NCBI RefSeq assembly: GCF_003337305.1
Contig: NZ_QPJO01000002.1
Location: 496,001-560,000, forward strand
From: Winogradskyella arenosi
Lineage (GTDB): Bacteria; Bacteroidota; Bacteroidia; Flavobacteriales; Flavobacteriaceae
Direction: 5' to 3'
Length of the DNA: 64,000 nt
Positions 1 to 64,000 of this stretch are shown in pieces; within the stretch, counting starts at the first letter, position 1; each line of letters opens with the position of its first letter. The notes beneath the pieces were generated by a model. It searched no databases and was not told the DNA's origin. It saw nothing but the letters and a program-made list of their open reading frames with translations. A program made the translations under genes and the position numbers.

Positions 1-2319
1 TCTGGAAAGTCTTTATCAATGGTTTTCTATTCAGGTAAAATCGTTTTAAACCTAAACAATCCTACCATATTAGTCATAACAGATAGAAATGATTTTGACG
101 ACCAATTATTTGACACCTTTGCTTCTTCCACTCAATTATTAAGACAAAAACCAGTACAAGCTGAAAATCGTCAACACTTAAAGGAGTTATTGAAAGTTGC
201 ATCAGGTGGTGTTGTGTTTGCTACTGTTCAAAAATTCCAACCAGAAGAAGGAAACATATTTGAGACTCTTTCAGAACGTAAAAACATCATTGTTGTAGCA
301 GATGAAGCTCACAGAACACAATATGGCTTTAAAGCAAAAACGATAGATGAAAAAGATGCAGAGGGTAATGTAGTAGGTAATAAAGTAGTGTATGGCTTTG
401 CAAAGTATATGCGTGATGCTTTACCAAATGCAACTTATTTAGGATTTACAGGAACACCTATTGAAAATACAGACGTAAACACATCAGCTGTTTTTGGGAA
501 CTATGTAGATATATATGATATAGCACAAGCAGTAGAAGATGGTGCAACAGTTAGAATATTTTATGAAAGTAGGTTAGCCAAAATTGCCTTAACAGAGGAA
601 GGTAAAAAAATGGTTGAAGATTTAGATGAGGAATTAGGCGAAATAGAACTAACCGAAACCCAAAAGGCTAAAGCAAAATGGACAAAATTAGAAGCCTTAG
701 TAGGTAGTCAAAAAAGAGTTAAAAGTATTGCTAAAGATGTGGTTACTCACTTTGAAGCTCGTCAAGAAGTTTTTGAAGGTAAAGCAATGGTAGTATCTAT
801 GTCAAGACGTATTGCAGCAGAATTATACAAAGCTATTACTACTTTAAGACCAGATTGGCATAGTGATGATTTAGATAAAGGAGCTGTAAAAGTAATAATG
901 ACTGCATCCTCTTCTGATGGTCCCGAAATGGCAAAACACCATACTACAAAACAACAGCGTAGAGCATTGGCAGACCGTATGAAAGACCCAAAAGACGAAT
1001 TAAAATTAGTAATAGTTCGTGATATGTGGTTAACTGGTTTTGATGCTCCCTCTATGCATACCCTTTACATTGACAAGCCAATGAAAGGCCATAATTTAAT
1101 GCAGGCTATTGCAAGAGTAAACAGGGTATATAAAGATAAACCAGGCGGATTAGTTGTTGATTATTTAGGCATAGCCTCAGACCTTAAAAAGGCATTAGCC
1201 TTTTATTCAGATAGTGGTGGTAAAGGCGACCCAACAATTGCACAAGAACAAGCAGTACAGCTAATGTTAGAGAAGTTAGAAGTTGTATCGCAAATGTTTT
1301 TAGAGAAACCAGAGCAAGGTTATTCTGATGCTTACACAAATTTAGTAAATGACCCAGCAGTTCCCTATTTAGGTAAAAATAAAGGACTATTGTATGAGGA
1401 ATATTTTACAGCAGACACTAAAACGAAACTTAAAATCATATTAGCAGCAGAAGAGCATATTTTGAGTATTGAAGATGGTAAGAAACGTTTTATCAATGAA
1501 GTAACAGCATTATCTAAAGCATTTGCAATTGCCATCCCTCACGACCAAGCATTAGATGCCAAAGATGAAATAGGCTTTTTTCAAGCGGTAAAATCAAGAC
1601 TGCAAAAATTTGATACTACAGGTTCAGGTAAATCAGATGACGAAATAGAATCAGCTATCAGACAAGTAATTGACAAAGCATTAGTCTCAGATGGTGTGAT
1701 AGATGTATTTGATGCAGCAGGTATCAAAAAACCAGATATTTCAATCCTTTCGGATGATTTCCTTATGGAAATCAAAGATATGGAGCATAAAAACTTAGCG
1801 TTAGAAACATTAAAAAAATTGTTAAATGACGAAATAAAATCAAGAGCAAAAACAAATCTAATACAGAGTAAATCCTTAATGGAAATGCTCGAAAATTCTA
1901 TTAAAAAATATCAAAACAAAATTCTTACAGCAGCAGAAGTAATAGAAGAACTGATTGAGTTAGCTAATAGTATTAAAAATAAAGATAAAGCCGATAAAGA
2001 TACAGGCTTAACCAATGAAGAATTAGCCTTTTATTATGCAATTGCGGAAAATGAAAGTGCCAAAGAAGTATTAGGTAATGATGTTTTAAGAGAGTTAGCA
2101 GTCTATTTGTCGGAAGTTGTAAAAAATAATGCAACAATAGATTGGACGATTAAAGAAAGTGTAAGAGCTAAATTGAAAGTAATGGTAAAAAGAGCATTAA
2201 GAAAGTTTGGCTACCCGCCAGACCTTCAAAAATTAGCTACAGAAACCGTACTAAAACAAGCCGAATTATTAGCAAACCATTGGACAAAAGAAAGTGAAAA
2301 TCAATCTACCAGTTCCTAA
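1..2319 (+). CDS. hsdR: Type I restriction enzyme, HsdR (R) subunit, 5' truncated by window edge
   Basis: The reading frame is open from the first base and encodes S-G-K-S-L-S-M, the tail of a Walker A motif (GxGKS), so the true start lies upstream and the 766-residue piece from the first ATG is not the whole protein. Further SF2 helicase/translocase motifs follow: DEAH at 301-312, TGTP at 448-459, and an [11 protein letters not shown] motif VI near 1110-1145. The C-terminal half is a long helical region typical of HsdR. R subunits pump DNA with ATP and cleave unmethylated DNA in complex with HsdM and HsdS. The nuclease domain, HsdM and HsdS would lie to the left of the window. It is the first gene of a co-directional defence block. 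Confidence 0.93.
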
Positions 2320-2391
2320 AAAATTCATATCTAATTGTATACATTAAATCTCTAAACACTACAATATGCACCAATAAAATCCAATGAACTA

Positions 2392-4491
2392 ATGCAAAAT
2401 CACTGTTTCAACATACTAACCTTTAATCATCCACAGGAAGAACTAACACTCTACTTTACCAATGTAGAAAATGAAACACTTACAAGGGTGTATCATAGCT
2501 TAGTTCCTGATGAGGTTATTGAGAAGTTTGGGGAACAAGAGCATTATTACACATCTTACACCAAAGAAATAGAGGGTTTTTATCCAGTTACAAAAGCGGT
2601 TAACCCAAGCTACGAAACAAAGGAAGATGAAAACGGAGAAGAACGCTCTTTTAGAGTTCATAATTCGGGTTTATCAGTATCTCTTTTAAAACGATACTAT
2701 AATTCACAAATTCACGACTATTTCACAGGTAAAGGCTTTTTGGTGAAACCTAATTTTATCAGTGATACAGAAATTTGGTTACCAAGTAAGAAGTATGATA
2801 AAACAAAACAGTTTAATCTATTTGACCGCTATTCGCTTAAAGTACAATTCAAGACGGTAACCAAACAAATGGAATTACTCGTAACCTTTGAGGGTACTTC
2901 AAAAGTCTATAAACAGTCGGTCGATGAACTACAAGAGTCTGTTTCTCCAATGGCTTTTAATTGGGTAATATTTGAAAATGGTCTGTATAAATTTGATGAA
3001 TTGCCAAGTGCAGGTAAAAGAGCTTACGACCAAGTATTTCCTGTTTGGAACTTCGATATTCGGGATGCTTTAGGTGAAACCACGGAAGCACCTGATAAAT
3101 CCAACAAGTACATAAAGTTTAAAACTGCAATTGATTTCTTTTATAGCACGTATCTAAATACTGAAGAATTTAAAAAACTTATCCCTATCAATTCCAATGG
3201 CTTTATAACAGTAGAGGAAATCAAAATAGGGAGAGTAAAAAGCAATAGCAATCAGTTATTATTTGGAGAAGGCAATACCGACATTGTTCCAATCAACGGT
3301 ATGAAAGAATATGGACCTTTTGATTTTAGTGATACATCAAACATTCATTTTTTCTTTATCTATCATAAGGAAGATGTAGAGGTAGCAAAGAAAATGGATA
3401 GATTCTTTAGAGGTACGGAAAGAGGATTTGGAGGCTTATCAAAATTCATTCATACACCATACCATACCGAAAAAGGCTTTAGTATAATGTTTGAGGATAG
3501 AGAAAATCCTTGGTCTGAAATTTACACTAAGATTACCGAAAAGCACTTTGAACCTGATATTCAATACATAGCTATTTACATCAGTCCGTTTTCTAAAAAC
3601 TCACCTGATAAATCAAGGCGTAAGATTTATTACAGACTCAAAGAGTTGTTACTTAAAAAAGGAATTTCCTCTCAGGTAATAGATGCGGAAAAAGTAATGA
3701 GTAACGACAAATATTACTTTAGTCTACCAAATATTGCCATAGCCATATTAGCCAAATTAAACGGTATTCCTTGGCGTTTGGACAACACGTTAAAGAAAGA
3801 ATTAGTAGTTGGTGTAGGAGCATTTAAAAACCCTGATTTTGATGTTCAATACATAGGGAGTGCATTCAGCTTTTCTAATAATGGAAGGTTCAATCGTTTT
3901 GAATGTTTCCAACAAGACCAAACAAGAGAGTTAGCGGGTTCTATCATTAAATCAGTTAAGGATTATGCAGCACTAAACCCTGATATAAAACGCTTGGTAA
4001 TTCATTTCTACAAGACAATGAGCCAAGACGAATTACAACCCATAGAAGATGGTTTAAAAAGATTAGGGTTAGGAATACCAGTATTTATTGTGTCTATCAA
4101 TAAAACAGAGTCATCTGACATTGTAGCATTTGATTTAGGTTGGAAGGATTTAATGCCATTAAGTGGAACATACATCAATATTGGCTACAACAAATTTCTG
4201 TTGTTCAATAATACCCGATACAGCAACAATCAGTTTAATTTCTATGATGGTTTCCCATTCCCTATAAAATTAAAAATCTACTGTACTCAAAAGGAATTGG
4301 TAGATGACATAAAAACAGTTAGAGAACTTATAGACCAAGTATATCAATTCAGCAGAATGTATTGGAAATCGGTACGTCAACAGAATTTACCAGTTACCAT
4401 AAAATACCCTGAAATGGTTGCAGAAATGCTACCACACTTTGACGGTAACGAAATACCAGAATTTGGAAAAGATAACCTTTGGTTTTTGTAA
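2392..4491 (+). CDS. Long prokaryotic Argonaute (PIWI domain), predicted catalytically inactive
   Basis: This 699-residue protein has the layout of a long pAgo. The N-terminal half is divergent. A MID-like segment follows at about 405-462 (SQVID with Q428, then AKLNGIPW with K455; these match the conserved Q and K that bind the guide 5' end). The PIWI domain spans about 470-699 and ends in the characteristic LWFL. In active pAgos the first catalytic Asp follows a GhD-type strand; here the strand reads VVGVGAF with Gly476 in that place. The IhRDG-type strand reads IHFYKTM (H538-F539-Y540) and lacks Asp. It is therefore probably a guide-dependent binder that needs a partner effector. It lies 72 bp after hsdR and 15 bp before the AAA ATPase gene. 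Family assignment is good; inactivity is inferred by eye. Confidence 0.82.
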   Translation: MQNHCFNILTFNHPQEELTLYFTNVENETLTRVYHSLVPDEVIEKFGEQEHYYTSYTKEIEGFYPVTKAVNPSYETKEDENGEERSFRVHNSGLSVSLLKRYYNSQIHDYFTGKGFLVKPNFISDTEIWLPSKKYDKTKQFNLFDRYSLKVQFKTVTKQMELLVTFEGTSKVYKQSVDELQESVSPMAFNWVIFENGLYKFDELPSAGKRAYDQVFPVWNFDIRDALGETTEAPDKSNKYIKFKTAIDFFYSTYLNTEEFKKLIPINSNGFITVEEIKIGRVKSNSNQLLFGEGNTDIVPINGMKEYGPFDFSDTSNIHFFFIYHKEDVEVAKKMDRFFRGTERGFGGLSKFIHTPYHTEKGFSIMFEDRENPWSEIYTKITEKHFEPDIQYIAIYISPFSKNSPDKSRRKIYYRLKELLLKKGISSQVIDAEKVMSNDKYYFSLPNIAIAILAKLNGIPWRLDNTLKKELVVGVGAFKNPDFDVQYIGSAFSFSNNGRFNRFECFQQDQTRELAGSIIKSVKDYAALNPDIKRLVIHFYKTMSQDELQPIEDGLKRLGLGIPVFIVSINKTESSDIVAFDLGWKDLMPLSGTYINIGYNKFLLFNNTRYSNNQFNFYDGFPFPIKLKIYCTQKELVDDIKTVRELIDQVYQFSRMYWKSVRQQNLPVTIKYPEMVAEMLPHFDGNEIPEFGKDNLWFL

Positions 4492-4506
4492 GTATCAATT
4501 ATAAAT

Positions 4507-6462
4507 ATGAATAAACTCTCAAAAAAAATAAGGTTAGATATACTCAGAATGCTTTTGTCAGAGCAGGATTTATTTGGAGAACCTCAAGAAGATGTTAATA
4601 TCATTAATTTTTTAGATGAAATGTTTGATTTGAAATCTCTTCCATCAGAAGATGATAGATTTTCAAATGCTTATGAAGATGCTTTTCAGCATTTAGTCAA
4701 TAATTACGATTGGGAGTATGAATATGTTCTAACAGATAGATTTAATATTATTGATGACCCTGATGTATTTATTACCTTTTTAAACAAAATTATCCACCCA
4801 AATATTAGGAAAAAAGAAGATGATATTACAAGATACTATCTATTAATAAACCCTTATTTAGAAAAAGAAAATTTAAACTACTCACTTGAATCATATAATG
4901 ACGAAGGTTTATCAGTCTATGAAGTTAAACAAACTAATAGCACAAGTAATGTACCTTCTACAATAATTGAAAACAAAATACCTTTTTATGTAGATAATAA
5001 TCCTACTGGTTATTATGATTATAAAAATTCTCATAAAAGGCCTCTCTCTTTTCCTTGTTTCGTTCTTGTTAATAATAGCGGCTGGAATGACTTTAGTAAT
5101 AGGTCTTCGTATTATTTGTATTTCTATTCAACAATTTCTGAATGTAAAAGTATTGGTCCTGTAAAAATCATTCATCAAGAAGTTGATAATACGCCTGATA
5201 TACTGAACGAAAGTTTCACTGTGTTAAATGAAAATTTTTGTTCACTTGGTCAGGATTATGAATATTATGAAAAATTAAAATCATTATTTGAAAAGACATA
5301 CAATAGTATTTTTTGGGCGTTAAAAGACATTGCCATATATCCTGATATTTTAGAGGAGTTTGAAAACCACTACTATTTTAGAAATTCATTAATAAGGAAT
5401 GATGAACAAGAACAGCTATTACGTGAGGTAAAGTACCGTCTTTATGATTATAACCTAAAAAATCTTTACAGTTTCCAATATTCTTTTAAACCAAAATTTG
5501 CTGATGAAGCAGTAGATGTTCATTTTGATTTTGATGCAAATAGAGCTGTCCCAAGTAGGATTTTTGCTTTAATAGGTAAGAATGGTACAGGTAAAACCCA
5601 ATTAATAACTTCTTTACCTTTAGATATTTCTAAAAAAAAGAATGAAGTTTTTACTCCCAAAACACCTTTGTTTAGTAAAGTAATTGCAGTTTCTTATAGT
5701 GCATTTGATTCATTTGACATACCAAAAAAAACAGCTGATTTTAATTATGTCTATTGTGGCCTCAAAGATTCAAAGGGTGAACTTTATAGCGAAAAGGGTT
5801 TAAAACTTAGATTTCATAGCTCTTGGAAAAAAATTGCTACTAATCAAAGGTTTGATAAATGGCTTAATTTACTTCCTTTCTTTTTAGACCGTGAATTAAT
5901 CAATGAGTTAATAGTTGGTGGTGAAGATTCATTAGAAGAAAAAGTCGATATAAAAGGTTTTAATAGTGTTAGCAAAAAACTTAGTTCAGGTCAAAGTATT
6001 CTCTTGTATATAATTACAGAGATTGTAGCAAATATTCGTTACGCTTCATTAGTTATTTATGATGAACCAGAGACCCACCTACATCCAAACGCTATATCTC
6101 AATTAATAAATGCAATATATAGTCTCACTAATGAATTTCAATCTTACTGCATCTTAGCAACACACTCTCCACTAATAGTTCGAGAACTCCTATCTCACAA
6201 TGTTTATATAATGGAAAGAGAAGAGGCTGTTTTAAGTGTTAGAAAGCCATTTTCTGAAACATTTGGTGAAAACTTGACGGTAATTACTGAAGATATTTTT
6301 GGAAATAATAGCATTCCAAATCAATACAAAAAGATATTAAATCGCTTAGTTGAATCAGGTAAATCTTATGATGAAATAGTATCATTAATTGCATCCGACA
6401 ATATTCCTTTGAGCCTTAATACAAGAATCTATTTAAAAAGTATTATTGATGAGAAATCTTAA
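4507..6462 (+). CDS. AAA/ABC-type ATPase, Septu PtuA-like
   Basis: A 651-residue protein with an unfamiliar N-terminal region of about 330 residues and a C-terminal AAA_15/AAA_21 (ABC/OLD-like) ATPase. Walker A is GKNGTGKT at 357-364, the signature-like LSSGQS is at 492-497, Walker B is IYDEPETHLHP with D519-E520, and the H-loop is ATHSP with H553. Such ATPases pair with nucleases in defence systems (Septu PtuA with PtuB, retron-associated PtuAB, OLD/Gabija). The HNH gene overlaps its 3' end by 14 bp, which implies translational coupling and a PtuA/PtuB-type complex. The pAgo gene lies only 15 bp upstream, so all three may be cotranscribed. Confidence 0.85.
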   Translation: MNKLSKKIRLDILRMLLSEQDLFGEPQEDVNIINFLDEMFDLKSLPSEDDRFSNAYEDAFQHLVNNYDWEYEYVLTDRFNIIDDPDVFITFLNKIIHPNIRKKEDDITRYYLLINPYLEKENLNYSLESYNDEGLSVYEVKQTNSTSNVPSTIIENKIPFYVDNNPTGYYDYKNSHKRPLSFPCFVLVNNSGWNDFSNRSSYYLYFYSTISECKSIGPVKIIHQEVDNTPDILNESFTVLNENFCSLGQDYEYYEKLKSLFEKTYNSIFWALKDIAIYPDILEEFENHYYFRNSLIRNDEQEQLLREVKYRLYDYNLKNLYSFQYSFKPKFADEAVDVHFDFDANRAVPSRIFALIGKNGTGKTQLITSLPLDISKKKNEVFTPKTPLFSKVIAVSYSAFDSFDIPKKTADFNYVYCGLKDSKGELYSEKGLKLRFHSSWKKIATNQRFDKWLNLLPFFLDRELINELIVGGEDSLEEKVDIKGFNSVSKKLSSGQSILLYIITEIVANIRYASLVIYDEPETHLHPNAISQLINAIYSLTNEFQSYCILATHSPLIVRELLSHNVYIMEREEAVLSVRKPFSETFGENLTVITEDIFGNNSIPNQYKKILNRLVESGKSYDEIVSLIASDNIPLSLNTRIYLKSIIDEKS

Positions 6463-7297
6463 CGCTTATAGTGGAGACACATCAGACTTTTTAGATGAAG
6501 TTATTGGCTCAAAAAGAAACTCCAGCAAAGACCCAAATTACAAACAAAGAATTAATATACTCGCTTCTGACATTAAGGTTCTATTCGGTAATTATGAAAC
6601 CGCTCATAATACGAATAATCACGTCAGTTTAACTCCAAACGGGTATGCAAACCAAGAAAAAACGGATTTGCTTAAATTGTATTCTTCTGGTAATTCAAGA
6701 TTAATAAAATTAAAAAATAGTATTACAACTGTTTTAGATAATAGGGCTATGAACACTTGTCAATATTGTACTATTGCACCAGTTGGTTCTTTAGACCATA
6801 TAGTTCCAAAAGGTGAATTTCCTGAGTTTTCAGTTAACCCAAAGAATTTATTGCCTGCGTGTACAACTTGTAACAGCCACAAAAATGAAAACTGGAAAGA
6901 GAGTAATAAAACTATTTTCTTAAATCTTTATACGGATATTTTACCAAGTGAAAAGTATCTTTTTGTGGATTTGCTTATTACTGCAAATAATATTCAACCA
7001 ACTTTTATATTAAGGAATACTAATAATATTGACCTTGATTTTTTTGAATTGTTGGTAAGTCATTATACTAAACTACATTTACTTGAAAGATTTAAGCAAG
7101 AGAGTCATAAAATTATATCTGAATTAACCCACCTGATATGTAATTTCATAAATAGCACACCTTTAAATCTATTGAAAACTAATATTTTGTCCAAAATAGA
7201 GGATGATAAGGCTGTATTTGGTTGTAATTATTATAAGTCTGTTTTAGAAGAAGCTTTAATAAACAATCAACAATATTTAGATAGTATATTGGACTAA
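6449..7297 (+). CDS. HNH endonuclease, Septu PtuB-like
   Basis: A 282-residue protein with a zinc-type HNH module: C104-QY-C107, the D116-H117-IVPKG motif, then C138-TT-C141-N142-SH. The four cysteines would bind a structural zinc, while His117 and Asn142 belong to the beta-beta-alpha metal nuclease site. HNH proteins coupled to an AAA ATPase act as DNA or tRNA nucleases in Septu-like systems. The ATG at 6449 is preferred over a TTG three bases earlier. The gene overlaps the ATPase gene by 14 bp and ends the co-directional defence block. The C-terminal half (about 150-282) is helical and not recognised. Confidence 0.85.
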   Translation: MRNLNAYSGDTSDFLDEVIGSKRNSSKDPNYKQRINILASDIKVLFGNYETAHNTNNHVSLTPNGYANQEKTDLLKLYSSGNSRLIKLKNSITTVLDNRAMNTCQYCTIAPVGSLDHIVPKGEFPEFSVNPKNLLPACTTCNSHKNENWKESNKTIFLNLYTDILPSEKYLFVDLLITANNIQPTFILRNTNNIDLDFFELLVSHYTKLHLLERFKQESHKIISELTHLICNFINSTPLNLLKTNILSKIEDDKAVFGCNYYKSVLEEALINNQQYLDSILD

Positions 7298-8220
7298 TTA
7301 TAGATACGAGCATTTGGATATTTCCCACCGCACAGCCGTTTGCTTCCAGTAGGTTCTTTTCGTTCGCTCGTACCTCACTTACTACAATCACCCACTTCCT
7401 GCAACGCACAGCAAGAGAAGTCCTTCATTCATTTCCTTTGCACTACAATTCATTCAGTCCTGCACTTGCTTTTCCCTACGCACATCCAAACGCAGGTAAA
7501 GCGGTGTTCCGCCTTCGGTCGTCAGCAAATAAAATCGCCAAGCCATTACAGCACATTTTTTGGAATACTTCAATTTTTAAAGGTCAAAAAAAGAGCTGCA
7601 ATGCCCTTCGGGTGCTTCGCTAAAGCTACGCAGCTTGTCACTTTTATTGCGTTCCTCTGTCAGTTGTCACGGTAGTTCCTTTGTCTTTTTTGCCACTTCC
7701 TTCCGTTCCTCCAGTCAGTCGCAAAAAATCCAACCACTACCCATAATTTTGCTCGCCTGCGGGTCGCTGCGGGCTGCGGCTTAATACTGTTTGATTTGCC
7801 TCCGCTATCGCTCTGGCTATTAAAGCGGTAAGCCTTGTGTAAGTTCCGTTTCACTCCGCCTTTTTGTGTAAAGAAAAATTACAAAAAGGCTACGTTCCAC
7901 TTCACACATAGCTACAAACCACCCTTATCAGGGCTACTGTTGGTAGCACCCTTGCTCCACTCGCAGGCGGCTCGCGTTGCTTGTCCAAAGTCCGCAAACC
8001 GTTCGTGCCTCACTATTTGCAGCCATTGTCCAGCCGATTAGCTCAAGGCTGTTTTTACCTGCGTTTACGCACGATTTGATTAACGATACACATTCCAGTT
8101 TATCATTTAACTTAGTTTCTTTTAGAAATCCTTCTTTTGATTTTATCCTTCAATTAAAAAAGTTTGACACAGTCAGTCTAATTCTCAATTCGATTATAGA
8201 GAAATAAAAAACTCAAACAT

Positions 8221-8347
8221 AGAGCAAAGGTACAGGCGTGCGGATGCGAGAGCCACAAGGGTTCGCTTCGCCTGTTGGATAAAAAAATCTCCACCTTTTA
8301 GGTAGTATTTTTTTTTCACAGCCCTTGCACCAATCGCACCGTTCCTG
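8221..8347. repeat. Structured palindromic element A (partner of 8615-8742)
   Basis: About 127 bp with nested inverted repeats. The arms CAAGGG (8256-8261) and CCCTTG (8322-8327) enclose a core AAAATCTCC followed by a 4-bp hairpin ACCT-TTT-AGGT (8293-8303), AGTA and a T-run. The same core recurs in element B with a compensatory stem change. There are imperfect outer arms around gcgtgcg / cgcacc. It could be a structured RNA, a terminator pair or a DNA element of the mobile region; the function is unknown. Confidence 0.55.
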
Positions 8348-8614
8348 AGATACGGCACTATGTTTAATTTAATTTATTTCATTATGTACAAGTCACTTTT
8401 TTCAGTCCGTTGTGGTAGCCGTTGGTTGTTAGCGGGTGTTCGTTCATCAGGTTGTCCTTTCTTTATAGGCGTTGTTTATTGTGGTGTTACAGATTACACC
8501 ATTCGCTTATTTTGGTTAGAGTTATCATTATCAGAGCTTCCTTTTTAGGGGGCTCTTTTTTTTTCTCCTTGGAAGTGTATGATAAGTCAATAAATAATAG
8601 AGAAAAGCAAATAT

Positions 8615-8742
8615 AGGCGGGTACGCTCAATGCCAACGCTCAAAGGGATTTTCAAGGTCAAGCCCTACGGGTTTTGATAAAAATCTCCACCCTTTGGGTA
8701 GTATTTTTTCCAAAAACCTTGACAACCCTTCCATACCCGCCT
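8615..8742. repeat. Structured palindromic element B (partner of 8221-8347)
   Basis: About 128 bp bounded by perfect 9-bp inverted arms AGGCGGGTA (8615-8623) and TACCCGCCT (8734-8742), with inner arms TCAAGG (8652-8657) and CCTTGA (8717-8722). The apex carries AAAATCTCC, then the hairpin ACCC-TTT-GGGT (8689-8699), AGTA and a T-run. Relative to element A the stem differs at both members of one pair (T-A to C-G), which argues for selected base pairing rather than chance. Confidence 0.6.
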
Positions 8743-8840
8743 GAATCAGAGCTTTCTCTTTTATTTTTTTTCCTTTTTTCTTTTCTCTTTTAAAAATGAT
8801 TGTGCGAAGCGAAGCGAGCAAATATTTAATGGCTCACTGT

Positions 8841-9275
8841 ATGAAAACGTTTCGCATCAAAACCCACCGATTAAACCAGAATTATTCTGAACCTCACTTC
8901 TTTATACTGAATAAAGGATTGAATAGCGGAAAACCGCTGAATGAACCTTGTCCGAATTGCTTTGTCTGCATCACTACCAATGAATCCGAAAAGGATTTTA
9001 TGTATTGGCTTTGCTTCGGATTATGGAAATCTAAATCATTCCATTACTATCTGAAAGGCTCTGTAATTCCATTTATAACGATTGGAGATATTAAAAAACA
9101 CCTTCGGGATAGTGAATGTATTGCAAGTAAACATCCGCAGTTATTTCACCAGTCAATTCACCACCTGAAACTGTTAGAAGTTAATGAGGAAAAACTCAAA
9201 CTTTCATTAAAAATGATTGATACCGCCAAAAAGGCAATCTTTTATAAGTTGATGAACAAAACAGGTACAGTCTAA
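8841..9275 (+). CDS. Small accessory protein, DUF6943-like
   Basis: A 144-residue protein starting at MKTFRIKTHR; longer in-frame options at 8829 (ATG) and 8796 lie in sequence without coding character. It contains HFFILNKGLNSGKPL and PCPNCFVCI followed by a helical C-terminal half. I recall this pattern as DUF6943, small proteins of unknown function often found on integrative elements of Bacteroidota. The CPNCFVC pair of cysteines could bind metal. It supports the reading of this stretch as mobile DNA. Confidence 0.6.
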   Translation: MKTFRIKTHRLNQNYSEPHFFILNKGLNSGKPLNEPCPNCFVCITTNESEKDFMYWLCFGLWKSKSFHYYLKGSVIPFITIGDIKKHLRDSECIASKHPQLFHQSIHHLKLLEVNEEKLKLSLKMIDTAKKAIFYKLMNKTGTV

Positions 9276-9452
9276 ACGCTGCATCTGTCATAAAATCAAT
9301 TTCTTATAGGCAAAAAAGAGCAAAGAAAAGCAACAACAACCCTGACTAAACTAATGCATAGTTATTGAAGTATATTAGTTGAAAAGGGACAAAGCCGAGT
9401 CAAGTCCGTGCCAAGTCCGAACATTTGTTGAACCCCAAAAAATATAGAAAAG

Positions 9453-10094
9453 ATGGGAAAAATTAATCAAGGTATTCTCGGTGGTGTCTCAGGACAGGTT
9501 GGGAATGTAATCGGTGGAACTTGGAAGGGCATTGATTACCTAAGAATTAAACCTTCCAGTGTAGCGAACCCAAGAACCGAAGGACAAGTTGACCAACGTT
9601 CAAAGTTTTCAACGGTACTTCGCTTCCTGCAACCAATGACAGACTTCTTGCGAGTTGGTTTCAAGTTGTATGCGAACAAGATGACACAGTTTAACGCTGC
9701 AATGTCTTATAACTTGAACAATGCAATTACAGGAGCTTATCCAAGTTTTGCTATTGACTACGCAAACTCTTTGGTAACTCGTGGAAACCTTACAGGTGCA
9801 GTTGGTGGAGCAGCTTCTTCTCCAAGTGCTGCAACAGTAGAGGTAACCTGGACAGATAACTCTGGAAGTGGTAGTGCAATGGCTACTGATAAAGCATTAA
9901 TCTTGCTTTTCAATGCTACGAGAGGTGAAAGTGTATTTACCACAGCTGGACCAGTAAGGACAGCCGGTACAGAAAGTATTTCAGTGCCTTCTGAATACAC
10001 AGGTGAAGATGTAGAGGTATTCTTAGCGTTTATCTCAGAAGATGGTTCTAAAGTAGCTAATAGCTCTTATTTAGGTTCTGTAACAGTTGCTTAA
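9453..10094 (+). CDS. DUF6266 family protein
   Basis: 213 residues beginning MGKINQGILGGVSGQVGNVIGG and continuing W-K-G-I-D-Y-L-R, a start that I recognise as DUF6266, a Bacteroidota family of unknown function frequent near phage or mobile genes. The first 100 residues hold a Gly-rich N-terminus and the PRTEGQ segment; the rest is Ser/Thr/Ala-rich and beta-like with no membrane span or signal peptide. It lies 177 bp downstream of the DUF6943-like gene and is followed by a strong terminator, so it probably ends a unit. It could be a structural (virion-like) protein, but this is conjecture. Confidence 0.7.
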   Translation: MGKINQGILGGVSGQVGNVIGGTWKGIDYLRIKPSSVANPRTEGQVDQRSKFSTVLRFLQPMTDFLRVGFKLYANKMTQFNAAMSYNLNNAITGAYPSFAIDYANSLVTRGNLTGAVGGAASSPSAATVEVTWTDNSGSGSAMATDKALILLFNATRGESVFTTAGPVRTAGTESISVPSEYTGEDVEVFLAFISEDGSKVANSSYLGSVTVA

Positions 10095-10114
10095 TAGCGA
10101 TTGACGTTTTCTTG

Positions 10115-10147
10115 AAAAACCGTCCTCATTTGGGGGCGGTTTTTTTA
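10115..10147 (+). terminator. Intrinsic terminator after the DUF6266 gene
   Basis: The stem ACCGTCC (10119-10125) / GGGCGGT (10134-10140), with one mismatch-tolerant position and A/T extensions on both sides, is followed by T7. It closes the accessory region. The remaining 270 bp up to the next gene are AT-rich and hold only a possible -7 box, TAATTTCG, just before 10380. Confidence 0.8.
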
Positions 10148-10419
10148 TCTTTACACCTCTCAATTTTCCTATCTTTAGTCCTTAATTAGCTATAATTCAA
10201 CACTTTTTGTTGCTTATTTGTATCTATCAACAGTTAATTAACTGATAATCAGTATCACATTACATTTTGTATTGGGAAGTAATTGTATTAATATACAAAC
10301 CATTAAAATAATTTCTGATTGTGGTAAAAGTGTAGGGATAATTAAGAAAATCCTATTGATTTTAAGTAATTTCGACGTTAGAATATTAACAACATTTAAG
10401 ATTTAAAATAATTCGCATT

Positions 10420-10992
10420 ATGCAAACTAAGTATAATTTACTAAGACAACATTTTGAAGAGTTATTTGCGTTAACAGATGACGAATGGAATTTTGTTCAA
10501 TCTCATTTTCAGTATAAAAGCCTTAAAAAACATCAGTTTTTAATTCAGGCAGGGCAAGCAGTGGATTTTGAATATTGGATTATTAAAGGCTTAGTAAAAG
10601 CGTATTCCATAGATGATAAAGGTAAAGAGCATATCCTTCAATTTGCAATGGAAAAATATTGGGTTAGCGACCATTGTGCTTTTCAACACCAAGAACCAGG
10701 GACCATTTTTGTGGATTGCCTTGAAGATTCCGAATTTTTCTGTTTGTCTTTAGAAAACAGAGAGAAAATTTGCTTAGAAGTACCTGCTGTTGCCAACTTC
10801 TTCAGAATTAAATCTAACTACGGTTATATAAATTTACAGCAAAGAATCTTGTCATTGCTTACAATGACCGCAGAAAGTAGGTATGAATACCTACTAAATA
10901 AACTACCAAAATTAATACAACGCGTTCCTAAAAAATTAATAGCTTCTTATTTAGGCGTATCCAGAGAGACTTTAAGTCGTTTTAACAGCTAA
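10420..10992 (+). CDS. Crp/Fnr family transcriptional regulator
   Basis: 190 residues. Residues about 25-120 form a cyclic-nucleotide-binding-like beta roll (KKHQFLIQAGQAVDFEYWIIKGLVKAYSID). A helix follows at about 125-150, and a short C-terminal helix-turn-helix ends in KKLIASYLGVSRETLSRF. This is the small Crp/Fnr type common in Bacteroidota; cAMP-contact residues are not evident, so the ligand is unknown. A palindrome AAAAGTGA-N6-TCACTTTT starts inside its stop codon, and related sites precede the next two transcription units, which makes it the obvious candidate regulator of the neighbouring enzymes. Confidence 0.88.
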   Translation: MQTKYNLLRQHFEELFALTDDEWNFVQSHFQYKSLKKHQFLIQAGQAVDFEYWIIKGLVKAYSIDDKGKEHILQFAMEKYWVSDHCAFQHQEPGTIFVDCLEDSEFFCLSLENREKICLEVPAVANFFRIKSNYGYINLQQRILSLLTMTAESRYEYLLNKLPKLIQRVPKKLIASYLGVSRETLSRFNS

Positions 10993-11012
10993 AAGTGACC
11001 TAAATCACTTTT
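10991..11012. promoter_or_regulatory. Crp/Fnr-type operator, AAAAGTGA-N6-TCACTTTT
   Basis: A perfect palindrome with 8-bp arms (10991-10998 and 11005-11012) and a 6-bp spacer, the arrangement bound by Crp-family dimers (core GTGA-N6-TCAC). The same core recurs at 12765-12778 upstream of the cyclase gene. It is placed between the regulator gene and the cupin promoter. Confidence 0.7.
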
Positions 11013-11023
11013 CAAAATTGATA

Positions 11024-11086
11024 TACATCACAAAAAATCCGTGATGTATGTCCTCGCACACATCTTGGTTTTCATAGAATTTTGTA
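11024..11086 (+). promoter_or_regulatory. Promoter/operator block of the cupin unit
   Basis: The inverted repeat TACATCAC (11024-11031) / GTGATGTA (11041-11048), with 9 bp between, is followed by TCCTCGCACAC, CTTG and a GAATTTTGTA box. The block at 12771-12833 has the same pieces at the same spacing, and in both cases the GTGATG starts exactly 70 bp before the start codon. It probably contains the promoter and a regulator site. Confidence 0.65.
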
Positions 11087-11110
11087 TCGAACAATTAAAT
11101 ACAATGTACT

Positions 11111-11593
11111 ATGAAAACAACAAGAACACTTTTTCTATTATTTACAGTATTTGTCATAGGTTTTAACACCTATGCGCAAGAAGACAAAAGACCATTAATG
11201 GGTAACGCCTACGGTATTATTAATATTGATGAATACGTAACGCTACTTCCTAAAAGTCACAACGGTATCATCAAAGACATTAGATTAATAGACCGCGAAC
11301 ACGCAGGTGTAAGAATCTTTAGATTGTATGATGAAGTGCCTATGCACTACCACGCAAAATCTGATGCCTACCTCTACATTTTAAATGGCAAAGCAGAATT
11401 TTATGTTGCCGATAAAGGTCCTGTTGTTGCAGGAAAAGGCGACTTACTTTTTTGGGGCAAAGGTACAGCACACGGAAACGGAAAAATTTTAGAAGGTCCG
11501 TTAGACGTACTCGTTTTTGATGCCATTGCCAGAGACCCAAGCGATGTAATCTGGGTAGACCCTTCAACCCAAAAGAAATTTTTAGGCAACTAA
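11111..11593 (+). CDS. Secreted cupin-domain protein
   Basis: 160 residues with a signal peptide (about 1-22, ending TYAQ) and a single cupin barrel: PMHYHAKSDAYLYILNGKAE carries the HxH...E metal-binding set of motif 1, and GTAHGN the His of motif 2. It should be a small periplasmic metal-binding cupin, either an enzyme or a binding protein. It lies 33 bp before the royal-jelly-like gene and probably shares its mRNA. The substrate is not deducible from sequence. Confidence 0.82.
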   Translation: MKTTRTLFLLFTVFVIGFNTYAQEDKRPLMGNAYGIINIDEYVTLLPKSHNGIIKDIRLIDREHAGVRIFRLYDEVPMHYHAKSDAYLYILNGKAEFYVADKGPVVAGKGDLLFWGKGTAHGNGKILEGPLDVLVFDAIARDPSDVIWVDPSTQKKFLGN

Positions 11594-11626
11594 TCAAATC
11601 ATATTCACTTTTTAAAAACAATAACA

Positions 11627-12724
11627 ATGAAAACTATAACAATTATAAAAACAGTCTTGTTCGCACTTGTAATGAATTTTACACTATCAGCACAAGCACA
11701 ATTAGAAACTATAGCAACATTTCCAGAATCTAGACCAGGAAATATAACCGTCTCTAACGACGGAAGAATATTTGTAACAATGAGCGCCTTAAGTGCTTCA
11801 AAATATATGGTGAAAGAAATTTTGCCCAATGGAGAAGCTATTCCGTTTGGTGATAAAGAATGGATTGTAAAACCCGAAAAAGGAAGCATAAAAGGTATCA
11901 ATTCAACTATCGGAATACAAGCCGATGCTAACGGAATACTTTGGGTGTTGGATATGGGTAATGTGAAACAAAATCAGGTTCCAAAATTGGTGGGTTTTGA
12001 TTTGGTAACCGGTAATGTAACAAAGGTTTTTCCTATTCCGAATACGGTATTGTCAACAAAACCTTTTTTACAAGATTTTGTGATTGATGTAAAAAACAAC
12101 ACTGCTGTAATTGCAGATATGACCGATGCTTTAAATCCGCCAATTGCACCTGCTTTTGTCGTGATTAACTTAGAAACAGGTTATATAAGACGAGTTCTGG
12201 AAGGGAATGCTTCATTTTTGTCGGCAGATGAACCAGTGAAAATTCACGGTAGATTGGTTTCCCACAAAAGAAAAGACGGTACTACCATTCAACCAAGATA
12301 CCCATTAAATCCAATTTCTATAGATGACAAAAACAATTTCATCTACTATGGTGCAATGGGGAATACCAAAATTTACCGTATTCCATCTGCTTTATTAGCG
12401 GATGAAAGTAAGCAAGATAGCGACCTGAATAAGTATATCGAGTTTTATGCCAACAAACCAAAATCTGACGGATTTAAAGTGGGTGTAAACGGTAAAGTAT
12501 ATGTCACCGATGTTGAAAATTCAGCTATTGTAGAAAGTACGCCTTCGGGAATGAAAACCATTGCACAATCTAAAAAAGACCTGTCTTGGCCCGATGGTGT
12601 TGCCATACACGGAAACTACTTGTATATCGTAGCAAATCAGCTTCATAATCTGCCTTTATTAAATGAAGGAAAAGATGCCAGTAAACCACCTTACTTGGTG
12701 CTAAAAATGAAGCTTCAAGATTAA
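11627..12724 (+). CDS. Major royal jelly / Yellow-like beta-propeller protein
   Basis: 365 residues with a signal peptide ending near SAQAQ (about 1-24), then a propeller-type protein with MRJP/Yellow features: FPESRPGNITVSNDGRIFV, DANGILWVLDMG, FLQDFVIDVKNNTAVIAD, KIHGRLVSHKR, and a terminal LSWPDGVAIHGNYLYIVANQ blade. Bacterial members are annotated as L-dopachrome-tautomerase-related or SMP-30-like proteins; the activity is unproven. It is cotranscribed with the cupin gene and is probably periplasmic. Confidence 0.85.
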   Translation: MKTITIIKTVLFALVMNFTLSAQAQLETIATFPESRPGNITVSNDGRIFVTMSALSASKYMVKEILPNGEAIPFGDKEWIVKPEKGSIKGINSTIGIQADANGILWVLDMGNVKQNQVPKLVGFDLVTGNVTKVFPIPNTVLSTKPFLQDFVIDVKNNTAVIADMTDALNPPIAPAFVVINLETGYIRRVLEGNASFLSADEPVKIHGRLVSHKRKDGTTIQPRYPLNPISIDDKNNFIYYGAMGNTKIYRIPSALLADESKQDSDLNKYIEFYANKPKSDGFKVGVNGKVYVTDVENSAIVESTPSGMKTIAQSKKDLSWPDGVAIHGNYLYIVANQLHNLPLLNEGKDASKPPYLVLKMKLQD

Positions 12725-12737
12725 ATAAAATTAAAAG

Positions 12738-12833
12738 TAAAGTGATGTATGAGCAGTATTAAATGTGACATACATCACTTTAAAATGGTGATGTTCATCC
12801 TCGCACACCCCTTGCATTAATCGGAAATTTGTA
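12738..12833 (+). promoter_or_regulatory. Operator and promoter block of the cyclase-MFS-AKR unit
   Basis: Perfect 13-bp inverted arms TAAAGTGATGTAT (12738-12750) and ATACATCACTTTA (12770-12782). A GTGA-N6-TCAC core lies at 12765-12778. A second inverted pair ACATCAC-N9-GTGATGT (12772-12794) is followed by TCCTCGCACAC, CTTG and GAAATTTGTA. The last block matches that of the cupin unit in spacing and in its 70-bp distance to the ATG. Confidence 0.68.
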
Positions 12834-12857
12834 CAAGAAATTTAAAAACATATTAAA

Positions 12858-13796
12858 ATGAAAACAATAGTAAATACATTAAAAACAATGGCATTGGCAG
12901 TTATATTTTTTACTGCTTTAACTTCAAACGCACAACAAGTACCAACGTCACCTTATGGAGCAGACGATGAAATTGGTGCACTAAACCTTTTAAATGAAGA
13001 AACGGTTTTAGATGCCATAAAATTGGTTAAAAAAGGAAAAGTATACCGCTTAGGAATGGTGGTAAATGCAAAAACTGCAGCTTTCCGTCACAGATACTTT
13101 CATATTGAAACTTTACAACCAGAAACTGCTGCTGCAGGTTCTAACAAATTCACTTATGTAGATGACCAATTAATTGGTTGGACAGGTGTTGGCTCTCAAA
13201 TAAATGGATTGGCACACTACGGTCGAGACAATGTGCACTACAACGGACACAAAGTAGAAGATTTTTTAACCGTTTCTGGTGTAAAAAAATTAGGGTTAGA
13301 AAAATTACCTCCAATTGTAACTAGAGGTATTGTGCTAGATATGCGCTCTTACTACAATCAAGATATTGTAAAAAAAGGCACTGTTTTTACAGTAGAAGAC
13401 ATTGAAAAAGTAGCCAAAAAACAAGGCATTGAAATCCGTAAAGGTGATGTGGTTTTGTTTTATACAGGATGGACAAAATTAATGGGTAAAGATGACAAAC
13501 GTTATCTAGCTGGCGGACCTGGTATTGGTACTGAAGCTGCACATTATTTAGGTAAAAAAGGAATTGTAGCAGCAGGTGCAGATAACTGGTCTTTTGAAGC
13601 TGTACCACACGAAAACAGCGAACTTTCTTTCCCTGTAAATCAAATGATGGCAACCGAATACGGTGTGCAAGTATTGGAAAACATTCTTGTAGATGAGTTG
13701 GTAGAAGATAAAGCTTGGGAATTCCTTTTTGTATTAGGTCACCCTTTATATGAAGGCTCTACGCAAGTACAAATAAACCCTGTTGCCATTAAATAA
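12858..13796 (+). CDS. Cyclase family protein (KynB-like metal hydrolase fold), secreted
   Basis: 312 residues with a signal peptide (about 1-25, ending SNAQ). The cyclase-family (PF04199) features are YGADDEIGALNLLNEETV, the metal-site region GSQINGLAHYGRDN, RGIVLDMRSY, KGDVVLFYTGWTK and GADNWSFEAVP. Relatives hydrolyse formylkynurenine or cyclic amides/esters using a metal. It is the first gene of the unit, 20 bp before the MFS exporter gene. The substrate is unknown; periplasmic or extracytoplasmic location is inferred from the signal peptide. Confidence 0.85.
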   Translation: MKTIVNTLKTMALAVIFFTALTSNAQQVPTSPYGADDEIGALNLLNEETVLDAIKLVKKGKVYRLGMVVNAKTAAFRHRYFHIETLQPETAAAGSNKFTYVDDQLIGWTGVGSQINGLAHYGRDNVHYNGHKVEDFLTVSGVKKLGLEKLPPIVTRGIVLDMRSYYNQDIVKKGTVFTVEDIEKVAKKQGIEIRKGDVVLFYTGWTKLMGKDDKRYLAGGPGIGTEAAHYLGKKGIVAAGADNWSFEAVPHENSELSFPVNQMMATEYGVQVLENILVDELVEDKAWEFLFVLGHPLYEGSTQVQINPVAIK

Positions 13797-13816
13797 CAAA
13801 AAAACAATTAGAAATT

Positions 13817-15025
13817 ATGGAAACATCAACAATACATAGAGATACTACGGTAGCTAAAAAGAAGAGTCTACCAGCCGCATTATGGGCATTGACCATTAGT
13901 GCATTTGCCATAGGAACAACGGAATTTGTAATTGTAGGTTTATTATCTACGGTTGCAAGTGACCTGGGCACATCACTAACATCAGCAGGATTATTAGTTA
14001 GTCTGTACGCAATTGGTGTTGCCATTGGTGCACCCATATTAACTGCCTTAACAGGTAAAATTCCTAGAAAACAATTATTAATGGGTATTATGGTGCTTTT
14101 CATCATTGGCAACGGATTGGCAGCTATCTCACCAAGTTTTGAGTTGTTGCTATTATCAAGAGTGGTAACAGGTTTTGCACACGGTGTATTTTTCTCTATC
14201 GGTTCTACTATTGCTGCAAGTTTAGTCCCTAAAGATAAAAGAGCAACAGCCATTTCTATAATGTTTGCAGGTCTTACTGTGGCTATTGTAACCGGTGTGC
14301 CTTTAGGAACATACATAGGTCAGAATTTTGGATGGAGAGCTACTTTTATTGGTGTAGCTATTTTAGGGGCAATTGGAGCAATAGCTAGTTTAGCTTTGGT
14401 TCCTAAAAACATCAAACAATCTAAACCATTACGTCTTATTGACCAATTAAAAGTGATTAAGAATCCGTCTATTTTATTGGTGTTAGCCATTACTGCATTT
14501 GGTTATGGTGGTACGTTTGTAACTTTTACTTATCTAACACCGTTATTAGAAGAGGTTACTGGTTTTTCTTCAGATATGACTAGTATATTTCTATTAATTT
14601 ATGGTATCGCCATCGCGATTGGGAATATCATTGGTGGTAAAGTCTCTAACAACAAACCAGGAAAAGCCTTATTAGTAATGTTTGCGTTACAAGCCATAGT
14701 ATTGTTTGTTTTATACTTCGCAGCTTCTAGCCAAATTTTTGCAATAATAACCTTATTTTTTATGGGAATACTTGCTTTTTCAAACGTGCCAGCATTACAA
14801 TTATACGTGGTGAAAATGGCTGAAAAATACTTACCAGGAACCGAAGACGTAGCATCTGCTTTAAACATTGCAGCTTTTAATGTCGGTATTGCTATTGGTG
14901 CTTATGTAGGCGGAATGGTTGTGGAATCTGATTTAGGTATTGAAGCAACACCTTGGGTAGGTGGTATTCTAGTAATTGTGGGATTCTTGTTAACCTTAGT
15001 TTTATTCAAAAAAGAAAAAATATAA
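13817..15025 (+). CDS. MFS transporter, DHA1 family (AraJ/YdhP-like efflux)
   Basis: 402 residues, about 12 membrane spans after a short cytoplasmic N-terminus. The start ALTISAFAIGTTEFVIVGLL is typical of AraJ-like drug/sugar exporters, followed by GKIPRKQLL (motif A position) and LSRVVTGFAHGVFF. It is 3 bp from the aldo/keto reductase gene, so the two are translated together. Its place in this unit suggests export of the compound made or detoxified by the neighbouring enzymes. Confidence 0.9.
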   Translation: METSTIHRDTTVAKKKSLPAALWALTISAFAIGTTEFVIVGLLSTVASDLGTSLTSAGLLVSLYAIGVAIGAPILTALTGKIPRKQLLMGIMVLFIIGNGLAAISPSFELLLLSRVVTGFAHGVFFSIGSTIAASLVPKDKRATAISIMFAGLTVAIVTGVPLGTYIGQNFGWRATFIGVAILGAIGAIASLALVPKNIKQSKPLRLIDQLKVIKNPSILLVLAITAFGYGGTFVTFTYLTPLLEEVTGFSSDMTSIFLLIYGIAIAIGNIIGGKVSNNKPGKALLVMFALQAIVLFVLYFAASSQIFAIITLFFMGILAFSNVPALQLYVVKMAEKYLPGTEDVASALNIAAFNVGIAIGAYVGGMVVESDLGIEATPWVGGILVIVGFLLTLVLFKKEKI

Positions 15026-15028
15026 ATA

Positions 15029-15967
15029 ATGACTGCATTAAAATTTAGAAATAACGACGAAATGCCAATTTTAGGTTTAGGAACGTTTCGTTCTGAACCA
15101 AATGAAGTGTACAATGCTGTACTTTCGGCTATTAAAATAGGATACAGACATATTGATTGTGCTGCGGCATACGGTAACGAAAAAGAAGTTGGTAATGCCA
15201 TTGCTGAAGCAATTAAACAAGGTTTGGTTACTAGAGAAGATTTATGGGTGACTTCCAAATTATGGAATGCTTCTCACGGTGAGGAGAATGTGATTCCTGC
15301 ACTGAACCAGACTTTAGAAGATTTACAACTAGAGTATCTAGACCTATATCTTATCCACTGGCCAGTAGCTTTAAAAAAAGGAACAGAAATGCCAGAAAAA
15401 GCATCCGATTTTATTCCGCTTTCAGAAGTACCATTAACCAATACTTGGAAAGGGATGGAAGCTGCTTTAGAGCAAGGTCTTACAAAGCATATTGGCGTGA
15501 GTAATTTCAATGAAAATCAGCTTAAAGAAATAATGGCGAGTGCAGTTCATAAACCAGAGATGAATCAAGTAGAAATGCATCCGTTTTTACAGCAGAAAGA
15601 ATTAAAAGCATTATGCTCGCATTTTGATATGCATATAACAGCATATGCACCATTGGGTTCGCTTGTAGATGAAAATTCCAAACTACGTTTGTTGGAAAAT
15701 GACACAATAAAAACCATTGCCAACGCAAGACATATGTCGCCTGCACAAGTAGCATTGGCATATACAATGCAACGAGGCATTGCAGTAATTCCTAAATCTA
15801 TTAATGAAGCACGATTACTTCAGAACCTAGAGACGTTAAACCATACGCTTACAGAAGAAGATATGGCTTTGCTGAAGGATTTAGATAAAGGACACCGTTT
15901 TATAGATGGTAAATTTTGGGAAGTTGAAAACGGACCCTACACTGCAGATAGTATCTGGAATGCTTAA
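15029..15967 (+). CDS. Aldo/keto reductase
   Basis: 312 residues forming a complete AKR TIM barrel. GYRHIDCAAAYGNEKEVG carries the catalytic Asp and Tyr, VTSKLWN the Lys, and YLDLYLIHWP the His of the tetrad. GVSNFNENQL and VIPKSINEARL form the substrate and NADPH-binding regions. There is no signal peptide, so it is a cytoplasmic NADPH-dependent carbonyl reductase. It follows the MFS gene by 3 bp and lies before a hairpin that may end or process the transcript. Confidence 0.93.
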   Translation: MTALKFRNNDEMPILGLGTFRSEPNEVYNAVLSAIKIGYRHIDCAAAYGNEKEVGNAIAEAIKQGLVTREDLWVTSKLWNASHGEENVIPALNQTLEDLQLEYLDLYLIHWPVALKKGTEMPEKASDFIPLSEVPLTNTWKGMEAALEQGLTKHIGVSNFNENQLKEIMASAVHKPEMNQVEMHPFLQQKELKALCSHFDMHITAYAPLGSLVDENSKLRLLENDTIKTIANARHMSPAQVALAYTMQRGIAVIPKSINEARLLQNLETLNHTLTEEDMALLKDLDKGHRFIDGKFWEVENGPYTADSIWNA

Positions 15968-15975
15968 TCACATTG

Positions 15976-16007
15976 TTCATCAGGTGTCTTAACGGATACC
16001 TGATGAA
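15976..16007. terminator. Hairpin between the AKR and LLM genes
   Basis: Perfect 10-bp stem TTCATCAGGT (15976-15985) / ACCTGATGAA (15998-16007) with a 12-nt loop. Only a short T-run follows, so it may be a weak terminator or an mRNA processing/stability site rather than a full stop. Confidence 0.55.
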
Positions 16008-16025
16008 TTTAAACACACACACACT

Positions 16026-16991
16026 ATGAATCCATTTGATAAACTATACAAGCCAGGTAAAATGACACTTGGTATAGAGTTTCCTTTAGATAACGATTGG
16101 TCATCAGAAGGTAACCGTAAACGTTTGGAAGACAACAGACCTTTTGGCGTGCCAGACATTTCTAACCATTTAACATTGGCTCAACAAATTGATGAAGCAG
16201 GTTTTGCTGCTTTATGGATGCGTGATGTTCCTGTGTACGACCCAAATTTTGGTGATGGTGCGCAATTGTTTGACACCTTACCATATTTGGGTTATTTAGC
16301 TGCCGCTACCAAAAACGTTTTGTTGGGTACGGCAGCAATAGTATTGCCATTGCAACAGCCTATAAAATTAGCAAAAGCTGCTGCTACCATAGAAAATTTA
16401 AGTGATGGCAGACTTTTGTTAGGTATGGGATTGGGAGACCGACCTGTGGAGTTCCCAATGTACAATATCGACTATAAAAAAAGACCTGAAATCTTTAGAA
16501 ACAATCTTGATATTATTAAAGAAGCTTGGAAAACGAATAGTAATTTAAAATCTAAATACGATTTTTTAACTAGTGGTATAGAAGTTTATCCAAAACCTAA
16601 AAAAGACATTCCACTTGTAGTAGCTGGTCATTCCGGCCAAAGTATTAATTGGATTGCCAAAAACGCACAAGCTTGGTTTAATTACCCAAGACCTGTTCCC
16701 GAAACTTTAGAAACCAGAAAATACTGGTGTAATGCTTTGTATGATGAAGACCAAGCAGCAAAACCTTATATTTCGGCTATACATTTAAACCTATCTAAAG
16801 ACGACAATGCGACTTTTAAACCACAACGTTTTGGTGGTACAATAGGTATCAACCATCTTACGGAATATTTAAAGTCATATGAAAATGTAGGAGTCAACCA
16901 TATGGCTATCAACCTCAGAAAATCTGAAACACCAGTTAGTGAAGCAATAAATAAAATTAAAGAAATTGTTTTGCCAGAATTCGACACTTAA
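16026..16991 (+). CDS. LLM-class flavin-dependent oxidoreductase (luciferase-like)
   Basis: 321 residues with a luciferase-like TIM barrel: GFAALWMRDVPVYDP, LLGTAAIVLPLQQPIKLAKAAATIENLSDGR and LGMGLGDRPVEF. It resembles the bacterial group annotated as luciferase-type oxidoreductase, BA3436 family (recalled, not checked). These enzymes use FMNH2 or F420-type flavin for monooxygenation or oxidoreduction. It is the last gene of the Crp-linked set, 58 bp after the AKR gene with a hairpin in between, so it may have reduced or separate expression. Confidence 0.85.
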   Translation: MNPFDKLYKPGKMTLGIEFPLDNDWSSEGNRKRLEDNRPFGVPDISNHLTLAQQIDEAGFAALWMRDVPVYDPNFGDGAQLFDTLPYLGYLAAATKNVLLGTAAIVLPLQQPIKLAKAAATIENLSDGRLLLGMGLGDRPVEFPMYNIDYKKRPEIFRNNLDIIKEAWKTNSNLKSKYDFLTSGIEVYPKPKKDIPLVVAGHSGQSINWIAKNAQAWFNYPRPVPETLETRKYWCNALYDEDQAAKPYISAIHLNLSKDDNATFKPQRFGGTIGINHLTEYLKSYENVGVNHMAINLRKSETPVSEAINKIKEIVLPEFDT

Positions 16992-17243
16992 AATAATTCA
17001 TCTATTGTTTTTTATGCTATTTTTATCTTTATTTAAATAAAAATGATGCCTATTTGTTGCCCAAATGTATTAGCACCAATAAACATAAGGCTAGTTATAT
17101 ATTGTATTGGAAAGTAGTGGTTTTGGAAGCAAACAACCTTCCCATAACCTAAAATTACAAGTTCACATAATTTTCTAGATTTAAGAATCCGTGTCTTTTG
17201 TTTCTTAAAAATTATTTACATTTAGCAAAAAAGCTAAGATTAT

Positions 17244-18878
17244 ATGCCCAAAGCGTTTCGTGTCTATTTAAGCTGTATAGCTTTAGTTCTATCTCTTTCC
17301 CTGTTTTCACAGGCCGAAACACCTGAGATTTTAGATCAGCAAATTGATACGGGGATTGAGCTTATGTTTCAGAAAAAGCATTCAAAATCCATTGAGTTAC
17401 TTTTATCATTAGAGTCTATTGCGAAGAAAAATCAGTGGTATGAGCAAGTTTTTCGATCTACACTAAATATTGGAGCTAATTATTATTTGTTATCAGATTA
17501 TGGTGAGGCCGTTATATTTTATTTACAGGCTTATGAAGTGGCTATAGAACATTTAGGACCACGCCAAGAAATGACGGTGCTTAATAATATTGGTATTTTA
17601 TATTTTAAGGAGCTTGAAAACGAACAGGCTAAACATTATTTTCAGAAGGCTTACCAAAAGGCAAAGGCTATTAAGGATCGCGTAAAAGTGGGGTACTATG
17701 CCGTGAATTTGGCTTTGGTGTCTAATAAAATGAAGCAGCTCGATTCAGCTCAAAGCTATATTGAAGAAGCCTTACCTTTATTAAAGGAAGACCCTACAGT
17801 GTTCATTCAAGCTAAAATGGCACAGTCGGAGATGTTCTTACTGAAAAAGGAATTTGCTACTGCAGAAAAAATAGCCTTAAGCTTATTGCCGCAACTTCAA
17901 GACGTATCGCAAGTAGAAAATAAAGTCTTTGTCTATTTAATTTTAGCGGATATCCATGAAAATCAGAACCATTTATCTCAAGCGCTTTCCTATGGTATTA
18001 AAGCCAGAAATTTAAATGCTAGCATGGAAAACCGCTCTGAGGTGTATGCGTATTTGTCAGACTTGTATGGCAAAATGGGTGTATTAGAGAAAGCTTTGGT
18101 TTATAAAGATTCAGTGATAATAGCTTCAGATTCACTGACCCTAATGCGAAATAGAAAGTTGTTCGAAAATGAAAAGGTCAAATTTCAAATTCAAAATTAT
18201 AAGCACGAGTTGTCAGAAAGCAAGGAAATTATGCGTCAGGAACGTCGGTTTTTATATAGTATAATCGGAATTTCTTTATTATTGATTGCCTTTATCCTTT
18301 GGGTTTTAAGAAGCAATTCAATAAAACATAAACAGCGCAAAACAATTGTGGACTTAGAGTTGGCCAAGGAAAAAAGTGACTATTTACTCATTGAAAAGCA
18401 GCTGAGAGAACAAGAAACTTTAGCCCTTTTAGAACAAGAGCGCCTTAAAAACGAATTGGAAACAAAAAACAGGAAACTCACAGCTAAGGCCTTATACCTC
18501 TCAAGCAAAAATAGTTTAATAGAAGAGGTGATTAAATCCTTATCGAAACATAAGGAAATATCTGAAAACCCAGAGTTGAAAAAACAGATAAGAGAATTAA
18601 AAAAACATCTTAAAACAGACACGCAATGGGATAGCTTTTTCACCCATTTTGAGGAAGTTAATCCAGGGTTTTTAGACCGATTAAGACAAAAACATGATAC
18701 GCTTACCCCAAGTGATATTCGATTTGTCACTTATTTATATATGAATTTAACAAATAAGGAAATTGCTTCGCTTTTAAACATTACACCGCAGTCTTGTAGG
18801 AAGCGTAAAGAGCGTATTTCTAATAAGTTAAATGTTTCTGAGGACACAACACTTCACACCTATTTATCTAAGATTTAA
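17244..18878 (+). CDS. TPR-repeat membrane protein with C-terminal LuxR-like HTH
   Basis: 544 residues: signal peptide (about 1-24), TPR repeats (about 30-300; NNIGILYFKELENEQAKHYFQKAY is one unit), one membrane span (about 335-355, IIGISLLLIAFILWVL), a coiled coil (about 360-440), and a C-terminal helix-turn-helix (LTPSDIRFVTYLYMNLTNKEIASLLNITPQSCRKRKERI). This is a common Bacteroidota one-component sensor: periplasmic TPRs and a cytoplasmic DNA-binding end. It lies next to a T9SS propeller gene whose upstream region carries repeated TGTCACG sites, a possible target. Confidence 0.85.
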   Translation: MPKAFRVYLSCIALVLSLSLFSQAETPEILDQQIDTGIELMFQKKHSKSIELLLSLESIAKKNQWYEQVFRSTLNIGANYYLLSDYGEAVIFYLQAYEVAIEHLGPRQEMTVLNNIGILYFKELENEQAKHYFQKAYQKAKAIKDRVKVGYYAVNLALVSNKMKQLDSAQSYIEEALPLLKEDPTVFIQAKMAQSEMFLLKKEFATAEKIALSLLPQLQDVSQVENKVFVYLILADIHENQNHLSQALSYGIKARNLNASMENRSEVYAYLSDLYGKMGVLEKALVYKDSVIIASDSLTLMRNRKLFENEKVKFQIQNYKHELSESKEIMRQERRFLYSIIGISLLLIAFILWVLRSNSIKHKQRKTIVDLELAKEKSDYLLIEKQLREQETLALLEQERLKNELETKNRKLTAKALYLSSKNSLIEEVIKSLSKHKEISENPELKKQIRELKKHLKTDTQWDSFFTHFEEVNPGFLDRLRQKHDTLTPSDIRFVTYLYMNLTNKEIASLLNITPQSCRKRKERISNKLNVSEDTTLHTYLSKI

Positions 18879-18884
18879 TAAGGA

Positions 18885-18960
18885 TGTCACGCTAAAAGCC
18901 TATCGATGTCACGGAATGTCACGCTTTAAATTGGCCTCTTATGCTGTGATGGCTCTATAT
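18885..18960 (+). promoter_or_regulatory. Triple TGTCACG repeat and promoter of the T9SS propeller gene
   Basis: Direct repeats TGTCACG at 18885-18891, 18907-18913 and 18917-18923 (starts 22 and 10 bp apart), followed by a -7-like TATATTTA at about 18953-18960. The repeats are upstream of the propeller gene and directly after the HTH sensor gene; they look like binding sites of a regulator. Confidence 0.45.
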
Positions 18961-18989
18961 TTAGCACCCTAAACTAAATTAAAGATACC

Positions 18990-21317
18990 ATGAAAAAACA
19001 AATTACTTTACTCTTCTTGTTCTTTGGTGTATGCATTTCAACTCAAGCCCACGCCCAAGTTGAGTTTGAAGCCGCCCAAACTTATGGACAAATTTTCGAT
19101 GTCACTTATAGTGAAACGCAGGAAAATGTGTTGTACGCCTTAACACAAACCAATCACATCGTAACCTCTTTAGATGCTGGTGATACATGGAGTATTCTAT
19201 ATTCAGATCCTATAGACCACTATGCGGTATTAAAAGATTTAAAACTCATTAATGCAGGGACTGCACTAAGTTTTAATGTTAGGGCAGAGGGGACGACCTA
19301 TAACAAAATTGCTATTTTCGATTTGACTACGGCTTCTATTACTCAAACATTTTCTCCGCCAAATGATTTTGAGGTGGATATTTTAATTGAGTCTTATGAT
19401 ATTTCAAACAGCAACAACAATGTAGTTTTAATGCACACCACTTATTCTTTACTTGGTGCTTATACACATGAAGTTTTTTACACCACTAATGGCGGAGTGA
19501 ATTGGAATTCCGTTTACTATAGTCCGCTACATGATGATGTTTCTATAAATAACGTTAGTATAGCTCCAAATGACGATACTAAGTTGTTTTTAATGCGAGG
19601 CGGAGCAACATCAAGAGAACTAGGAGGGTTGTATGTGTCTTTAGATTCGGGATTAAATTGGGAGAATAAAATACCAGGAAATACTTATGATGCTATTGCT
19701 TTTAATCCAGATAATGCCAATGATATTTTATTAGGAACTAGTTATGGGTACGACACTCATATTGAGGATTTGTACCGTTCTTTAGATGGCGGTGATACTT
19801 GGGCTATTGTACCTATTACTTGGACCTCAATGGCTACAGATCATATTAATAAAATAGTGTTTAATCCTAATAATGCGAATGAAATTATTGTACTGGAAGA
19901 AAATGAAATTGTAAAATCTTCAGACAATGGTGTAACATGGACAAACCATGTGTATACGACGATAGATCCTGAAACTTATTATTATGGGTTAAGTGCCTCT
20001 TTTAATCCTTTTACTACAGATGAAATTTTAATAACCACCAATTTTTATCCATTTTTAAGTACTGATGGAGGCTTAACATTGACTAAGATAGAGAATCCTT
20101 TTGTAAATTCAACAGGGACCGTAACAGCTTATACCTCTGCTAGCGAAAACCATGTGTATTACGGTTTACGTTCTGGTTTTAATCATATCGATATAGAAAA
20201 TGATACAGAAGACGAGTACTATTTACAATCCCTAACTCAAGGATTTGGTTCTGCGGTAAAAACAATTGCAGATCCTGTGGTTCCTGGTCGTGTGTTTAGT
20301 GGAAATAGAGCTTTAAACACCTCTTATATTAAAGTGAGTTCAGACCATGGCGCCGACCCAGTAGATATTGCCAGTTCTATGTTTTTCTTAATACTTGAAG
20401 ATGTCTCTACGTCTATAGCGAATACGGATATGACTTGGATGTCTACGGGAATAGAGTTGCATAAATTGAACTTGGCCGATTTAGATAATATCGTTGATGA
20501 AGTTGTAGCCGTTCCATTAGAAGGGGAAGTTGTTACAGCGGTTCAGGTAGATAGTGAAAGTGCCTCTACAGTGTTTATGAGTCAAGGTATTAATTTTTAT
20601 AAGTCTACAGATGATGGAGCGACTTGGACCTTAAGCAATTCTGGACTTGAAACTTTAGGTTTCGGTGACCATGTTATTATAGATATTGCTCAAAACCCGT
20701 TAAACGCAAATCAGTTGGTGCTATCTACAACAAATGGTATTTATTTATCTCAAAACAAAGGGGCTTCTTGGGTTTCAATTTCTTCGGAATTTACAAATAA
20801 AGTGGCCTTTTCTACAGTGGATGATGAGACTATTGTGGCCGTGACCTATTATTCTGAAGGGTATAATGTACCCTTACCGGTTTCAAAAGCAAAAATTATA
20901 TTGAGTACAGATTTAGGCCAAACTTGGAGTGAAATTAGCGCTGAAATGTTAAATCATCCTTTTACTTTAACGTCAGCATTTGTCTTTACAGATACAGATG
21001 TTAATGTGTATTTTGGAGTTCAAGATTTAGGACTGATGAAATACTCTATTGAGTTGTCTACATTATCGGTACACTCAGAACTTTTAAATCGTAATCCGAT
21101 AACATTTTATCCTAACCCAACTAAGGACAGTTTTACAATTAAAACAGAACAAGCCGTGCAATCGGTAACTATTTATTCGGTTTCCGGACAAAAAGTAAGA
21201 CAGGTAAATAATCCTAAATCGGAAATTAACGTCAGTGATTTATCTACTGGTGTGTATTTGGTGAAGGTGAAAACGACTTCAGGAAGTCTTACAAAACGAC
21301 TTATTAAAATACGTTAA
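18990..21317 (+). CDS. Secreted Asp-box (sialidase-like/YCF48-like) propeller with T9SS type A sorting domain
   Basis: 775 residues. Signal peptide 1-22 (ends AHAQ). About nine Asp-box motifs of the form S-x-D-x-G-x-T-W are spread along the chain (SLDSGLNW, SLDGGDTW, SSDNGVTW, STDDGATW, STDLGQTW and others), giving a multi-bladed beta propeller. The last 75 residues (FYPNPTKDSFTIKTE ... GVYLVKVKTTSGSLTKRLIKIR) are a type A sorting domain for the type IX secretion system. The protein should be exported and anchored or released at the cell surface. The enzymatic residues of true sialidases are not apparent, so a binding role is as likely as catalysis. Confidence 0.9.
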   Translation: MKKQITLLFLFFGVCISTQAHAQVEFEAAQTYGQIFDVTYSETQENVLYALTQTNHIVTSLDAGDTWSILYSDPIDHYAVLKDLKLINAGTALSFNVRAEGTTYNKIAIFDLTTASITQTFSPPNDFEVDILIESYDISNSNNNVVLMHTTYSLLGAYTHEVFYTTNGGVNWNSVYYSPLHDDVSINNVSIAPNDDTKLFLMRGGATSRELGGLYVSLDSGLNWENKIPGNTYDAIAFNPDNANDILLGTSYGYDTHIEDLYRSLDGGDTWAIVPITWTSMATDHINKIVFNPNNANEIIVLEENEIVKSSDNGVTWTNHVYTTIDPETYYYGLSASFNPFTTDEILITTNFYPFLSTDGGLTLTKIENPFVNSTGTVTAYTSASENHVYYGLRSGFNHIDIENDTEDEYYLQSLTQGFGSAVKTIADPVVPGRVFSGNRALNTSYIKVSSDHGADPVDIASSMFFLILEDVSTSIANTDMTWMSTGIELHKLNLADLDNIVDEVVAVPLEGEVVTAVQVDSESASTVFMSQGINFYKSTDDGATWTLSNSGLETLGFGDHVIIDIAQNPLNANQLVLSTTNGIYLSQNKGASWVSISSEFTNKVAFSTVDDETIVAVTYYSEGYNVPLPVSKAKIILSTDLGQTWSEISAEMLNHPFTLTSAFVFTDTDVNVYFGVQDLGLMKYSIELSTLSVHSELLNRNPITFYPNPTKDSFTIKTEQAVQSVTIYSVSGQKVRQVNNPKSEINVSDLSTGVYLVKVKTTSGSLTKRLIKIR

Positions 21318-21345
21318 TCCCTAATTACTATCCCTTGTACTGAAG

Positions 21346-21398
21346 AGGAACCCATTTATTTTGGTATCGCTGAGATGCTAAATTAGGGTTCCTTTTTT
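21346..21398 (+). terminator. Terminator after the T9SS propeller gene
   Basis: Arms AGGAACCC (21346-21353) and GGGTTCCT (21386-21393) pair perfectly across a 32-nt loop and run into T6. The long loop is unusual, but the position directly after the gene fits termination. Confidence 0.65.
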
Positions 21399-21425
21399 AT
21401 TATGTGGTCGATTGATTTAAAAATA

Positions 21426-22201
21426 GTTCTCGATACATAATTGCAAAAAAGTGCAATTTCACTCGAACTGACGTTTTGGGTGTAATTATAATTCCGTGTA
21501 CTATTTTTGTATAACCTTTCCGTCCCTTCGAGTGATTTGTGAAGTATGAGCAAATAGCATCGAGAAGCGTTGATAGGTATTTGTTTTTTAATTGGTTCTC
21601 GATACAAAATTGCAAAAAAGTGCAATTTCACTCGAACTGAGGTTTGGGGTGTATTTATAATTCCGTGTACTATTTTTTTATAACCATTCCGTCCCTTCGA
21701 GTGATTTGTGAAGGATGAGCAAATAGTATCGAGAAGCGTTGATAGGTATTTGTTTTTTAATTGGTTCTCGATACAAAATTGCAAAAAAGTGCAATTTCAC
21801 TCGAACTGACGTTTTGGGTGTAATTATAATTCCGTGTACTATTTTTGTATAACCTTTCCGTCCCTTCGAGTGATTTGTGAAGTATTAGCAAATAGCATCG
21901 AGAAGCGTTGATAGGTATTTGTTTTTTAATTGGTTCTCGATACAAAATTGCAAAAAAGTGCAATTTCACTCGAACTGACGTTTTGGGGTGTAATTCTTAA
22001 TCCATGTTCTATTTTCAGTTTAATTTTTCCGTCACTTCGAGTGATTTGTGAAGCATGAACAAATAGTATCGAGAAGCGTTGATTTGTATTATTAGTTCTC
22101 GATACAAAATTGCAAAAAAAGCAATTTCACTCGAACTGACGTTTGGGGTGTATTTCTTAATTCGTATTTTATTTTTACTATAAATTTTCCGTCACTCCGA
22201 C
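21426..22201. repeat. Tandem array of ~169-bp palindromic repeats (4.6 units)
   Basis: Units begin with GTTCTCGATAC at 21426, 21595, 21764, 21933 and 22095, so the periods are 169, 169, 169 and 162 bp. Each unit is nested-palindromic: GTTCTCGATAC near its start pairs with G(T/C)ATCGAGAA near its end, TCACTCGAA pairs with TTCGAGTGA, and ATTGCA-N-TGCAAT forms a small hairpin. The last unit is cut where the minus-strand lipoprotein gene ends at 22192. This is a REP/BIME-like repeat; I recall related TTCTCGATAC/ACTCGAA words dispersed in other Flavobacteriaceae. Open frames across it are by-products of the repeat. Confidence 0.85.
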
Positions 22202-22602
22202 AGACGCTCAGCCAAGAAATTTTTTTCCTTAAGATTGAGACTGTCTAAAATTCCAACGCGTCCATAAAAACTAATCGTTTCATCGGTTTTATGCACCAAT
22301 ACAATTAATGGATATCCTGATTGTGCTTCAAACATTTCAAGATCATGTTCCGTATTAGAAATTGGATGTTCACGGTCTAAGAAATAGGTAAACCGAATGT
22401 CTTTTTGCACTGAAGAATCAAAAGGATCTTTTGTAGGACTAGCCGATTCAATAATCCCTTGAACTTCATAAAAGTCAGTAGGCTTATAATCTGAATATTT
22501 TTTTTTAGAGGTACATGAGCAAAAACCAAGGCCCAAAATGAGTATTAAAAAGAGTGATTTTTTCAAAGTGTTGTGCGAATTGTTGTGCGAATTGTTGAGC
22601 AA
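22192..22602 (-). CDS. Small lipoprotein of unknown function
   Basis: 136 residues with a hydrophobic signal and a lipobox LGFCSC near residue 29, so it is probably a lipoprotein. The mature part (about 105 residues) is not recognised. Its N-terminus before the signal is an Asn/Ser/His-rich tract encoded by a 12-bp tandem repeat (22569-22603), so start or length may vary between strains. Its stop codon lies inside the last repeat unit of the palindromic array. Confidence 0.6.
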   Translation of the reverse strand: MLNNSHNNSHNTLKKSLFLILILGLGFCSCTSKKKYSDYKPTDFYEVQGIIESASPTKDPFDSSVQKDIRFTYFLDREHPISNTEHDLEMFEAQSGYPLIVLVHKTDETISFYGRVGILDSLNLKEKNFLAERLSE

Positions 22603-22688
22603 TATTTAGCTTGTTATAGCTTGTAAGTTAAAACATTTTTATCGATTAAAAAACTACTGGATTTTTTAAAACGCAAGGGTTGCTAGTC

Positions 22689-23168
22689 TTATTTTTTAAG
22701 GACGAGTTCAGCTTTTTTGATCTCTAAAATAGGGTTTTCAGAAGCGACTAAAATACCTTTAAAGGTGTAATCGCCATCTTCTTTAATCGGAATTGTAATG
22801 TTTTTACCTGTAAAACTCCAATCGGTTTTCCCGTTAAATGAGCTTTTCATCTCCTTGAAGGTGATATTTTTATCCGTCGGGTCGATCTCAAAGGCTCCAA
22901 AGGGTTCTCCATTTTTTAAGACTTCAACTTTAAATCTTAAGGCGAGTTCACCTTCATATCTATAGTCCATCTCAGACCAAACCCCAAGTTCATCGCCCTT
23001 TTTTAAGCTTACATGGTCTTCTTTTATAATAAGTTGGTCCTCGGTTTTACTAAGGGCATTGATCTTGAGTCTCCCAACTTCTTCGCCCGTTAAACCGCAA
23101 CTAAAGACTAAAGTAAAAGATAAAAAAAGAATGGCTATTTTTAAGTATTTATAGGAGGCTAATGACAT
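22689..23168 (-). CDS. Lipoprotein of unknown function
   Basis: 159 residues, signal peptide with lipobox LVFSCG (Cys about 24). The mature region is beta-rich with alternating charged strands (LALRFKVEVLKNGEPFGAFEIDP, IPIKEDGDYTFKGIL), suggesting an Ig-like or jelly-roll sandwich. It is not recognised beyond that. It is on the same strand as the transporter (87 bp downstream of it) and the small lipoprotein gene, so the three may form one unit. Confidence 0.65.
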   Translation of the reverse strand: MSLASYKYLKIAILFLSFTLVFSCGLTGEEVGRLKINALSKTEDQLIIKEDHVSLKKGDELGVWSEMDYRYEGELALRFKVEVLKNGEPFGAFEIDPTDKNITFKEMKSSFNGKTDWSFTGKNITIPIKEDGDYTFKGILVASENPILEIKKAELVLKK

Positions 23169-23255
23169 GTAATGCGAATTAATGGATGCATGATGTGTTC
23201 AATATCTGAAAATTTTCAACCTAAAAAAATTACAGACGTTACGATTTATGAGGTC

Positions 23256-24587
23256 TTAAGACATAAATAATAACTGTGTAAGAATATAAATAGGAAGCAA
23301 TATCAGAAACGAGAATTTAAACATGTATCCAAAAAAGCTTGGCATCTTAATTTTATGATCTTCAGCAATAGATTTCACCATAAAATTAGGGCCGTTTCCA
23401 ATATAAGTTAAGGCTCCAAAGAACACGGCACTAGTTGCAATAGCACTCAAAACTTTTTCAGAAACAAAAGCGACTAAAGGAATGTGATCTGCATAAGGAA
23501 TGCTAGAGGCCACACTATGAAATGCAACGGCTGTGGGTGTATTATCTAAGAACGCACTTAGAAATCCTGTTGCGTAGTAATAGTGCCATGGCTCTGTAAG
23601 TCCCATACTTGGCGCATGCTGACTTAAGTATATTAAGGTTGGTGTCATGGTAATAAATATACCGATAAATACTACGGCAACTTCTACAATTGGTCCCCAA
23701 GAGAATTTATTACTAACTCTAATTTTATGAGGCGTTACATAGTATGCTATGACGGTAAGGGCTACCAAAACAATTTCGCGTAAATGTTTTAAGGCGAATG
23801 ACGCATTTTCTTCTCCCATATTAGGAATAACATCAGGATTGATGAAGGCTACAGATAAAACCACACCTAATAAAAAGATGAAATTTAGAGCCCCAGTAAT
23901 CCGTATTGGTTGAATTTCGCGTGCATCAGCTTCTAAATGGCTTGGCGTTTCTTTTTTATAATAATAAGAATCAATAAAGAAATACGATGTTAGGAGTAAA
24001 GTCCCCACAAAAGCCCATTCAGGAAGTAAACTAAAGAACCAAGTAAAACTGGCCCCTCTCAAATATAACATAAGTAATGGCGGGTCGCCTAAAGGGGTTA
24101 AAAGTCCACCACAATTGGCTACAGCGGCAATAAAAAATAAGATGGTATGCACGCTGAACTCGCGCTGTTTATTAATATTAATAACAGGACGTATGAGTAA
24201 CATAGCCGCTCCTGTAGTTCCCATAAAAGAGGCCAAAACAAAACCGATACCTAAAAATAGAGTATTCACCTTTGGTTTGGCTTTGATATCACCACTAAGA
24301 TGAATGCCTCCAGTAATCACAAATAAGGAGGTTAATAATACAATAAAAGGTAAGTAATCTCCAAAAACTTGATGTTTTAAATGTTCTGTAAGATCCATAT
24401 AAACCAAATAGAAAATGGTTGGTACACTCAGAAGTACGGACACCATTAGTTTATTACGATTGTTTTCCCACCAATGTTCAGCAAGAAGCGGGCCAACGGC
24501 AATCGCTAATAAAATTATAAAAAAGGGAATTGAAGGCCACAAAGAGATTTGTTCCGTGAGTTCTGGACTAGCATTTATCAACAACAT
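23256..24587 (-). CDS. Sodium:proton antiporter-like transporter (NhaD/CitMHS-type)
   Basis: 443 residues with about 11-12 membrane spans. Ion-transporter superfamily signatures are present in both halves: MGTTGAAMLLIRPV, NCGGLLTPLGDPPLLMLYLRG, then FLDNTPTAVAFHS and ALTYIGNGPNFMVKSIAED. This inverted-repeat arrangement is known from NhaD and citrate/metal-citrate transporters; Bacteroidota members are usually called sodium:proton antiporters. Substrate choice between Na+/H+ and an organic anion cannot be decided here. The upstream region (to 24660) has a CCGT..ACGG inverted motif. Confidence 0.82.
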   Translation of the reverse strand: MLLINASPELTEQISLWPSIPFFIILLAIAVGPLLAEHWWENNRNKLMVSVLLSVPTIFYLVYMDLTEHLKHQVFGDYLPFIVLLTSLFVITGGIHLSGDIKAKPKVNTLFLGIGFVLASFMGTTGAAMLLIRPVININKQREFSVHTILFFIAAVANCGGLLTPLGDPPLLMLYLRGASFTWFFSLLPEWAFVGTLLLTSYFFIDSYYYKKETPSHLEADAREIQPIRITGALNFIFLLGVVLSVAFINPDVIPNMGEENASFALKHLREIVLVALTVIAYYVTPHKIRVSNKFSWGPIVEVAVVFIGIFITMTPTLIYLSQHAPSMGLTEPWHYYYATGFLSAFLDNTPTAVAFHSVASSIPYADHIPLVAFVSEKVLSAIATSAVFFGALTYIGNGPNFMVKSIAEDHKIKMPSFFGYMFKFSFLILLPIYILTQLLFMS

Positions 24588-24758
24588 AAGTAAGTTTTAT
24601 AGGACTATTTAATCTACTACTAATTTAAAAAAATTAACAATACCGTCCTTAGTACGGACTATTTAATTTGAACGCAATTGCTTAAAAAAATGATTTATTT
24701 GATGCAGATGACCTTAATGTTAAGATTTGGATATTTTTTAGCACGACTGAAGTAGAAT

Positions 24759-24805
24759 ATCACGGAATACTGTGATAAATACAATTGAGATAAGCTCTAA
24801 TTTCG
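24759..24805 (+). promoter_or_regulatory. Regulon promoter 1 (palindrome + 21 bp + -7 box)
   Basis: Palindromic element ATCACGGAATACTGTGAT at 24759-24776, 21 bp, then TAATTTCG at 24798-24805, 34 bp before the lipoprotein gene start. It is one of ten promoters in this window with this exact layout. Confidence 0.75.
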
Positions 24806-24839
24806 AAGCCTATAAATTGCAATTCCTTTGGAGCTAAAA

Positions 24840-25544
24840 ATGAATACTAAAAGCTACTTATTACATTTCCTGAGCTTAGCTCTGTTTCTGAATTTTTCGT
24901 GTACCTCACCTAAGGTAGGCGACCAGGCCTTAAATTTAAATCAGGTCGATTTAGATTTTAATGTGGGTTATTTTTATGGGGATGCTTTGCAAGAGGCTAA
25001 AATGGACCAGGAGCATAAGGCAGCAAGAGCTGAGTCGGATAGAACGCTTCAAGGGGCGAGTAGGGTTGAGGTTCATAAGATTTACACTGCGCCTTACAGT
25101 GCGCATAAAAAGTATATCGGTATGGACTATAAAATCTTGAATAAGAATTCCGGAAAAAACCTAAGCTATCTTAAAGATTGGGAATTTAATAATGTGGAAA
25201 TGCTTCAAAGTCCAGATGAAAATTTTATGGCTTTGTGTTCTAACGCTCATGCCTTTGGTAAATCGCAGACCGAGGCCTTTCAAAATAAATTTCAAAATTT
25301 AGTTAAGTTTCTAACGGCGCAATACGGAGCACCGGAGGTAAAAAAAGATGCTTTTCTGCAGGAAGGCACACTTTATAATTGGCAGTTAAATGATCGGTTA
25401 ATCGCATTGACTTATGAGTCTGATGTATTGAACTCAGGACATAAAAGTCAACCTATTGCTGAATTTAATTATTATATGGTGCATAACGCATATTTAAATA
25501 TTGTAAGAGACGATATTATTGAAGGGCCTTGGGTGATGTTATAA
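24840..25544 (+). CDS. Lipoprotein of unknown function
   Basis: 234 residues from the ATG at 24840 (a TTG at 24828 is in frame but less likely). Lipobox NFSC near residue 21. The mature chain of about 210 residues is mixed alpha/beta and not recognised; it contains YIGMDYKILNKNSGKNL and a C-terminal HNAYLNIVRDDI. It is the first gene behind regulon promoter 1 and is followed after 25 bp by another secreted protein, probably in the same mRNA. Confidence 0.65.
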   Translation: MNTKSYLLHFLSLALFLNFSCTSPKVGDQALNLNQVDLDFNVGYFYGDALQEAKMDQEHKAARAESDRTLQGASRVEVHKIYTAPYSAHKKYIGMDYKILNKNSGKNLSYLKDWEFNNVEMLQSPDENFMALCSNAHAFGKSQTEAFQNKFQNLVKFLTAQYGAPEVKKDAFLQEGTLYNWQLNDRLIALTYESDVLNSGHKSQPIAEFNYYMVHNAYLNIVRDDIIEGPWVML

Positions 25545-25569
25545 AAACAATTGAACTAATCCATGTCTT

Positions 25570-26466
25570 ATGAAAAGCATCATCGTACTTCTCTTACTTA
25601 TGAGTGCCACTTTCCATGCTCAAGAACTAGATGTGGATAACACGCAACCCATTAGTTTAGAGCAATTGCACTTAAACGGAAAGGTAAAACAGATTACAAC
25701 CTACAGGCAGACCAAGGAAATCGATGCTAAACCTATTATAGCTGCGGAAAAAACGTTTGACAAAAACGGACTTTTGATGTTACACAAAATTTATTATCAA
25801 GGTCGTTTACAGATGACGTTTTGTTACACTTATAAAATTGGAAACGTAGAAACCTTGACTGAAATTGAAGCGGCTCCTTATGGAAATACCACCTTAAAAA
25901 ACTTTAGCTATTTAGAACAACAGATAAAAATGCAGGCCTATGTTGAAGGTGTTTTAAGGGACGGTTTTATTCGAAAAACCAATAACAACGACCAGGTATT
26001 GTATTCTAAGCATGAAAATTATGTCTCTAATTCTTATTGCGAATATGGGTATACTTACTACGAAAATGTTAAGGTAAAGCAGCAACAAGGCAATTGTTTT
26101 AAAGATGGTGCTAACCATTACAGCTACCGTGTAGATTATACGTATAAGAATGATTTACTCGTGAAAAAGCAACGCTCTAATAGCATCTCAAAAAATGACT
26201 CTTCCATAACCGAAATTTATAGCTATGATAACGCTCAGCGCTGTATTAAAATGGAACGCTATATAGATACCGTATTAGTAAATAAAGAAACAAAAGTGTA
26301 TGCTTCTGGTGTTTTAAAAGAACATCACTTTTTTAATAAGGCTGATAAGGAAACAAAGGTTATAAATTTTAACTATGACCCGCAGCAGAATCTTTGTAGA
26401 AAGTCTGTAGTTGATAAGACCTACAACACAACGCTGATCTACACCTATGATATCGCTTACTTTTAA
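25570..26466 (+). CDS. Secreted protein with YD/RHS-like beta-strand repeats
   Basis: 298 residues, signal peptide about 1-17 (ends FHAQ). The mature chain consists of short beta-strand units with Tyr at regular positions (VDYTYKNDLLVKKQRSNS, EIYSYDNAQRCIKMERY, INFNYDPQQNLCRKS), resembling the YD repeats of RHS proteins or MORN-like strands. There is no toxin domain. It probably shares a transcript with the preceding lipoprotein gene. The role is unknown. Confidence 0.6.
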   Translation: MKSIIVLLLLMSATFHAQELDVDNTQPISLEQLHLNGKVKQITTYRQTKEIDAKPIIAAEKTFDKNGLLMLHKIYYQGRLQMTFCYTYKIGNVETLTEIEAAPYGNTTLKNFSYLEQQIKMQAYVEGVLRDGFIRKTNNNDQVLYSKHENYVSNSYCEYGYTYYENVKVKQQQGNCFKDGANHYSYRVDYTYKNDLLVKKQRSNSISKNDSSITEIYSYDNAQRCIKMERYIDTVLVNKETKVYASGVLKEHHFFNKADKETKVINFNYDPQQNLCRKSVVDKTYNTTLIYTYDIAYF

Positions 26467-26797
26467 AATTTATAGACCATTCAGAGTTTCTTCGGCCTAT
26501 AAATTAACCATTCAGAATGCGTTTCCAAGATCTTAGGTGTAAGTATTAGGTATTTGCATTTTAAACAGGAACTCCTTTATATTAACAGGATTTAAAAGGG
26601 CCTCAAAAGCGAGTTTAAACTTAGTATACATTCTTGAAAAAACGCATTGATAGTGCTCTCAGTTCACGATTTTGTATTAATAAATTACGAACAAAGTCTG
26701 GCTAAAAGCTGTCCTGTGATTTCTAAATATCACTGAAAACGGTTAGAAAAACACTCTAATAATACGTCAACTTTGTAGGAAATAATAAACGAAAATT
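26467..26797. other. 331-bp intergenic region with a regulon promoter
   Basis: Apart from the promoter at 26729-26775 no gene or RNA is recognisable. It begins with a weak dyad sequence after the preceding stop (ataaattaaccattcagaatg) and is AT-rich. Confidence 0.5.
26729..26775 (+). promoter_or_regulatory. Regulon promoter 2
   Basis: Element ATCACTGAAAACGGTTAG at 26729-26746 (left half-site intact, right half degenerate), 21 bp, then CAACTTTG at 26768-26775. It drives the TssD-like gene pair. Confidence 0.68.
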
Positions 26798-27487
26798 ATG
26801 GATTTTAAAACAATGTTACAGTTTCCGGTGTTAGATCCGCAAAGCATAATACAAATATTAAAAGAGATAGCCGATATAGAACGCAAAGAGGAACGCCCTC
26901 AAATGCCGCAAGTAACGATCAGTACACATTCTGATAGTGCTTCAGGTTTTTTTGTAAATTATGATTCTGAAAAACATACCATTTTGTTATGCGATATGTA
27001 TGACCGTAAATCTGAATTTCAATATATAGACTCGCGCTCTATTTCTTCTATCACGCTACGAAATGTAGACAAATACGCTTACTTATTATCAGATGGTAAG
27101 GTGCCATTAACACCAAATCCAGATGAAATCCCAACCGTACTTCAGCTTAAAAAAGATATTAAGGCTTTAGAAGAAGACTTAGAAGGACGTTTAGAAAAAG
27201 CGCTTTCAATAGCGTTTAAATATGAAGATAATCCTGAAGATTTAGAGAAGTATTATGCTTCTAAGGTGCTAAAATTATTACAAAGTACATTTTGTAATAT
27301 CGCTTCTGATCCTTTAGCGAAAACAGCATTTACAGAAGCCGTCTCTACGGTTAATTTCAGCTTAGGTTCAGAAAATAAAACCGTTAAGGATAACAAGGTG
27401 ATTAGCATAACAGTTGATACCTCTAAAGGGTTAAAAAGTATCGTTAAAGACAAGCAATTACAAGAACAAATTGAGAAATTTCTATAA
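26798..27487 (+). CDS. Unknown protein upstream of the TssD-like gene
   Basis: 229 residues, cytoplasmic, not recognised. Residues 35-110 look like a small beta barrel (VTISTHSDSASGFFVNYD, TILLCDMYDRKSEFQYIDSRSISSITLRNVDKYAYLL), followed by a helical stretch (about 118-165) and a Ser/Thr-rich beta C-terminus. It is 18 bp from the TssD-like gene and shares a regulated promoter, so it is probably a functional partner. Confidence 0.6.
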   Translation: MDFKTMLQFPVLDPQSIIQILKEIADIERKEERPQMPQVTISTHSDSASGFFVNYDSEKHTILLCDMYDRKSEFQYIDSRSISSITLRNVDKYAYLLSDGKVPLTPNPDEIPTVLQLKKDIKALEEDLEGRLEKALSIAFKYEDNPEDLEKYYASKVLKLLQSTFCNIASDPLAKTAFTEAVSTVNFSLGSENKTVKDNKVISITVDTSKGLKSIVKDKQLQEQIEKFL

Positions 27488-27505
27488 ATCCTAAAATAAG
27501 AACAT

Positions 27506-27898
27506 ATGCAAGATCATAATGTAGTAAGCCGAATAGAATTAGTTATAAAAAAAGATAGTAACTCAGAAAAAACCTTAACCTTAAGTCAATGCGATTACAG
27601 TTTTAATAATGATTATTATGCTGAAGAACGGCGACCAATTGATGTAAATTTTTCAGGAACCACTAAAATGGTGAACGATCCGTTATTTATAGAGTGGATT
27701 TCTAACCAGCAAGGTGATTGGTCGGGAGTTGCAAAGATATTTCACAGAGATCAAGAAATGGCTACCATTGCTTTAGAATTTGATAAAGCGACCGTTGTTA
27801 GTTTTAGTCAGTCATTTTCGGAATATAATGCGCATAGTGATGCATATTTTAGTATGATTTTAAAAGGCGTAACGTTTAATGCGATAAAATTGGACTAA
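27506..27898 (+). CDS. TssD/Hcp-like type VI secretion tube protein
   Basis: 130 residues with the strand pattern of the Bacteroidota TssD (Hcp) family: CDYSFNNDYYAEERRPIDVNF (the RP followed by a beta strand is typical), PLFIEWISNQQGDWSGVAKIFHRDQEMATIALEF, and a last strand LKGVTFNAIKLD. Hcp-type proteins stack as hexameric rings forming an injection tube or carrying effectors. No other T6SS genes (tssB/C/F/G/K, vgrG) are in the window, so this is an orphan paralogue or an adapter. It is followed by a strong terminator. Confidence 0.62.
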   Translation: MQDHNVVSRIELVIKKDSNSEKTLTLSQCDYSFNNDYYAEERRPIDVNFSGTTKMVNDPLFIEWISNQQGDWSGVAKIFHRDQEMATIALEFDKATVVSFSQSFSEYNAHSDAYFSMILKGVTFNAIKLD

Positions 27899-27924
27899 TT
27901 GAGCCACATACCCCTCTAAATATG

Positions 27925-27960
27925 ACAGTCTTTAAATATGAGGTTTAAAGGCTGTTTTTT
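27925..27960 (+). terminator. Terminator after the TssD-like gene
   Basis: 12-bp stem ACAGTCTTTAAA (27925-27936) / TTTAAAGGCTGT (27944-27955) with one G-U pair, followed by T6. Confidence 0.85.
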
Positions 27961-27991
27961 AGTTGAATGAGGTACAAATAAGTCTAAGTAT

Positions 27992-28026
27992 AAAAAAAGG
28001 AAACTGTAATAAGTTTCCTTTTTTTT
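27992..28026. terminator. Bidirectional terminator
   Basis: AAGGAAACT (27997-28005) / AGTTTCCTT (28012-28020) flanked by A-run and T-run, so it works on both strands. It separates the TssD-like unit from the convergent gene at 28064-28459. Confidence 0.85.
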
Positions 28027-28063
28027 TATGATGTAAATGCTTGGTTGTAGGAGTGCGCGTGTA

Positions 28064-28459
28064 TTATAAATTATTTTCTAAATACTCACGAATGGTTATA
28101 TCAATAAAATAACCGCTGTGGTGGCCGCCCCAGCATGCTGTTAATGAAAATACACCATCTTCTAATTTTAATTCTTTTTTGGCTTCAGCCCCTTCATTAG
28201 GGATGCAATAAACTTCTATGGAGTTAACGCCTTCTTGAACAGCTTCTTTTCCCATATCATCTTTACAAACCTCACGTAAGCCATCGGTAAGGCGTTGTAA
28301 ACAAACACTCGGTACAAATTTTATATAGTCGAATTCAAAGGTGTCCCAATTAATAGTTATCGGTAATGATTTGCCTACAATCTCATTAATTTCTTCTTGG
28401 TAGTTGGCTAAATATTGCTCTTCGATAGATTTTGCAGCTCTTTTTTCTTGTAATCCCAT
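28064..28459 (-). CDS. Small conserved-looking protein of unknown function
   Basis: 131 residues starting MGLQEKRAAKSIEEQYLANYQEEI. A longer in-frame start at 28525 would place the -7 box TACCTTTG (28489-28496, minus strand) inside the gene, so 28459 is preferred. The N-terminal GLQEKRAAK pattern recurs, as I recall, in unnamed Bacteroidota proteins. The middle contains CLQRLTDGLREVCKDDMGKEAV and the end is GVFSLTACWGGHHSGYF. No function is assigned. Confidence 0.65.
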   Translation of the reverse strand: MGLQEKRAAKSIEEQYLANYQEEINEIVGKSLPITINWDTFEFDYIKFVPSVCLQRLTDGLREVCKDDMGKEAVQEGVNSIEVYCIPNEGAEAKKELKLEDGVFSLTACWGGHHSGYFIDITIREYLENNL

Positions 28460-28543
28460 GTTGTGTAATTTAAATATTATGTTTCCTTCAAAGGTATTGG
28501 AAGTGCTTTCTGATAAAGCAACCACTGTAAGGGAATATGAAAA

Positions 28544-28590
28544 CTCACGGAATTCAGTGAGGGCAGAGCTTGTATATTAGGCTACATTTA
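28544..28590 (+). promoter_or_regulatory. Regulon promoter 3
   Basis: Element CTCACGGAATTCAGTGAG at 28544-28561 (palindromic apart from one position), 21 bp, TACATTTA at 28583-28590, 19 bp before the next ATG. The region is divergent with the gene at 28064-28459, which has its own -7 box and at best a degraded element. Confidence 0.72.
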
Positions 28591-28609
28591 TCTTATAGAC
28601 TTGAGTATT

Positions 28610-29602
28610 ATGAAAATTACAATTTTATCCATTATTTCTATTTTAATCGTACTGCTTATCTTTAAAGGTTGTGCCAAATATATTGGAATACCTAAAAAAG
28701 TAGCCGCACAAAATTTAGAAGCATATTTGCTGAAAAAATATGATGGTAAGCTGGTCTTTAGCGATTTAAGCCTGTTTTTTAACGCCGCTACCATGGATCC
28801 TAATATGTATGGTGTTCTTATTTATGATAAGGATATTCCTGAAATTCAATTTTATACCCATTTAAATTTAAAGCACATCCTAGAAAACGACAGCTTACCA
28901 ATGTATCCTACTTCTGATAATATGACGGTAGATGATTTATATCAAGATGCGTTAATACGTTATGAGGTTAGGCAAGGAGTTAGAACCGATTTTAAGGCTG
29001 AAATTCCCGAAATTATATTTTCTACAGAAGCCATTCATTTAGATTTTAAGCGTGATGTAAAATCAGAAGTTCTAAACGATGTGGTTACACGCTTTATAGA
29101 TCGGTTAAATGAACATTATGATGTTTTAAACACAGGATATCAATTTCGTTTATTAATTAAAACCGCTAGTCATCCCGATGGTTTCCTTATAATTCCGTTG
29201 GATATTGAGGATAGTAAAAGAAAACCAGAACCTATGGTTTTATCCGAAAATGTCTCAGGATTTACCAGTTTAAAAACCATGATTTTAAAACATATAAATT
29301 CGAAATTAGAAGTAGCATATCCTTATTTTAAAGTCACTGAAAATAGTAAGATTTATATGGATAAATCAACCCTCTCTAGAGGAGCTTGGGTACAATATTT
29401 AGAGGATAAGCGCATTAAGAATAACGGAAATGGGAAATGGAGAAATCCGCAAACAGGAATTTACGTGGTATATTTTGATTTAGATACCCAATTTATTTAT
29501 CGTAGCGAATTATTAACCGATGAGAATGATACCACGTCTTACACGGAAGAACTAAGACAAATTGTAAGCTCTATAGAGACTGAGGGCATAAGAACGAAAT
29601 AA
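28610..29602 (+). CDS. Membrane-anchored protein of unknown function
   Basis: 330 residues from ATG 28610. An N-terminal membrane segment (about 3-20, ILSIISILIVLLIFKGC) may be a signal anchor or an atypical lipobox. The rest is soluble, with long mixed segments (DVVTRFIDRLNEHYDVLNTGYQFRLLI, LVAYPYF-like, GIYVVYFDLDTQFIY). It is not recognised. It is a single gene with its own regulon promoter and terminator. Confidence 0.6.
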   Translation: MKITILSIISILIVLLIFKGCAKYIGIPKKVAAQNLEAYLLKKYDGKLVFSDLSLFFNAATMDPNMYGVLIYDKDIPEIQFYTHLNLKHILENDSLPMYPTSDNMTVDDLYQDALIRYEVRQGVRTDFKAEIPEIIFSTEAIHLDFKRDVKSEVLNDVVTRFIDRLNEHYDVLNTGYQFRLLIKTASHPDGFLIIPLDIEDSKRKPEPMVLSENVSGFTSLKTMILKHINSKLEVAYPYFKVTENSKIYMDKSTLSRGAWVQYLEDKRIKNNGNGKWRNPQTGIYVVYFDLDTQFIYRSELLTDENDTTSYTEELRQIVSSIETEGIRTK

Positions 29603-29627
29603 TGTGTTTTGTCCTTAAAATCTAGAT

Positions 29628-29668
29628 AAAAAAAGAGACCTTAAATATTTTAAAGTCTCTTTTTTTTA
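29628..29668. terminator. Bidirectional terminator
   Basis: AGAGAC (29634-29639) / GTCTCT (29655-29660), extended inward by TTAAA / TTTAA, with flanking A and T runs. It separates convergent genes. Confidence 0.85.
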
Positions 29669-30304
29669 TTAGTCAAATAAGCCTGATTCTATAGCATATT
29701 TTACAGCACCCGTGGTGGTTTTAGATCCCGTTTTTAAGAGGATATTTTTCCTATGGGTTTCAACGGTGTTGACCGAAATAAATAACTTTTCTGATATTTC
29801 TTTTGAAGTCAACTCATCGCCTAAAAGTTTTAAAACTTCCTTTTCACGAGGCGACAACTCAATGTTTTTATACTTTTTTCGTTCAAACACACTTTCCATA
29901 TAACGTTGCTTAATCAATTCAGAAAAGTACTGTTCATCATCTAAAACCGTTCGTACTGCCTTTTGCAACTCTTCCTTGCTCGTAAATTTAGGGACAAATC
30001 CATCGGCACCTTTTTGTATCACTTTATGTACAGTTCTGTGATTGTCTAACATACTCAGCATAATTATTTTTACGTGACTATGTTTCTTTTTAATTTCTGT
30101 GAGCAGCTCTATCCCATCCATTTTAGGCATGCTGATATCACTAATTATTAAACCGATTTCAAATTGTTTTAACAAGCGCACCACTTGTTTCCCTTCAGTG
30201 GCCAGGTGAACCTCGCCAATTTCTTCCATATCACTTAAAATGGTATTAATACCCTCAAGAAACATTAAATGGTCGTCTGCGATAATTATATTTATTTTCT
30301 TCAC
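29669..30304 (-). CDS. NarL/FixJ-type response regulator
   Basis: 211 residues. The receiver domain has acidic D10-D11, phospho-acceptor D56 (IISDISMPKMDG) and the usual conserved Lys. The C-terminal LuxR/GerE HTH is LSPREKEVLKLLGDELTSKEISEKLFISVNTVETHRKNI. It lies 6 bp after the kinase gene and is the last gene of the ten-gene operon. LuxR-type dimers bind ~20-bp inverted repeats, which fits the palindromic element in ten promoters of this region, including the operon's own; that link is inferred. Confidence 0.92.
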   Translation of the reverse strand: MKKINIIIADDHLMFLEGINTILSDMEEIGEVHLATEGKQVVRLLKQFEIGLIISDISMPKMDGIELLTEIKKKHSHVKIIMLSMLDNHRTVHKVIQKGADGFVPKFTSKEELQKAVRTVLDDEQYFSELIKQRYMESVFERKKYKNIELSPREKEVLKLLGDELTSKEISEKLFISVNTVETHRKNILLKTGSKTTTGAVKYAIESGLFD

Positions 30305-30310
30305 AATCTA

Positions 30311-32281
30311 TTAGTTTATGGGGATGTCTATGGTAATTGAGGTACCATGACCTGGACGACTATCAATATCTAAAGTCCCTTTTACTTTTTGTAAACGTTC
30401 TTTGATATTTCGGAGTCCTATCCCTTGATTTTTTTTATGATTTTGAAAGCCTTTCCCATCATCATTAATCACAATATTTAAATGGTCCTTATGTCGTGTG
30501 AGTTGCACATCAACATGGTTAGCTTCGGCGTGTTTTAGAATATTATTAATCAATTCTTGCACAATACGGTAAGCATCGGCTAAAATTTCATCGCTTAATT
30601 GGTCGATCTCTTCTTCTGGAAAGAAAAAGGTTTGAATTTTTATGTCTGATTTTTTACCCACCTGATTAAGAAAATCACTTAAAAAACTCGTAAAGCCCAT
30701 TTTAGAAAAGGGGAGAGGGTGCAGTTGGTGTGATAGACTGCGCACATCAAGACATGCATTACTAATAGCCTTGGCAATACGTTTGGTCTGTGGATCATCT
30801 TTATGGTTTTCGGTATAATGTTCAAACGCAATTTTTATACTCGCCAAATCACTACCAATACCATCGTGAATTTCTCGTGCTAACCGTGAACGTTCTTCGT
30901 CTTGCCCTTCTTGGTAACGCTCAATCACGGATAATTTGTGATCTTTCATCATCTCAGAAATTTTCTGTTTAGCATTTTTTTCTTGTTGCAAACTCAATTC
31001 CTTTTGGATGCGTAAGCGCTTCACATACGATAATCTAAGAATGACTAAGATGGTTAAGACCAATATAAATCCGGCAATGAGTGCATTTCTAATTAAGCGC
31101 TGACGTTTTACCGTGAGCTCCGCCTTTTGCAATTCCGTATCACTTAATTTTTGCTCTTTTTCTAAAAGCTTAATTCGAGTTTCTTTTAACTGCGTTTCAT
31201 AACCTTCCTGGATGTTGGCAACGTATTTTTCTTTATCTAAAGAATTTTGTTTTTCACGACTCAAAACCCCTTTTTGATAAAATTTTAAAGCATTTTTATA
31301 ATTGCCTTCCGCTTCATAAAGCATGGCCAAGTTTTTATAAATTTCAGAATTATAAGGCAATAAAGCTTGATCTTCACCAATTTTTAAGGCTCTTTCAAAA
31401 GCTGAAATTGCAGCTCTTCGGTGTCCTAATTTACTTTCACACAGGCCTAAATCGTTTAAAACGATAACAAGATCTGAGTTAAATTGAAGCGCTTCTAAAA
31501 GGTTTAATGTTTTTCTTAAGGCAACCACGGCCTCTTCACAGCGCTCCTCTTGTACTAACATTTGAGCAAGGTTAATATTGACGTAGGCCATAACCGCTTT
31601 ATTGCCTTCCTTTTCCCTGTATTTTAAAACCGTTTTATAGTGTTTTCTGGCTTGCTCATATTTTCCTTCTTCTTTTAAAATATTCGCATAATTAAAAAGA
31701 GTGGTTAATACGCCATCATCATCACCAATTTCCCTATAAAGATTAGCGGCTCGGTCTAAATTTTTGGCTGATTTTTTGTAATCTTTTTGAAATAAATAAA
31801 GGGTGGCAATATTTTGATAAGCATTGGCCTCTTGAATTTTATTATCGGTCTTTTCAGCATAATTTAAACATTGAATAAAACTATCCATCGCTTCAGGATA
31901 GCGCCCTAAATGTTTATAGCCCGAAGCTAAAATATTATAACAGGCGGCAAGTCCTTTTTCTAAATTAATGAATTTTAGTAGGTTGATGGCTTCGGTAGTG
32001 TACGTTATAGTACTTTTATAATCTCCTGAAATATTTCCTAAATTTCCTAAAGCATACAAGGCGCGAGCCACTTGTAAGTCCATTTCTAAAGCTCTACTCT
32101 GTTCTAACCAGTGCAAGGCAGCTGTTTTGGCGACCTGTGGATTGTTGTAAACATTTTGGCTGTAAACAGTAGAAAGGGAGTCTATTAAAGGTGTATTCTG
32201 GGGTTCTTGCGCTTGCAGGCAACCGCACAATCCGCAGAAAATGAACAGTAATTGACTTATATATTTTGTAAAGAAATTCAT
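30311..32281 (-). CDS. TPR sensor histidine kinase (HisKA_3 type)
   Basis: 656 residues from the ATG at 32281 (a TTG at 32293 is less likely). Signal sequence 1-25, TPR repeats (about 35-370), one membrane span near 400-420 (RNALIAGFILVLTILVIL), a coiled coil, a HisKA_3 box SRLAREIHDGIGSD with H472, and a HATPase domain with NNILKHAE (N box), NDDGKGF (G1) and GIGLRNIKERL (G2). Its partner is the NarL-type regulator directly downstream. The periplasmic TPR part probably senses a protein or cell-envelope signal. Confidence 0.93.
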   Translation of the reverse strand: MNFFTKYISQLLFIFCGLCGCLQAQEPQNTPLIDSLSTVYSQNVYNNPQVAKTAALHWLEQSRALEMDLQVARALYALGNLGNISGDYKSTITYTTEAINLLKFINLEKGLAACYNILASGYKHLGRYPEAMDSFIQCLNYAEKTDNKIQEANAYQNIATLYLFQKDYKKSAKNLDRAANLYREIGDDDGVLTTLFNYANILKEEGKYEQARKHYKTVLKYREKEGNKAVMAYVNINLAQMLVQEERCEEAVVALRKTLNLLEALQFNSDLVIVLNDLGLCESKLGHRRAAISAFERALKIGEDQALLPYNSEIYKNLAMLYEAEGNYKNALKFYQKGVLSREKQNSLDKEKYVANIQEGYETQLKETRIKLLEKEQKLSDTELQKAELTVKRQRLIRNALIAGFILVLTILVILRLSYVKRLRIQKELSLQQEKNAKQKISEMMKDHKLSVIERYQEGQDEERSRLAREIHDGIGSDLASIKIAFEHYTENHKDDPQTKRIAKAISNACLDVRSLSHQLHPLPFSKMGFTSFLSDFLNQVGKKSDIKIQTFFFPEEEIDQLSDEILADAYRIVQELINNILKHAEANHVDVQLTRHKDHLNIVINDDGKGFQNHKKNQGIGLRNIKERLQKVKGTLDIDSRPGHGTSITIDIPIN

Positions 32282-32304
32282 ATGAATAAGCAAACTTAAT
32301 CTCT

Positions 32305-34548
32305 TTAAACGAAATAGTTGGCTCTTATCTTAGTTTTCACGGCTTTTAACATTTCTGAATGTGCTTCATCAAAATCTTCATCACGTTGAGAAATCTCTTC
32401 TAATATATTATGAAGTAAAAATTCATCCGATGCAAAATGAGTTTTTATATGTGTTAATTGATCATACAAGGCCTGGACTGAGGGTTGATCTTTACTTAAA
32501 AACATAGCACTGTATTTGGTGAATCCGTCTACATCTTCTAATTGTTGAGAGAGTAATTTATGACTTCTCAACATCATATTATATTCATCCCTTGGGAAAT
32601 CAAAAAAGGTGTAATCGGGATAACTTTGGATAGAATGTTGAAGTGTTTCTAAGGCTTTTTTCGGTTCGTTTTCTTCTTTGTAAAAATTATATAACTTAAA
32701 AAGCGTTTTGTAATCGCTTGCTTCTGGGGCTTGCTCTTTTGCGGTTTTGTAAGCCGATAAGGCTTCTGCATTATTAAAACTATCTTCGGCACAACTCGCT
32801 ACCATTTTAAGGTAAAAAGCTTTGTTATTGGCCATATGCGCGGCTTGACTAAGATTCCCGATGGCGGCGTCAAAATTATTTAAAATCCAGTAGATTAATC
32901 CATTATTTCTAAACTCGATAAACGTAGTTGGATTTTTAACCAAATCGTCTTCAGAGGCTGGTGCTAAATCATCGGGTTTTGGTAGGTAATCATAATAACA
33001 AATCCACTTAAAAATAGGATACAATTCTGGTGCTAATTGCCCTTGTTCGTGATTATAAATGGCGTATTTATGGCATTCTTTATAATCGTTCATTTCTAAA
33101 AGAGCTTCCACACATAAATTCATAGTGCTGCAATAATCTATATCGCCAATCTTATAATAATTAATTTCAGATTGCATATCTTCAAAAAACGCGGTGTAGT
33201 TTTGATTATTCATATGAATAATCATCCTTAAATTATACAACCAAGGCGCGTAAGAATGTGATGGTAACGGAAAATCTTCTAAAGCTTCATTTAAAACAAC
33301 TAAGGCTTCATCAAAACGGGATAATTTCACCAAAGCACGTGCTTTAAAAAATAAGGTTTTAAGCGTTGCAGGCTGTCTTCTATGAAATTGTTCCACAATA
33401 TCTAAAATTCCTTGCCAGCTTTCTATACGGCTATTCACTTCTAGTAAATAAAATAGATACTCACTCATTCTAAGGCCGTTTCTAAAAGCTTGGTGATAGG
33501 CTTCTCCGGTTTGCTTGTAATTTTTAACCAAGAAAAAAGCACGTGCTTTTAAAACGAATAGATTCGGGTTTTTAGGATTCAAGGTCAACCCCTGTTGTAC
33601 ACATTGATTTAAAACATTTCTGTCTTTAGTATGATAGTAAGCCGAATCGCCATAGCGTAAGTAATAATGCTGTGCCAATTGCCATCCCGAGTTTGCAAAA
33701 TCTTGCATATAGATTTTAAACTCTTCAAAATTACTATAGTCTTCTTCTGGTAACTGTGGCTCGCCAGGGTCTTTTATAATTTGAGCCACCATATCGTACC
33801 TCATAAACGATTGAAAATAATCAACCAACAGCATTCGGGTTCTATCCGTAATCTCTAAATGTTTCCATTCAGAATTCCACAAAGCTTTGTTATCTATAGA
33901 TTTGTTTTCCCACATTGCCACGTGCATATTGGCTAGGGTTTGGCTGGGTAAATCTAAACGCTCATCAAGTTGTAAGCCTTTTAAAACGGATTTATTATGC
34001 GTTGCGGAAGCTAAATCTAACAATTCATAACAATCTGCCTCTTCATCAGAATCACAAATGTGTTCTAATTGCGCAGCTTGGATATCCCAAAGTAAAAAAC
34101 GAGCTTCTGTTAAGGCAGGATAGCACTCTAAAAGGTACTTTAAAACCAAAATGGCGTCTTGGTAGCGTCCTTCTTTTTGCAATTTAAAAGCATAATGCAA
34201 TTGTATGGTATCGTTATACGGATAACGCACTAAAGCATCCTCGTAGACACTTTGTTCACATTCTTCGTAAAAGCTACAGACGTATTCAAAATCTGATGCT
34301 TGTACTTGTCCGTAATCAATTAAACCTTGTAAATACGACTTTAAGACCGGCATATTCATGTCTTCGTAAACGCCGAGATACAACATATAAATGCGGTAAT
34401 ATCTCGCAAAATCTTCGGGTTCACTTAATAAAGTTACATATTCTTGAATATCACCAATTACCGACTTTAATGCCTGGTACTGATTATTTTTATAATGCGT
34501 TTCTGCGTGCTCTATGTAGCTGATGATGTCGTTTGATGATATAATCAT
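32305..34548 (-). CDS. Large TPR-repeat protein
   Basis: 747 residues without signal peptide or membrane span, made up of helical TPR-type pairs (DTIQLHYAFKLQKEGRYQDAILVLKYLLECYPAL, RALVKLSRFDEALVVLNEALEDFPL, FRNNGLIYWILNNFDAAIGNLSQAAHM and others). It overlaps the DUF1266 gene by 4 bp (ATGA) and precedes the kinase gene by 23 bp, so it is an integral part of the operon. It is probably a cytoplasmic scaffold for operon proteins. Confidence 0.85.
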   Translation of the reverse strand: MIISSNDIISYIEHAETHYKNNQYQALKSVIGDIQEYVTLLSEPEDFARYYRIYMLYLGVYEDMNMPVLKSYLQGLIDYGQVQASDFEYVCSFYEECEQSVYEDALVRYPYNDTIQLHYAFKLQKEGRYQDAILVLKYLLECYPALTEARFLLWDIQAAQLEHICDSDEEADCYELLDLASATHNKSVLKGLQLDERLDLPSQTLANMHVAMWENKSIDNKALWNSEWKHLEITDRTRMLLVDYFQSFMRYDMVAQIIKDPGEPQLPEEDYSNFEEFKIYMQDFANSGWQLAQHYYLRYGDSAYYHTKDRNVLNQCVQQGLTLNPKNPNLFVLKARAFFLVKNYKQTGEAYHQAFRNGLRMSEYLFYLLEVNSRIESWQGILDIVEQFHRRQPATLKTLFFKARALVKLSRFDEALVVLNEALEDFPLPSHSYAPWLYNLRMIIHMNNQNYTAFFEDMQSEINYYKIGDIDYCSTMNLCVEALLEMNDYKECHKYAIYNHEQGQLAPELYPIFKWICYYDYLPKPDDLAPASEDDLVKNPTTFIEFRNNGLIYWILNNFDAAIGNLSQAAHMANNKAFYLKMVASCAEDSFNNAEALSAYKTAKEQAPEASDYKTLFKLYNFYKEENEPKKALETLQHSIQSYPDYTFFDFPRDEYNMMLRSHKLLSQQLEDVDGFTKYSAMFLSKDQPSVQALYDQLTHIKTHFASDEFLLHNILEEISQRDEDFDEAHSEMLKAVKTKIRANYFV

Positions 34549-35216
34549 TTGTTCCAGTTTTTAAACCAATCGGCGTATTCAATATGTAAGCGTTGATAGT
34601 GGTCCCATAAGGTGGTCATATTAGGAAATGTACTGACGTCTTGTTCTGTAGCTCCTAAAATGAATTCATCTCCTATACACACATTTCTATGGAATTCTCC
34701 CCAACTAGAAAATGTAGATTTTACGGTAGCATTAACTTCTTCTAAGCGTAAAATTATTTCTTCGGTAGTGATAAAACCTAACACCAATCCTAATCGCATT
34801 TGAAAAATAGACATCGCCATTTCATACCCCGTTAGTTTTTGTTTTTTTAAGCTAAAACGGTATTTCCACACCATTTTATAGGTGTTTTGTGTTTGCAGGT
34901 TATTTAACGCTTGGTATTTGGCTTCAAACGTTTTTGTGGTGTCTCTTCTAAATTCAGAAGCTAATTTTTCAAAAGCTTGAGAGACCATTAATCCGCTTTC
35001 GTAACGCATTAAACTATTACGCAAATGTAAGCCCGATTTAATACCAAAAATGGTTAACAGTCTTTCAGCTTGCTTCACGTGCATTTTATCGTCTAAGTTA
35101 AAGCCAGACCAACTGCTTAAGTTGGCTTGCTTATGGTTTTTCTTTAAAATCAAGGCCGATAAATTTAATTGGTCTTGTATTTCGGGTGTGATATCTTGTG
35201 TCATTATGTTAAGCAT
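34545..35216 (-). CDS. DUF1266-like protein
   Basis: 223 residues, helical. The C-terminal half has LTGYEMAMSIFQMRLGLVLGFITTEEI ... FSSWGEFHRNVCIGDEFILG, the WD/GR-x-x-x-GY and sWeef-x-x-GR layout that I recognise from DUF1266. That family occurs in toxin-immunity and other conflict loci; its biochemical role is unknown. The start at 35216 overlaps the upstream gene by 8 bp; ATG 35204 is an alternative. It is coupled to the TPR gene by ATGA. Confidence 0.65.
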   Translation of the reverse strand: MLNIMTQDITPEIQDQLNLSALILKKNHKQANLSSWSGFNLDDKMHVKQAERLLTIFGIKSGLHLRNSLMRYESGLMVSQAFEKLASEFRRDTTKTFEAKYQALNNLQTQNTYKMVWKYRFSLKKQKLTGYEMAMSIFQMRLGLVLGFITTEEIILRLEEVNATVKSTFSSWGEFHRNVCIGDEFILGATEQDVSTFPNMTTLWDHYQRLHIEYADWFKNWNK

Positions 35217-37746
35217 TTAATTGGTCTGCCACTTGCAATAATGCGTTGGCTAGTGGGTCTGAATACGCTCCAGATTTTGCAATCGTCTTTAATCCCATAG
35301 CGTAGGAGGTCGCTAAATTGCTCCCTTTTACCAAGTGTACAAATACGTTTTTGCTAAGGTTACCATAAGTTTCTAATGCGGTTCCGGGTGCTAAATCGGT
35401 ATCTAATAAAGTCATATATAACGTTTGACTAAATCGCATTTCTAAACCAGTTTTGTCATTTGTTAACCAGGTTTTTAAATCTTTAATATGTGTGTTGAAA
35501 TAGTCTAACAATTCGGTTTCGCAACCTGCCGTTTTATAAGTTTCTATATTGGTAAGTAGCGCCTCCACATAATGCTGATTCACTTCAATAGCATTTATAT
35601 CAATTTTTGAAGTCGAAACAGTGTCTACTGAACCTTCTTCTGCGGATTCTGATTCTTGAGTATCCTCAGCGTCTTGTTCTGTGGTATCTTCAGATTCAGA
35701 AGCTTCGGTTTCTAAAACAAACTGACTATAACTTTCAATTTGGTCGTATAAAACATCATTACTACTGAAACGAGAATCGTCGCTATTACTGTATTCGTAT
35801 AGTTTTGTGATGGTGTTTAGATGAAGTTTTTCGTTATTTAATTTCCCTAGAAAATCAGTTAAAAAGACTTCAATATCTGCGGAAATGGATTTAAAAATAG
35901 GATTGGTAGTTTCCTTACTTTTACAACGTTTATGAAAACTAAGTACACGGTCTACCAAGCGGTGTATAAAGAAACCAACATCTTCATTATGAAGGTTAAA
36001 GTACTGCGCTATGCGTGTACCTTGCGTGGTTAAGGCTTCAGGAACCCAAACGGCTTCTTTTGTTAAGCTGTAATAATAATCGCCTAAATAATTAAAAAAG
36101 GCTTGAATGGTATTTAGGGTTAGCGGACGATTTTCGTTGATATAATGCTTGCGGGCAAATTGGTTACAAATATCAGTCGCATTAGCCTCTAAATCTTTAA
36201 GTGCCCAAATTTCGTTAACGCGTGTAAAATTTCCTGATTCTACACATAAAAAACTTAAAGTTTCTGCAATAAGCGGAATGTTTTTTGCTTTAATAATAGC
36301 GCTCGCATCACGTGTAGCGTAAGCTAAGTTTAATAATAAGCGTTGTAAGTTTTCTTGTTCTTCCGCAGTAAACAATTCTAATAAAGCTTCGCCAGCATCG
36401 CAAAAGGCTCTAATTAAAAACTGATTTAAAGGGTTTTTTAGACCTTCATTTTGTAAACGTTCAAACCAAAGCAATACGTTTGAATGCGATTGTGCTATGG
36501 TGCGAATTACAAATGCTCCTGTAACTTGAACATCTTTTCCTTTCAATCGCATTGTGGGTAGTAAACCGAAACGGTCATCTTCTAAAAATAATTTAGAAAA
36601 AAGAGTGTTGAAGGTCTCAGAATGATTTTTAAATCCCGTTTGTGGATGTGCAATTTGAAACCAAAACGGAATACATTCTATAGGTAAATTGTTAGCGGTA
36701 TTTTCGCTTAAAATTTTAATACCGTAATCTTTAAAGGCTTCGGAGTTTAAATTGGCGCCACCATCGGCAATTAACCAGTCTAAAAAATTAATATAGCCTG
36801 CATCTTGTTGTTGCTTCGGAAGGCTTTTATCTCGTGTATTGAATAATAACACATCTCCAGAATCCCATTTCTTGTTCGCCAATGCTTGCATTAACGGGTA
36901 GTTGCCTTCCGTAGTTGTTAAGTGTAACAGGGTGTCACTTTGAGCATCTGCCCAAATTAAACGTTCTTTTAAAGCTTCAATTGCTGTCAGAGCACTGTTT
37001 GGATTGGCTTCGTAAAAAGCGGCCAAATCGTTACTGAACCAAGGGGTTATAATATCGTAAGCTGATTTCTCATACACACGACCAACCGGTAATAATTGAT
37101 GGAATTTATGAATAAACAGTTCCCAATTCCCTTCAAAAAAGTAATTAATAAAATTGGAATCTATGGTGAAAGGAAACGTGCTTATGGTCCCGTTGTCTTG
37201 TTTTACGGCATAAGTGCCGGAAAATAAATTGTGCTTTAAACAATTCTGAATTAAATACTCCGAACTCAGCACATCACGAATGTCAAAAATACCTTGTATT
37301 ATAAACTGAACGATAGGCAGTGCGGCTTCCGATGGACTTTTAACCAAAATCTTTAAAACTTGAAAGAGTTGCTGTGCTATGGTTTCAGAAAAGGCTTCCG
37401 ACTGAAAATAACCCAGATTAAAAGTCAGAAATTCGACTAATTTGTTGACGCTTTTTTCATCTGGATAAATCCCTTCATCTAATAAAGGCAACCAAGCCGT
37501 TACAAAAGCAATACCTTCTGTGGTGTTGGCATAACGTTTAGGATGAAAGTAAATTTGTTGCGCAACTTGCGTTGTGAAATCGGCGGTAATTCCGCTGAAA
37601 TCACTATTATTTTTTATGTTTTTATAAACATCCGTGTCTGTAGCTTCTAATATTTCTAAAACCTGCTGTAGGCCTTTTGTTTCTGAAGCTTCTAAAGCAT
37701 CGAGCTTTAGATTTGGGATGATATGTGTTTTAAAAATGGCAGACAT
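35209..37746 (-). CDS. Large helical-repeat protein of unknown function
   Basis: 845 residues, almost entirely helical, with an ankyrin-like stretch around 280-340 (DTLLHLTTTEGNYPLMQALANK, FLDWLIADGGANLN) and an acidic low-complexity linker around 680-720 (Glu/Ser/Asp-rich). There are no membrane segments. It resembles HEAT/ankyrin solenoid scaffolds. It is 40 bp behind the SMI1/KNR4 gene and overlaps the DUF1266 gene, so it belongs to the same operon. The family is not recognised. Confidence 0.65.
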   Translation of the reverse strand: MSAIFKTHIIPNLKLDALEASETKGLQQVLEILEATDTDVYKNIKNNSDFSGITADFTTQVAQQIYFHPKRYANTTEGIAFVTAWLPLLDEGIYPDEKSVNKLVEFLTFNLGYFQSEAFSETIAQQLFQVLKILVKSPSEAALPIVQFIIQGIFDIRDVLSSEYLIQNCLKHNLFSGTYAVKQDNGTISTFPFTIDSNFINYFFEGNWELFIHKFHQLLPVGRVYEKSAYDIITPWFSNDLAAFYEANPNSALTAIEALKERLIWADAQSDTLLHLTTTEGNYPLMQALANKKWDSGDVLLFNTRDKSLPKQQQDAGYINFLDWLIADGGANLNSEAFKDYGIKILSENTANNLPIECIPFWFQIAHPQTGFKNHSETFNTLFSKLFLEDDRFGLLPTMRLKGKDVQVTGAFVIRTIAQSHSNVLLWFERLQNEGLKNPLNQFLIRAFCDAGEALLELFTAEEQENLQRLLLNLAYATRDASAIIKAKNIPLIAETLSFLCVESGNFTRVNEIWALKDLEANATDICNQFARKHYINENRPLTLNTIQAFFNYLGDYYYSLTKEAVWVPEALTTQGTRIAQYFNLHNEDVGFFIHRLVDRVLSFHKRCKSKETTNPIFKSISADIEVFLTDFLGKLNNEKLHLNTITKLYEYSNSDDSRFSSNDVLYDQIESYSQFVLETEASESEDTTEQDAEDTQESESAEEGSVDTVSTSKIDINAIEVNQHYVEALLTNIETYKTAGCETELLDYFNTHIKDLKTWLTNDKTGLEMRFSQTLYMTLLDTDLAPGTALETYGNLSKNVFVHLVKGSNLATSYAMGLKTIAKSGAYSDPLANALLQVADQLNA

Positions 37747-37786
37747 ATGCTGGTTGGTATTCTAAATTTATAGGTTTATACGAGTG

Positions 37787-38845
37787 TTATTGAGCGATAT
37801 AAAACCATTCGTTATCTTCAATTTCGCTTTCTGGTCCTCTTAAACTTTCAAAAAAGGAAACAAGTTCATCGGCCTCGATATATCCAATTTCTTGGTCGGC
37901 ACCAAAACGAATAATTTGTCCCGCTTTTCCTTTAGTATTTGGCGCAAAATCGAAGGCTAGAAAATTTCCGTTTTCTAAATCGAAAAACGGAATCCAATAC
38001 GGTGTGGTGTACATTAATAAGGCTTTCCCTTGGTTGGTAGAATAGGTGTCCAACAAGTCTTCTTGCGTCCAATCGTCATAAATATCCTTCCACTGTTTCC
38101 ATTCATTATAAATATCTTCTGCGCCCATAATCGCGCAACGGTCAATGCCATTATGAAGGCTTAAATAATCTTTAATGATTTGTGGAAACGGATAGCCGGC
38201 TTCTTTTTCAAATGTTTCATAAATGGCCTCGTTATTTGTAGGCGGATGAAACGTTAATTTTTTTTCTGAAATTAAACCAATAAAGGAGGCGACCAAGGCT
38301 TTCATATCTATTTCTGCATCAAGTTGAATATGTGGTGCTAGAAAATCTGATTTCTCTTTGGCCAATTGTTCGGCTATAAAGGCATTCGGAATAAAATGAT
38401 TTATAAAGGCACCGGTTTGCTCTTGAAAAGTGATGTTCTTTAAATTGCTAATAGGTTGTGAGCTAAAACTATTTTGTCCAAAAGAATACACAGAAGATGT
38501 TAGCGTTTTCTCATTTGGGTCTTCATCTAAAATAGTGTCACACCATTCCTCAAAAAGCGGTGTTTTTTCTATTTCAAAGGCGTAAACAATTTTACCTTTA
38601 AGATAAGCAATGCCATAAAATTTGTGAATACTGATGTAATCTGGCGTAATAAATAAGAGTTTTAAGACGGGCTTTCCTGTATGTTTTTCAATAGCTTCTA
38701 AAAGGGCGTCTCTAAACGTAAAACTATTACTATAATGATAAGGGTCTTCAAGTACTGGAAAGGTATCGATTTGAATGTTTTCAAAATTAAAATCCGTCCA
38801 TTGTAAATCTTTAAACTCGTCTGAATATGCGATATAATTAGTCAT
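37787..38845 (-). CDS. SMI1/KNR4 (SUKH) family protein
   Basis: 352 residues. The N-terminal half is unassigned; the C-terminal half (about 200-340) is a SMI1/KNR4 domain: YETFEKEAGYPFPQIIKDYLSLHNGI, then WIPFFDLENGNFLAFDFAPN and IIRFGADQEIGYIEADELVSFFESL. SUKH domains are typical immunity or regulatory proteins of polymorphic toxin loci and also work as protein-binding modules. It has its own regulon promoter (element at 38898-38915), so the downstream part of the operon has a second entry point. Confidence 0.82.
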   Translation of the reverse strand: MTNYIAYSDEFKDLQWTDFNFENIQIDTFPVLEDPYHYSNSFTFRDALLEAIEKHTGKPVLKLLFITPDYISIHKFYGIAYLKGKIVYAFEIEKTPLFEEWCDTILDEDPNEKTLTSSVYSFGQNSFSSQPISNLKNITFQEQTGAFINHFIPNAFIAEQLAKEKSDFLAPHIQLDAEIDMKALVASFIGLISEKKLTFHPPTNNEAIYETFEKEAGYPFPQIIKDYLSLHNGIDRCAIMGAEDIYNEWKQWKDIYDDWTQEDLLDTYSTNQGKALLMYTTPYWIPFFDLENGNFLAFDFAPNTKGKAGQIIRFGADQEIGYIEADELVSFFESLRGPESEIEDNEWFYIAQ

Positions 38846-38868
38846 TTTACGCGTGTAAATTTAGAATG

Positions 38869-38915
38869 CTAAGATACTTTGGAACCTCGGAGTTTTTATC
38901 ACTGAAACTAGTGAT
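38869..38915 (-). promoter_or_regulatory. Regulon promoter 4
   Basis: Element at 38898-38915, read on the minus strand as ATCACTAGTTTCAGTGAT (arms ATCACT/AGTGAT perfect), 21 bp, then TATCTTAG (38876-38869). It is an internal promoter before the SMI1/KNR4 gene. Confidence 0.72.
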
Positions 38916-38936
38916 TTTATAAAAGAAGCGACTTCT

Positions 38937-39353
38937 TTAATCGCTAATTTTACTTTTTAATGTGCTCTCTAATATGGGAAATTGCTTAGGTTCAATCTGA
39001 CTAACTAGACATTTAATTTTCTTTTCTTTTCCGTCTGAATTTTCATACGTAATCACGATGACTTTTTTTTCAACCGCAAAAGATTTAAGTGCGCTATAAG
39101 GCACCGTTGTTTTACCTATAACTCCTGGTTGAAACACAAAATGGGTCTCAAAAAAATTGAAAACTTTAAGCTTTTTATTAAAGGCATAGAGACTAAAAAA
39201 TACGATAGCACCGCCTAAAGGAATCACTGATTCTATAGATATGTCTTGTAGGGAAATTAGGCAAAGCCCTATCATAAATAGAGCAAAAACTAAAGGTTTA
39301 TATTTTGCTTTAGAACTTAATTCAATCCCAGAGTTGTTGTCTGTTTTGGTCAT
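38937..39353 (-). CDS. Small membrane protein with PH-like domain
   Basis: 138 residues: two adjacent membrane spans (about 20-37 and 42-58, LVFALFMIGLCLISL and IPLGGAIVFFSLYAF) followed by a beta-rich domain (FNFFETHFVFQPGVIGKTTVPYSALKSFAVEKKVIVITYENSDGKEKKI) resembling bacterial PH domains. It may bring the operon products to the inner membrane. It lies 60 bp after the PurA-like gene. Confidence 0.68.
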   Translation of the reverse strand: MTKTDNNSGIELSSKAKYKPLVFALFMIGLCLISLQDISIESVIPLGGAIVFFSLYAFNKKLKVFNFFETHFVFQPGVIGKTTVPYSALKSFAVEKKVIVITYENSDGKEKKIKCLVSQIEPKQFPILESTLKSKISD

Positions 39354-39413
39354 AATAAATTTTAGTATTTTTTTCTGTAATCATTTAACGTTGTGTTGAA
39401 TTCTTTAAAGCCT

Positions 39414-40547
39414 TTAGTCTAAAAGCTTCTGAATACATTCTCGTCGAGGGCCATAACTTCCATACACCGTGTTGAATTTAACATCTAATTTTTGAAGCAA
39501 ATTAGCATAAGAAAAACGAGGCAATTGGTCCAAACAACTTATGACAAGATGTTTTTTACAGTCCAAATCTTGATGATGAATGGCATCGCAAGTTAAGGCA
39601 TAATTCAGTAATTCGGTATCTAAAGCTTGTGTTCTAAATACGCCTTGAAACTCGTTAGTGACATTCGCCTCATTTTCATTATTTTGAAGACTTACAGCTT
39701 CGGTTTCTGCCATTGGGCCGTTGCCGTGGCGGGTTTGATAACAGCGGGTCACATAGTAAATATCAATTTCTGAAATCGTTTTTAAATGCGATTTGATAAG
39801 CTGAATGGCATTTTTAGAGGTGGTAGAACTCCATGTGGTATGCGGATGAAAACCGTGTTGAGTGTCGAGCAAAATACCTTGACTACCTTCAAAAATAAAA
39901 TGCTCGAACTGGTCTGCTAAATCAGATAATGAGGCGATGCTGTAGAATTTTTGAATCCCTAAACAACTCTCTATAAAATAATTTTCGTTATAGTCTTTGA
40001 GTTCGTTTTTATAATAGTCTTGTACTGCTTTTGGCTGACTTTCTAAACAAGTTTGGTAGTAGTTTTTAATACTTTTTAAACGTTGTTTTACCACCCAATC
40101 AAACTGTAAATCGTTGGCGTAAAAGAAAATTTCGGCTTTATTTCTTGCAATTGTTGTTCCGAAACCTAATCCGCAAGAGCCGTGATGCTGTTGCTTTTCT
40201 ATAGCGCGATTATAGGCAATATCATAAATGGTAGTAATCATCGCTAACGGATGACCATACAATTTTGGCTGATATGTTTTTAAAAATTCCCCTTCATTTA
40301 AAATGGCTGGCGGAAATAAGGTAGTGTATTCCGAGTAATACGTTGGGACACCTAAAAATGTTCCCGAACCAAAATTACTAAAGGTGTGGGTTAGTGCTTC
40401 CGTACTAACGGTATGCCCAATTTGATGGCCTCCAGAAAACCGAACCACAAGACTCTGTTCAGGATGTTGCGATGCTAGAAAATCGGTCGTTAACCCTTTT
40501 CCAGCATCACCAAATCCTAAATCTATAACTAAACTACATTTTGGCAT
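39414..40547 (-). CDS. Adenylosuccinate-synthetase-like enzyme (PurA paralogue), accessory
   Basis: 377 residues, shorter than the ~430 of housekeeping PurA. PurA hallmarks: LGFGDAGKG (catalytic Asp at D14), FSGGHQIGHT (GHT His at H45), GTFLGVPTYYSEYTTLFPP, FEGSQGILLDTQHGFHPHTTWSSTT (IMP/GTP region), and VTRCYQTRHGNGP (nucleotide-binding Arg). The aspartate-binding TTGRxRR-GW loop of true PurA is replaced by FQGVFRTQALDTE, so the amine acceptor or product may differ. It starts with no gap after the VWA gene stop. It is probably a nucleotide-modifying enzyme of the VWA operon rather than part of purine synthesis. Confidence 0.8.
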   Translation of the reverse strand: MPKCSLVIDLGFGDAGKGLTTDFLASQHPEQSLVVRFSGGHQIGHTVSTEALTHTFSNFGSGTFLGVPTYYSEYTTLFPPAILNEGEFLKTYQPKLYGHPLAMITTIYDIAYNRAIEKQQHHGSCGLGFGTTIARNKAEIFFYANDLQFDWVVKQRLKSIKNYYQTCLESQPKAVQDYYKNELKDYNENYFIESCLGIQKFYSIASLSDLADQFEHFIFEGSQGILLDTQHGFHPHTTWSSTTSKNAIQLIKSHLKTISEIDIYYVTRCYQTRHGNGPMAETEAVSLQNNENEANVTNEFQGVFRTQALDTELLNYALTCDAIHHQDLDCKKHLVISCLDQLPRFSYANLLQKLDVKFNTVYGSYGPRRECIQKLLD

Positions 40548-41408
40548 TTATAACATATTTTCTACATCTATAGAAGTACTTCCTGTAGATGTATTGCTTG
40601 AAGTGCTAGGTTTATGGTTTTGAATCACCACGTCTGCAATGCGTTTAGCAACCGTTTTATAATCTGCAATTTCAAGGAAGTTATCTCCTAAAAGTGCTTT
40701 CCAATTTCCTTTACGACTTTCTTGTTTAGACCATTCGTTATGTTCTAAATGCATATGAAAGACGTTGTATTTTTCTTGCGCTTCTTCAATAATCGCTTCC
40801 GTAGTAATGGTTGCAGCTTCATCGACACTGGTATAACGTTTAATGATTTCTGCAGGAATGGTAGGAAACACAGGTTCATCTCCAATGGTGAATAAAAAGC
40901 CTTTTTGTTGTCTTTTTTCCCAACAATCAATCGCTGTATGTCTCGCCGCGAATAAATGCGCTAAATTATAGCCTTCTTGATTGTTTCCGCCACCGCCACC
41001 TTCAAGGTAAACGCGGGTTAACCAACGGTCTAGTAATTCGGCAGACGATTCAAATTGTCCTACTTGTAAAGGCGCTCTGTCGTATACAAAATCGCCAATT
41101 CCTAAAAACAAGACTTGCGGATCTTCAATCCCAGCTTCCATTAAAGTGCCAATTAAATCGGGTAAGGCTTCTTTAACAATATGCTCGGGTACAAATCCCA
41201 TACTACCCGTAACATCTAAAGCTACAATTATAGATACCGTTTCTGGATGTTCTTCAGAATCTCTAGATTCTCTAAAAATGACCTCAGATGGATCCATTTC
41301 AGAATCTATTGCTCTAGAGGTAAATATCTCTTCTCTAGATTTATTGCTGTAGCCTTTAGATTGACGTAATTTTGCATACGCATCGTGACTAAATCTTCCT
41401 CCTCCCAT
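40548..41408 (-). CDS. VWA (von Willebrand A) domain protein
   Basis: 286 residues, cytoplasmic. It has an N-terminal MGGGRFSHDAYAK segment, then a VWA fold (about 55-260) with a MIDAS motif DVTGSMG (D65, T67, S69), a Gly-rich loop YLEGGGGGNNQEGY, and FLFTIGDEP. The C-terminal tail is Ser/Thr-rich. VWA proteins act as metal-dependent adapters, often with MoxR-type ATPases or in conflict systems; no MoxR gene is present here. It is flanked with gaps of 0-2 bp by the PurA-like and coiled-coil genes, so the three probably act as a complex. Confidence 0.85.
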   Translation of the reverse strand: MGGGRFSHDAYAKLRQSKGYSNKSREEIFTSRAIDSEMDPSEVIFRESRDSEEHPETVSIIVALDVTGSMGFVPEHIVKEALPDLIGTLMEAGIEDPQVLFLGIGDFVYDRAPLQVGQFESSAELLDRWLTRVYLEGGGGGNNQEGYNLAHLFAARHTAIDCWEKRQQKGFLFTIGDEPVFPTIPAEIIKRYTSVDEAATITTEAIIEEAQEKYNVFHMHLEHNEWSKQESRKGNWKALLGDNFLEIADYKTVAKRIADVVIQNHKPSTSSNTSTGSTSIDVENML

Positions 41409-41410
41409 AA

Positions 41411-41761
41411 TTATAGTTCGTTAATTGTGCCACCAAATAAATGCGCATAACGCTTTTTGGCTAGTTCTAATTTAATTTCTAAGTTTCTTATTTTAACCGA
41501 CATTTCTAAGTCTTTAGCCACATAGTCCTTCGCATCGAAATCAGAGGCTAAAACCAAACTGTTGGCATCTGTGGGGCTCATATCTAGCATATTTTCTTGT
41601 TCACGTTTTAAACGTTTTAAAGCCAAGGCTAAATCTTCCGTTTCACGTTTGTACATCAGTTGAGCATCTTCTGCAATAGCGTGAGCACGGTCGTCTCTTA
41701 TTTTATCGTTGTTGCGTTTTAAAGATTCTAAAAACGCAGCCGTTTTGGTGTTATCTTCCAT
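41411..41761 (-). CDS. Coiled-coil protein, first gene of the VWA/PurA-like operon
   Basis: 116 residues, almost all charged helix with heptads (ETEDLALALKRLKREQEN, VKIRNLEIKLELAKKRYAHLFG). No family is recognised. It is directly behind regulon promoter 5 and 2 bp before the VWA gene. It may be an oligomerisation or linker subunit. Confidence 0.7.
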   Translation of the reverse strand: MEDNTKTAAFLESLKRNNDKIRDDRAHAIAEDAQLMYKRETEDLALALKRLKREQENMLDMSPTDANSLVLASDFDAKDYVAKDLEMSVKIRNLEIKLELAKKRYAHLFGGTINEL

Positions 41762-41777
41762 AAAAAAAGGTTTTTTA

Positions 41778-41824
41778 CAAAGTTAATGGGAGAGGTCTTA
41801 GTTTTTATCCCTGATAACAGTGAT
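41778..41824 (-). promoter_or_regulatory. Regulon promoter 5 (main promoter of the ten-gene operon)
   Basis: Element at 41807-41824, read on the minus strand as ATCACTGTTATCAGGGAT, 21 bp, then TAACTTTG (41785-41778), 16 bp before the start codon. It is divergent from regulon promoter 6, whose element starts 32 bp away. It would place the operon's own two-component genes under the element, hence possible autoregulation. Confidence 0.76.
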
Positions 41825-41856
41825 ATTAATTTATGAGGACTACTTCCGAAGAAAAA

Positions 41857-41903
41857 ATCACGGAATACAGGCATTTGGTATTTCTAGAAGCGACTTACTT
41901 TTG
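41857..41903 (+). promoter_or_regulatory. Regulon promoter 6
   Basis: Element ATCACGGAATACAGGCAT at 41857-41874, 21 bp, TACTTTTG at 41896-41903. Its position shows that the downstream gene starts at ATG 41925 and not further upstream. Confidence 0.73.
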
Positions 41904-41924
41904 AAAACGTATAAAACCGAAATT

Positions 41925-42830
41925 ATGATTGCATTACACTTATCGTCTAAAGGATTTCAAATTAATTCAGAAACCATCACTTTTCCAGTATCGTTAACAC
42001 AGTTAAAAGCGTGTTTGAATGAAAATTACAGAACTACAGAAGGAAAAAACACGACCGTTTTTACTTGGGATGATTTAGGGCTATTAGCCTATTCTAAAGA
42101 TGGAGAAATGGCAGAGTCCATCACTGTGGCTATAGAATTAGAGGACTATGCATTTAGTCCGAAGCAGATTTTTGGTGGTATATTTTATTTCAACAATCAG
42201 GATATTGTGCGGTACTATAAGTCGCATAAACAGCAGCACGTTAAATTATTTAAAGGTGATAGAAGTGGGGCATTGGTAGTCCATGACATTAGTGCTTGGT
42301 TTTCTGTAAGAAGCGAAAAAATTGAGGCTATTGAAATTAGTACATACACGCCTTACGTACGAGGTGTGGGCATTCCTAAAGATAAATATAGTATTACACC
42401 TTTAGATAAAGAAGTCCTGACGTTTGTAGATTTTGGTTTTAAATTATCGATAATTGAAGAGCTGATGTATATGAAAGGGCTTATGAAACCTGTATTTGAT
42501 TTGTATGAATTTGCAGATTGGTACCAAGCCCGTGAGATTGATATTGACGATGAAGGTTACGAACCGATTGCGGAAGTCACTCAATATTTTAAAGACCTCC
42601 CCATACCAAAACGCTTAGCTTCTGAAATTACAAATTTTTACCAAGATGGCGGTAACGATATTTATATGAATTTATGCCCATTTTCGGGAGGGGCTGTCGA
42701 ATATTGGGATATTAAAACCGCTATAGATGCCAGGCAATTTCCTAACTTAAAAAAAGTAACTTTGTGCTATGCCACCGATGAAGCTTATAAGGAGTTTGAA
42801 CAGATGGGGATTGAGGCGGAGTGGTTATAA
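41925..42830 (+). CDS. DUF6892-like protein with DUF7738-like N-terminus
   Basis: 301 residues. The N-terminal part (about 1-130; TFPVSLTQLKACLNENYRTTEGKNTTVFTWDDLGLLAYSKDG) and the C-terminal part (about 170-301; FADWYQAREIDIDDEGYEPI, FYQDGGNDIYMNLCPF, FPNLKKVTLCYAT, GIEAEWL) match domains that I recall as DUF7738 and DUF6892. Both are poorly characterised and found near toxin-immunity genes. It is expressed divergently from the ten-gene operon under the same kind of promoter. Confidence 0.62.
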   Translation: MIALHLSSKGFQINSETITFPVSLTQLKACLNENYRTTEGKNTTVFTWDDLGLLAYSKDGEMAESITVAIELEDYAFSPKQIFGGIFYFNNQDIVRYYKSHKQQHVKLFKGDRSGALVVHDISAWFSVRSEKIEAIEISTYTPYVRGVGIPKDKYSITPLDKEVLTFVDFGFKLSIIEELMYMKGLMKPVFDLYEFADWYQAREIDIDDEGYEPIAEVTQYFKDLPIPKRLASEITNFYQDGGNDIYMNLCPFSGGAVEYWDIKTAIDARQFPNLKKVTLCYATDEAYKEFEQMGIEAEWL

Positions 42831-42937
42831 AACCTTTTTAATCCCTGAAATGAGGCTTAACTAATTTTAAATTGGTGTACTTGATAAGGGTTAAAATTGA
42901 AGTTTACGAGTATAGTATTTTATAAATTAATTTGGTT

Positions 42938-44848
42938 ATGACCCAGGGGGAAGTCAAAGAGGATCGAAGGCGTTTCATACATATGTTTTATACCAATAAG
43001 GTGACTTTAGATTGGATGAGGTATTGTTGTCTGCTATTGCTTGTGGTCTTCTGTGGTAAATCTCATGTGTATGCACAAAATAAACCTAAAGAAATTGCTA
43101 AGTTTTTAGAGCGCTCTAAAACGTTAGCGCAAACGCAAATTGACAGTTCTTTTCTTTACGTCGATAAGGCTTTGAAAATTGCAGCAACTCTAGAAAACGA
43201 CACCTTATTAGCCCAAGGGCGTTTACAAAAAAGTGGACTTTATATATTAAAAAATGACTTTTCAAAATCGGAGGCCCTTCTTCAGAAAATGATGGCAGCT
43301 CCTTTGTCTAAACGTTTTAAAGGTTTAGCGTTACATAACTTAGGAACGATTCAGTATTACAAACAAAATTTTGAAGCTGCTTTAAGTTTGTTTATGCAAG
43401 CTGCAGAACTTTTAGAGCAAGCGGAAATTCCTCAAAAATTAGTGAGTACTTACTCTAATATTGGGGCCATAAATGCAACCTTAAAAAATTTAAAAAATGC
43501 TCAGGTTTATTTTGAAAGAGCCTTAGAGTTAAGTGACTTTAATGCCGGTATAAAGCTTCAAGTATTGGTGAATTTATCGAGTGTTTATTACAGTAAGAAG
43601 GAATATTCAAAATACCTAAAACGCATATTTGAAGCCGAAGAATTGGCCTTAGAACTTCAAGCAACTAAAGTGTTAGCCACCATTTATACCAATTTGTCCT
43701 TATACTATTCTACAGAAGCTAAGGATTATGCTAAGGCAATCTATTATGGTGAAAAAGCGCTCCGTTTAAAAAAAGCATCCAACAAGATTAATACGCTAAG
43801 TAAAACCTATAACAATATCGGTTATGCTTATTTAAAGAAAAAAGAATTTTCAACGGCGATACGATATTTAGATAGTGCGCTTGTGGGGGCGGAAATTAAT
43901 TTAAAGCCTCATATCTATAACAATTTAAAAGCGTCGCATCAAGGTTTGCAGCAGAATGAAAAGGCCTTGTATTATGCCGATTTAAAAGACGAGATAAAGG
44001 ATTCTATTGTAGAGGCGCATCAAAAGGAAAAGGTAGCGGAACTCACAGAAAAATATGAATCTGAAAAAAAAGCGCGGCGTATTACCGTATTAGACACAGA
44101 GAACAAATTACAAGCTCTGACCATTGCGCAACAACATAATCTGTTATTGGCTTTGGGATTATTTGCGGTTCTGATTGCTGTATTGGGCTATTTTGGGTTT
44201 AAAAATTACAAAATAAAGCAACAGCTAGATAAAGTTTTGTTACAGCAACGCTTAAGAAAAACACAGTTAAATCCGCATTTTTTATTTAATGCCTTACAAA
44301 GTATTCAAAATTTTATTCAGCAAAATGATAAAGAAAAATCTAAAACCTATCTTACGAGTTATGCAAAATTAATTCGGCTTGTTTTAGAAAAATCAGATGA
44401 GGATTTTATTAGTGTTGAAGATGATAAAATGGCTCTAGAGTCTTACCTTAATCTACAATTACTGAATTACAATAAGGCCTTTACTTACAGCATTGATGTT
44501 GCGGACTCCGTTACCGAGGATTTTGATTTGCTACCTACATTAATAACACAACCTTTTGTCGAAAATGCGATTTTACACGGTTTAAACTCAGATCATGAGG
44601 GGCATATTGAGATAGCATACTATAAAAAGGAGAATGTTTTATATGTATCTATTTCAGATAATGGTAAAGGGTTTAAGGTAAAAGAGGATGAGGCAAGACG
44701 CTTACATAAATCCATGAGTATGGCCATTATTCGTGAGCAACTAAAAAATCTTAATCGAAGCTCAAAGGGTTTTAAAGGGACTATTTCGGTGAACTCAGGT
44801 ACGGAAGGAACAAAGGTAATTTTAAGTTTTAAGACCATTGAAATATAG
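42938..44848 (+). CDS. TPR sensor histidine kinase, LytS/YehU type
   Basis: 636 residues from ATG 42938 (a TTG six bases earlier is less likely). Signal anchor/peptide at about 25-45 (WMRYCCLLLLVVFCGKS), TPR repeats (about 60-370), one membrane span near 403-422 (LLLALGLFAVLIAVLGYFGF), then a His_kinase domain with LRKTQLNPHFLFNALQSIQ (H447) and HATPase motifs (FVENAILHGL, ISDNGKGF). The partner is the LytTR regulator 15 bp downstream. A weak ATCCCTGAAATGAGGCTT sequence lies upstream but lacks the -7 box at the regulon spacing. Confidence 0.92.
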   Translation: MTQGEVKEDRRRFIHMFYTNKVTLDWMRYCCLLLLVVFCGKSHVYAQNKPKEIAKFLERSKTLAQTQIDSSFLYVDKALKIAATLENDTLLAQGRLQKSGLYILKNDFSKSEALLQKMMAAPLSKRFKGLALHNLGTIQYYKQNFEAALSLFMQAAELLEQAEIPQKLVSTYSNIGAINATLKNLKNAQVYFERALELSDFNAGIKLQVLVNLSSVYYSKKEYSKYLKRIFEAEELALELQATKVLATIYTNLSLYYSTEAKDYAKAIYYGEKALRLKKASNKINTLSKTYNNIGYAYLKKKEFSTAIRYLDSALVGAEINLKPHIYNNLKASHQGLQQNEKALYYADLKDEIKDSIVEAHQKEKVAELTEKYESEKKARRITVLDTENKLQALTIAQQHNLLLALGLFAVLIAVLGYFGFKNYKIKQQLDKVLLQQRLRKTQLNPHFLFNALQSIQNFIQQNDKEKSKTYLTSYAKLIRLVLEKSDEDFISVEDDKMALESYLNLQLLNYNKAFTYSIDVADSVTEDFDLLPTLITQPFVENAILHGLNSDHEGHIEIAYYKKENVLYVSISDNGKGFKVKEDEARRLHKSMSMAIIREQLKNLNRSSKGFKGTISVNSGTEGTKVILSFKTIEI

Positions 44849-44863
44849 TATCTTTGTGGTCTT

Positions 44864-45616
44864 ATGCAACAACAAATTTCTTGTTTTATAGTAGAGGACG
44901 ATCCGCAAGCTTTGGCTTATGCTTCAACCATTTTAGAAGCTTATGACAATATTAATGTCATCGGAAACGCCAAAACTATTGTAGAGGCAGCTAGTGCGAT
45001 ACAATTAAAACAGCCCGATTTTATAATTTTAGATGTGTTTCTAGAGGATGGCAATGCTTTTGAATTCCTCGCCCTTTTGAAAACCATTGATTTTAAAATT
45101 ATTTTTACCACCTCTTATTCTAAATTCGCCATAGAGGCGTTTAAGTTTAGCGCAATAGATTATCTGTTGAAACCTTATGAAGAAACAGCCTTAATAACAG
45201 CTATCGATAAAGTTTTTAAAGCCTTATCTAAAACTAATTACCAACGTCAGCTACAAGCGTTAATGCATAATGTTTCTGAACAAACGACTTCAAAAAAGTT
45301 GGTTTTAAAAACTGCTGAAGCCATTCATATTGTAGAACTTAAGTATATTTTATTTGCCCAATCGGATAATAACTACACCTCATTTTTACTCAAAGATGAA
45401 AGTCGAATTTTAGTGTCTAAACCATTGAAGTCTTTTGATGAAAAATTAAAGAACGATCATTTCTTTCGTGTCCATCAGAGTTTTCTTATTAACTTAAATT
45501 ATATTTCATCTTATCATAAGCGTCGAGAAGAAGTTGTTTTAGATGGAAACCATGCGATTCCGGTGTCTCAAAGTCGAAAAAAAAGTTTGTTGGAATATAT
45601 TGATGCTTTGGTCTAA
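44864..45616 (+). CDS. LytTR-type response regulator
   Basis: 250 residues. The receiver domain has E11-D12-D13 and phospho-acceptor D57 (FIILDVFLEDG), Lys in YLLKPYEE, then a LytTR DNA-binding domain (about 140-250; KYILFAQSDNNYTSFLLKDESRILVSKPLKSFDEKL, FFRVHQSFLINLNYI). It forms a two-component pair with the preceding kinase. LytTR proteins bind paired direct repeats; the targets are unknown. Confidence 0.93.
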   Translation: MQQQISCFIVEDDPQALAYASTILEAYDNINVIGNAKTIVEAASAIQLKQPDFIILDVFLEDGNAFEFLALLKTIDFKIIFTTSYSKFAIEAFKFSAIDYLLKPYEETALITAIDKVFKALSKTNYQRQLQALMHNVSEQTTSKKLVLKTAEAIHIVELKYILFAQSDNNYTSFLLKDESRILVSKPLKSFDEKLKNDHFFRVHQSFLINLNYISSYHKRREEVVLDGNHAIPVSQSRKKSLLEYIDALV

Positions 45617-45728
45617 TTGAATTCTCTTTCAAGTAAGGTATTTCCTAAATACTTACCGTCAAATTCTTATGCAAGTCTATATTAATAGGATATAGGGTTA
45701 AATTTGCGCTCTAAAATAATTTTAATTG

Positions 45729-46439
45729 ATGATCGATTTCAAAACTATAACCAAAGCTGTCACATTAATAACCTTGTGTGTTTTATTACATTCATGTTAT
45801 GCTGTGAAAACATCCGATGAATTTTATGACATTAAAACTTCAGAGTTAAATACGCTATACCTTATTGATATTTCAGGAAGTATGGAAGGTATTGATGAAG
45901 GTTCTGTTGAAGATCAGGTGATGAGAGAAGTTGGAAATACAGCAGGAAGCAAAGTTAGTAAAGCTATCGGTGGAAAAATAGGGAGCATATTAGGGAAGCA
46001 AGTGACTAAAGAGGCTACCAAGTTAGGGGCTGTTAAACGTAATTTAATACCGGCAATAAAAGGTTTGCCAGATGGTAAAAAGTTTTTAGTTTTTGCCTTT
46101 AATAATTCAGTTACAAAACAGGCTAATGCGTTCAAGGTTGCAGATAATATGGCGCGAACATCATCTAATTTATTTGTGAAGAACTTAACCGCTCAAGGCG
46201 GGACAGATACCTTACAAGGTTTGCTTCAGGCTATTGCTACGGAAGACGTTCAGGAAATTGTTTTAATGAGTGATGGCTTGCCTAACGACAATCCAAATAC
46301 GGTATTAGAGGAAGTTAAAAAAAGAAATACAAATGATGTTATTATTCATACCATTGCTTTCGGGGAAGATGCAGACTTAAGTTTTATGCAAACTTTGGCG
46401 AAAGAGAATAATGGGACGTTTATTACGTCTAAAATGTAA
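45729..46439 (+). CDS. VWA-domain lipoprotein
   Basis: 236 residues from ATG 45729. Lipobox LLHSC (Cys about 23), then a VWA domain with MIDAS DISGSMEG and a second Thr at GGTDT (TAQGGTDTLQGLL), ending VLMSDGLPNDNPNTVLEEVKKRNTNDVIIHTIAFG. A Gly/Lys-rich insert (about 70-105) separates the first strand from the rest. It should sit in the periplasm or outer membrane as a metal-dependent adhesion/adapter domain. It follows the two-component genes and is closed by a terminator. Confidence 0.87.
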   Translation: MIDFKTITKAVTLITLCVLLHSCYAVKTSDEFYDIKTSELNTLYLIDISGSMEGIDEGSVEDQVMREVGNTAGSKVSKAIGGKIGSILGKQVTKEATKLGAVKRNLIPAIKGLPDGKKFLVFAFNNSVTKQANAFKVADNMARTSSNLFVKNLTAQGGTDTLQGLLQAIATEDVQEIVLMSDGLPNDNPNTVLEEVKKRNTNDVIIHTIAFGEDADLSFMQTLAKENNGTFITSKM

Positions 46440-46508
46440 GGAATAACGGGGATTAATTGGCATAGAAAGATAAGGGGTTTCTATGCTGGGGTTTACTAGT
46501 TTAATTTG

Positions 46509-46540
46509 AAAAACACGCTAATTTTTAGCGTGTTTTTTTG
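46509..46540 (+). terminator. Terminator after the VWA lipoprotein gene
   Basis: Stem ACACGCTA (46513-46520) / TAGCGTGT (46526-46533) with A-run before and T7 after. Confidence 0.87.
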
Positions 46541-46590
46541 TGCGTTTTAGGGGCTTAATCTTCAAAGGCAAATATTCACGATTTATCATT

Positions 46591-46637
46591 ATCACTAGAT
46601 TCAGTGATAAAAAGCGTCACGTTCCGCTCTAATTTTG
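46591..46637 (+). promoter_or_regulatory. Regulon promoter 7
   Basis: Element ATCACTAGATTCAGTGAT at 46591-46608 (arms ATCACT/AGTGAT perfect, extended by TT/AA outside), 21 bp, consensus -7 TAATTTTG at 46630-46637, 26 bp before the start codon. Confidence 0.8.
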
Positions 46638-46663
46638 TCATGTAAAATAAAACAAACAATATT

Positions 46664-47311
46664 ATGGGATTAGCAATTACGAGCGGCATTTTAGCGGACT
46701 TTACAGAAAACGAACCGGAAGGGTATCAAGCTTATAAAGTGATTTTTGAAAATATCAATAGCATCTTAGTCAAAAATAATATAGAGCCACACCAAGAATC
46801 AGAAACTTTAGATAGAGCCCCTTTACATTCAGGAGGATTTCCTTATGTATTTTTGCATTTTTTAAGACGTTTTGCGGCGCACGCTTGGGACAATAGAGAT
46901 AATGAAAATTGGGACTGGACGCCAACACCATTTCCTATGGATGATGAACCTGGACAAGATCCTATTTTAGAGGAGCATTATTCGTATATGTCTAGTCATC
47001 TTTTAACTCATTCCGATTCTGAAGGGTTTTATCTTCCTGTAGAATTACCTGAGGTTCTTTTTGATAATGACGAGAACCCTGTTCCTGGGGCGATGATTGG
47101 ATCATCTTATGATTTGTTGAGAGAATTAAAAAGCTTAACTAAGTACTTAGATATTCAGTTGAATGAAGACGATATCATCTCTAATTTAGCAGAAATCAAT
47201 CAAAAAATACAAGATAAAGGCGATTTTTGGGTAGAAACCTTGGTTTGTGCTACACTTTTAGATGCTGCTAAATTTAGCCTTATCAACAAAACAGCCATCT
47301 TATTTCACTAA
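46664..47311 (+). CDS. Unknown cytoplasmic protein
   Basis: 215 residues, not recognised. It begins MGLAITSGILADF and has HSGGFPYVFLHFLRRFAAHAWDN, an acidic middle with two Trp (NWDWTPTPFPMDDEPGQD), and LLTHSDSEGFYLPVELPEVLF. The shape suggests a soluble alpha/beta domain; the closing segment DFWVETLVCATLLDAAKFSL is helical. It is the first gene behind regulon promoter 7, with the propeller gene 53 bp downstream. Confidence 0.6.
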   Translation: MGLAITSGILADFTENEPEGYQAYKVIFENINSILVKNNIEPHQESETLDRAPLHSGGFPYVFLHFLRRFAAHAWDNRDNENWDWTPTPFPMDDEPGQDPILEEHYSYMSSHLLTHSDSEGFYLPVELPEVLFDNDENPVPGAMIGSSYDLLRELKSLTKYLDIQLNEDDIISNLAEINQKIQDKGDFWVETLVCATLLDAAKFSLINKTAILFH

Positions 47312-47364
47312 GCCCACTATTAGAATAAAGCTACATTAGTTTCACTATTTCAACATCATAACAC

Positions 47365-48621
47365 ATGGAAACAACAAATAAAGATATACAACAGATTAAA
47401 GACGAATGGAATCAACAGGGACGTAAATATGCTTCTGATGTTAATGCCATGGTTGAATTTGGTGAAACTAAAGGTTGGGAAAACTGGAAAGGCGAAGAAC
47501 CAAAGGATGATAGAGGGAATTTAGCAGAAGCGGTTTTGCAAGTGTTAAAAGCGGCCAATGAGAATAATACAGTGACTCAATTTAGAGCGGATTTTCCGCC
47601 TGCGCACACGCCTTTAATTGAGCTAATGAAAGAAAAAGGGCAAAGTATTATGCAGTTACAATTTATAGACGCGCAGAAAATTGTATTCGTAACAGGTACA
47701 GCCTATGAGCAAAGACAAGCTTTCATCCTTAATAATAAGGATATTTTAGAGCTTGATGCGTCTATCGCAGCAGTAGGAAAATCGAAACAAAATAATGTGT
47801 TTGCCATAGCAGCAAATAACAGCATTAGTACCACCCAGGGCTGGGAAGGCCCTATTATTGCAACCTTTCCCCTTGATAAAGCTAAGGATATTGGAATTAC
47901 AGAATTAATTCCTTTTAACGACGGACTTAAAGTGCTATTGGTGTCCTCAGATGGCATTTATATTATATCTAACACTGATGAAACTATGATTCATCCATTA
48001 CCAGATCCTGAAGATGATGAGTGGGAACCTTATATGGATATGGAAAACGCAACGCTTTCTAACGACAATAAATACATTGTGGTGGGCGACCAAGCTTATG
48101 ACCATAGAGTTTTAGATAGTGATGGTAATGAAATTACAGAAATAGGAACACAATCTGCTTATCCAGATTTCTGTATGTTCTCTAAAGACGATAAACAGTT
48201 AATCACCAATTCGTGTCACTTTTATAACGGGATCACTATTGGCGTTGCGACGTCCGATTTTCAAAATATTAATATTCCGGCTTATGAAGGTGGTGAAGAT
48301 TGTATCACTATTGAAGATGGAATGCGAGTTTACTGTGGTGTTTCAACTTCAGAATTCTATATTTTAGGAGACGCTTTTGGTTATATAAAAGCTGTTGATA
48401 CTAAAGGAAATTCTATTTGGCGACACTTTTTAGGATCTACAATTACAGGCCTTACTATTTCTGACGACGAAAAAACCTTGTGGGTTGGAGCGGCATCAGG
48501 CATGCTTCATAAATTACAATTAAATCAAGGGGTAAGAGATGACCACACCATTGGTACCGCTAATCATTACGAAGACTTCCGCATGGTTTTCTGGAAAGAC
48601 GAGCCGATTTTAACCTGGTAA
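47365..48621 (+). CDS. Beta-propeller-like protein, cytoplasmic
   Basis: 418 residues without a signal peptide. The first ~95 residues are helical (VMAEFGETKGWENWK-like); then follow repeated blades with alternating strands (LQFIDAQKIVFVTG, NDGLKVLLVSSDGIYIIS, ATLSNDNKYIVVGDQAYDHRVLD, ITGLTISDDEKTLWVGAASGMLHKLQL). This resembles WD40/PQQ-like propellers. It is probably cotranscribed with the preceding gene. The function is unknown. Confidence 0.68.
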   Translation: METTNKDIQQIKDEWNQQGRKYASDVNAMVEFGETKGWENWKGEEPKDDRGNLAEAVLQVLKAANENNTVTQFRADFPPAHTPLIELMKEKGQSIMQLQFIDAQKIVFVTGTAYEQRQAFILNNKDILELDASIAAVGKSKQNNVFAIAANNSISTTQGWEGPIIATFPLDKAKDIGITELIPFNDGLKVLLVSSDGIYIISNTDETMIHPLPDPEDDEWEPYMDMENATLSNDNKYIVVGDQAYDHRVLDSDGNEITEIGTQSAYPDFCMFSKDDKQLITNSCHFYNGITIGVATSDFQNINIPAYEGGEDCITIEDGMRVYCGVSTSEFYILGDAFGYIKAVDTKGNSIWRHFLGSTITGLTISDDEKTLWVGAASGMLHKLQLNQGVRDDHTIGTANHYEDFRMVFWKDEPILTW

Positions 48622-48772
48622 TTTAAGCTAAAGCTTCAACTTTAAGGAGCGCAAAACGGATAAATCTTACACATAAAATACTATTCAGCTTGCTCTAAAA
48701 AAGAGTAGGCTAGGGGAGCGCTAGCTCTAAATTTACCTGAAATAAATTATCATTTAAGTAAAACCAATTACC

Positions 48773-49909
48773 ATGAAACATCAATTATACGTCTTCGTTC
48801 TTTTATGCTTTACTTTATCATCATGCAGCCAGAAAACTTACACACGCTTATTACGAGAGCAAACGGTAACGACTTCTGAAGAGACCCCTTATTTTTTGCC
48901 TAAACATGTCTTAAAATTAGAGTTGACCTATACGTTAAACGAGCCTAGAGTGCTAAAAAATGGTATAGACCTCGCCTTGACTTCAAGTTCTACTAAAATT
49001 ACTATCGAAGATCCTATCATAGTCACTCCAATTTTAGTAGCGGATACCTCAAAGACATTTATAGCTTCAGGTAAGGCTTTACCTGAATCTGTTTTTTTTA
49101 ATCCAGATGAAAAGACTAACGGTCAAGAAAAAATATTACGAATTCCTTCAACAAAAATGAAAGCTTATAACGGATTGCCTTCAGCCTCTTTAACGGATTC
49201 TAGTATTGAGGTAGAAGCGTATTCTGCGGTATTGGAACTGATGGAGAATATTGATAAAATCAGCAATAAAGATGAAGCCGATATGGCCTTAAAACTAATT
49301 TCTTTTTACAAGAGTCAGTTTACATTGCTCAATGAAAATTTTAAACCTTACTTAAAAAAATCAAAACTAAAATACACGGTTATTATAGATCCTACAGCAC
49401 TTTATTCTGAAGAAGGACGTTGGTCTAATATTGCAGGGAACAAAATGTACCATACCATTTTTCCAAAGCATATTTTTAAGGGGAAAGGAAATTTAAGTGA
49501 GCAATTAACTTTTGAGTTTTCACAGCCAGAGCCTTCGGAAAGGCCACAATTTATAAATGAGCAGCCTATAGAAGGAATTGTTTATCGTACGCCGGCTGAG
49601 GCCAATTTTAAATTTGCTGTTGAAACGGTATTTGAAGAATTTCGAGACCTTGAATTGGCACAATTTGGAGCCTCTAAAACCATTTCCATAAAAGCCTTAG
49701 AAAAAGGAGAAGACATGCCAGTGGTGTTATTTAAATCTGAAGATGTAGAAAAAAACAGAAATTTTGAGACAAAGGTTGAAGCCCTAGATTTTGATTCGGC
49801 AAAAATTATGGAGATCTCTCAGGAAGAAATTAAACGTGAATATGAAGAGAAACTAAAATTTATCGGTTTACTTATTAAAAAGGTACAAGCCCGTAAAGCC
49901 GAATTGTAA
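48773..49909 (+). CDS. Lipoprotein, possibly DUF4831-like
   Basis: 378 residues with lipobox LSSC (Cys about 18). Mature chain: an N-terminal beta region (LPKHVLKLELTYTLNEPRVLKNG), then a helical segment (ELMENIDKISNKDEADMALKLISFYKSQF), GIVYRTPAEANF near 280 and a charged helix at the end. The RTP and PKHVLKLEL features remind me of DUF4831, but the match is weak. It has its own promoter region without the regulon element. Confidence 0.5.
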   Translation: MKHQLYVFVLLCFTLSSCSQKTYTRLLREQTVTTSEETPYFLPKHVLKLELTYTLNEPRVLKNGIDLALTSSSTKITIEDPIIVTPILVADTSKTFIASGKALPESVFFNPDEKTNGQEKILRIPSTKMKAYNGLPSASLTDSSIEVEAYSAVLELMENIDKISNKDEADMALKLISFYKSQFTLLNENFKPYLKKSKLKYTVIIDPTALYSEEGRWSNIAGNKMYHTIFPKHIFKGKGNLSEQLTFEFSQPEPSERPQFINEQPIEGIVYRTPAEANFKFAVETVFEEFRDLELAQFGASKTISIKALEKGEDMPVVLFKSEDVEKNRNFETKVEALDFDSAKIMEISQEEIKREYEEKLKFIGLLIKKVQARKAEL

Positions 49910-49926
49910 GATGTAGAGATTTTAAT

Positions 49927-49973
49927 ATCACTGAAAACCGTTACCTAAAAACCTAAGCAAAACAGCATATTTG
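49927..49973 (+). promoter_or_regulatory. Regulon promoter 8
   Basis: Element ATCACTGAAAACCGTTAC at 49927-49944 (left half intact), 21 bp, CATATTTG at 49966-49973, 27 bp before the start codon. It heads the long plus-strand gene string 50001-57905. Confidence 0.68.
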
Positions 49974-50000
49974 TAATGTATCAAAATTAAAAAACAACGT

Positions 50001-50750
50001 ATGGACAAAGCTAAATTTGAAGAGATAGTTAAAATTGAAAAATACGATTTATATAAAAAAGAAGCATATTTAAGATCCGTAATGTTACCCTCTATTAAAA
50101 TAGTAGGAGAAAATCGCAGTAAAGAAAATGTAGGTTTAAGTAAACAAGGAGGCTATCCAGAAGTGCCTGAAGATTTTGAATGGCCTAAACACGAGTTTGG
50201 TGATTATCGTTTTGCATTACAAATTAATTTAAGTGAAATTAAATTTGAAACGCCACTACCAAAAACAGGAATGTTAAGTTTTTTTATCGCTAATGATGAT
50301 GATAAAAATGTATTTTTTGGAGCAAAAGATTATGCAAAAGTCTATCATTTTGAAGAAGGTACTCCCTTAAAAACCTATATAAATCCTAATTTAGATTACT
50401 TCTATGTAGATCATTGTATACGAATTGATTTGCAAGAGAATGTAGATATACCTTACAGAGAAGAGTTACATAAAGACAAAGGATTAAATAAAAGACAACT
50501 AGATTACGTATGCAGTAAAGTACCAGATATGGTAAGCAAAAAAACATTTAGTTATTTATTTGGATACCCATATTACAACACCTTAGCTTATGATCCGCGT
50601 AAAACAGATGAGTGGACGTCGTTACTTACGTTACGATGGAATAATGTTTTTTCTTGGGACTGGGATATGGATGAGTTTCTAATGTTTTTTATTGAAAAAG
50701 ATAAACTCGCCAAAGGTGACTTCTCTAATATAAGAACCGATTTAGGATAA
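50001..50750 (+). CDS. DUF1963 (YwqG-like) protein
   Basis: 249 residues. SKQGGYPEVPEDFEWP, FALQINLSEI and PLPKTGMLSFFIAND match the start of DUF1963 (KxGGxPxLPxxxxWP ... QINLxE ... LPxxGxLxFF). The C-terminal part has GYPYYNTL and WDWDMDEFLMFFIEKDKL, as in YwqG proteins. These are widespread cytoplasmic proteins of unknown action, frequent in immunity clusters. First gene of the 50-58 kb string; the next gene is 10 bp away. Confidence 0.8.
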   Translation: MDKAKFEEIVKIEKYDLYKKEAYLRSVMLPSIKIVGENRSKENVGLSKQGGYPEVPEDFEWPKHEFGDYRFALQINLSEIKFETPLPKTGMLSFFIANDDDKNVFFGAKDYAKVYHFEEGTPLKTYINPNLDYFYVDHCIRIDLQENVDIPYREELHKDKGLNKRQLDYVCSKVPDMVSKKTFSYLFGYPYYNTLAYDPRKTDEWTSLLTLRWNNVFSWDWDMDEFLMFFIEKDKLAKGDFSNIRTDLG

Positions 50751-50760
50751 CATTATAAGT

Positions 50761-51186
50761 ATGAAAATAACCAAAGATAGGCTTAAAAAAGATCCACGGA
50801 GTGAAGATTGTTATAGAACAACAATTGAATCAGATCAGCAAAAAATTGATATCAGCCTTAATTTAGAAGACATTAGTTTAGAGGAAATGATTGCTTTAGG
50901 AAATTTATTTTTTGAAGATTTTGAAGATAAAAAGAACAAAGCCACAGATGAAATCGTAAGTGCGTTTCACAAAAATTATAATGAAAATTGGGCCGATGAA
51001 GAGAATGGCTATCCTGTATTAAATGCGGAAGAATTCAGACAAAAATTAACAATAACAGCCATTCATTTTTATGCCAAAGACTTGATAGACGTGATTTATC
51101 AAGAAGATGGAATGTTTGGGAATCATTATTTAATCGCACAATCTTATGACGGTGAAAATTTTGACGATGCCACAATGTTTGGATAA
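50761..51186 (+). CDS. Small acidic protein, DUF2262/DUF2004-like
   Basis: 141 residues: N-terminal beta region, a middle helix, then LTITAIHFYAKDLIDVIYQEDGMFGNHYLIAQSYDGENFDDATMFG. The FGNH...DGENFDDATMFG ending resembles proteins of the DUF2262/DUF2004/DUF6985 group, which occur in toxin-immunity regions. It is tightly placed between two DUF1963 genes (10 and 11 bp gaps). Family identity is uncertain. Confidence 0.55.
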   Translation: MKITKDRLKKDPRSEDCYRTTIESDQQKIDISLNLEDISLEEMIALGNLFFEDFEDKKNKATDEIVSAFHKNYNENWADEENGYPVLNAEEFRQKLTITAIHFYAKDLIDVIYQEDGMFGNHYLIAQSYDGENFDDATMFG

Positions 51187-51197
51187 AAATTAAAAAA

Positions 51198-51905
51198 ATG
51201 ACTGTAGAAGACCTAAAAAATAAAATATCTAAACCCGTTACTAAATTTACGACCGGTGGTTTTAGACCAAAAAACACTATTGAAGAAAGCTGGATAGGTA
51301 AAGTCTTTGCGTATCACGACGATGAAGAGATTCCGTTAGATAAAAACGGAAATCAAATGTTTCCGTTGGCGCAATTTTACCTACCTAATTTGCCTTACGT
51401 TCATCCAAGTCTTAAGCATACAAAACTCATCACTGTTTTTGTTTCCGCAGAATGGCCAGAGTGTTTTGAAGAAATGGGAGACCATTGGCTCCTTAGAGAA
51501 TATGACAGTCTAGACCGTATCAAAATTAAAAATTTAGAAACTCCTAATGCGGTTATAAAACCTTTTCCGCTACAAGCAGAATTAGACAACAATGATTTTC
51601 CGTTATGGGACGGTGGCGGTTTATCTCTAGAAGATGAAGATGAAGTTTTAAAACTAGAAAACGAAGGCATTATTGAGGATTATTTTGATATCACCGACCA
51701 CATCTACGATCATAAAATAGGCGGTTATCCTTCTTTTTGTCAATCCGGAATTGGTGATGCAGAGGGCTTTGGTGAAGGTTTTCAGTTTGTGTTTCAAATT
51801 GTATCAGATTATAAAGCAAATTTAAACGTGGTAGATGGTGGTAGCTTAATGTTCGCCAAAAACAACAATACCAACCAATGGAGTTTGTATTACGATTTTT
51901 ATTGA
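51198..51905 (+). CDS. DUF1963-like protein (second copy, diverged)
   Basis: 235 residues. The C-terminal HKIGGYPSFCQSGIG ... GFQFVFQIVSDYKANLNVVDGGSLMFAKN is a YwqG-type GGxPxxxQ...fxFQIxSD...DGG core; the N-terminal 120 residues are unlike the neighbour at 50001. It is 11 bp after the preceding gene. It is followed by 102 bp without a regulon element before the SLOG gene. Confidence 0.72.
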   Translation: MTVEDLKNKISKPVTKFTTGGFRPKNTIEESWIGKVFAYHDDEEIPLDKNGNQMFPLAQFYLPNLPYVHPSLKHTKLITVFVSAEWPECFEEMGDHWLLREYDSLDRIKIKNLETPNAVIKPFPLQAELDNNDFPLWDGGGLSLEDEDEVLKLENEGIIEDYFDITDHIYDHKIGGYPSFCQSGIGDAEGFGEGFQFVFQIVSDYKANLNVVDGGSLMFAKNNNTNQWSLYYDFY

Positions 51906-52007
51906 AAGAATCAATTATACATTGACTGATACAAATATTAATGAATAGAATCAAATTTAGAGTTATCTGTTCTATTCAAATAAAATCTCATTTTCAATTA
52001 GCTAACT

Positions 52008-52355
52008 ATGAAAATAATAATAGCTGGTGGAAGAAGCTTTAAAGATTACGAAAAGCTTCACCAGGTATGTACTAAAATACTATCACAACAAAATAAAATT
52101 GAAATTGTAAGCGGAACAGCAAATGGAGCAGATAAATTGGGCGAAAAATTTGCAACGGATAATGGATTTCCTATAAAAAAATTCCCTGCTAATTGGGATA
52201 AATTTGGAAAAAGTGCTGGTTACAGAAGAAATGCTGAAATGGCTGAATATGCTGATGCTTTAATTGCTTTTTGGGATAAAAAAAGTAGAGGCACGCTACA
52301 TATGATAAATTTGGCGAAGCGTGCCAATTTAAAAATACGAATTATCTATTACTAG
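52008..52355 (+). CDS. YspA-type SLOG family protein (DUF2493)
   Basis: 115 residues. A Rossmann-like SLOG domain: MKIIIAGGRSFKDYEKL, IVSGTANGADKLGEKFA (the SGxAxGAD nucleotide loop), PANWDKFGKSAGYRRNAEMAEYADALIAFWD. SLOG proteins bind or process NAD- or ADP-ribose-derived nucleotides in stress and defence systems. It would be a good candidate signal-molecule protein of this locus. It is preceded by its own AT-rich promoter region. Confidence 0.85.
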   Translation: MKIIIAGGRSFKDYEKLHQVCTKILSQQNKIEIVSGTANGADKLGEKFATDNGFPIKKFPANWDKFGKSAGYRRNAEMAEYADALIAFWDKKSRGTLHMINLAKRANLKIRIIYY

Positions 52356-52404
52356 TTATCAATGACAGTTTTATAAATAAAATGTAAACTATTAAATCCA
52401 AAAA

Positions 52405-52926
52405 ATGGAAAACAAAAAAATAGAACAAGCCTACCAAAATACATTTTCAGGTTTAACAATGTACTATAGAGATTGTGAACTTTCAGAGGATTTAGTAACG
52501 CGCTATAAAGTAGATCAAATTATACAAGAACGTGGTTTTACAGATATCTCTAATCAAGCAGAAGGTTTAGCTAAAAATGTACGCTTTGCTATCGCCTCTA
52601 ATTCGGCTTCTAACTTAGGAGAAATAAATCCGGATGTAGCAAAATATGGTTTTCATTTAATTCCTTCTGGAGCTTATTTTAAAGTTTTAGATATTTATAA
52701 AATTGAGCATAAAACACAGATTATGCTAATGCATTTTAATGAAGCCTATTTAGAAATTTTCAACAGTACTAAATCTAACATTGAAGATAAAATAGTACTT
52801 GTGGGCAGAAAAAGTCTAGATACCAAAATAGTAATGCAACCTCATTCTATTTTAAATAACGAAGAATGGACAGCACGAACAGCAGATCCTATAGGAATGT
52901 CTAAAACAGGGACATTCTTTCTTTAA
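52405..52926 (+). CDS. Unknown protein
   Basis: 173 residues, cytoplasmic, not recognised. Helical N-terminus (KKIEQAYQNTFSGLTMYYRDCELSEDLVTRYKVDQII), a middle GEINPDVAKYGFHLIPSGAYFKVLDIYKI with beta strands, and a terminal WTARTADPIGMSKTGTFFL. It is 49 bp after the SLOG gene and 32 bp before the DUF2314 gene. Confidence 0.58.
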   Translation: MENKKIEQAYQNTFSGLTMYYRDCELSEDLVTRYKVDQIIQERGFTDISNQAEGLAKNVRFAIASNSASNLGEINPDVAKYGFHLIPSGAYFKVLDIYKIEHKTQIMLMHFNEAYLEIFNSTKSNIEDKIVLVGRKSLDTKIVMQPHSILNNEEWTARTADPIGMSKTGTFFL

Positions 52927-52958
52927 TAAAACAAAAATCATAACTAAAACAATACACA

Positions 52959-53714
52959 ATGAGTCAAGATAATAATATCGTTTTTGCCGAACAAAATCAA
53001 AAAATGAAAGCGGCTTATCGTAAAGCACAAGACACGTTTAACTATTTCTGGAGAGAAATTTATTGGGAAGCAAAGCGTGTGGTTCCTGCGCATAATTTAT
53101 CATTGGTTAAGATTCCTTTTCAACAAATGGCTGAAGGTGATGACCAACCAACTGTAGAACATATGTGGATTAGTGAAATTGCTTTTGATGGGGAATATAT
53201 TACAGGTGTTTTAATGAATTCACCTAACCTATTAACCAATGTTGCAGAAGGCGATACGGTGACTAGAAAAGTTTCTGAAATATCAGATTGGATGCTAGCC
53301 ATAGACCGTAAAACGTATGGCGGTTACACCATTCAGGTCTTACGTTCAGATATGACGGAGGAAGCCAGAAAACAACACGATGACGCTTGGGGATTAGATT
53401 TTGGAGACCCTAACAATATTCTAGTGGCTTATCAGCAGGAAGACAATCAAGAAAACCTGATTGAACACCCAATGAGTAAAGTGATGGAGCAACCGGCTAG
53501 AGATTATTTTGAAACAAATCTAGATGTGGTTAAAGCTGCTGATGAAAATGGAGTTACCAGACTACACACAGAAACTATTGCGGGAAACAAAATCGCTGTA
53601 GAAATTTTATTAGAATTAGGTGCCGATAAAAATGCCAAAACCAATACAGGAAAAACAGCCTTAGATTATGCAACGGCCTTAAATTGGGAGCATATTATTC
53701 CTGTTTTAAAATAA
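52959..53714 (+). CDS. DUF2314 (YegJ-like) protein with ankyrin repeats
   Basis: 251 residues. The DUF2314 domain is at about 25-130: VEHMWISEIAFDGEYITGVLMNSPNLLTNVAEGDTVTRKVSEISDWMLA, with GGYTIQVLRSDM closing it. Two ankyrin-type repeats follow at about 195-251 (NGVTRLHTETIAGNKIAVEILLELGADKNAKTNTGKTALDYATAL). DUF2314 and ankyrin proteins are common in immunity clusters, but the reaction is unknown. Confidence 0.82.
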   Translation: MSQDNNIVFAEQNQKMKAAYRKAQDTFNYFWREIYWEAKRVVPAHNLSLVKIPFQQMAEGDDQPTVEHMWISEIAFDGEYITGVLMNSPNLLTNVAEGDTVTRKVSEISDWMLAIDRKTYGGYTIQVLRSDMTEEARKQHDDAWGLDFGDPNNILVAYQQEDNQENLIEHPMSKVMEQPARDYFETNLDVVKAADENGVTRLHTETIAGNKIAVEILLELGADKNAKTNTGKTALDYATALNWEHIIPVLK

Positions 53715-53800
53715 TATTATAAACATTCTTTTAAGAATTGAACGTACATTTATTTCATAAATTTTGATATTCTAGAATTTATAAAAGAAAAAACCATAGA

Positions 53801-54406
53801 ATGAATAACATCGCAGACAGATACATTTCAGAACTTAAAAAGGCCTATTATAAGGCTAAAGGCAAAGCTATTTGGGATCATTTTGAAAACATAAAACACG
53901 GTGCATCTCAAGACGATATAAATGAACTTAAAGCCGATTGTCCTGCGGTTCCTGAGGCATTAATTGATTTATTGCAGTATGTAGATGGTACGTATTGGAG
54001 AACGTATGGTGATGAAGACATTGCGTTGACCTTATTGGGTTCTGATTTATCTAAATGTGACTATTACTTATTGTCGTCTCAACAAATCTTAGATAATCAA
54101 GGTGATGCGCCCTATAATTTTCAAGATTATTTAGATGGAGAATATGATGGTGTAGACAGTGATGAAAAAATCTTAGAAAAAGCTGAAGATTTGCATTGGC
54201 TTCATTTTGCAGATTGTACAAATAATGGAGGGACCTCTCAACTTTACATCGATTTTAGTCCTTCAGATAAAGGAAAAATGGGTCAGATTGTGAGGTTTCT
54301 TCACGATCCTAATGGGTTTGAAGTCATTGCAGATAGTTTTGAAGCCTATTTACAAATGCTGATTGCTAATGAATTTTCTTTTATAAGAGAAGGCTATTTA
54401 GAATAG
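53801..54406 (+). CDS. SMI1/KNR4 (SUKH) family protein
   Basis: 201 residues. LKADCPAVPEALIDLLQYVDGTYW, YLLSSQQIL, and WLHFADCTNNGGTSQLYIDFSPSDKGKMGQIVRFLHDPNGFEVIADSFEAYLQML are the conserved blocks of the SMI1/KNR4 fold. It is the second SUKH protein of the region. The preceding 86 bp hold an AT-rich promoter without the regulon element. Confidence 0.85.
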   Translation: MNNIADRYISELKKAYYKAKGKAIWDHFENIKHGASQDDINELKADCPAVPEALIDLLQYVDGTYWRTYGDEDIALTLLGSDLSKCDYYLLSSQQILDNQGDAPYNFQDYLDGEYDGVDSDEKILEKAEDLHWLHFADCTNNGGTSQLYIDFSPSDKGKMGQIVRFLHDPNGFEVIADSFEAYLQMLIANEFSFIREGYLE

Positions 54407-54430
54407 AATAATTTTTAAGTAAGTCATAAA

Positions 54431-54886
54431 ATGAATTTAGAAACCGCTATCACACAAATTAAAAACTTCAACGTCAATGACAATATGGAGGATTATGAAA
54501 TTAGTGAATTCTTTGATGCTATTGGCGATGAATTAGAAGATGTAAATCGTTTTACAGATTCACAAAAGCAACAACTTATTCAAACACTTTTTAATTTCTT
54601 AAAACGTCAAGATTCTGAGTTAGAAGAAGATTTTTCATTTATCCATTTTATAGAAGCTATAGATCAACCAGACTACAATATTTATAATACTGAATTACTG
54701 AATTTCAATACAGAAAATGGAACCATTACCTCTACATTGTTATTGAATAGATTCATCAATGCTTTAGAAGGAGAAGAACATAAAAAATACATCGGTTTAT
54801 TAAAATCGATTTCTGAGAATAAGAATTATACCGATTTAGTGAGAGCTGAAGCATTAAGTTATTATAAACATCAAAGGGAAAAATAA
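54431..54886 (+). CDS. Unknown helical protein
   Basis: 151 residues, all helical, acidic. SFIHFIEAIDQPDYNIYNTELLNF ... STLLLNRFINALEGEEHKKYIGLLKSIS looks like one or two HEAT/armadillo-like units. Its TAA overlaps the ATG of the dioxygenase gene by one base (TAATG), so it is translationally coupled to it and may be a partner. Confidence 0.62.
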   Translation: MNLETAITQIKNFNVNDNMEDYEISEFFDAIGDELEDVNRFTDSQKQQLIQTLFNFLKRQDSELEEDFSFIHFIEAIDQPDYNIYNTELLNFNTENGTITSTLLLNRFINALEGEEHKKYIGLLKSISENKNYTDLVRAEALSYYKHQREK

Positions 54887-56109
54887 TGAATACAGAAAAC
54901 GCTCTCTCAAAAACTAAAAACGTTTTAATTGATTTAAGTACTTCAGAGACTAAATCAGAAGCATTAGATTACTTGTTAGCCAACTTTAACGGATGTGTAG
55001 TAACACATTTTTCTGATATTGAAAACACAGAAAAGTCAATCCGAATTTTTGCTGTTGGAGATATAAGTTTGTTAGATGCAAAAGCGGAAGACATTTTCAT
55101 TATCAAAGAATTTTCTTCTCATTATGAAAACCATTCTACATCAAGTTTTAATGTGATTAGTGAAGGGCAAGTTCCAATTAATTTACACAATGCAGGTGTG
55201 TTTTATCGTCGGTTTTTTGAAGACGATAATTACTTTTCAAAAATAGAAAAAGAACATCAATTTCAAAATTTAACCGAGTCTACAAAACAATCGGTAGCCT
55301 TGCGTAAGGGCATTTATCTATCAGAAGTTACTAAACACGAATCTGCAACAAACAAAGAAGAATTACATTTTAAATTGTTAAGATGTTCTAGTAATTTAAC
55401 CGGTGCCACCGATAATTTTAGAGCGACAGACCAGCATATTGTAAACAGCATTAACAACGCAGTAACTTTTGATTTTGAAATACCTACCGAATTAAACCAC
55501 GTATTGGCTCAGATTTACGAGAATAAAAAGAAAGATAAAGACCATCCTAAAGATGTAAAAGCGAAGATAAAAGCGCATTCCGACAAAACGAAAGATATGC
55601 CTAAAGAAGGTTTAATTGCCTTCTGTACGTTTTACGATCATACTAATTTAGATAAGTTAAGTCGCTCTAAAACGAATAAGTTCGATAGAATTTACGGGAA
55701 GTCTAGCGGTTTATCACGATTACTTTTTAAACTAAAACCCTCTGTAAAAGATGCTACTTTGGTGAAAGAATTTAGCGTCACATTATATCCAAATTCGGTG
55801 TTTGTTATTCCGTTATCGACCAATCGTTTGTACACGCACGAAATTAGACCTTCGGTTTTAGATATCGATTTAATCCCCATTAGAATGGGTTATGTAATGC
55901 GTTGTTCTAATCTAAATGCCGTCTATACCAACAACCAAACCTATATAAAACAAGATGAGGAGTTGATACCATTACAAACAATGGACACGGAAAATTTAGA
56001 AGATTTAAGAAGCTCGTATTACGAAGAAAACAAAACGGTAAAACGCGTTAATTATGGTAAAGTACATTTTAGTATGAATACCGGAGATTATAAAAAACCA
56101 ATTTTGTAA
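54886..56109 (+). CDS. AlkB-like 2OG-Fe(II) dioxygenase 1
   Basis: 407 residues. The catalytic core is in the C-terminal half: HSD (H231, D233) followed by GLIAFCTFYDHT, a distal His in LYTHEI (H318), and Arg in IPIRMGYVMRCSN (R333/R339) for 2-oxoglutarate binding. The N-terminal ~200 residues are extra to the usual ~220-residue AlkB. AlkB-type enzymes repair alkylated DNA/RNA or hydroxylate other substrates. It is coupled to the preceding helical protein, and another dioxygenase follows after 15 bp. Confidence 0.8.
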   Translation: MNTENALSKTKNVLIDLSTSETKSEALDYLLANFNGCVVTHFSDIENTEKSIRIFAVGDISLLDAKAEDIFIIKEFSSHYENHSTSSFNVISEGQVPINLHNAGVFYRRFFEDDNYFSKIEKEHQFQNLTESTKQSVALRKGIYLSEVTKHESATNKEELHFKLLRCSSNLTGATDNFRATDQHIVNSINNAVTFDFEIPTELNHVLAQIYENKKKDKDHPKDVKAKIKAHSDKTKDMPKEGLIAFCTFYDHTNLDKLSRSKTNKFDRIYGKSSGLSRLLFKLKPSVKDATLVKEFSVTLYPNSVFVIPLSTNRLYTHEIRPSVLDIDLIPIRMGYVMRCSNLNAVYTNNQTYIKQDEELIPLQTMDTENLEDLRSSYYEENKTVKRVNYGKVHFSMNTGDYKKPIL

Positions 56110-56124
56110 AGTTACTTTAAGCGT

Positions 56125-56919
56125 ATGAAAACACTTCCGTTTTATAAAACCACCATACCTCTAGAGAAGACGTTTTTTAAAGCCTTATCTGAAGAAATTA
56201 CTTTTGAAACTCTTGGCAAAGGTCGACTTGGGAACCATATTGTAAAGGAAACCACCAGAGGTGTGCCTTTAGTTAGAACCACGTCTAAATTCACTATTTC
56301 GCCGTATTATTTTTCTAAAAATCACCGTCATATTTTAGAGAAAATCAATCAAACCTTACGTTCAGAAGGGCAATCAGAACAAGAATTCAATTCTGGTTTA
56401 ATTGAGATTTACGATGAAAACTACACAAAAATGGGGTACCATTCTGATCAGAATTTAGATTTAGAACCGGACGCTTATATTGGTTTATGGTCGTGTTATA
56501 AAAATCCGGAAACGCTTACGGATGCATCGACTCGAATTCTTAGAATCAAAGATAAATCTACCGACGAAGAGTTTGATATCGCATTAACACAGCATTCTTT
56601 GGTGCTGTTTTCTGTGGAAGCCAATGCTAAATATTCGCATAAAATCATTTTAGAAAACCCAAATCGTGAAGCGCTAAAATTAGCCGATAATAAATGGCTT
56701 GGTATCACTTTTAGAACCTCTAAAACCTTGGTTGAATTCAGAAATAATAAGCCCTGTTTTGAAGATGGTTCTGTGATGGAACTGGCAAATGAAACGCAAG
56801 AAAAAGAATTTTATAAACAACGCGGAGAAGAAAATAGAAGTTTGAATTTTGCTTATCCGCCTTTAAAATATACACTTAGTAAAGCTGATTTAATATTGCC
56901 TTTAAGGACAGAACAGTAA
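56125..56919 (+). CDS. AlkB-like 2OG-Fe(II) dioxygenase 2
   Basis: 264 residues. Iron and cosubstrate ligands: MGYHSD (H106, D108), YSHKII (H172) and WLGITFRTSK (R197). The layout is that of an AlkB-fold dioxygenase; the N-terminal 90 residues (substrate lid) are not similar to the preceding enzyme. It follows dioxygenase 1 by 15 bp and precedes the endonuclease V-like gene by 24 bp. The substrate is unknown; a nucleic acid is inferred from the neighbours. Confidence 0.8.
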   Translation: MKTLPFYKTTIPLEKTFFKALSEEITFETLGKGRLGNHIVKETTRGVPLVRTTSKFTISPYYFSKNHRHILEKINQTLRSEGQSEQEFNSGLIEIYDENYTKMGYHSDQNLDLEPDAYIGLWSCYKNPETLTDASTRILRIKDKSTDEEFDIALTQHSLVLFSVEANAKYSHKIILENPNREALKLADNKWLGITFRTSKTLVEFRNNKPCFEDGSVMELANETQEKEFYKQRGEENRSLNFAYPPLKYTLSKADLILPLRTEQ

Positions 56920-56943
56920 TTAAAAAATAAAAGAACAAGAATT

Positions 56944-57453
56944 ATGATACTCGCTTTTGATACTTATTATTACGACGGAAAAGCCAAAACCATTGCGGTA
57001 AGCTTTAACGATTGGGAAGATGAAGCTCCAACGCAAATTTACTCCGATATTATTGAAGGTGTAGCACCGTACGAACCAGGTTCTTTTTATAAACGCGAAT
57101 TGCCGTGTATTTTAAGTTTACTAAAACAAGTGAATTTAGATGAGGTAGAATTAATTATTGTAGATGGTTATGTGATTCTAGAAGAAAAACACTTGGGTTT
57201 AGGAGGCTATTTGTACCAAGCTTTAGACCATAAAATTCCGGTTGTTGGTATTGCAAAATCTGAGTTTGTGTCTAAAACAGCTGTGTTTAAAGAAGTGTTT
57301 CGTGGCGAAAGTAAAAAACCATTATATGTCACGGCTATTGGTACGGACAGAGATGAGGTTTGTAACGCCATAGAACGTATGCACGGTAAATACCGAATGC
57401 CAACATTACTACAAATTGTAGATACAAAGACTAAAGAAAATACTAAGAATTAA
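56944..57453 (+). CDS. Endonuclease V-like protein
   Basis: 169 residues, shorter than the usual ~220. Motifs and likely metal ligands: FDTYY (D6), YEPGSFYKRELPCI (E52, as in the PYxPGxLxxRE motif) and IIVDGYVIL (D74), then LGLGGYLYQAL, VVGIAK, FRGESKKPLYVT and MHGKYRMPTLLQI. Endonuclease V cuts near deoxyinosine in DNA or at inosine in RNA. All three acidic residues are present, so it could be active. Placed directly after two AlkB-like genes, it suggests a base-damage or RNA-editing clean-up module. Confidence 0.85.
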   Translation: MILAFDTYYYDGKAKTIAVSFNDWEDEAPTQIYSDIIEGVAPYEPGSFYKRELPCILSLLKQVNLDEVELIIVDGYVILEEKHLGLGGYLYQALDHKIPVVGIAKSEFVSKTAVFKEVFRGESKKPLYVTAIGTDRDEVCNAIERMHGKYRMPTLLQIVDTKTKENTKN

Positions 57454-57473
57454 TACTTTTAAAAATTACAACT

Positions 57474-57905
57474 ATGAATGAAAATTTAATTATAACCTCG
57501 GTAGATGAACTAAAACCAATGTTTAGAAAAAATTACAGGGAGTTTATTGCAGAAAAACCAAGGACTGTAATTTTTGAGGAAGAAGAATTTACCTTATACA
57601 ATTTTGAAAAGATGATGGAGCGTACCAACATAGATGGAATGGAAGTTAGCCGTATTTACGCATTACATCCGTATGTTAAAACGTTAAGTGAATTTATGAA
57701 CCCGACATTTAAAGATTTAGATGGGTACAGATGGAGTTTAGAAAAATTAGCTTTAGGTAAAGCTATTGGTGCTAATTCTGAAGGTGATTTATTGTTTTTT
57801 GGTTGCTATGATAATACTAAAGTACATATATTTCGTCACGATGATGGCAGTATAAAGAGAACTAAATTAACCTTGTTTGAAATTATAAAACAGTTTTCTG
57901 AGTAA
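57474..57905 (+). CDS. Unknown protein, possibly SMI1-like
   Basis: 143 residues, cytoplasmic. It contains VIFEEEEFTLYNFEKMMERT, YALHPYVKTLSEFMNP and SEGDLLFFGCYDNTKVHIFRHDDGS, the last resembling the gdllfF.x..D.x.vf.hDg strands of SMI1/KNR4-like domains. It is the last gene of the plus-strand string, 20 bp after the endonuclease V-like gene and closed by a bidirectional terminator. Confidence 0.6.
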   Translation: MNENLIITSVDELKPMFRKNYREFIAEKPRTVIFEEEEFTLYNFEKMMERTNIDGMEVSRIYALHPYVKTLSEFMNPTFKDLDGYRWSLEKLALGKAIGANSEGDLLFFGCYDNTKVHIFRHDDGSIKRTKLTLFEIIKQFSE

Positions 57906-57930
57906 ATTTTAGGTACGCATCGTAAATAAT

Positions 57931-57968
57931 AAAAAAGCCCAATTATAAATTTTATAATTGGGCTTTTT
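57931..57968. terminator. Bidirectional terminator
   Basis: Long perfect stem AAAAAGCCCAATTATAAA (57932-57949) / TTTATAATTGGGCTTTTT (57951-57968). It separates convergent genes and works on both strands. Confidence 0.92.
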
Positions 57969-57987
57969 AGTTTTTTTAAGACAGAAA

Positions 57988-58758
57988 TTATTCGGTATAT
58001 CTTAAAAATAAATGGTTTTTATTTTTTAGGATGTCTGCTAATTTTTCAAATTCTGATTCGGTGGTGTTGTATAATTTTGCCAAGTCGGCTAACAATGCTT
58101 TTAATTCATTGTCTTTTAAAGGCTCATTTCTAATAAATCCTAAAAAGGAAGCTCCTATACCAAAAAGTTCAAGATTATAGGTGTCAAATAAGTATTTCGA
58201 AAGCGCATAATTTTCAAAAGGACTAAAGTCGGCATCAAAATATCCATTAGGAAATCCCGTAAGTCCTTCGTATGATTGTTCTACTGGAAGAATTTTCAAA
58301 ATAACTTGTGGGTCTAAAAAGGCTAATGGAGATTCGTTGATGTTTTCTAAATCGATAACATCGTCTTCAGCATTGTCTATGCCTTTTTCACAAACCGTTT
58401 TAAAATCAATCCCTTTTGTTTGTTTTAAAAAGTTTTCTCGGATAATGAAATATTCCGATGGTGTAGAAAGATGCCCCAAATGTTCGTTATCTTCATCATA
58501 ACACGCTTCATCAAGTCCAGTTAAATCATAACCTTCTGTATCTAGCAGAGAATTGTAATCACAAGCGTGACCACTGGTATATTCAGCTTGACCTAAATCA
58601 TCAAGCGTTAAAATTATAGTCTTGTCAGGATGATTTTGTTTATAGGTTTGATAAACGTCCATAAGTTTCTCATACGACTTTATATTTTCGATTAAAAAAC
58701 TCTCAAATAATCTTTCTTGGTAAGGCTCCCGAGTTTTAATTAATTTTTCTATGTTCAT
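57988..58758 (-). CDS. Unknown acidic protein
   Basis: 256 residues, cytoplasmic, not recognised by name. Helical N-terminus (YQERLFESFLIENIKSYEKLMDVYQTYKQNHPD), then HLSTPSEYFIIRENFLKQ, LTGFPNGYFDADFSPFENYALSKYLFDTYNLELFGIGASFLGFIR, which looks like a conserved block. It follows the LRR gene by 33 bp on the same strand, so it is part of that unit. Confidence 0.62.
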   Translation of the reverse strand: MNIEKLIKTREPYQERLFESFLIENIKSYEKLMDVYQTYKQNHPDKTIILTLDDLGQAEYTSGHACDYNSLLDTEGYDLTGLDEACYDEDNEHLGHLSTPSEYFIIRENFLKQTKGIDFKTVCEKGIDNAEDDVIDLENINESPLAFLDPQVILKILPVEQSYEGLTGFPNGYFDADFSPFENYALSKYLFDTYNLELFGIGASFLGFIRNEPLKDNELKALLADLAKLYNTTESEFEKLADILKNKNHLFLRYTE

Positions 58759-58791
58759 AGTTTTGTTTTAAATATTAGATGATCTCAAAAG

Positions 58792-61167
58792 TTAGGCATT
58801 GGCCGCTTTACTAAACTCTTTTTTCAATTTGGTATAACCTGGCGTTATTAAGTTGTTGTATTTTTTTGGATTCATATTATAGCCATCAAAACCAGAGATA
58901 TAATATTTAAGTTCTTTCAGTTTTAGTTTCTGAAAATATTCTGGTACGGCATTTTCAAACTTACAACCATCAATATCTAAGCGTTCTAAATGGGGTAAAT
59001 CGGCTATCCAAGTAGGTAAATCTACAAAGTCATTTCCGCCTAAGGATAAGGTTTTTAAAGTTTTAATTTGCTGAATGTATTCTGGTAAAACCTCGTATTT
59101 GTGACCTATTAAAAATTCGGTAAGCTTTAGTTCCGTAATACTTTCAGGAATGCTATTTACATCATCACCAATGCCCAACAGCTTTAGTTTTTGTAAAGCT
59201 TTAAACTGATTTAATTTCGCATACCCTTGCATTCCAAATTGGTAACTTAAGGCAATATATAACGATTCTAAAGCCGGAGCTTCTAAGGTTTTCAGTGTTT
59301 CAAAAGAGGTATAACTTAAATTTAGATTTTTTAAATAAGGCAATGTAACCTTCGGAAATGTAGATGTACCGTCATAATGTGCCATATCTAAAGCTTCTAA
59401 ATTTGGCATATTTATGAGAATGTCTTCTAGATTTTCAGCTTTGTAAAAATCTAACTTTAAATACTTTAATTGAGGCGCAGGTTTAGACGTTAAAGGCACA
59501 AGACTAGCTTCATTATTATCTAAATGTAAATGCTCTAAGTTTATACAATAAAGAAGTATATCTTTAAAATGACCGGTATTTGTATAAGCTTTTAGTGTGG
59601 TTAATAGTTTTGGTTTTGGTAAGTATTGCGTTAAATCTTCTTGCGTATTTTCGCATTCATTAATACCCGAAAAATGAAGTGTTTTCGCAATTAGGTTGCT
59701 AAATAACATTTTTGGATTTTCAATCGCTAAATTCCCAAAATAAGCCTGTTCTGTTTCTAATAATTTTTCTGAAGCAACATATTCTTGTATGTCGAATACG
59801 TGCAATTCTTTAATTTTTGAAGGTAAATTAGCAGCATTCAATACCAATTCACGACAGCTATTGAAACTTACATAGTCTAAATGTTTCAGGTCTTTTAAAC
59901 CTTCAGGAATGTTTTCTATACTGGCGCCGTACAATTTTAAATAATTGAGTTGCTTACATTTTTCAATATCTTGAAACAAGGTCTCCATTCGGCTTCCTTG
60001 ATGAATATCGATAGCTTTAAGTGTGTTTAATTGCCCAAAGCCGAGCATTACAGCGGAAAAATCTGTGATGTATTGAATTATTATTTTTTCTAGATGCGTA
60101 AAACGTTCTGGATGCGATAATATGTAGTTTAAGATTTTTACATCTCTAACTAATAATTCTGTATTTAAAATTGGCGTATTTCCCGGTACAATTTCTAAAC
60201 CATCATCTAAAGTGATGTATTCGCAGCTCTTGGTAAATATTTGATGGTCTGCGATGGTTTTAATTAAAGGGATGGCTTTAAACTTAAGAACAAAAAGCTT
60301 ATCTAATTGATTGAATCCGTTAGGGATTTCAATAAGATTAGGACATTTAAATAAGTTGAATTTTTCAAGATTTACTAATGTGGAAATACTAGCAGGAAGT
60401 TTTGTTAAGTGCTCTAGTCTTATAAAATCTAATTCTTTTAAACTCGAAGGAAGTTTTAGTTGAGAACTATCTTTTAAATTGACGGCGTAGAAACCTAATT
60501 CTTCTAATTTGGTGAGTTTTTCTAGCTGAAGCGACGCTTGAAAATCCGTTTCTATGTCACTTAATTCTAGTTCTTTTATATTTTTTAAAGACCAAAACGA
60601 TTCTGGAAATGAAGCCAATTGTGGTAACTCCAAACTAAGCTTTTCTAAACGGTTTAAATTTCCAATATGGCTGGGTAAATACTGGTAGTTGCCTTCAATT
60701 TCTAAAGCTGTTAAAGAGGTAATATCACAAATTTCTTTTGGTAAACCGTTGGAAAACACATCTTCTATTGTTAGATGGGTAATACCGTTTAAACGTGAAA
60801 TAAGATCAGGTTGCTTTTCTAATGTTTCTGCAATCGCTTCTTGTCTTATAGAAATTGATGAAAATTGAAAAACGTTGTATATTTTACCAATGGGAAACAA
60901 AGGATCTTTAAGTCCGTATTTAAGCAAAGCCTCTAAAATCTTTCCTGAACTTTCACCGTCTTCAGGCAGCTTATTACGGGTGTTAAAAGCACTAAGAAGT
61001 TCTGCGGTACCGTGTGTTTCTAAGATTTTAAAAACTTCATCAACCATAAGTTCATCTCTAGACATTTTACCAACAGCAAAAAGCTCATAGAGATAAGCTT
61101 TTGGGTAATTGGGTTGCGTTTTTAATTGCTTGTAATATCTAGTAAGGTTGGAAGGGTCTAAGATCAT
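58792..61167 (-). CDS. Leucine-rich-repeat protein
   Basis: 791 residues without signal peptide. After a helical N-terminus (about 1-120) come roughly 25 LRRs of about 23 residues (LTALEIEGNYQYLPSHIGNLNRLEKLSLELPQLASFPESFWSLKNIKELELSD and so on to LKTLSLGGNDFVDLPTWIADLPHLERLDIDG). The LPxxIxxLxxLxxLxL pattern is that of ROCO/Ras-group LRRs. It is probably a cytoplasmic binding scaffold or receptor. It is 68 bp after the small gene at 61236-61610 and shares its regulated promoter. Confidence 0.88.
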   Translation of the reverse strand: MILDPSNLTRYYKQLKTQPNYPKAYLYELFAVGKMSRDELMVDEVFKILETHGTAELLSAFNTRNKLPEDGESSGKILEALLKYGLKDPLFPIGKIYNVFQFSSISIRQEAIAETLEKQPDLISRLNGITHLTIEDVFSNGLPKEICDITSLTALEIEGNYQYLPSHIGNLNRLEKLSLELPQLASFPESFWSLKNIKELELSDIETDFQASLQLEKLTKLEELGFYAVNLKDSSQLKLPSSLKELDFIRLEHLTKLPASISTLVNLEKFNLFKCPNLIEIPNGFNQLDKLFVLKFKAIPLIKTIADHQIFTKSCEYITLDDGLEIVPGNTPILNTELLVRDVKILNYILSHPERFTHLEKIIIQYITDFSAVMLGFGQLNTLKAIDIHQGSRMETLFQDIEKCKQLNYLKLYGASIENIPEGLKDLKHLDYVSFNSCRELVLNAANLPSKIKELHVFDIQEYVASEKLLETEQAYFGNLAIENPKMLFSNLIAKTLHFSGINECENTQEDLTQYLPKPKLLTTLKAYTNTGHFKDILLYCINLEHLHLDNNEASLVPLTSKPAPQLKYLKLDFYKAENLEDILINMPNLEALDMAHYDGTSTFPKVTLPYLKNLNLSYTSFETLKTLEAPALESLYIALSYQFGMQGYAKLNQFKALQKLKLLGIGDDVNSIPESITELKLTEFLIGHKYEVLPEYIQQIKTLKTLSLGGNDFVDLPTWIADLPHLERLDIDGCKFENAVPEYFQKLKLKELKYYISGFDGYNMNPKKYNNLITPGYTKLKKEFSKAANA

Positions 61168-61235
61168 GGTGTAAATTTATAATGTAAAACGTTGAATTTT
61201 AGGTAAACAGTAATTAAAAGGAATTTTAAGAAATA

Positions 61236-61610
61236 TTAAGCCGACATACGGTTAATGGCTTCCATACGTTTTAAAATAATGGGCACAAACAAAGCGAATT
61301 TGGCATTAAATTCTTCTTGGGTTTTTGCAGTGTTTAAATTTTCACCCATAGTTGCCCAAGTAGCAAACAAAGCATCTTCCTTACTAGCCTCATCAGTATC
61401 AATATTTAAGGCTTTAATTAATTGGAAGTTTTCATCTTCACTATAAAAACCGGAGGTTCTTACAATTTCAAAAATCAGTTCAAAAATGCTACGCGTATCT
61501 AAAAGCTCACTGATTTTTATTTCGGTTTCCTTTTGGGTACTAATAGACTCAAAAATGTCTACCATTAAGTTTTGTACTCTGCCGTTAATACTGAAGTCTA
61601 AATATTTCAT
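61236..61610 (-). CDS. Unknown helical protein, first gene of the LRR unit
   Basis: 124 residues, helical, not recognised (MDIFESISTQKETEIKISELLDTRSIFELIFEIV-type segment, then FATWATMGENLNTAKTQEEFNAKFALFVPIILKRMEAI). It is the first gene behind regulon promoter 9. The LRR and acidic proteins follow on the same strand. Confidence 0.62.
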   Translation of the reverse strand: MKYLDFSINGRVQNLMVDIFESISTQKETEIKISELLDTRSIFELIFEIVRTSGFYSEDENFQLIKALNIDTDEASKEDALFATWATMGENLNTAKTQEEFNAKFALFVPIILKRMEAINRMSA

Positions 61611-61690
61611 TTTTAATCATTTTAATTTTTACTGTAATGCTTATTAAAGGGTTATAGATACCCCTCTCATTTTGTATTTTAAATAGAGTT

Positions 61691-61737
61691 TAAAATTATA
61701 AAAGCACCTTGTTATTTTTATCACGGTATTCAGCCAT
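61691..61737 (-). promoter_or_regulatory. Regulon promoter 9
   Basis: Element at 61720-61737, read on the minus strand as ATGGCTGAATACCGTGAT (right half-site GTGAT intact), 21 bp, TAATTTTA (61698-61691). The element sequence is identical to that of promoter 10. Confidence 0.7.
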
Positions 61738-61790
61738 TTAAGAATATAATTATTACGATTCACCTCATGAATGTTTTAATTTTAAGAAAT

Positions 61791-61826
61791 AAAAAAAGGT
61801 ATTTACAACTATGTAAATACCTTTTA
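61791..61826. terminator. Terminator of the 61870-62484 gene
   Basis: Stem AAAAGGTATTTAC (61794-61806) / GTAAATACCTTTT (61813-61825), with T-rich sequence on the minus-strand 3' side. It isolates this gene from the LRR unit. Confidence 0.85.
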
Positions 61827-61869
61827 GAGAAGTGTAATTGCTATTAAAAGCAGCTTTTACTTTATCTAT

Positions 61870-62484
61870 TTATAATGGAATATGCCCAACAATAGCACCT
61901 TCTTTTACAACGAAAAGCGCATTGATAATGGGAGCATTTCCAAAACTATCGTCATTCCAAGTATGGTTGTGTAAGTAAACAAATTTGTTCACCGTATCTT
62001 CATCGGCGATTTTAGAGATCACCATCATACAGGTACGTCTAGGAATAGAAACTAATAATTCTTCGGCCTCTAACATAGCGTGCGCTTTTAACATATGCGA
62101 TTTAGAAAGAATACGCTCACTAGAAAAATCATTTCCGCTAGAGGCAAGAGCTTTGTTGTTAAGTGCTTTAACAAATTCGAAATCGGTATTATAAGCTTCT
62201 AAATTGGTAAAAGCCTCTTGGGTAATTTGTTTAGCATCCATAGTCTCTAAATGCTGTTGCGTTAAAAATACAAAGTTGTCTGGTGTATCCATACCGTACC
62301 CAATCACAACTTCAGCGCCATTTTCAGACGGAATTAAAGTTGAACTCAATGCTCCTGCTTTTAATCCAACCCAGTCGCCAGGTTTTAAAATAGGATAGAT
62401 TTTTTGATCGCTATTTTCAGTTTGCTCTACTATTTTAGCTATTTCTTCTGGTGTTTTTTCTGGTCCGTAAATGGTATTACTCAT
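61870..62484 (-). CDS. Unknown cytoplasmic protein
   Basis: 204 residues. KPGDWVGLKAGALSSTLIPS, then ERILSKSHMLKAHAMLEAEELLVSIPRRTCMMVISKIADEDT, and a terminal HNHTWNDDSFGNAPIINALFVVKEG. The latter half vaguely resembles DUF1444-type proteins (helix, hydrophobic strand, Asp-rich loop), but I do not assign it. It is a single gene with its own consensus regulon promoter (TAATTTTG) and terminator. Confidence 0.6.
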   Translation of the reverse strand: MSNTIYGPEKTPEEIAKIVEQTENSDQKIYPILKPGDWVGLKAGALSSTLIPSENGAEVVIGYGMDTPDNFVFLTQQHLETMDAKQITQEAFTNLEAYNTDFEFVKALNNKALASSGNDFSSERILSKSHMLKAHAMLEAEELLVSIPRRTCMMVISKIADEDTVNKFVYLHNHTWNDDSFGNAPIINALFVVKEGAIVGHIPL

Positions 62485-62506
62485 AATTATTTTTTTTTGT
62501 CTTGGA

Positions 62507-62553
62507 CAAAATTAGCGCAATAGTGGTTTTTTTTTATCACGGTATTCAGCCAT
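62507..62553 (-). promoter_or_regulatory. Regulon promoter 10
   Basis: Element at 62536-62553, minus strand ATGGCTGAATACCGTGAT, 21 bp, consensus -7 TAATTTTG (62514-62507), 22 bp before the start codon. Confidence 0.76.
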
Positions 62554-62677
62554 TTATAGATGTAATCCTTCGTTTAAATAGATTAAGTGTAAGGTTTTTC
62601 CTAAGATTAAAGCGGTGTCTATGGGTATGAAGCTCTTGATGAACTACGATAAGATTGGTTTTTGAGGTTGAATTTAT

Positions 62678-63379
62678 TTACGGACAGTCTAATGACACTA
62701 CTGAAAATTGACCCTCTTGATTTTCAATAATGGCGTTACTACGTGTGATGCCTATACCTTTAAATAGGTATTGGTTGTCTTTTTTTTCTATAAACTCAGG
62801 CATGAGCATGAAATTTCCTTTTGAAGAGCTATTAATTTTTGGGTTATGCACTGGCAATTGGTGATAGACTTCATGTAATGCCATATGTTTATATAAATAA
62901 ATATTTTCAAAGCCATCATTAAAATCCGTGTAGGTATGAACGACATGCTCATAGGTGCTTATGATGTCTTCAACTTCGTAGGGCTTGTTGTTATAATGTT
63001 CAATTCTTGTTTCTGTTGTTTTATGCTCTAGTGCTCCTTTAAGATCAGGAATAAGGACGCCGTCGTATACCTGTTCTAATTGAGGTCTAAAAGTAGTCAA
63101 GTCTGAACTATGAATAAATCCAGAACAGCCTTGATGTTTTATTTTAATAAAATGTCCATGAAGTTGAAACTCTTAACCAATGTGTATGGATTGTTTGGTT
63201 TCAAGAATGTGCTCTGCAACAATTTTCTCTCCAACTGAAATGCGCTTTATCAATTTTGAATCTAACGTAGGTTTTTCATAAAGTTGAGCTCCAAAAACAT
63301 TGATGACAAAGAACGTGTTTTTGTCACTTTTTTCTTTTGAGGAATTACCCGTTGTAGTTTCAAGACCTGTGCTTTTCAT
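62678..63379 (-). pseudogene. SH3b-domain protein interrupted by an in-frame TAA stop
   Basis: Residues 1-68 read into an SH3b domain (VINVFGAQLYEKPTLDSKLI, KRISVGEKIVAEH), then a TAA at 63173-63175 stops the frame in the middle of the domain. The same frame continues without another stop for 24 codons with the rest of the SH3b fold (HGHFIKIKHQGCSGFIHSSDL), and then 140 more codons to the stop at 62678. No frameshift is needed; one base change would restore about 233 codons. It is therefore a recent nonsense pseudogene, a recoded stop or a sequencing error. It follows the GNAT gene by 4 bp. Confidence 0.82.
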
Positions 63380-63383
63380 TGGT

Positions 63384-63899
63384 TTAATATTCTAAATACA
63401 TAATATGATTGGGATTGCTATGCGTCTCAGATATTTTAAAATCAAAAGCGCCTACAATTTTAAAGTCCATGTTCTGATAAAATTTGACCGCCTTTTGGTT
63501 TTCTGTCCAGACCGCAAGCCAGATTCCGTTTTGATCATGTTTTTTGGATAACTCAATAGTAAATTGAAACAATTTAACACCGAAGTGTTTGCCGTGAAAG
63601 GCTTCCAGAAGATAGAGGCGGTCTAATTTCGTGATGTTTAAATCCGCTATATTTTTGTTGCTCGTATCTAATTCAATTTTTGAAAATCCCGCAATAACAC
63701 CATCACAATAGATCAGATGATAACGGACTTTCTCGTTGTTAAATTCTTTTAGTATAGCTTCATTATTATACGTTCTAGAAATATAACTCTCTATGTCGGC
63801 TTTAGAAGCACTATGTCCGTGAGACTCCCTAAACGCTTGTGTTCCGATGTCTACAATGAGATCAGAATGGGTGGCGTTTGCTTTTATAATTTCAACCAT
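63384..63899 (-). CDS. GNAT family N-acetyltransferase
   Basis: 171 residues. GNAT fold: IKANATHSDLIVDIG start, YHLIYCDGVIAGFSKIELD (strands 2-4), the acetyl-CoA loop region LYLLEAFHGKHFGVKLFQF, and NGIWLAVWTENQKAVKFYQNMDFKIVGAFDFKI (C-terminal motif B). The acyl-CoA loop is a little unusual (FHGKHFG for the Q/RxxGxG type). It could acetylate a small molecule or protein. It is in one unit with the broken SH3b gene. Confidence 0.87.
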   Translation of the reverse strand: MVEIIKANATHSDLIVDIGTQAFRESHGHSASKADIESYISRTYNNEAILKEFNNEKVRYHLIYCDGVIAGFSKIELDTSNKNIADLNITKLDRLYLLEAFHGKHFGVKLFQFTIELSKKHDQNGIWLAVWTENQKAVKFYQNMDFKIVGAFDFKISETHSNPNHIMYLEY

Positions 63900-63954
63900 T
63901 ATGTTTTACTTCGCTTTGTTGAAGTTTTTTTTGTTCGTCAATTTCAGATATAAA

Positions 63955-63987
63955 GAAAGGTATTCTATTGGATAAGAATACCTTTTT
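63955..63987. terminator. Probable terminator near the right edge
   Basis: Stem AAAGGTATTC (63956-63965) / GAATACCTTT (63976-63985) followed by more T on the plus strand. It may end a gene lying beyond the window. Confidence 0.65.
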
Positions 63988-64000
63988 AACAATAAATCGG

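Follow-up and report, generated by a model that had tools for sequence, protein, structure and literature searches.

A 64-kb stretch of the Winogradskyella arenosi genome (the window, as analysed here over its full length) contains many promoters preceded by versions of one 18-bp palindrome, which raises the question of what protein acts at this element and in what manner. All ten copies listed for the window in an earlier note were found where it placed them, and each lies exactly 21 bp upstream of a TAnnTTTG-like box, the orientation of the element being chosen accordingly. The box is perfect at 41807, 41857, 46591 and 62536 and has one mismatch at the remaining six sites. The copies themselves deviate from the palindrome ATCACTGAATTCAGTGAT at 2 to 5 positions each. 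Nine 18-mers in the window have at most 4 mismatches to this sequence, including eight of the sites and a single non-site at 54500, compared with 0, 1, 0, 0 and 0 in five Markov-generated sequences. Only the copies at 61720 and 62536 are identical, and recent copying as a repeat was rejected as the origin of the element because the spacers between element and box cannot be aligned between promoters.

On the plus strand, the element at 24759-24776 (box TAATTTCG, 24798-24805) heads the genes 24828-25544 and 25570-26466; the element at 26729-26746 (box CAACTTTG, 26768-26775) precedes 26798-27487 and a TssD-like gene, 27506-27898; and the element at 28544-28561 (box TACATTTA, 28583-28590) precedes 28601-29602. 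Further along this strand, the element at 41857-41874 (box TACTTTTG, 41896-41903) heads a DUF6892/DUF7738 gene, the likely start of which is the ATG at 41926 (the start assigned mechanically, 41820, precedes the promoter, and the orthologs have 301 aa), whereas the elements at 46591-46608 (box TAATTTTG, 46630-46637) and 49927-49944 (box CATATTTG, 49966-49973) head, respectively, the genes from 46664-47311 onwards and the array 50001-57905. On the minus strand, the element at 38898-38915 (box TATCTTAG, 38869-38876) heads a six-gene operon; the element at 41807-41824 (box TAACTTTG, 41778-41785) heads 41411-41761, 40548-41408, 39414-40547 and probably also 38937-39353; the element at 61720-61737 (box TAATTTTA, 61691-61698) heads 61236-61610, the LRR gene 58792-61167 and 57988-58758; and the element at 62536-62553, with the same box sequence as that at 46591 (TAATTTTG, 62507-62514), precedes the DUF1444-like gene 61870-62484.

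A matrix of the element only, applied to the 184 kb of C2:456-640 kb, gave 12 matches with at least 17.3 bits, the next best scoring 13.1 bits; three second-order Markov sequences yielded one match of at least 13 bits each. In agreement with the earlier note, nothing above 11.3 bits was detected before 24.7 kb or in the preceding 40 kb. At the other end, two additional elements are located 6.8 kb past the window in a divergent promoter (C2:566751, minus strand, and C2:566800, plus strand), both with boxes at 21 bp, that of C2:566751 being TACCTTGC, with two mismatches. The extent of 38 kb originally given for the regulon has to be revised accordingly, to approximately 46 kb between the outermost sites plus one remote site, C2:392624, which is 128 kb away and precedes a second operon for a TPR-kinase and a NarL-type regulator (box TATATTGC, two mismatches). 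A model trained solely on 53 sites of relatives recovered all 13 sites in the 3.67-Mb genome (ten in the window, two just past it and the remote one), and just two further rows reached E<=0.1, both of them antisense readings of these palindromes. Thus, the element is not a general promoter form of this genome: it was found at 13 places in 3.67 Mb, 12 of them in the island, as opposed to being common before unrelated genes.

The element recurs at corresponding promoters in ten relatives, where a box at 21 bp follows 53 of 69 elements, against an expectation of 1.9; the other 16 lack a near-perfect box at this distance, which counts against the activator reading given below. The claim that no spacing deviates holds within the window but not among the relatives, given that three genomes place a perfect box at 22 bp in the promoter of the 41411 type and that the box of the 28601-type promoter is at 20 bp in G106. 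In Mesonia, relatives of island genes that reside on other contigs retain both element and box. The sites mark a predicted multi-operon island with patchy recurrence.

The best candidate for the protein that binds the element is encoded in the island itself. The product of 29669-30304 (minus strand) combines a receiver domain (PF00072, 1.5e-28) with a GerE/LuxR helix-turn-helix (PF00196, 1.4e-14), which is the NarL/FixJ architecture, and its best solved structural relatives are VraR and NarL. Next to it is the gene for the proposed partner, a TPR-bearing sensor histidine kinase (30311-32293, minus strand; HisKA_3, HATPase_c). These are the last two genes of the six-gene operon headed by the 38898 element, the first four of which (32305-38845, minus strand) encode a SUKH protein (37787-38845), a helical-solenoid protein (35209-37746), a DUF1266 protein (34545-35216) and a TPR protein (32305-34548). 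Among orthologs, the regulator is one of the best conserved island proteins (82-96% identity; sensor, 58-79%; 35209 protein, 35-52%). Orthologs of the regulator with 82-95% identity were detected in 6 of 396 other genomes of the family (the comparison sample comprised 397 genomes including W. arenosi) and in neither of the two same-genus genomes. All six genomes with the regulator contain at least two matches to the element, compared with 3 of the 390 without it (p 1.6e-11). Counting against this candidate, at least one match at E<=0.01 was found in 17 of the 390 regulator-less genomes (about 4 expected from the E-value), and G300 has six elements while the island regulator is absent. Together, the co-occurrence and the element-headed operon of the regulator support the earlier proposal that this protein would control the region and itself.

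NarL, RcsB, VraR and other regulators of this family bind inverted-repeat sites, and class II activators such as CRP act from a site centred at -41.5. We consider it probable that the palindrome is the dimer site of the regulator 29669-30304, which would activate twelve island promoters, including its own, in class II manner. Under this model, the TPR-bearing kinase would respond to a signal and phosphorylate the regulator, the dimer of which would bind the palindrome with its axis near -41.5, where the -33 element would otherwise lie (a position derived from the constant 21-bp spacing of the TAnnTTTG box, with the start assumed from the box), and recruit the primary-sigma polymerase at that box. 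Because the genes for sensor and regulator end an element-headed operon, a self-reinforcing circuit is predicted once the regulator switches on its own operon. The sequence itself shows the element and its constant spacing, that it is restricted to the island and a single paralogous two-component operon, and that it recurs in relatives. Repression would give the same picture: palindromes by promoters often are operators, the sign of regulation is not readable from sequence alone, and the regulator or another dimeric protein could keep the island off. Such a repressor role appears improbable, however, given that the -7 box and the start region always lie clear of the element and that a fixed distance of 21 bp at so many promoters is a better fit to contact with the polymerase. 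A constant spacing from the -7 box would also be expected if an alternative sigma factor read the proximal half-site as a -33 box, the "special sigma factor" considered in the earlier note, but this we regard as very improbable: both half-sites are kept, the distal one even slightly better (over 67 elements, a mean of 5.8 of 7 positions versus 5.5 for the proximal one), the -7 box has the form read by the primary sigma factor, and there is no sigma factor among the island proteins scanned.

The island includes a second two-component system, of the LytS/LytTR type, together with a VWA gene (42932-46439, plus strand), and the LytTR regulator (44864-45616) might be the binder, considering its location in the region and the presence of an ortholog in G376 located 5.5 kb from the single element there. 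This element, however, heads a NarL-type operon; LytTR orthologs are present in 9 of the 397 genomes including W. arenosi but in none of the six genomes with the NarL-type regulator; and in G020, G352 and G002 the segment is missing at the corresponding place, so that the flanking genes adjoin without the LytTR gene while the sites persist. Because the LytTR gene does not track the element across genomes and because of the gene order in these three, we rejected this candidate as extremely improbable, and the LytS/LytTR and VWA segment is likely to be a passenger.

The remote site points to another rival of the island's NarL-type regulator. The paralogous two-component system at C2:392.7-395.3 kb has its operon preceded by an element with the 21-bp spacing in W. 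arenosi, G376, G226, G300 and G106, five of the nine genomes examined, and lacks an element at this promoter in the other four. Its regulator (C2:394.7-395.3 kb, 41% identical) might bind the sites alone or along with the island regulator, so that the island would be wired to a host circuit; besides the element at its own operon, this is suggested by G300, which combines island sites with a paralog-type regulator, and by G125 and G039, where DUF5724 promoters have the element and all relatives of the regulator are of the paralog type. This possibility is rather unlikely: G020, G263 and G335 combine the sites with the island regulator, and the paralog is not needed there because these genomes encode no other relative of the regulator above 40% identity. 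The paralogous system is likely to be the ancestor of that of the island, which seems to carry a dedicated copy of the regulator along with its sites. A general site of NarL-type regulators was rejected: among operons with NarL-type regulators 31-40% identical to that of the island (loci L027-L102), an element of at least 10 bits with a box at 21 bp was found in 1 of 72 (L095, 11.7 bits), compared with 1 of 564 other promoters of these loci.

The island regulator resembles those of the NarL, RcsB and VraR regulons in its receiver and GerE helix-turn-helix and in its predicted inverted-repeat site, but the sequence of the site is different, it occupies one exact promoter address at 13 promoters, and nearly all of the regulon lies within a single island of patchy distribution. 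To our knowledge, few activator sites with such an exact promoter address have been described in Bacteroidota. The arrangement would share with CRP-type class II activation the predicted dyad near -41.5 and the replacement of the upstream promoter box, but the axis is placed here from the box, and the primary sigma factor and core promoter are of the Bacteroidota type, as described in PMC7366714. Among the matches listed in literature searches (titles and the beginnings of abstracts, with most subscription journals outside their reach), nothing was found on the element, the regulator or the island. The element is amenable to direct testing, given that its address rule is clear, a candidate regulator can be named, and it occurs at 13 places in this genome and in 69 copies among ten relatives.

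Approximately forty poorly annotated genes would be joined in one co-expressed programme, on the predicted extents of the operons, including members of the DUF5724/DUF4132, DUF6892, DUF1266, DUF1963, SUKH, LRR, TssD-like and VWA/PurA-like families. DUF4132 is named in only 3 papers of the literature searched (mostly without subscription journals), and an inducer of the regulon would therefore help to find out what these families do. In Pseudomonas, the Gac/Rsm pathway acts after transcription. The coordination of several defence clusters by this single sensory pathway, as described in PMC8926400, is a parallel in concept to the island, although Arc3A, which is DUF2339 there, was not encountered among the island proteins scanned, and a defence role of the island is conjectural here.

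In part, the same-strand array 50001-57905 (plus strand; two DUF1963 genes, DUF2262, DUF2314 with ankyrin-like repeats, SUKH, SLOG-like, 2OG-oxygenase and endonuclease V-like genes) appears immunity-array-like. With the heterogeneous polyimmunity loci, as described in PMC3482391, the island shares tandem same-strand small genes, SUKH, DUF2314 (Imm34), ankyrin-like repeats and a nearby LRR protein; only a part of the island fits, however: SUKH and DUF2314/Imm34 are found but the other array families are not established as immunity families, many island members fall outside the known ones, and several operons would be under one two-component switch. We tentatively propose, at somewhat less than even probability, that this is a self-wired, horizontally moving plug-in island, with a strongly conserved copy of a chromosomal response regulator, the palindrome of the latter at an exact address before each operon and remote members linked by the same tag (as in Mesonia), which might serve as a signal-triggered flavobacterial defence programme encoded in its promoters and assembled from toxin-immunity arrays and uncharacterised DUF5724/DUF4132, LRR and VWA/PurA-like proteins. 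The scanned island proteins include no recombinase family and the window has no tRNA, and a comparison with two same-genus genomes for an empty site did not find the chosen flank genes there. A known defence system was rejected because PADLOC, run on ten island proteins, gave a single match, that of the SUKH protein 37787-38845 to PDC-M40A (1.1e-14). As regards a type VI system, the TssD-like gene of the island was the single match to this family in the genome. The predicted structure of 26798-27487 (mean pLDDT 87) had no structural match at E<=0.001, and that of 35209-37746 (mean pLDDT 82), a helical solenoid, gave generic HEAT-type matches with low TM-scores.

An earlier note described ten promoters that share an 18-bp palindromic element, close to ATCACTGAATTCAGTGAT. 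We located all ten elements (24759, 26729, 28544, 38898, 41807, 41857, 46591, 49927, 61720 and 62536). In the direction of the downstream gene, a spacer of exactly 21 bp separates each from a TAnnTTTG-like -7 box; four boxes are perfect and six carry one mismatch. Individual elements show 2 to 5 mismatches to ATCACTGAATTCAGTGAT. At a limit of four mismatches the window contains nine such 18-mers, eight of which are sites (the one at 54500 is not), compared with 0, 1, 0, 0 and 0 in five Markov-generated sequences. An element-only matrix, built without the box, yielded 12 matches of at least 17.3 bits in the 184 kb around the window (next, 13.1), which extends the set beyond the ten sites by two elements 6.8 kb past the window end on the same contig (C2), namely C2:566751 (minus strand; box TACCTTGC at 21 bp, two mismatches) and C2:566800 (plus strand; perfect box TAGGTTTG at 21 bp), with a 1667-aa DUF5724/DUF4132/DUF7737 gene on one side of the pair and an LRR gene on the other. 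At the divergent promoters at 41807/41857 and at 6751/6800 of locus L003, two elements are separated by about 50 bp; such pairs recur in relatives at 50-53 bp and, in some, at 77-84 bp. For the gene at 41820-42830, the mechanically called GTG start at 41820 precedes the promoter; the true start is very likely ATG 41926, which yields a 301-aa protein, the length seen in orthologs.

Genome-wide searches with two models gave no sign that this is a general promoter form, the alternative raised in the earlier note. Searched against all 3.67 Mb of the genome, the first model (R1), built from the ten window sites without structure, produced 14 matches at E<0.01, with the next at E=0.06: the ten training sites, the two new sites, and one palindrome at C2:392622 matched on both strands. 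This palindrome (ATCACGGAAATCGGTGAT, then 21 bp, then TATATTGC) is directly upstream of an operon for a 631-aa TPR sensor kinase and a 215-aa NarL-type regulator, a paralog of the system in the island. The second model (R2), trained on 53 sites from other genomes only so that training was kept apart from the test, recovered 13 of 13 sites in this genome; its two other matches at E<=0.1 correspond to the palindromes at C2:392624 and 41807 read in the antisense direction.

Among 397 Flavobacteriaceae genomes (including W. arenosi and two others of the genus), the island regulator (29669-30304, minus strand) is represented at E<=1e-60 in seven, the six others being 82-95% identical, and is absent from both same-genus genomes of this sample. 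In a scan of species genomes limited to the best 80 loci, which may leave out near relatives of W. arenosi, it was identified at 82-95% in Flavobacterium frigidarium, Winogradskyella wichelsiae, Leeuwenhoekiella aestuarii and Mesonia hippocampi, below which identity falls to 40%. We read the surroundings in ten relatives (sampled genomes G020, G352, G300, G106, G242, G263, G335, G002 (W. wichelsiae), G001 (F. frigidarium) and G004 (M. hippocampi)), where the same operons are met again, though their order and direction vary, and many of them have the element upstream. In M. hippocampi, relatives of two genes, 26798 and 37787 (SUKH), are on contigs other than that of the regulator (G004 C3:166138 and C6:5776; loci L199 and L200) and keep the element with the box at 21 bp. 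A CitMHS-type transporter gene (23256-24587) flanks the island in W. arenosi, G020 and W. wichelsiae, at the opposite end in G020.

Within the island regions of these relatives, with limits set by hand, a box-free matrix from the W. arenosi sites detected 69 elements at a cut-off of 14.5 bits. In 53 of the 69, a box with no more than one mismatch follows at 21 bp; an intergenic background rate of 1.4% per position and strand predicts 1.9. Corresponding promoters across genomes are not independent; the ten W. arenosi promoters, with element-box spacers that do not align, are the more independent sample. The next commonest spacing accounts for 7 elements, and 22 bp for 5. The remaining 16 comprise seven DUF5724-type promoters, in which TAnCTTGC takes the place of the box at 21 bp; three promoters of the 41411 type (G352, G106, G335), whose perfect box stands at 22 bp; two elements within ORFs; one G106 element spaced 20 bp from its box; and three that have poorer boxes only (G352 4174052, G242 835926, G335 22786). 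Across 67 oriented elements (W. arenosi included, box at 21 or 22 bp), positions 2 (T) and 17 (A) are invariant, and positions 5, 12 and 14 deviate in at most two.

At least two R1 matches at E<=0.01 were found in all seven genomes with the island regulator versus 3 of the 390 without it (G088, G119, G300); with W. arenosi left out, the comparison is 6/6 versus 3/390 (Fisher p 1.6e-11). For at least one match it is 6/6 versus 17/390, and about 4 of the 17 are expected from the E-value alone, these E-values being rough; single matches elsewhere precede unrelated genes, e.g., asparaginase-like or alpha-2-macroglobulin-like. Orthologs of the LytTR regulator, also encoded in the window, are present in nine of the 397 genomes, W. 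arenosi included, and in none of the six others with the island regulator; the LytTR group is missing from the corresponding place in G020, G352 and G002. The LytS-type sensor, LytTR regulator and VWA genes (42932-46439) have the appearance of an insertion: the 41820-type and 46664-type genes on either side of them adjoin each other in those three genomes. Upstream of the operon of the paralog system itself, the element stands at 21 bp in five of nine genomes checked (W. arenosi, 22.8 bits; G376, 23.3; G226, 17.1; G300, 13.6; G106, 12.9) and not in G242, G352, G039 or G125. We also considered the element as a site of NarL regulators generally and rejected this: at least 10 bits were reached by 1 of 72 more distant NarL operons versus 1 of 564 other promoters. 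In these genome comparisons, the element thus tracks one subclade of NarL regulators. The exception, G300, has six elements of at least 16.7 bits in its island without the island regulator; next to this island are genes for another TPR sensor and a divergent regulator of 221 aa (L178:12380-14940), and a regulator of the paralog type (41%) is encoded about 100 kb from it. Either regulator may serve these sites.

Comparative evidence supports the proposal of the earlier note that the island NarL-type regulator controls the region and itself. The regulator gene is the last of six in a minus-strand operon that runs from 38845 to 29669 with no gap above 40 bp and is headed by the element at 38898, and hence autoregulation is predicted. 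With the box at about -11 to -4, the palindrome would occupy -50 to -33 and be centred near -41.5, where class II activators such as CRP sit. For the Bacteroidota primary sigma factor, PMC7366714 gives TAnnTTTG at -7 and TTTG near -33, with no -33 motif identified in Flavobacterium johnsoniae. An activator occupying the -33 place would be the natural reading, the sign of control being predicted; the conservation of both half-sites, slightly stronger for the distal one, makes a special sigma factor recognizing the element at that place unlikely. The regulon is probably of a known kind, NarL-type and class II; its organisation, as far as sequence can tell, is unusual in that it is wired almost entirely inside one patchily distributed island.

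The DUF5724 gene, detected at E<=1e-150 in 15 of the 397 genomes, has a promoter with the element (12.7 to 20.8 bits) and TAnCTTGC at 21 bp in the seven island-regulator genomes and G300. Elsewhere the element scores 18.3 bits in G125 (TATATTTG at 21 bp, upstream of the preceding small gene), 17.9 in G039 and 8.0 in G265 (both AATTTTTG at 21 bp), 11.6 in G226 (TAGTTTTA at 21 bp, ~600 bp upstream) and 16.1 in G303 (box at 22 bp only); G056 and G133 have no element at this promoter. Of these genomes, five were searched for such regulators: G125, G039 and G226 encode a 41-43% regulator, and no paralog-type regulator was identified in G303 (40%, E 2e-34) or G056 (32%). In the simplest history, an older circuit would have comprised the paralog regulator, the operon encoding it and the DUF5724 operon; the island would be an expanded form of this circuit that has a regulator copy of its own.

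The array at 50001-57905 encodes SUKH, DUF2314, DUF1963, DUF2262 and other small proteins. According to PMC3482391, DUF2314 is Imm34 of polymorphic toxin systems, known fused to ankyrin repeats, and SUKH, LRR and ankyrin proteins are among those of polyimmunity loci. It is a fair guess that the island is a defence programme; its members without a known immunity role include DUF5724/DUF4132, solenoid 35209, and VWA-like (assigned by eye and from the names of relatives) and adenylosuccinate-synthetase-like proteins. The last two form a conserved triad with a 116-aa charged protein (39414-41761), and the VWA-like family has thousands of relatives, some outside Bacteroidota. The TssD(Hcp)-like gene (27506-27898), the sole match of the TssD family in the genome, is paired with a 229-aa protein family (38 members returned, the named ones flavobacterial).

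A further conserved palindrome, CCCTGAAAACAGGG-like (L007:10373-10390; also L265:6264, L182:1453 and L264:1834), separates the paralog regulator from the gene that follows it, which encodes a membrane protein of ~140 aa in W. arenosi, G106 and G352. A possible second -7 box lies well downstream of this palindrome, which is perhaps a second kind of site for the paralog regulator.
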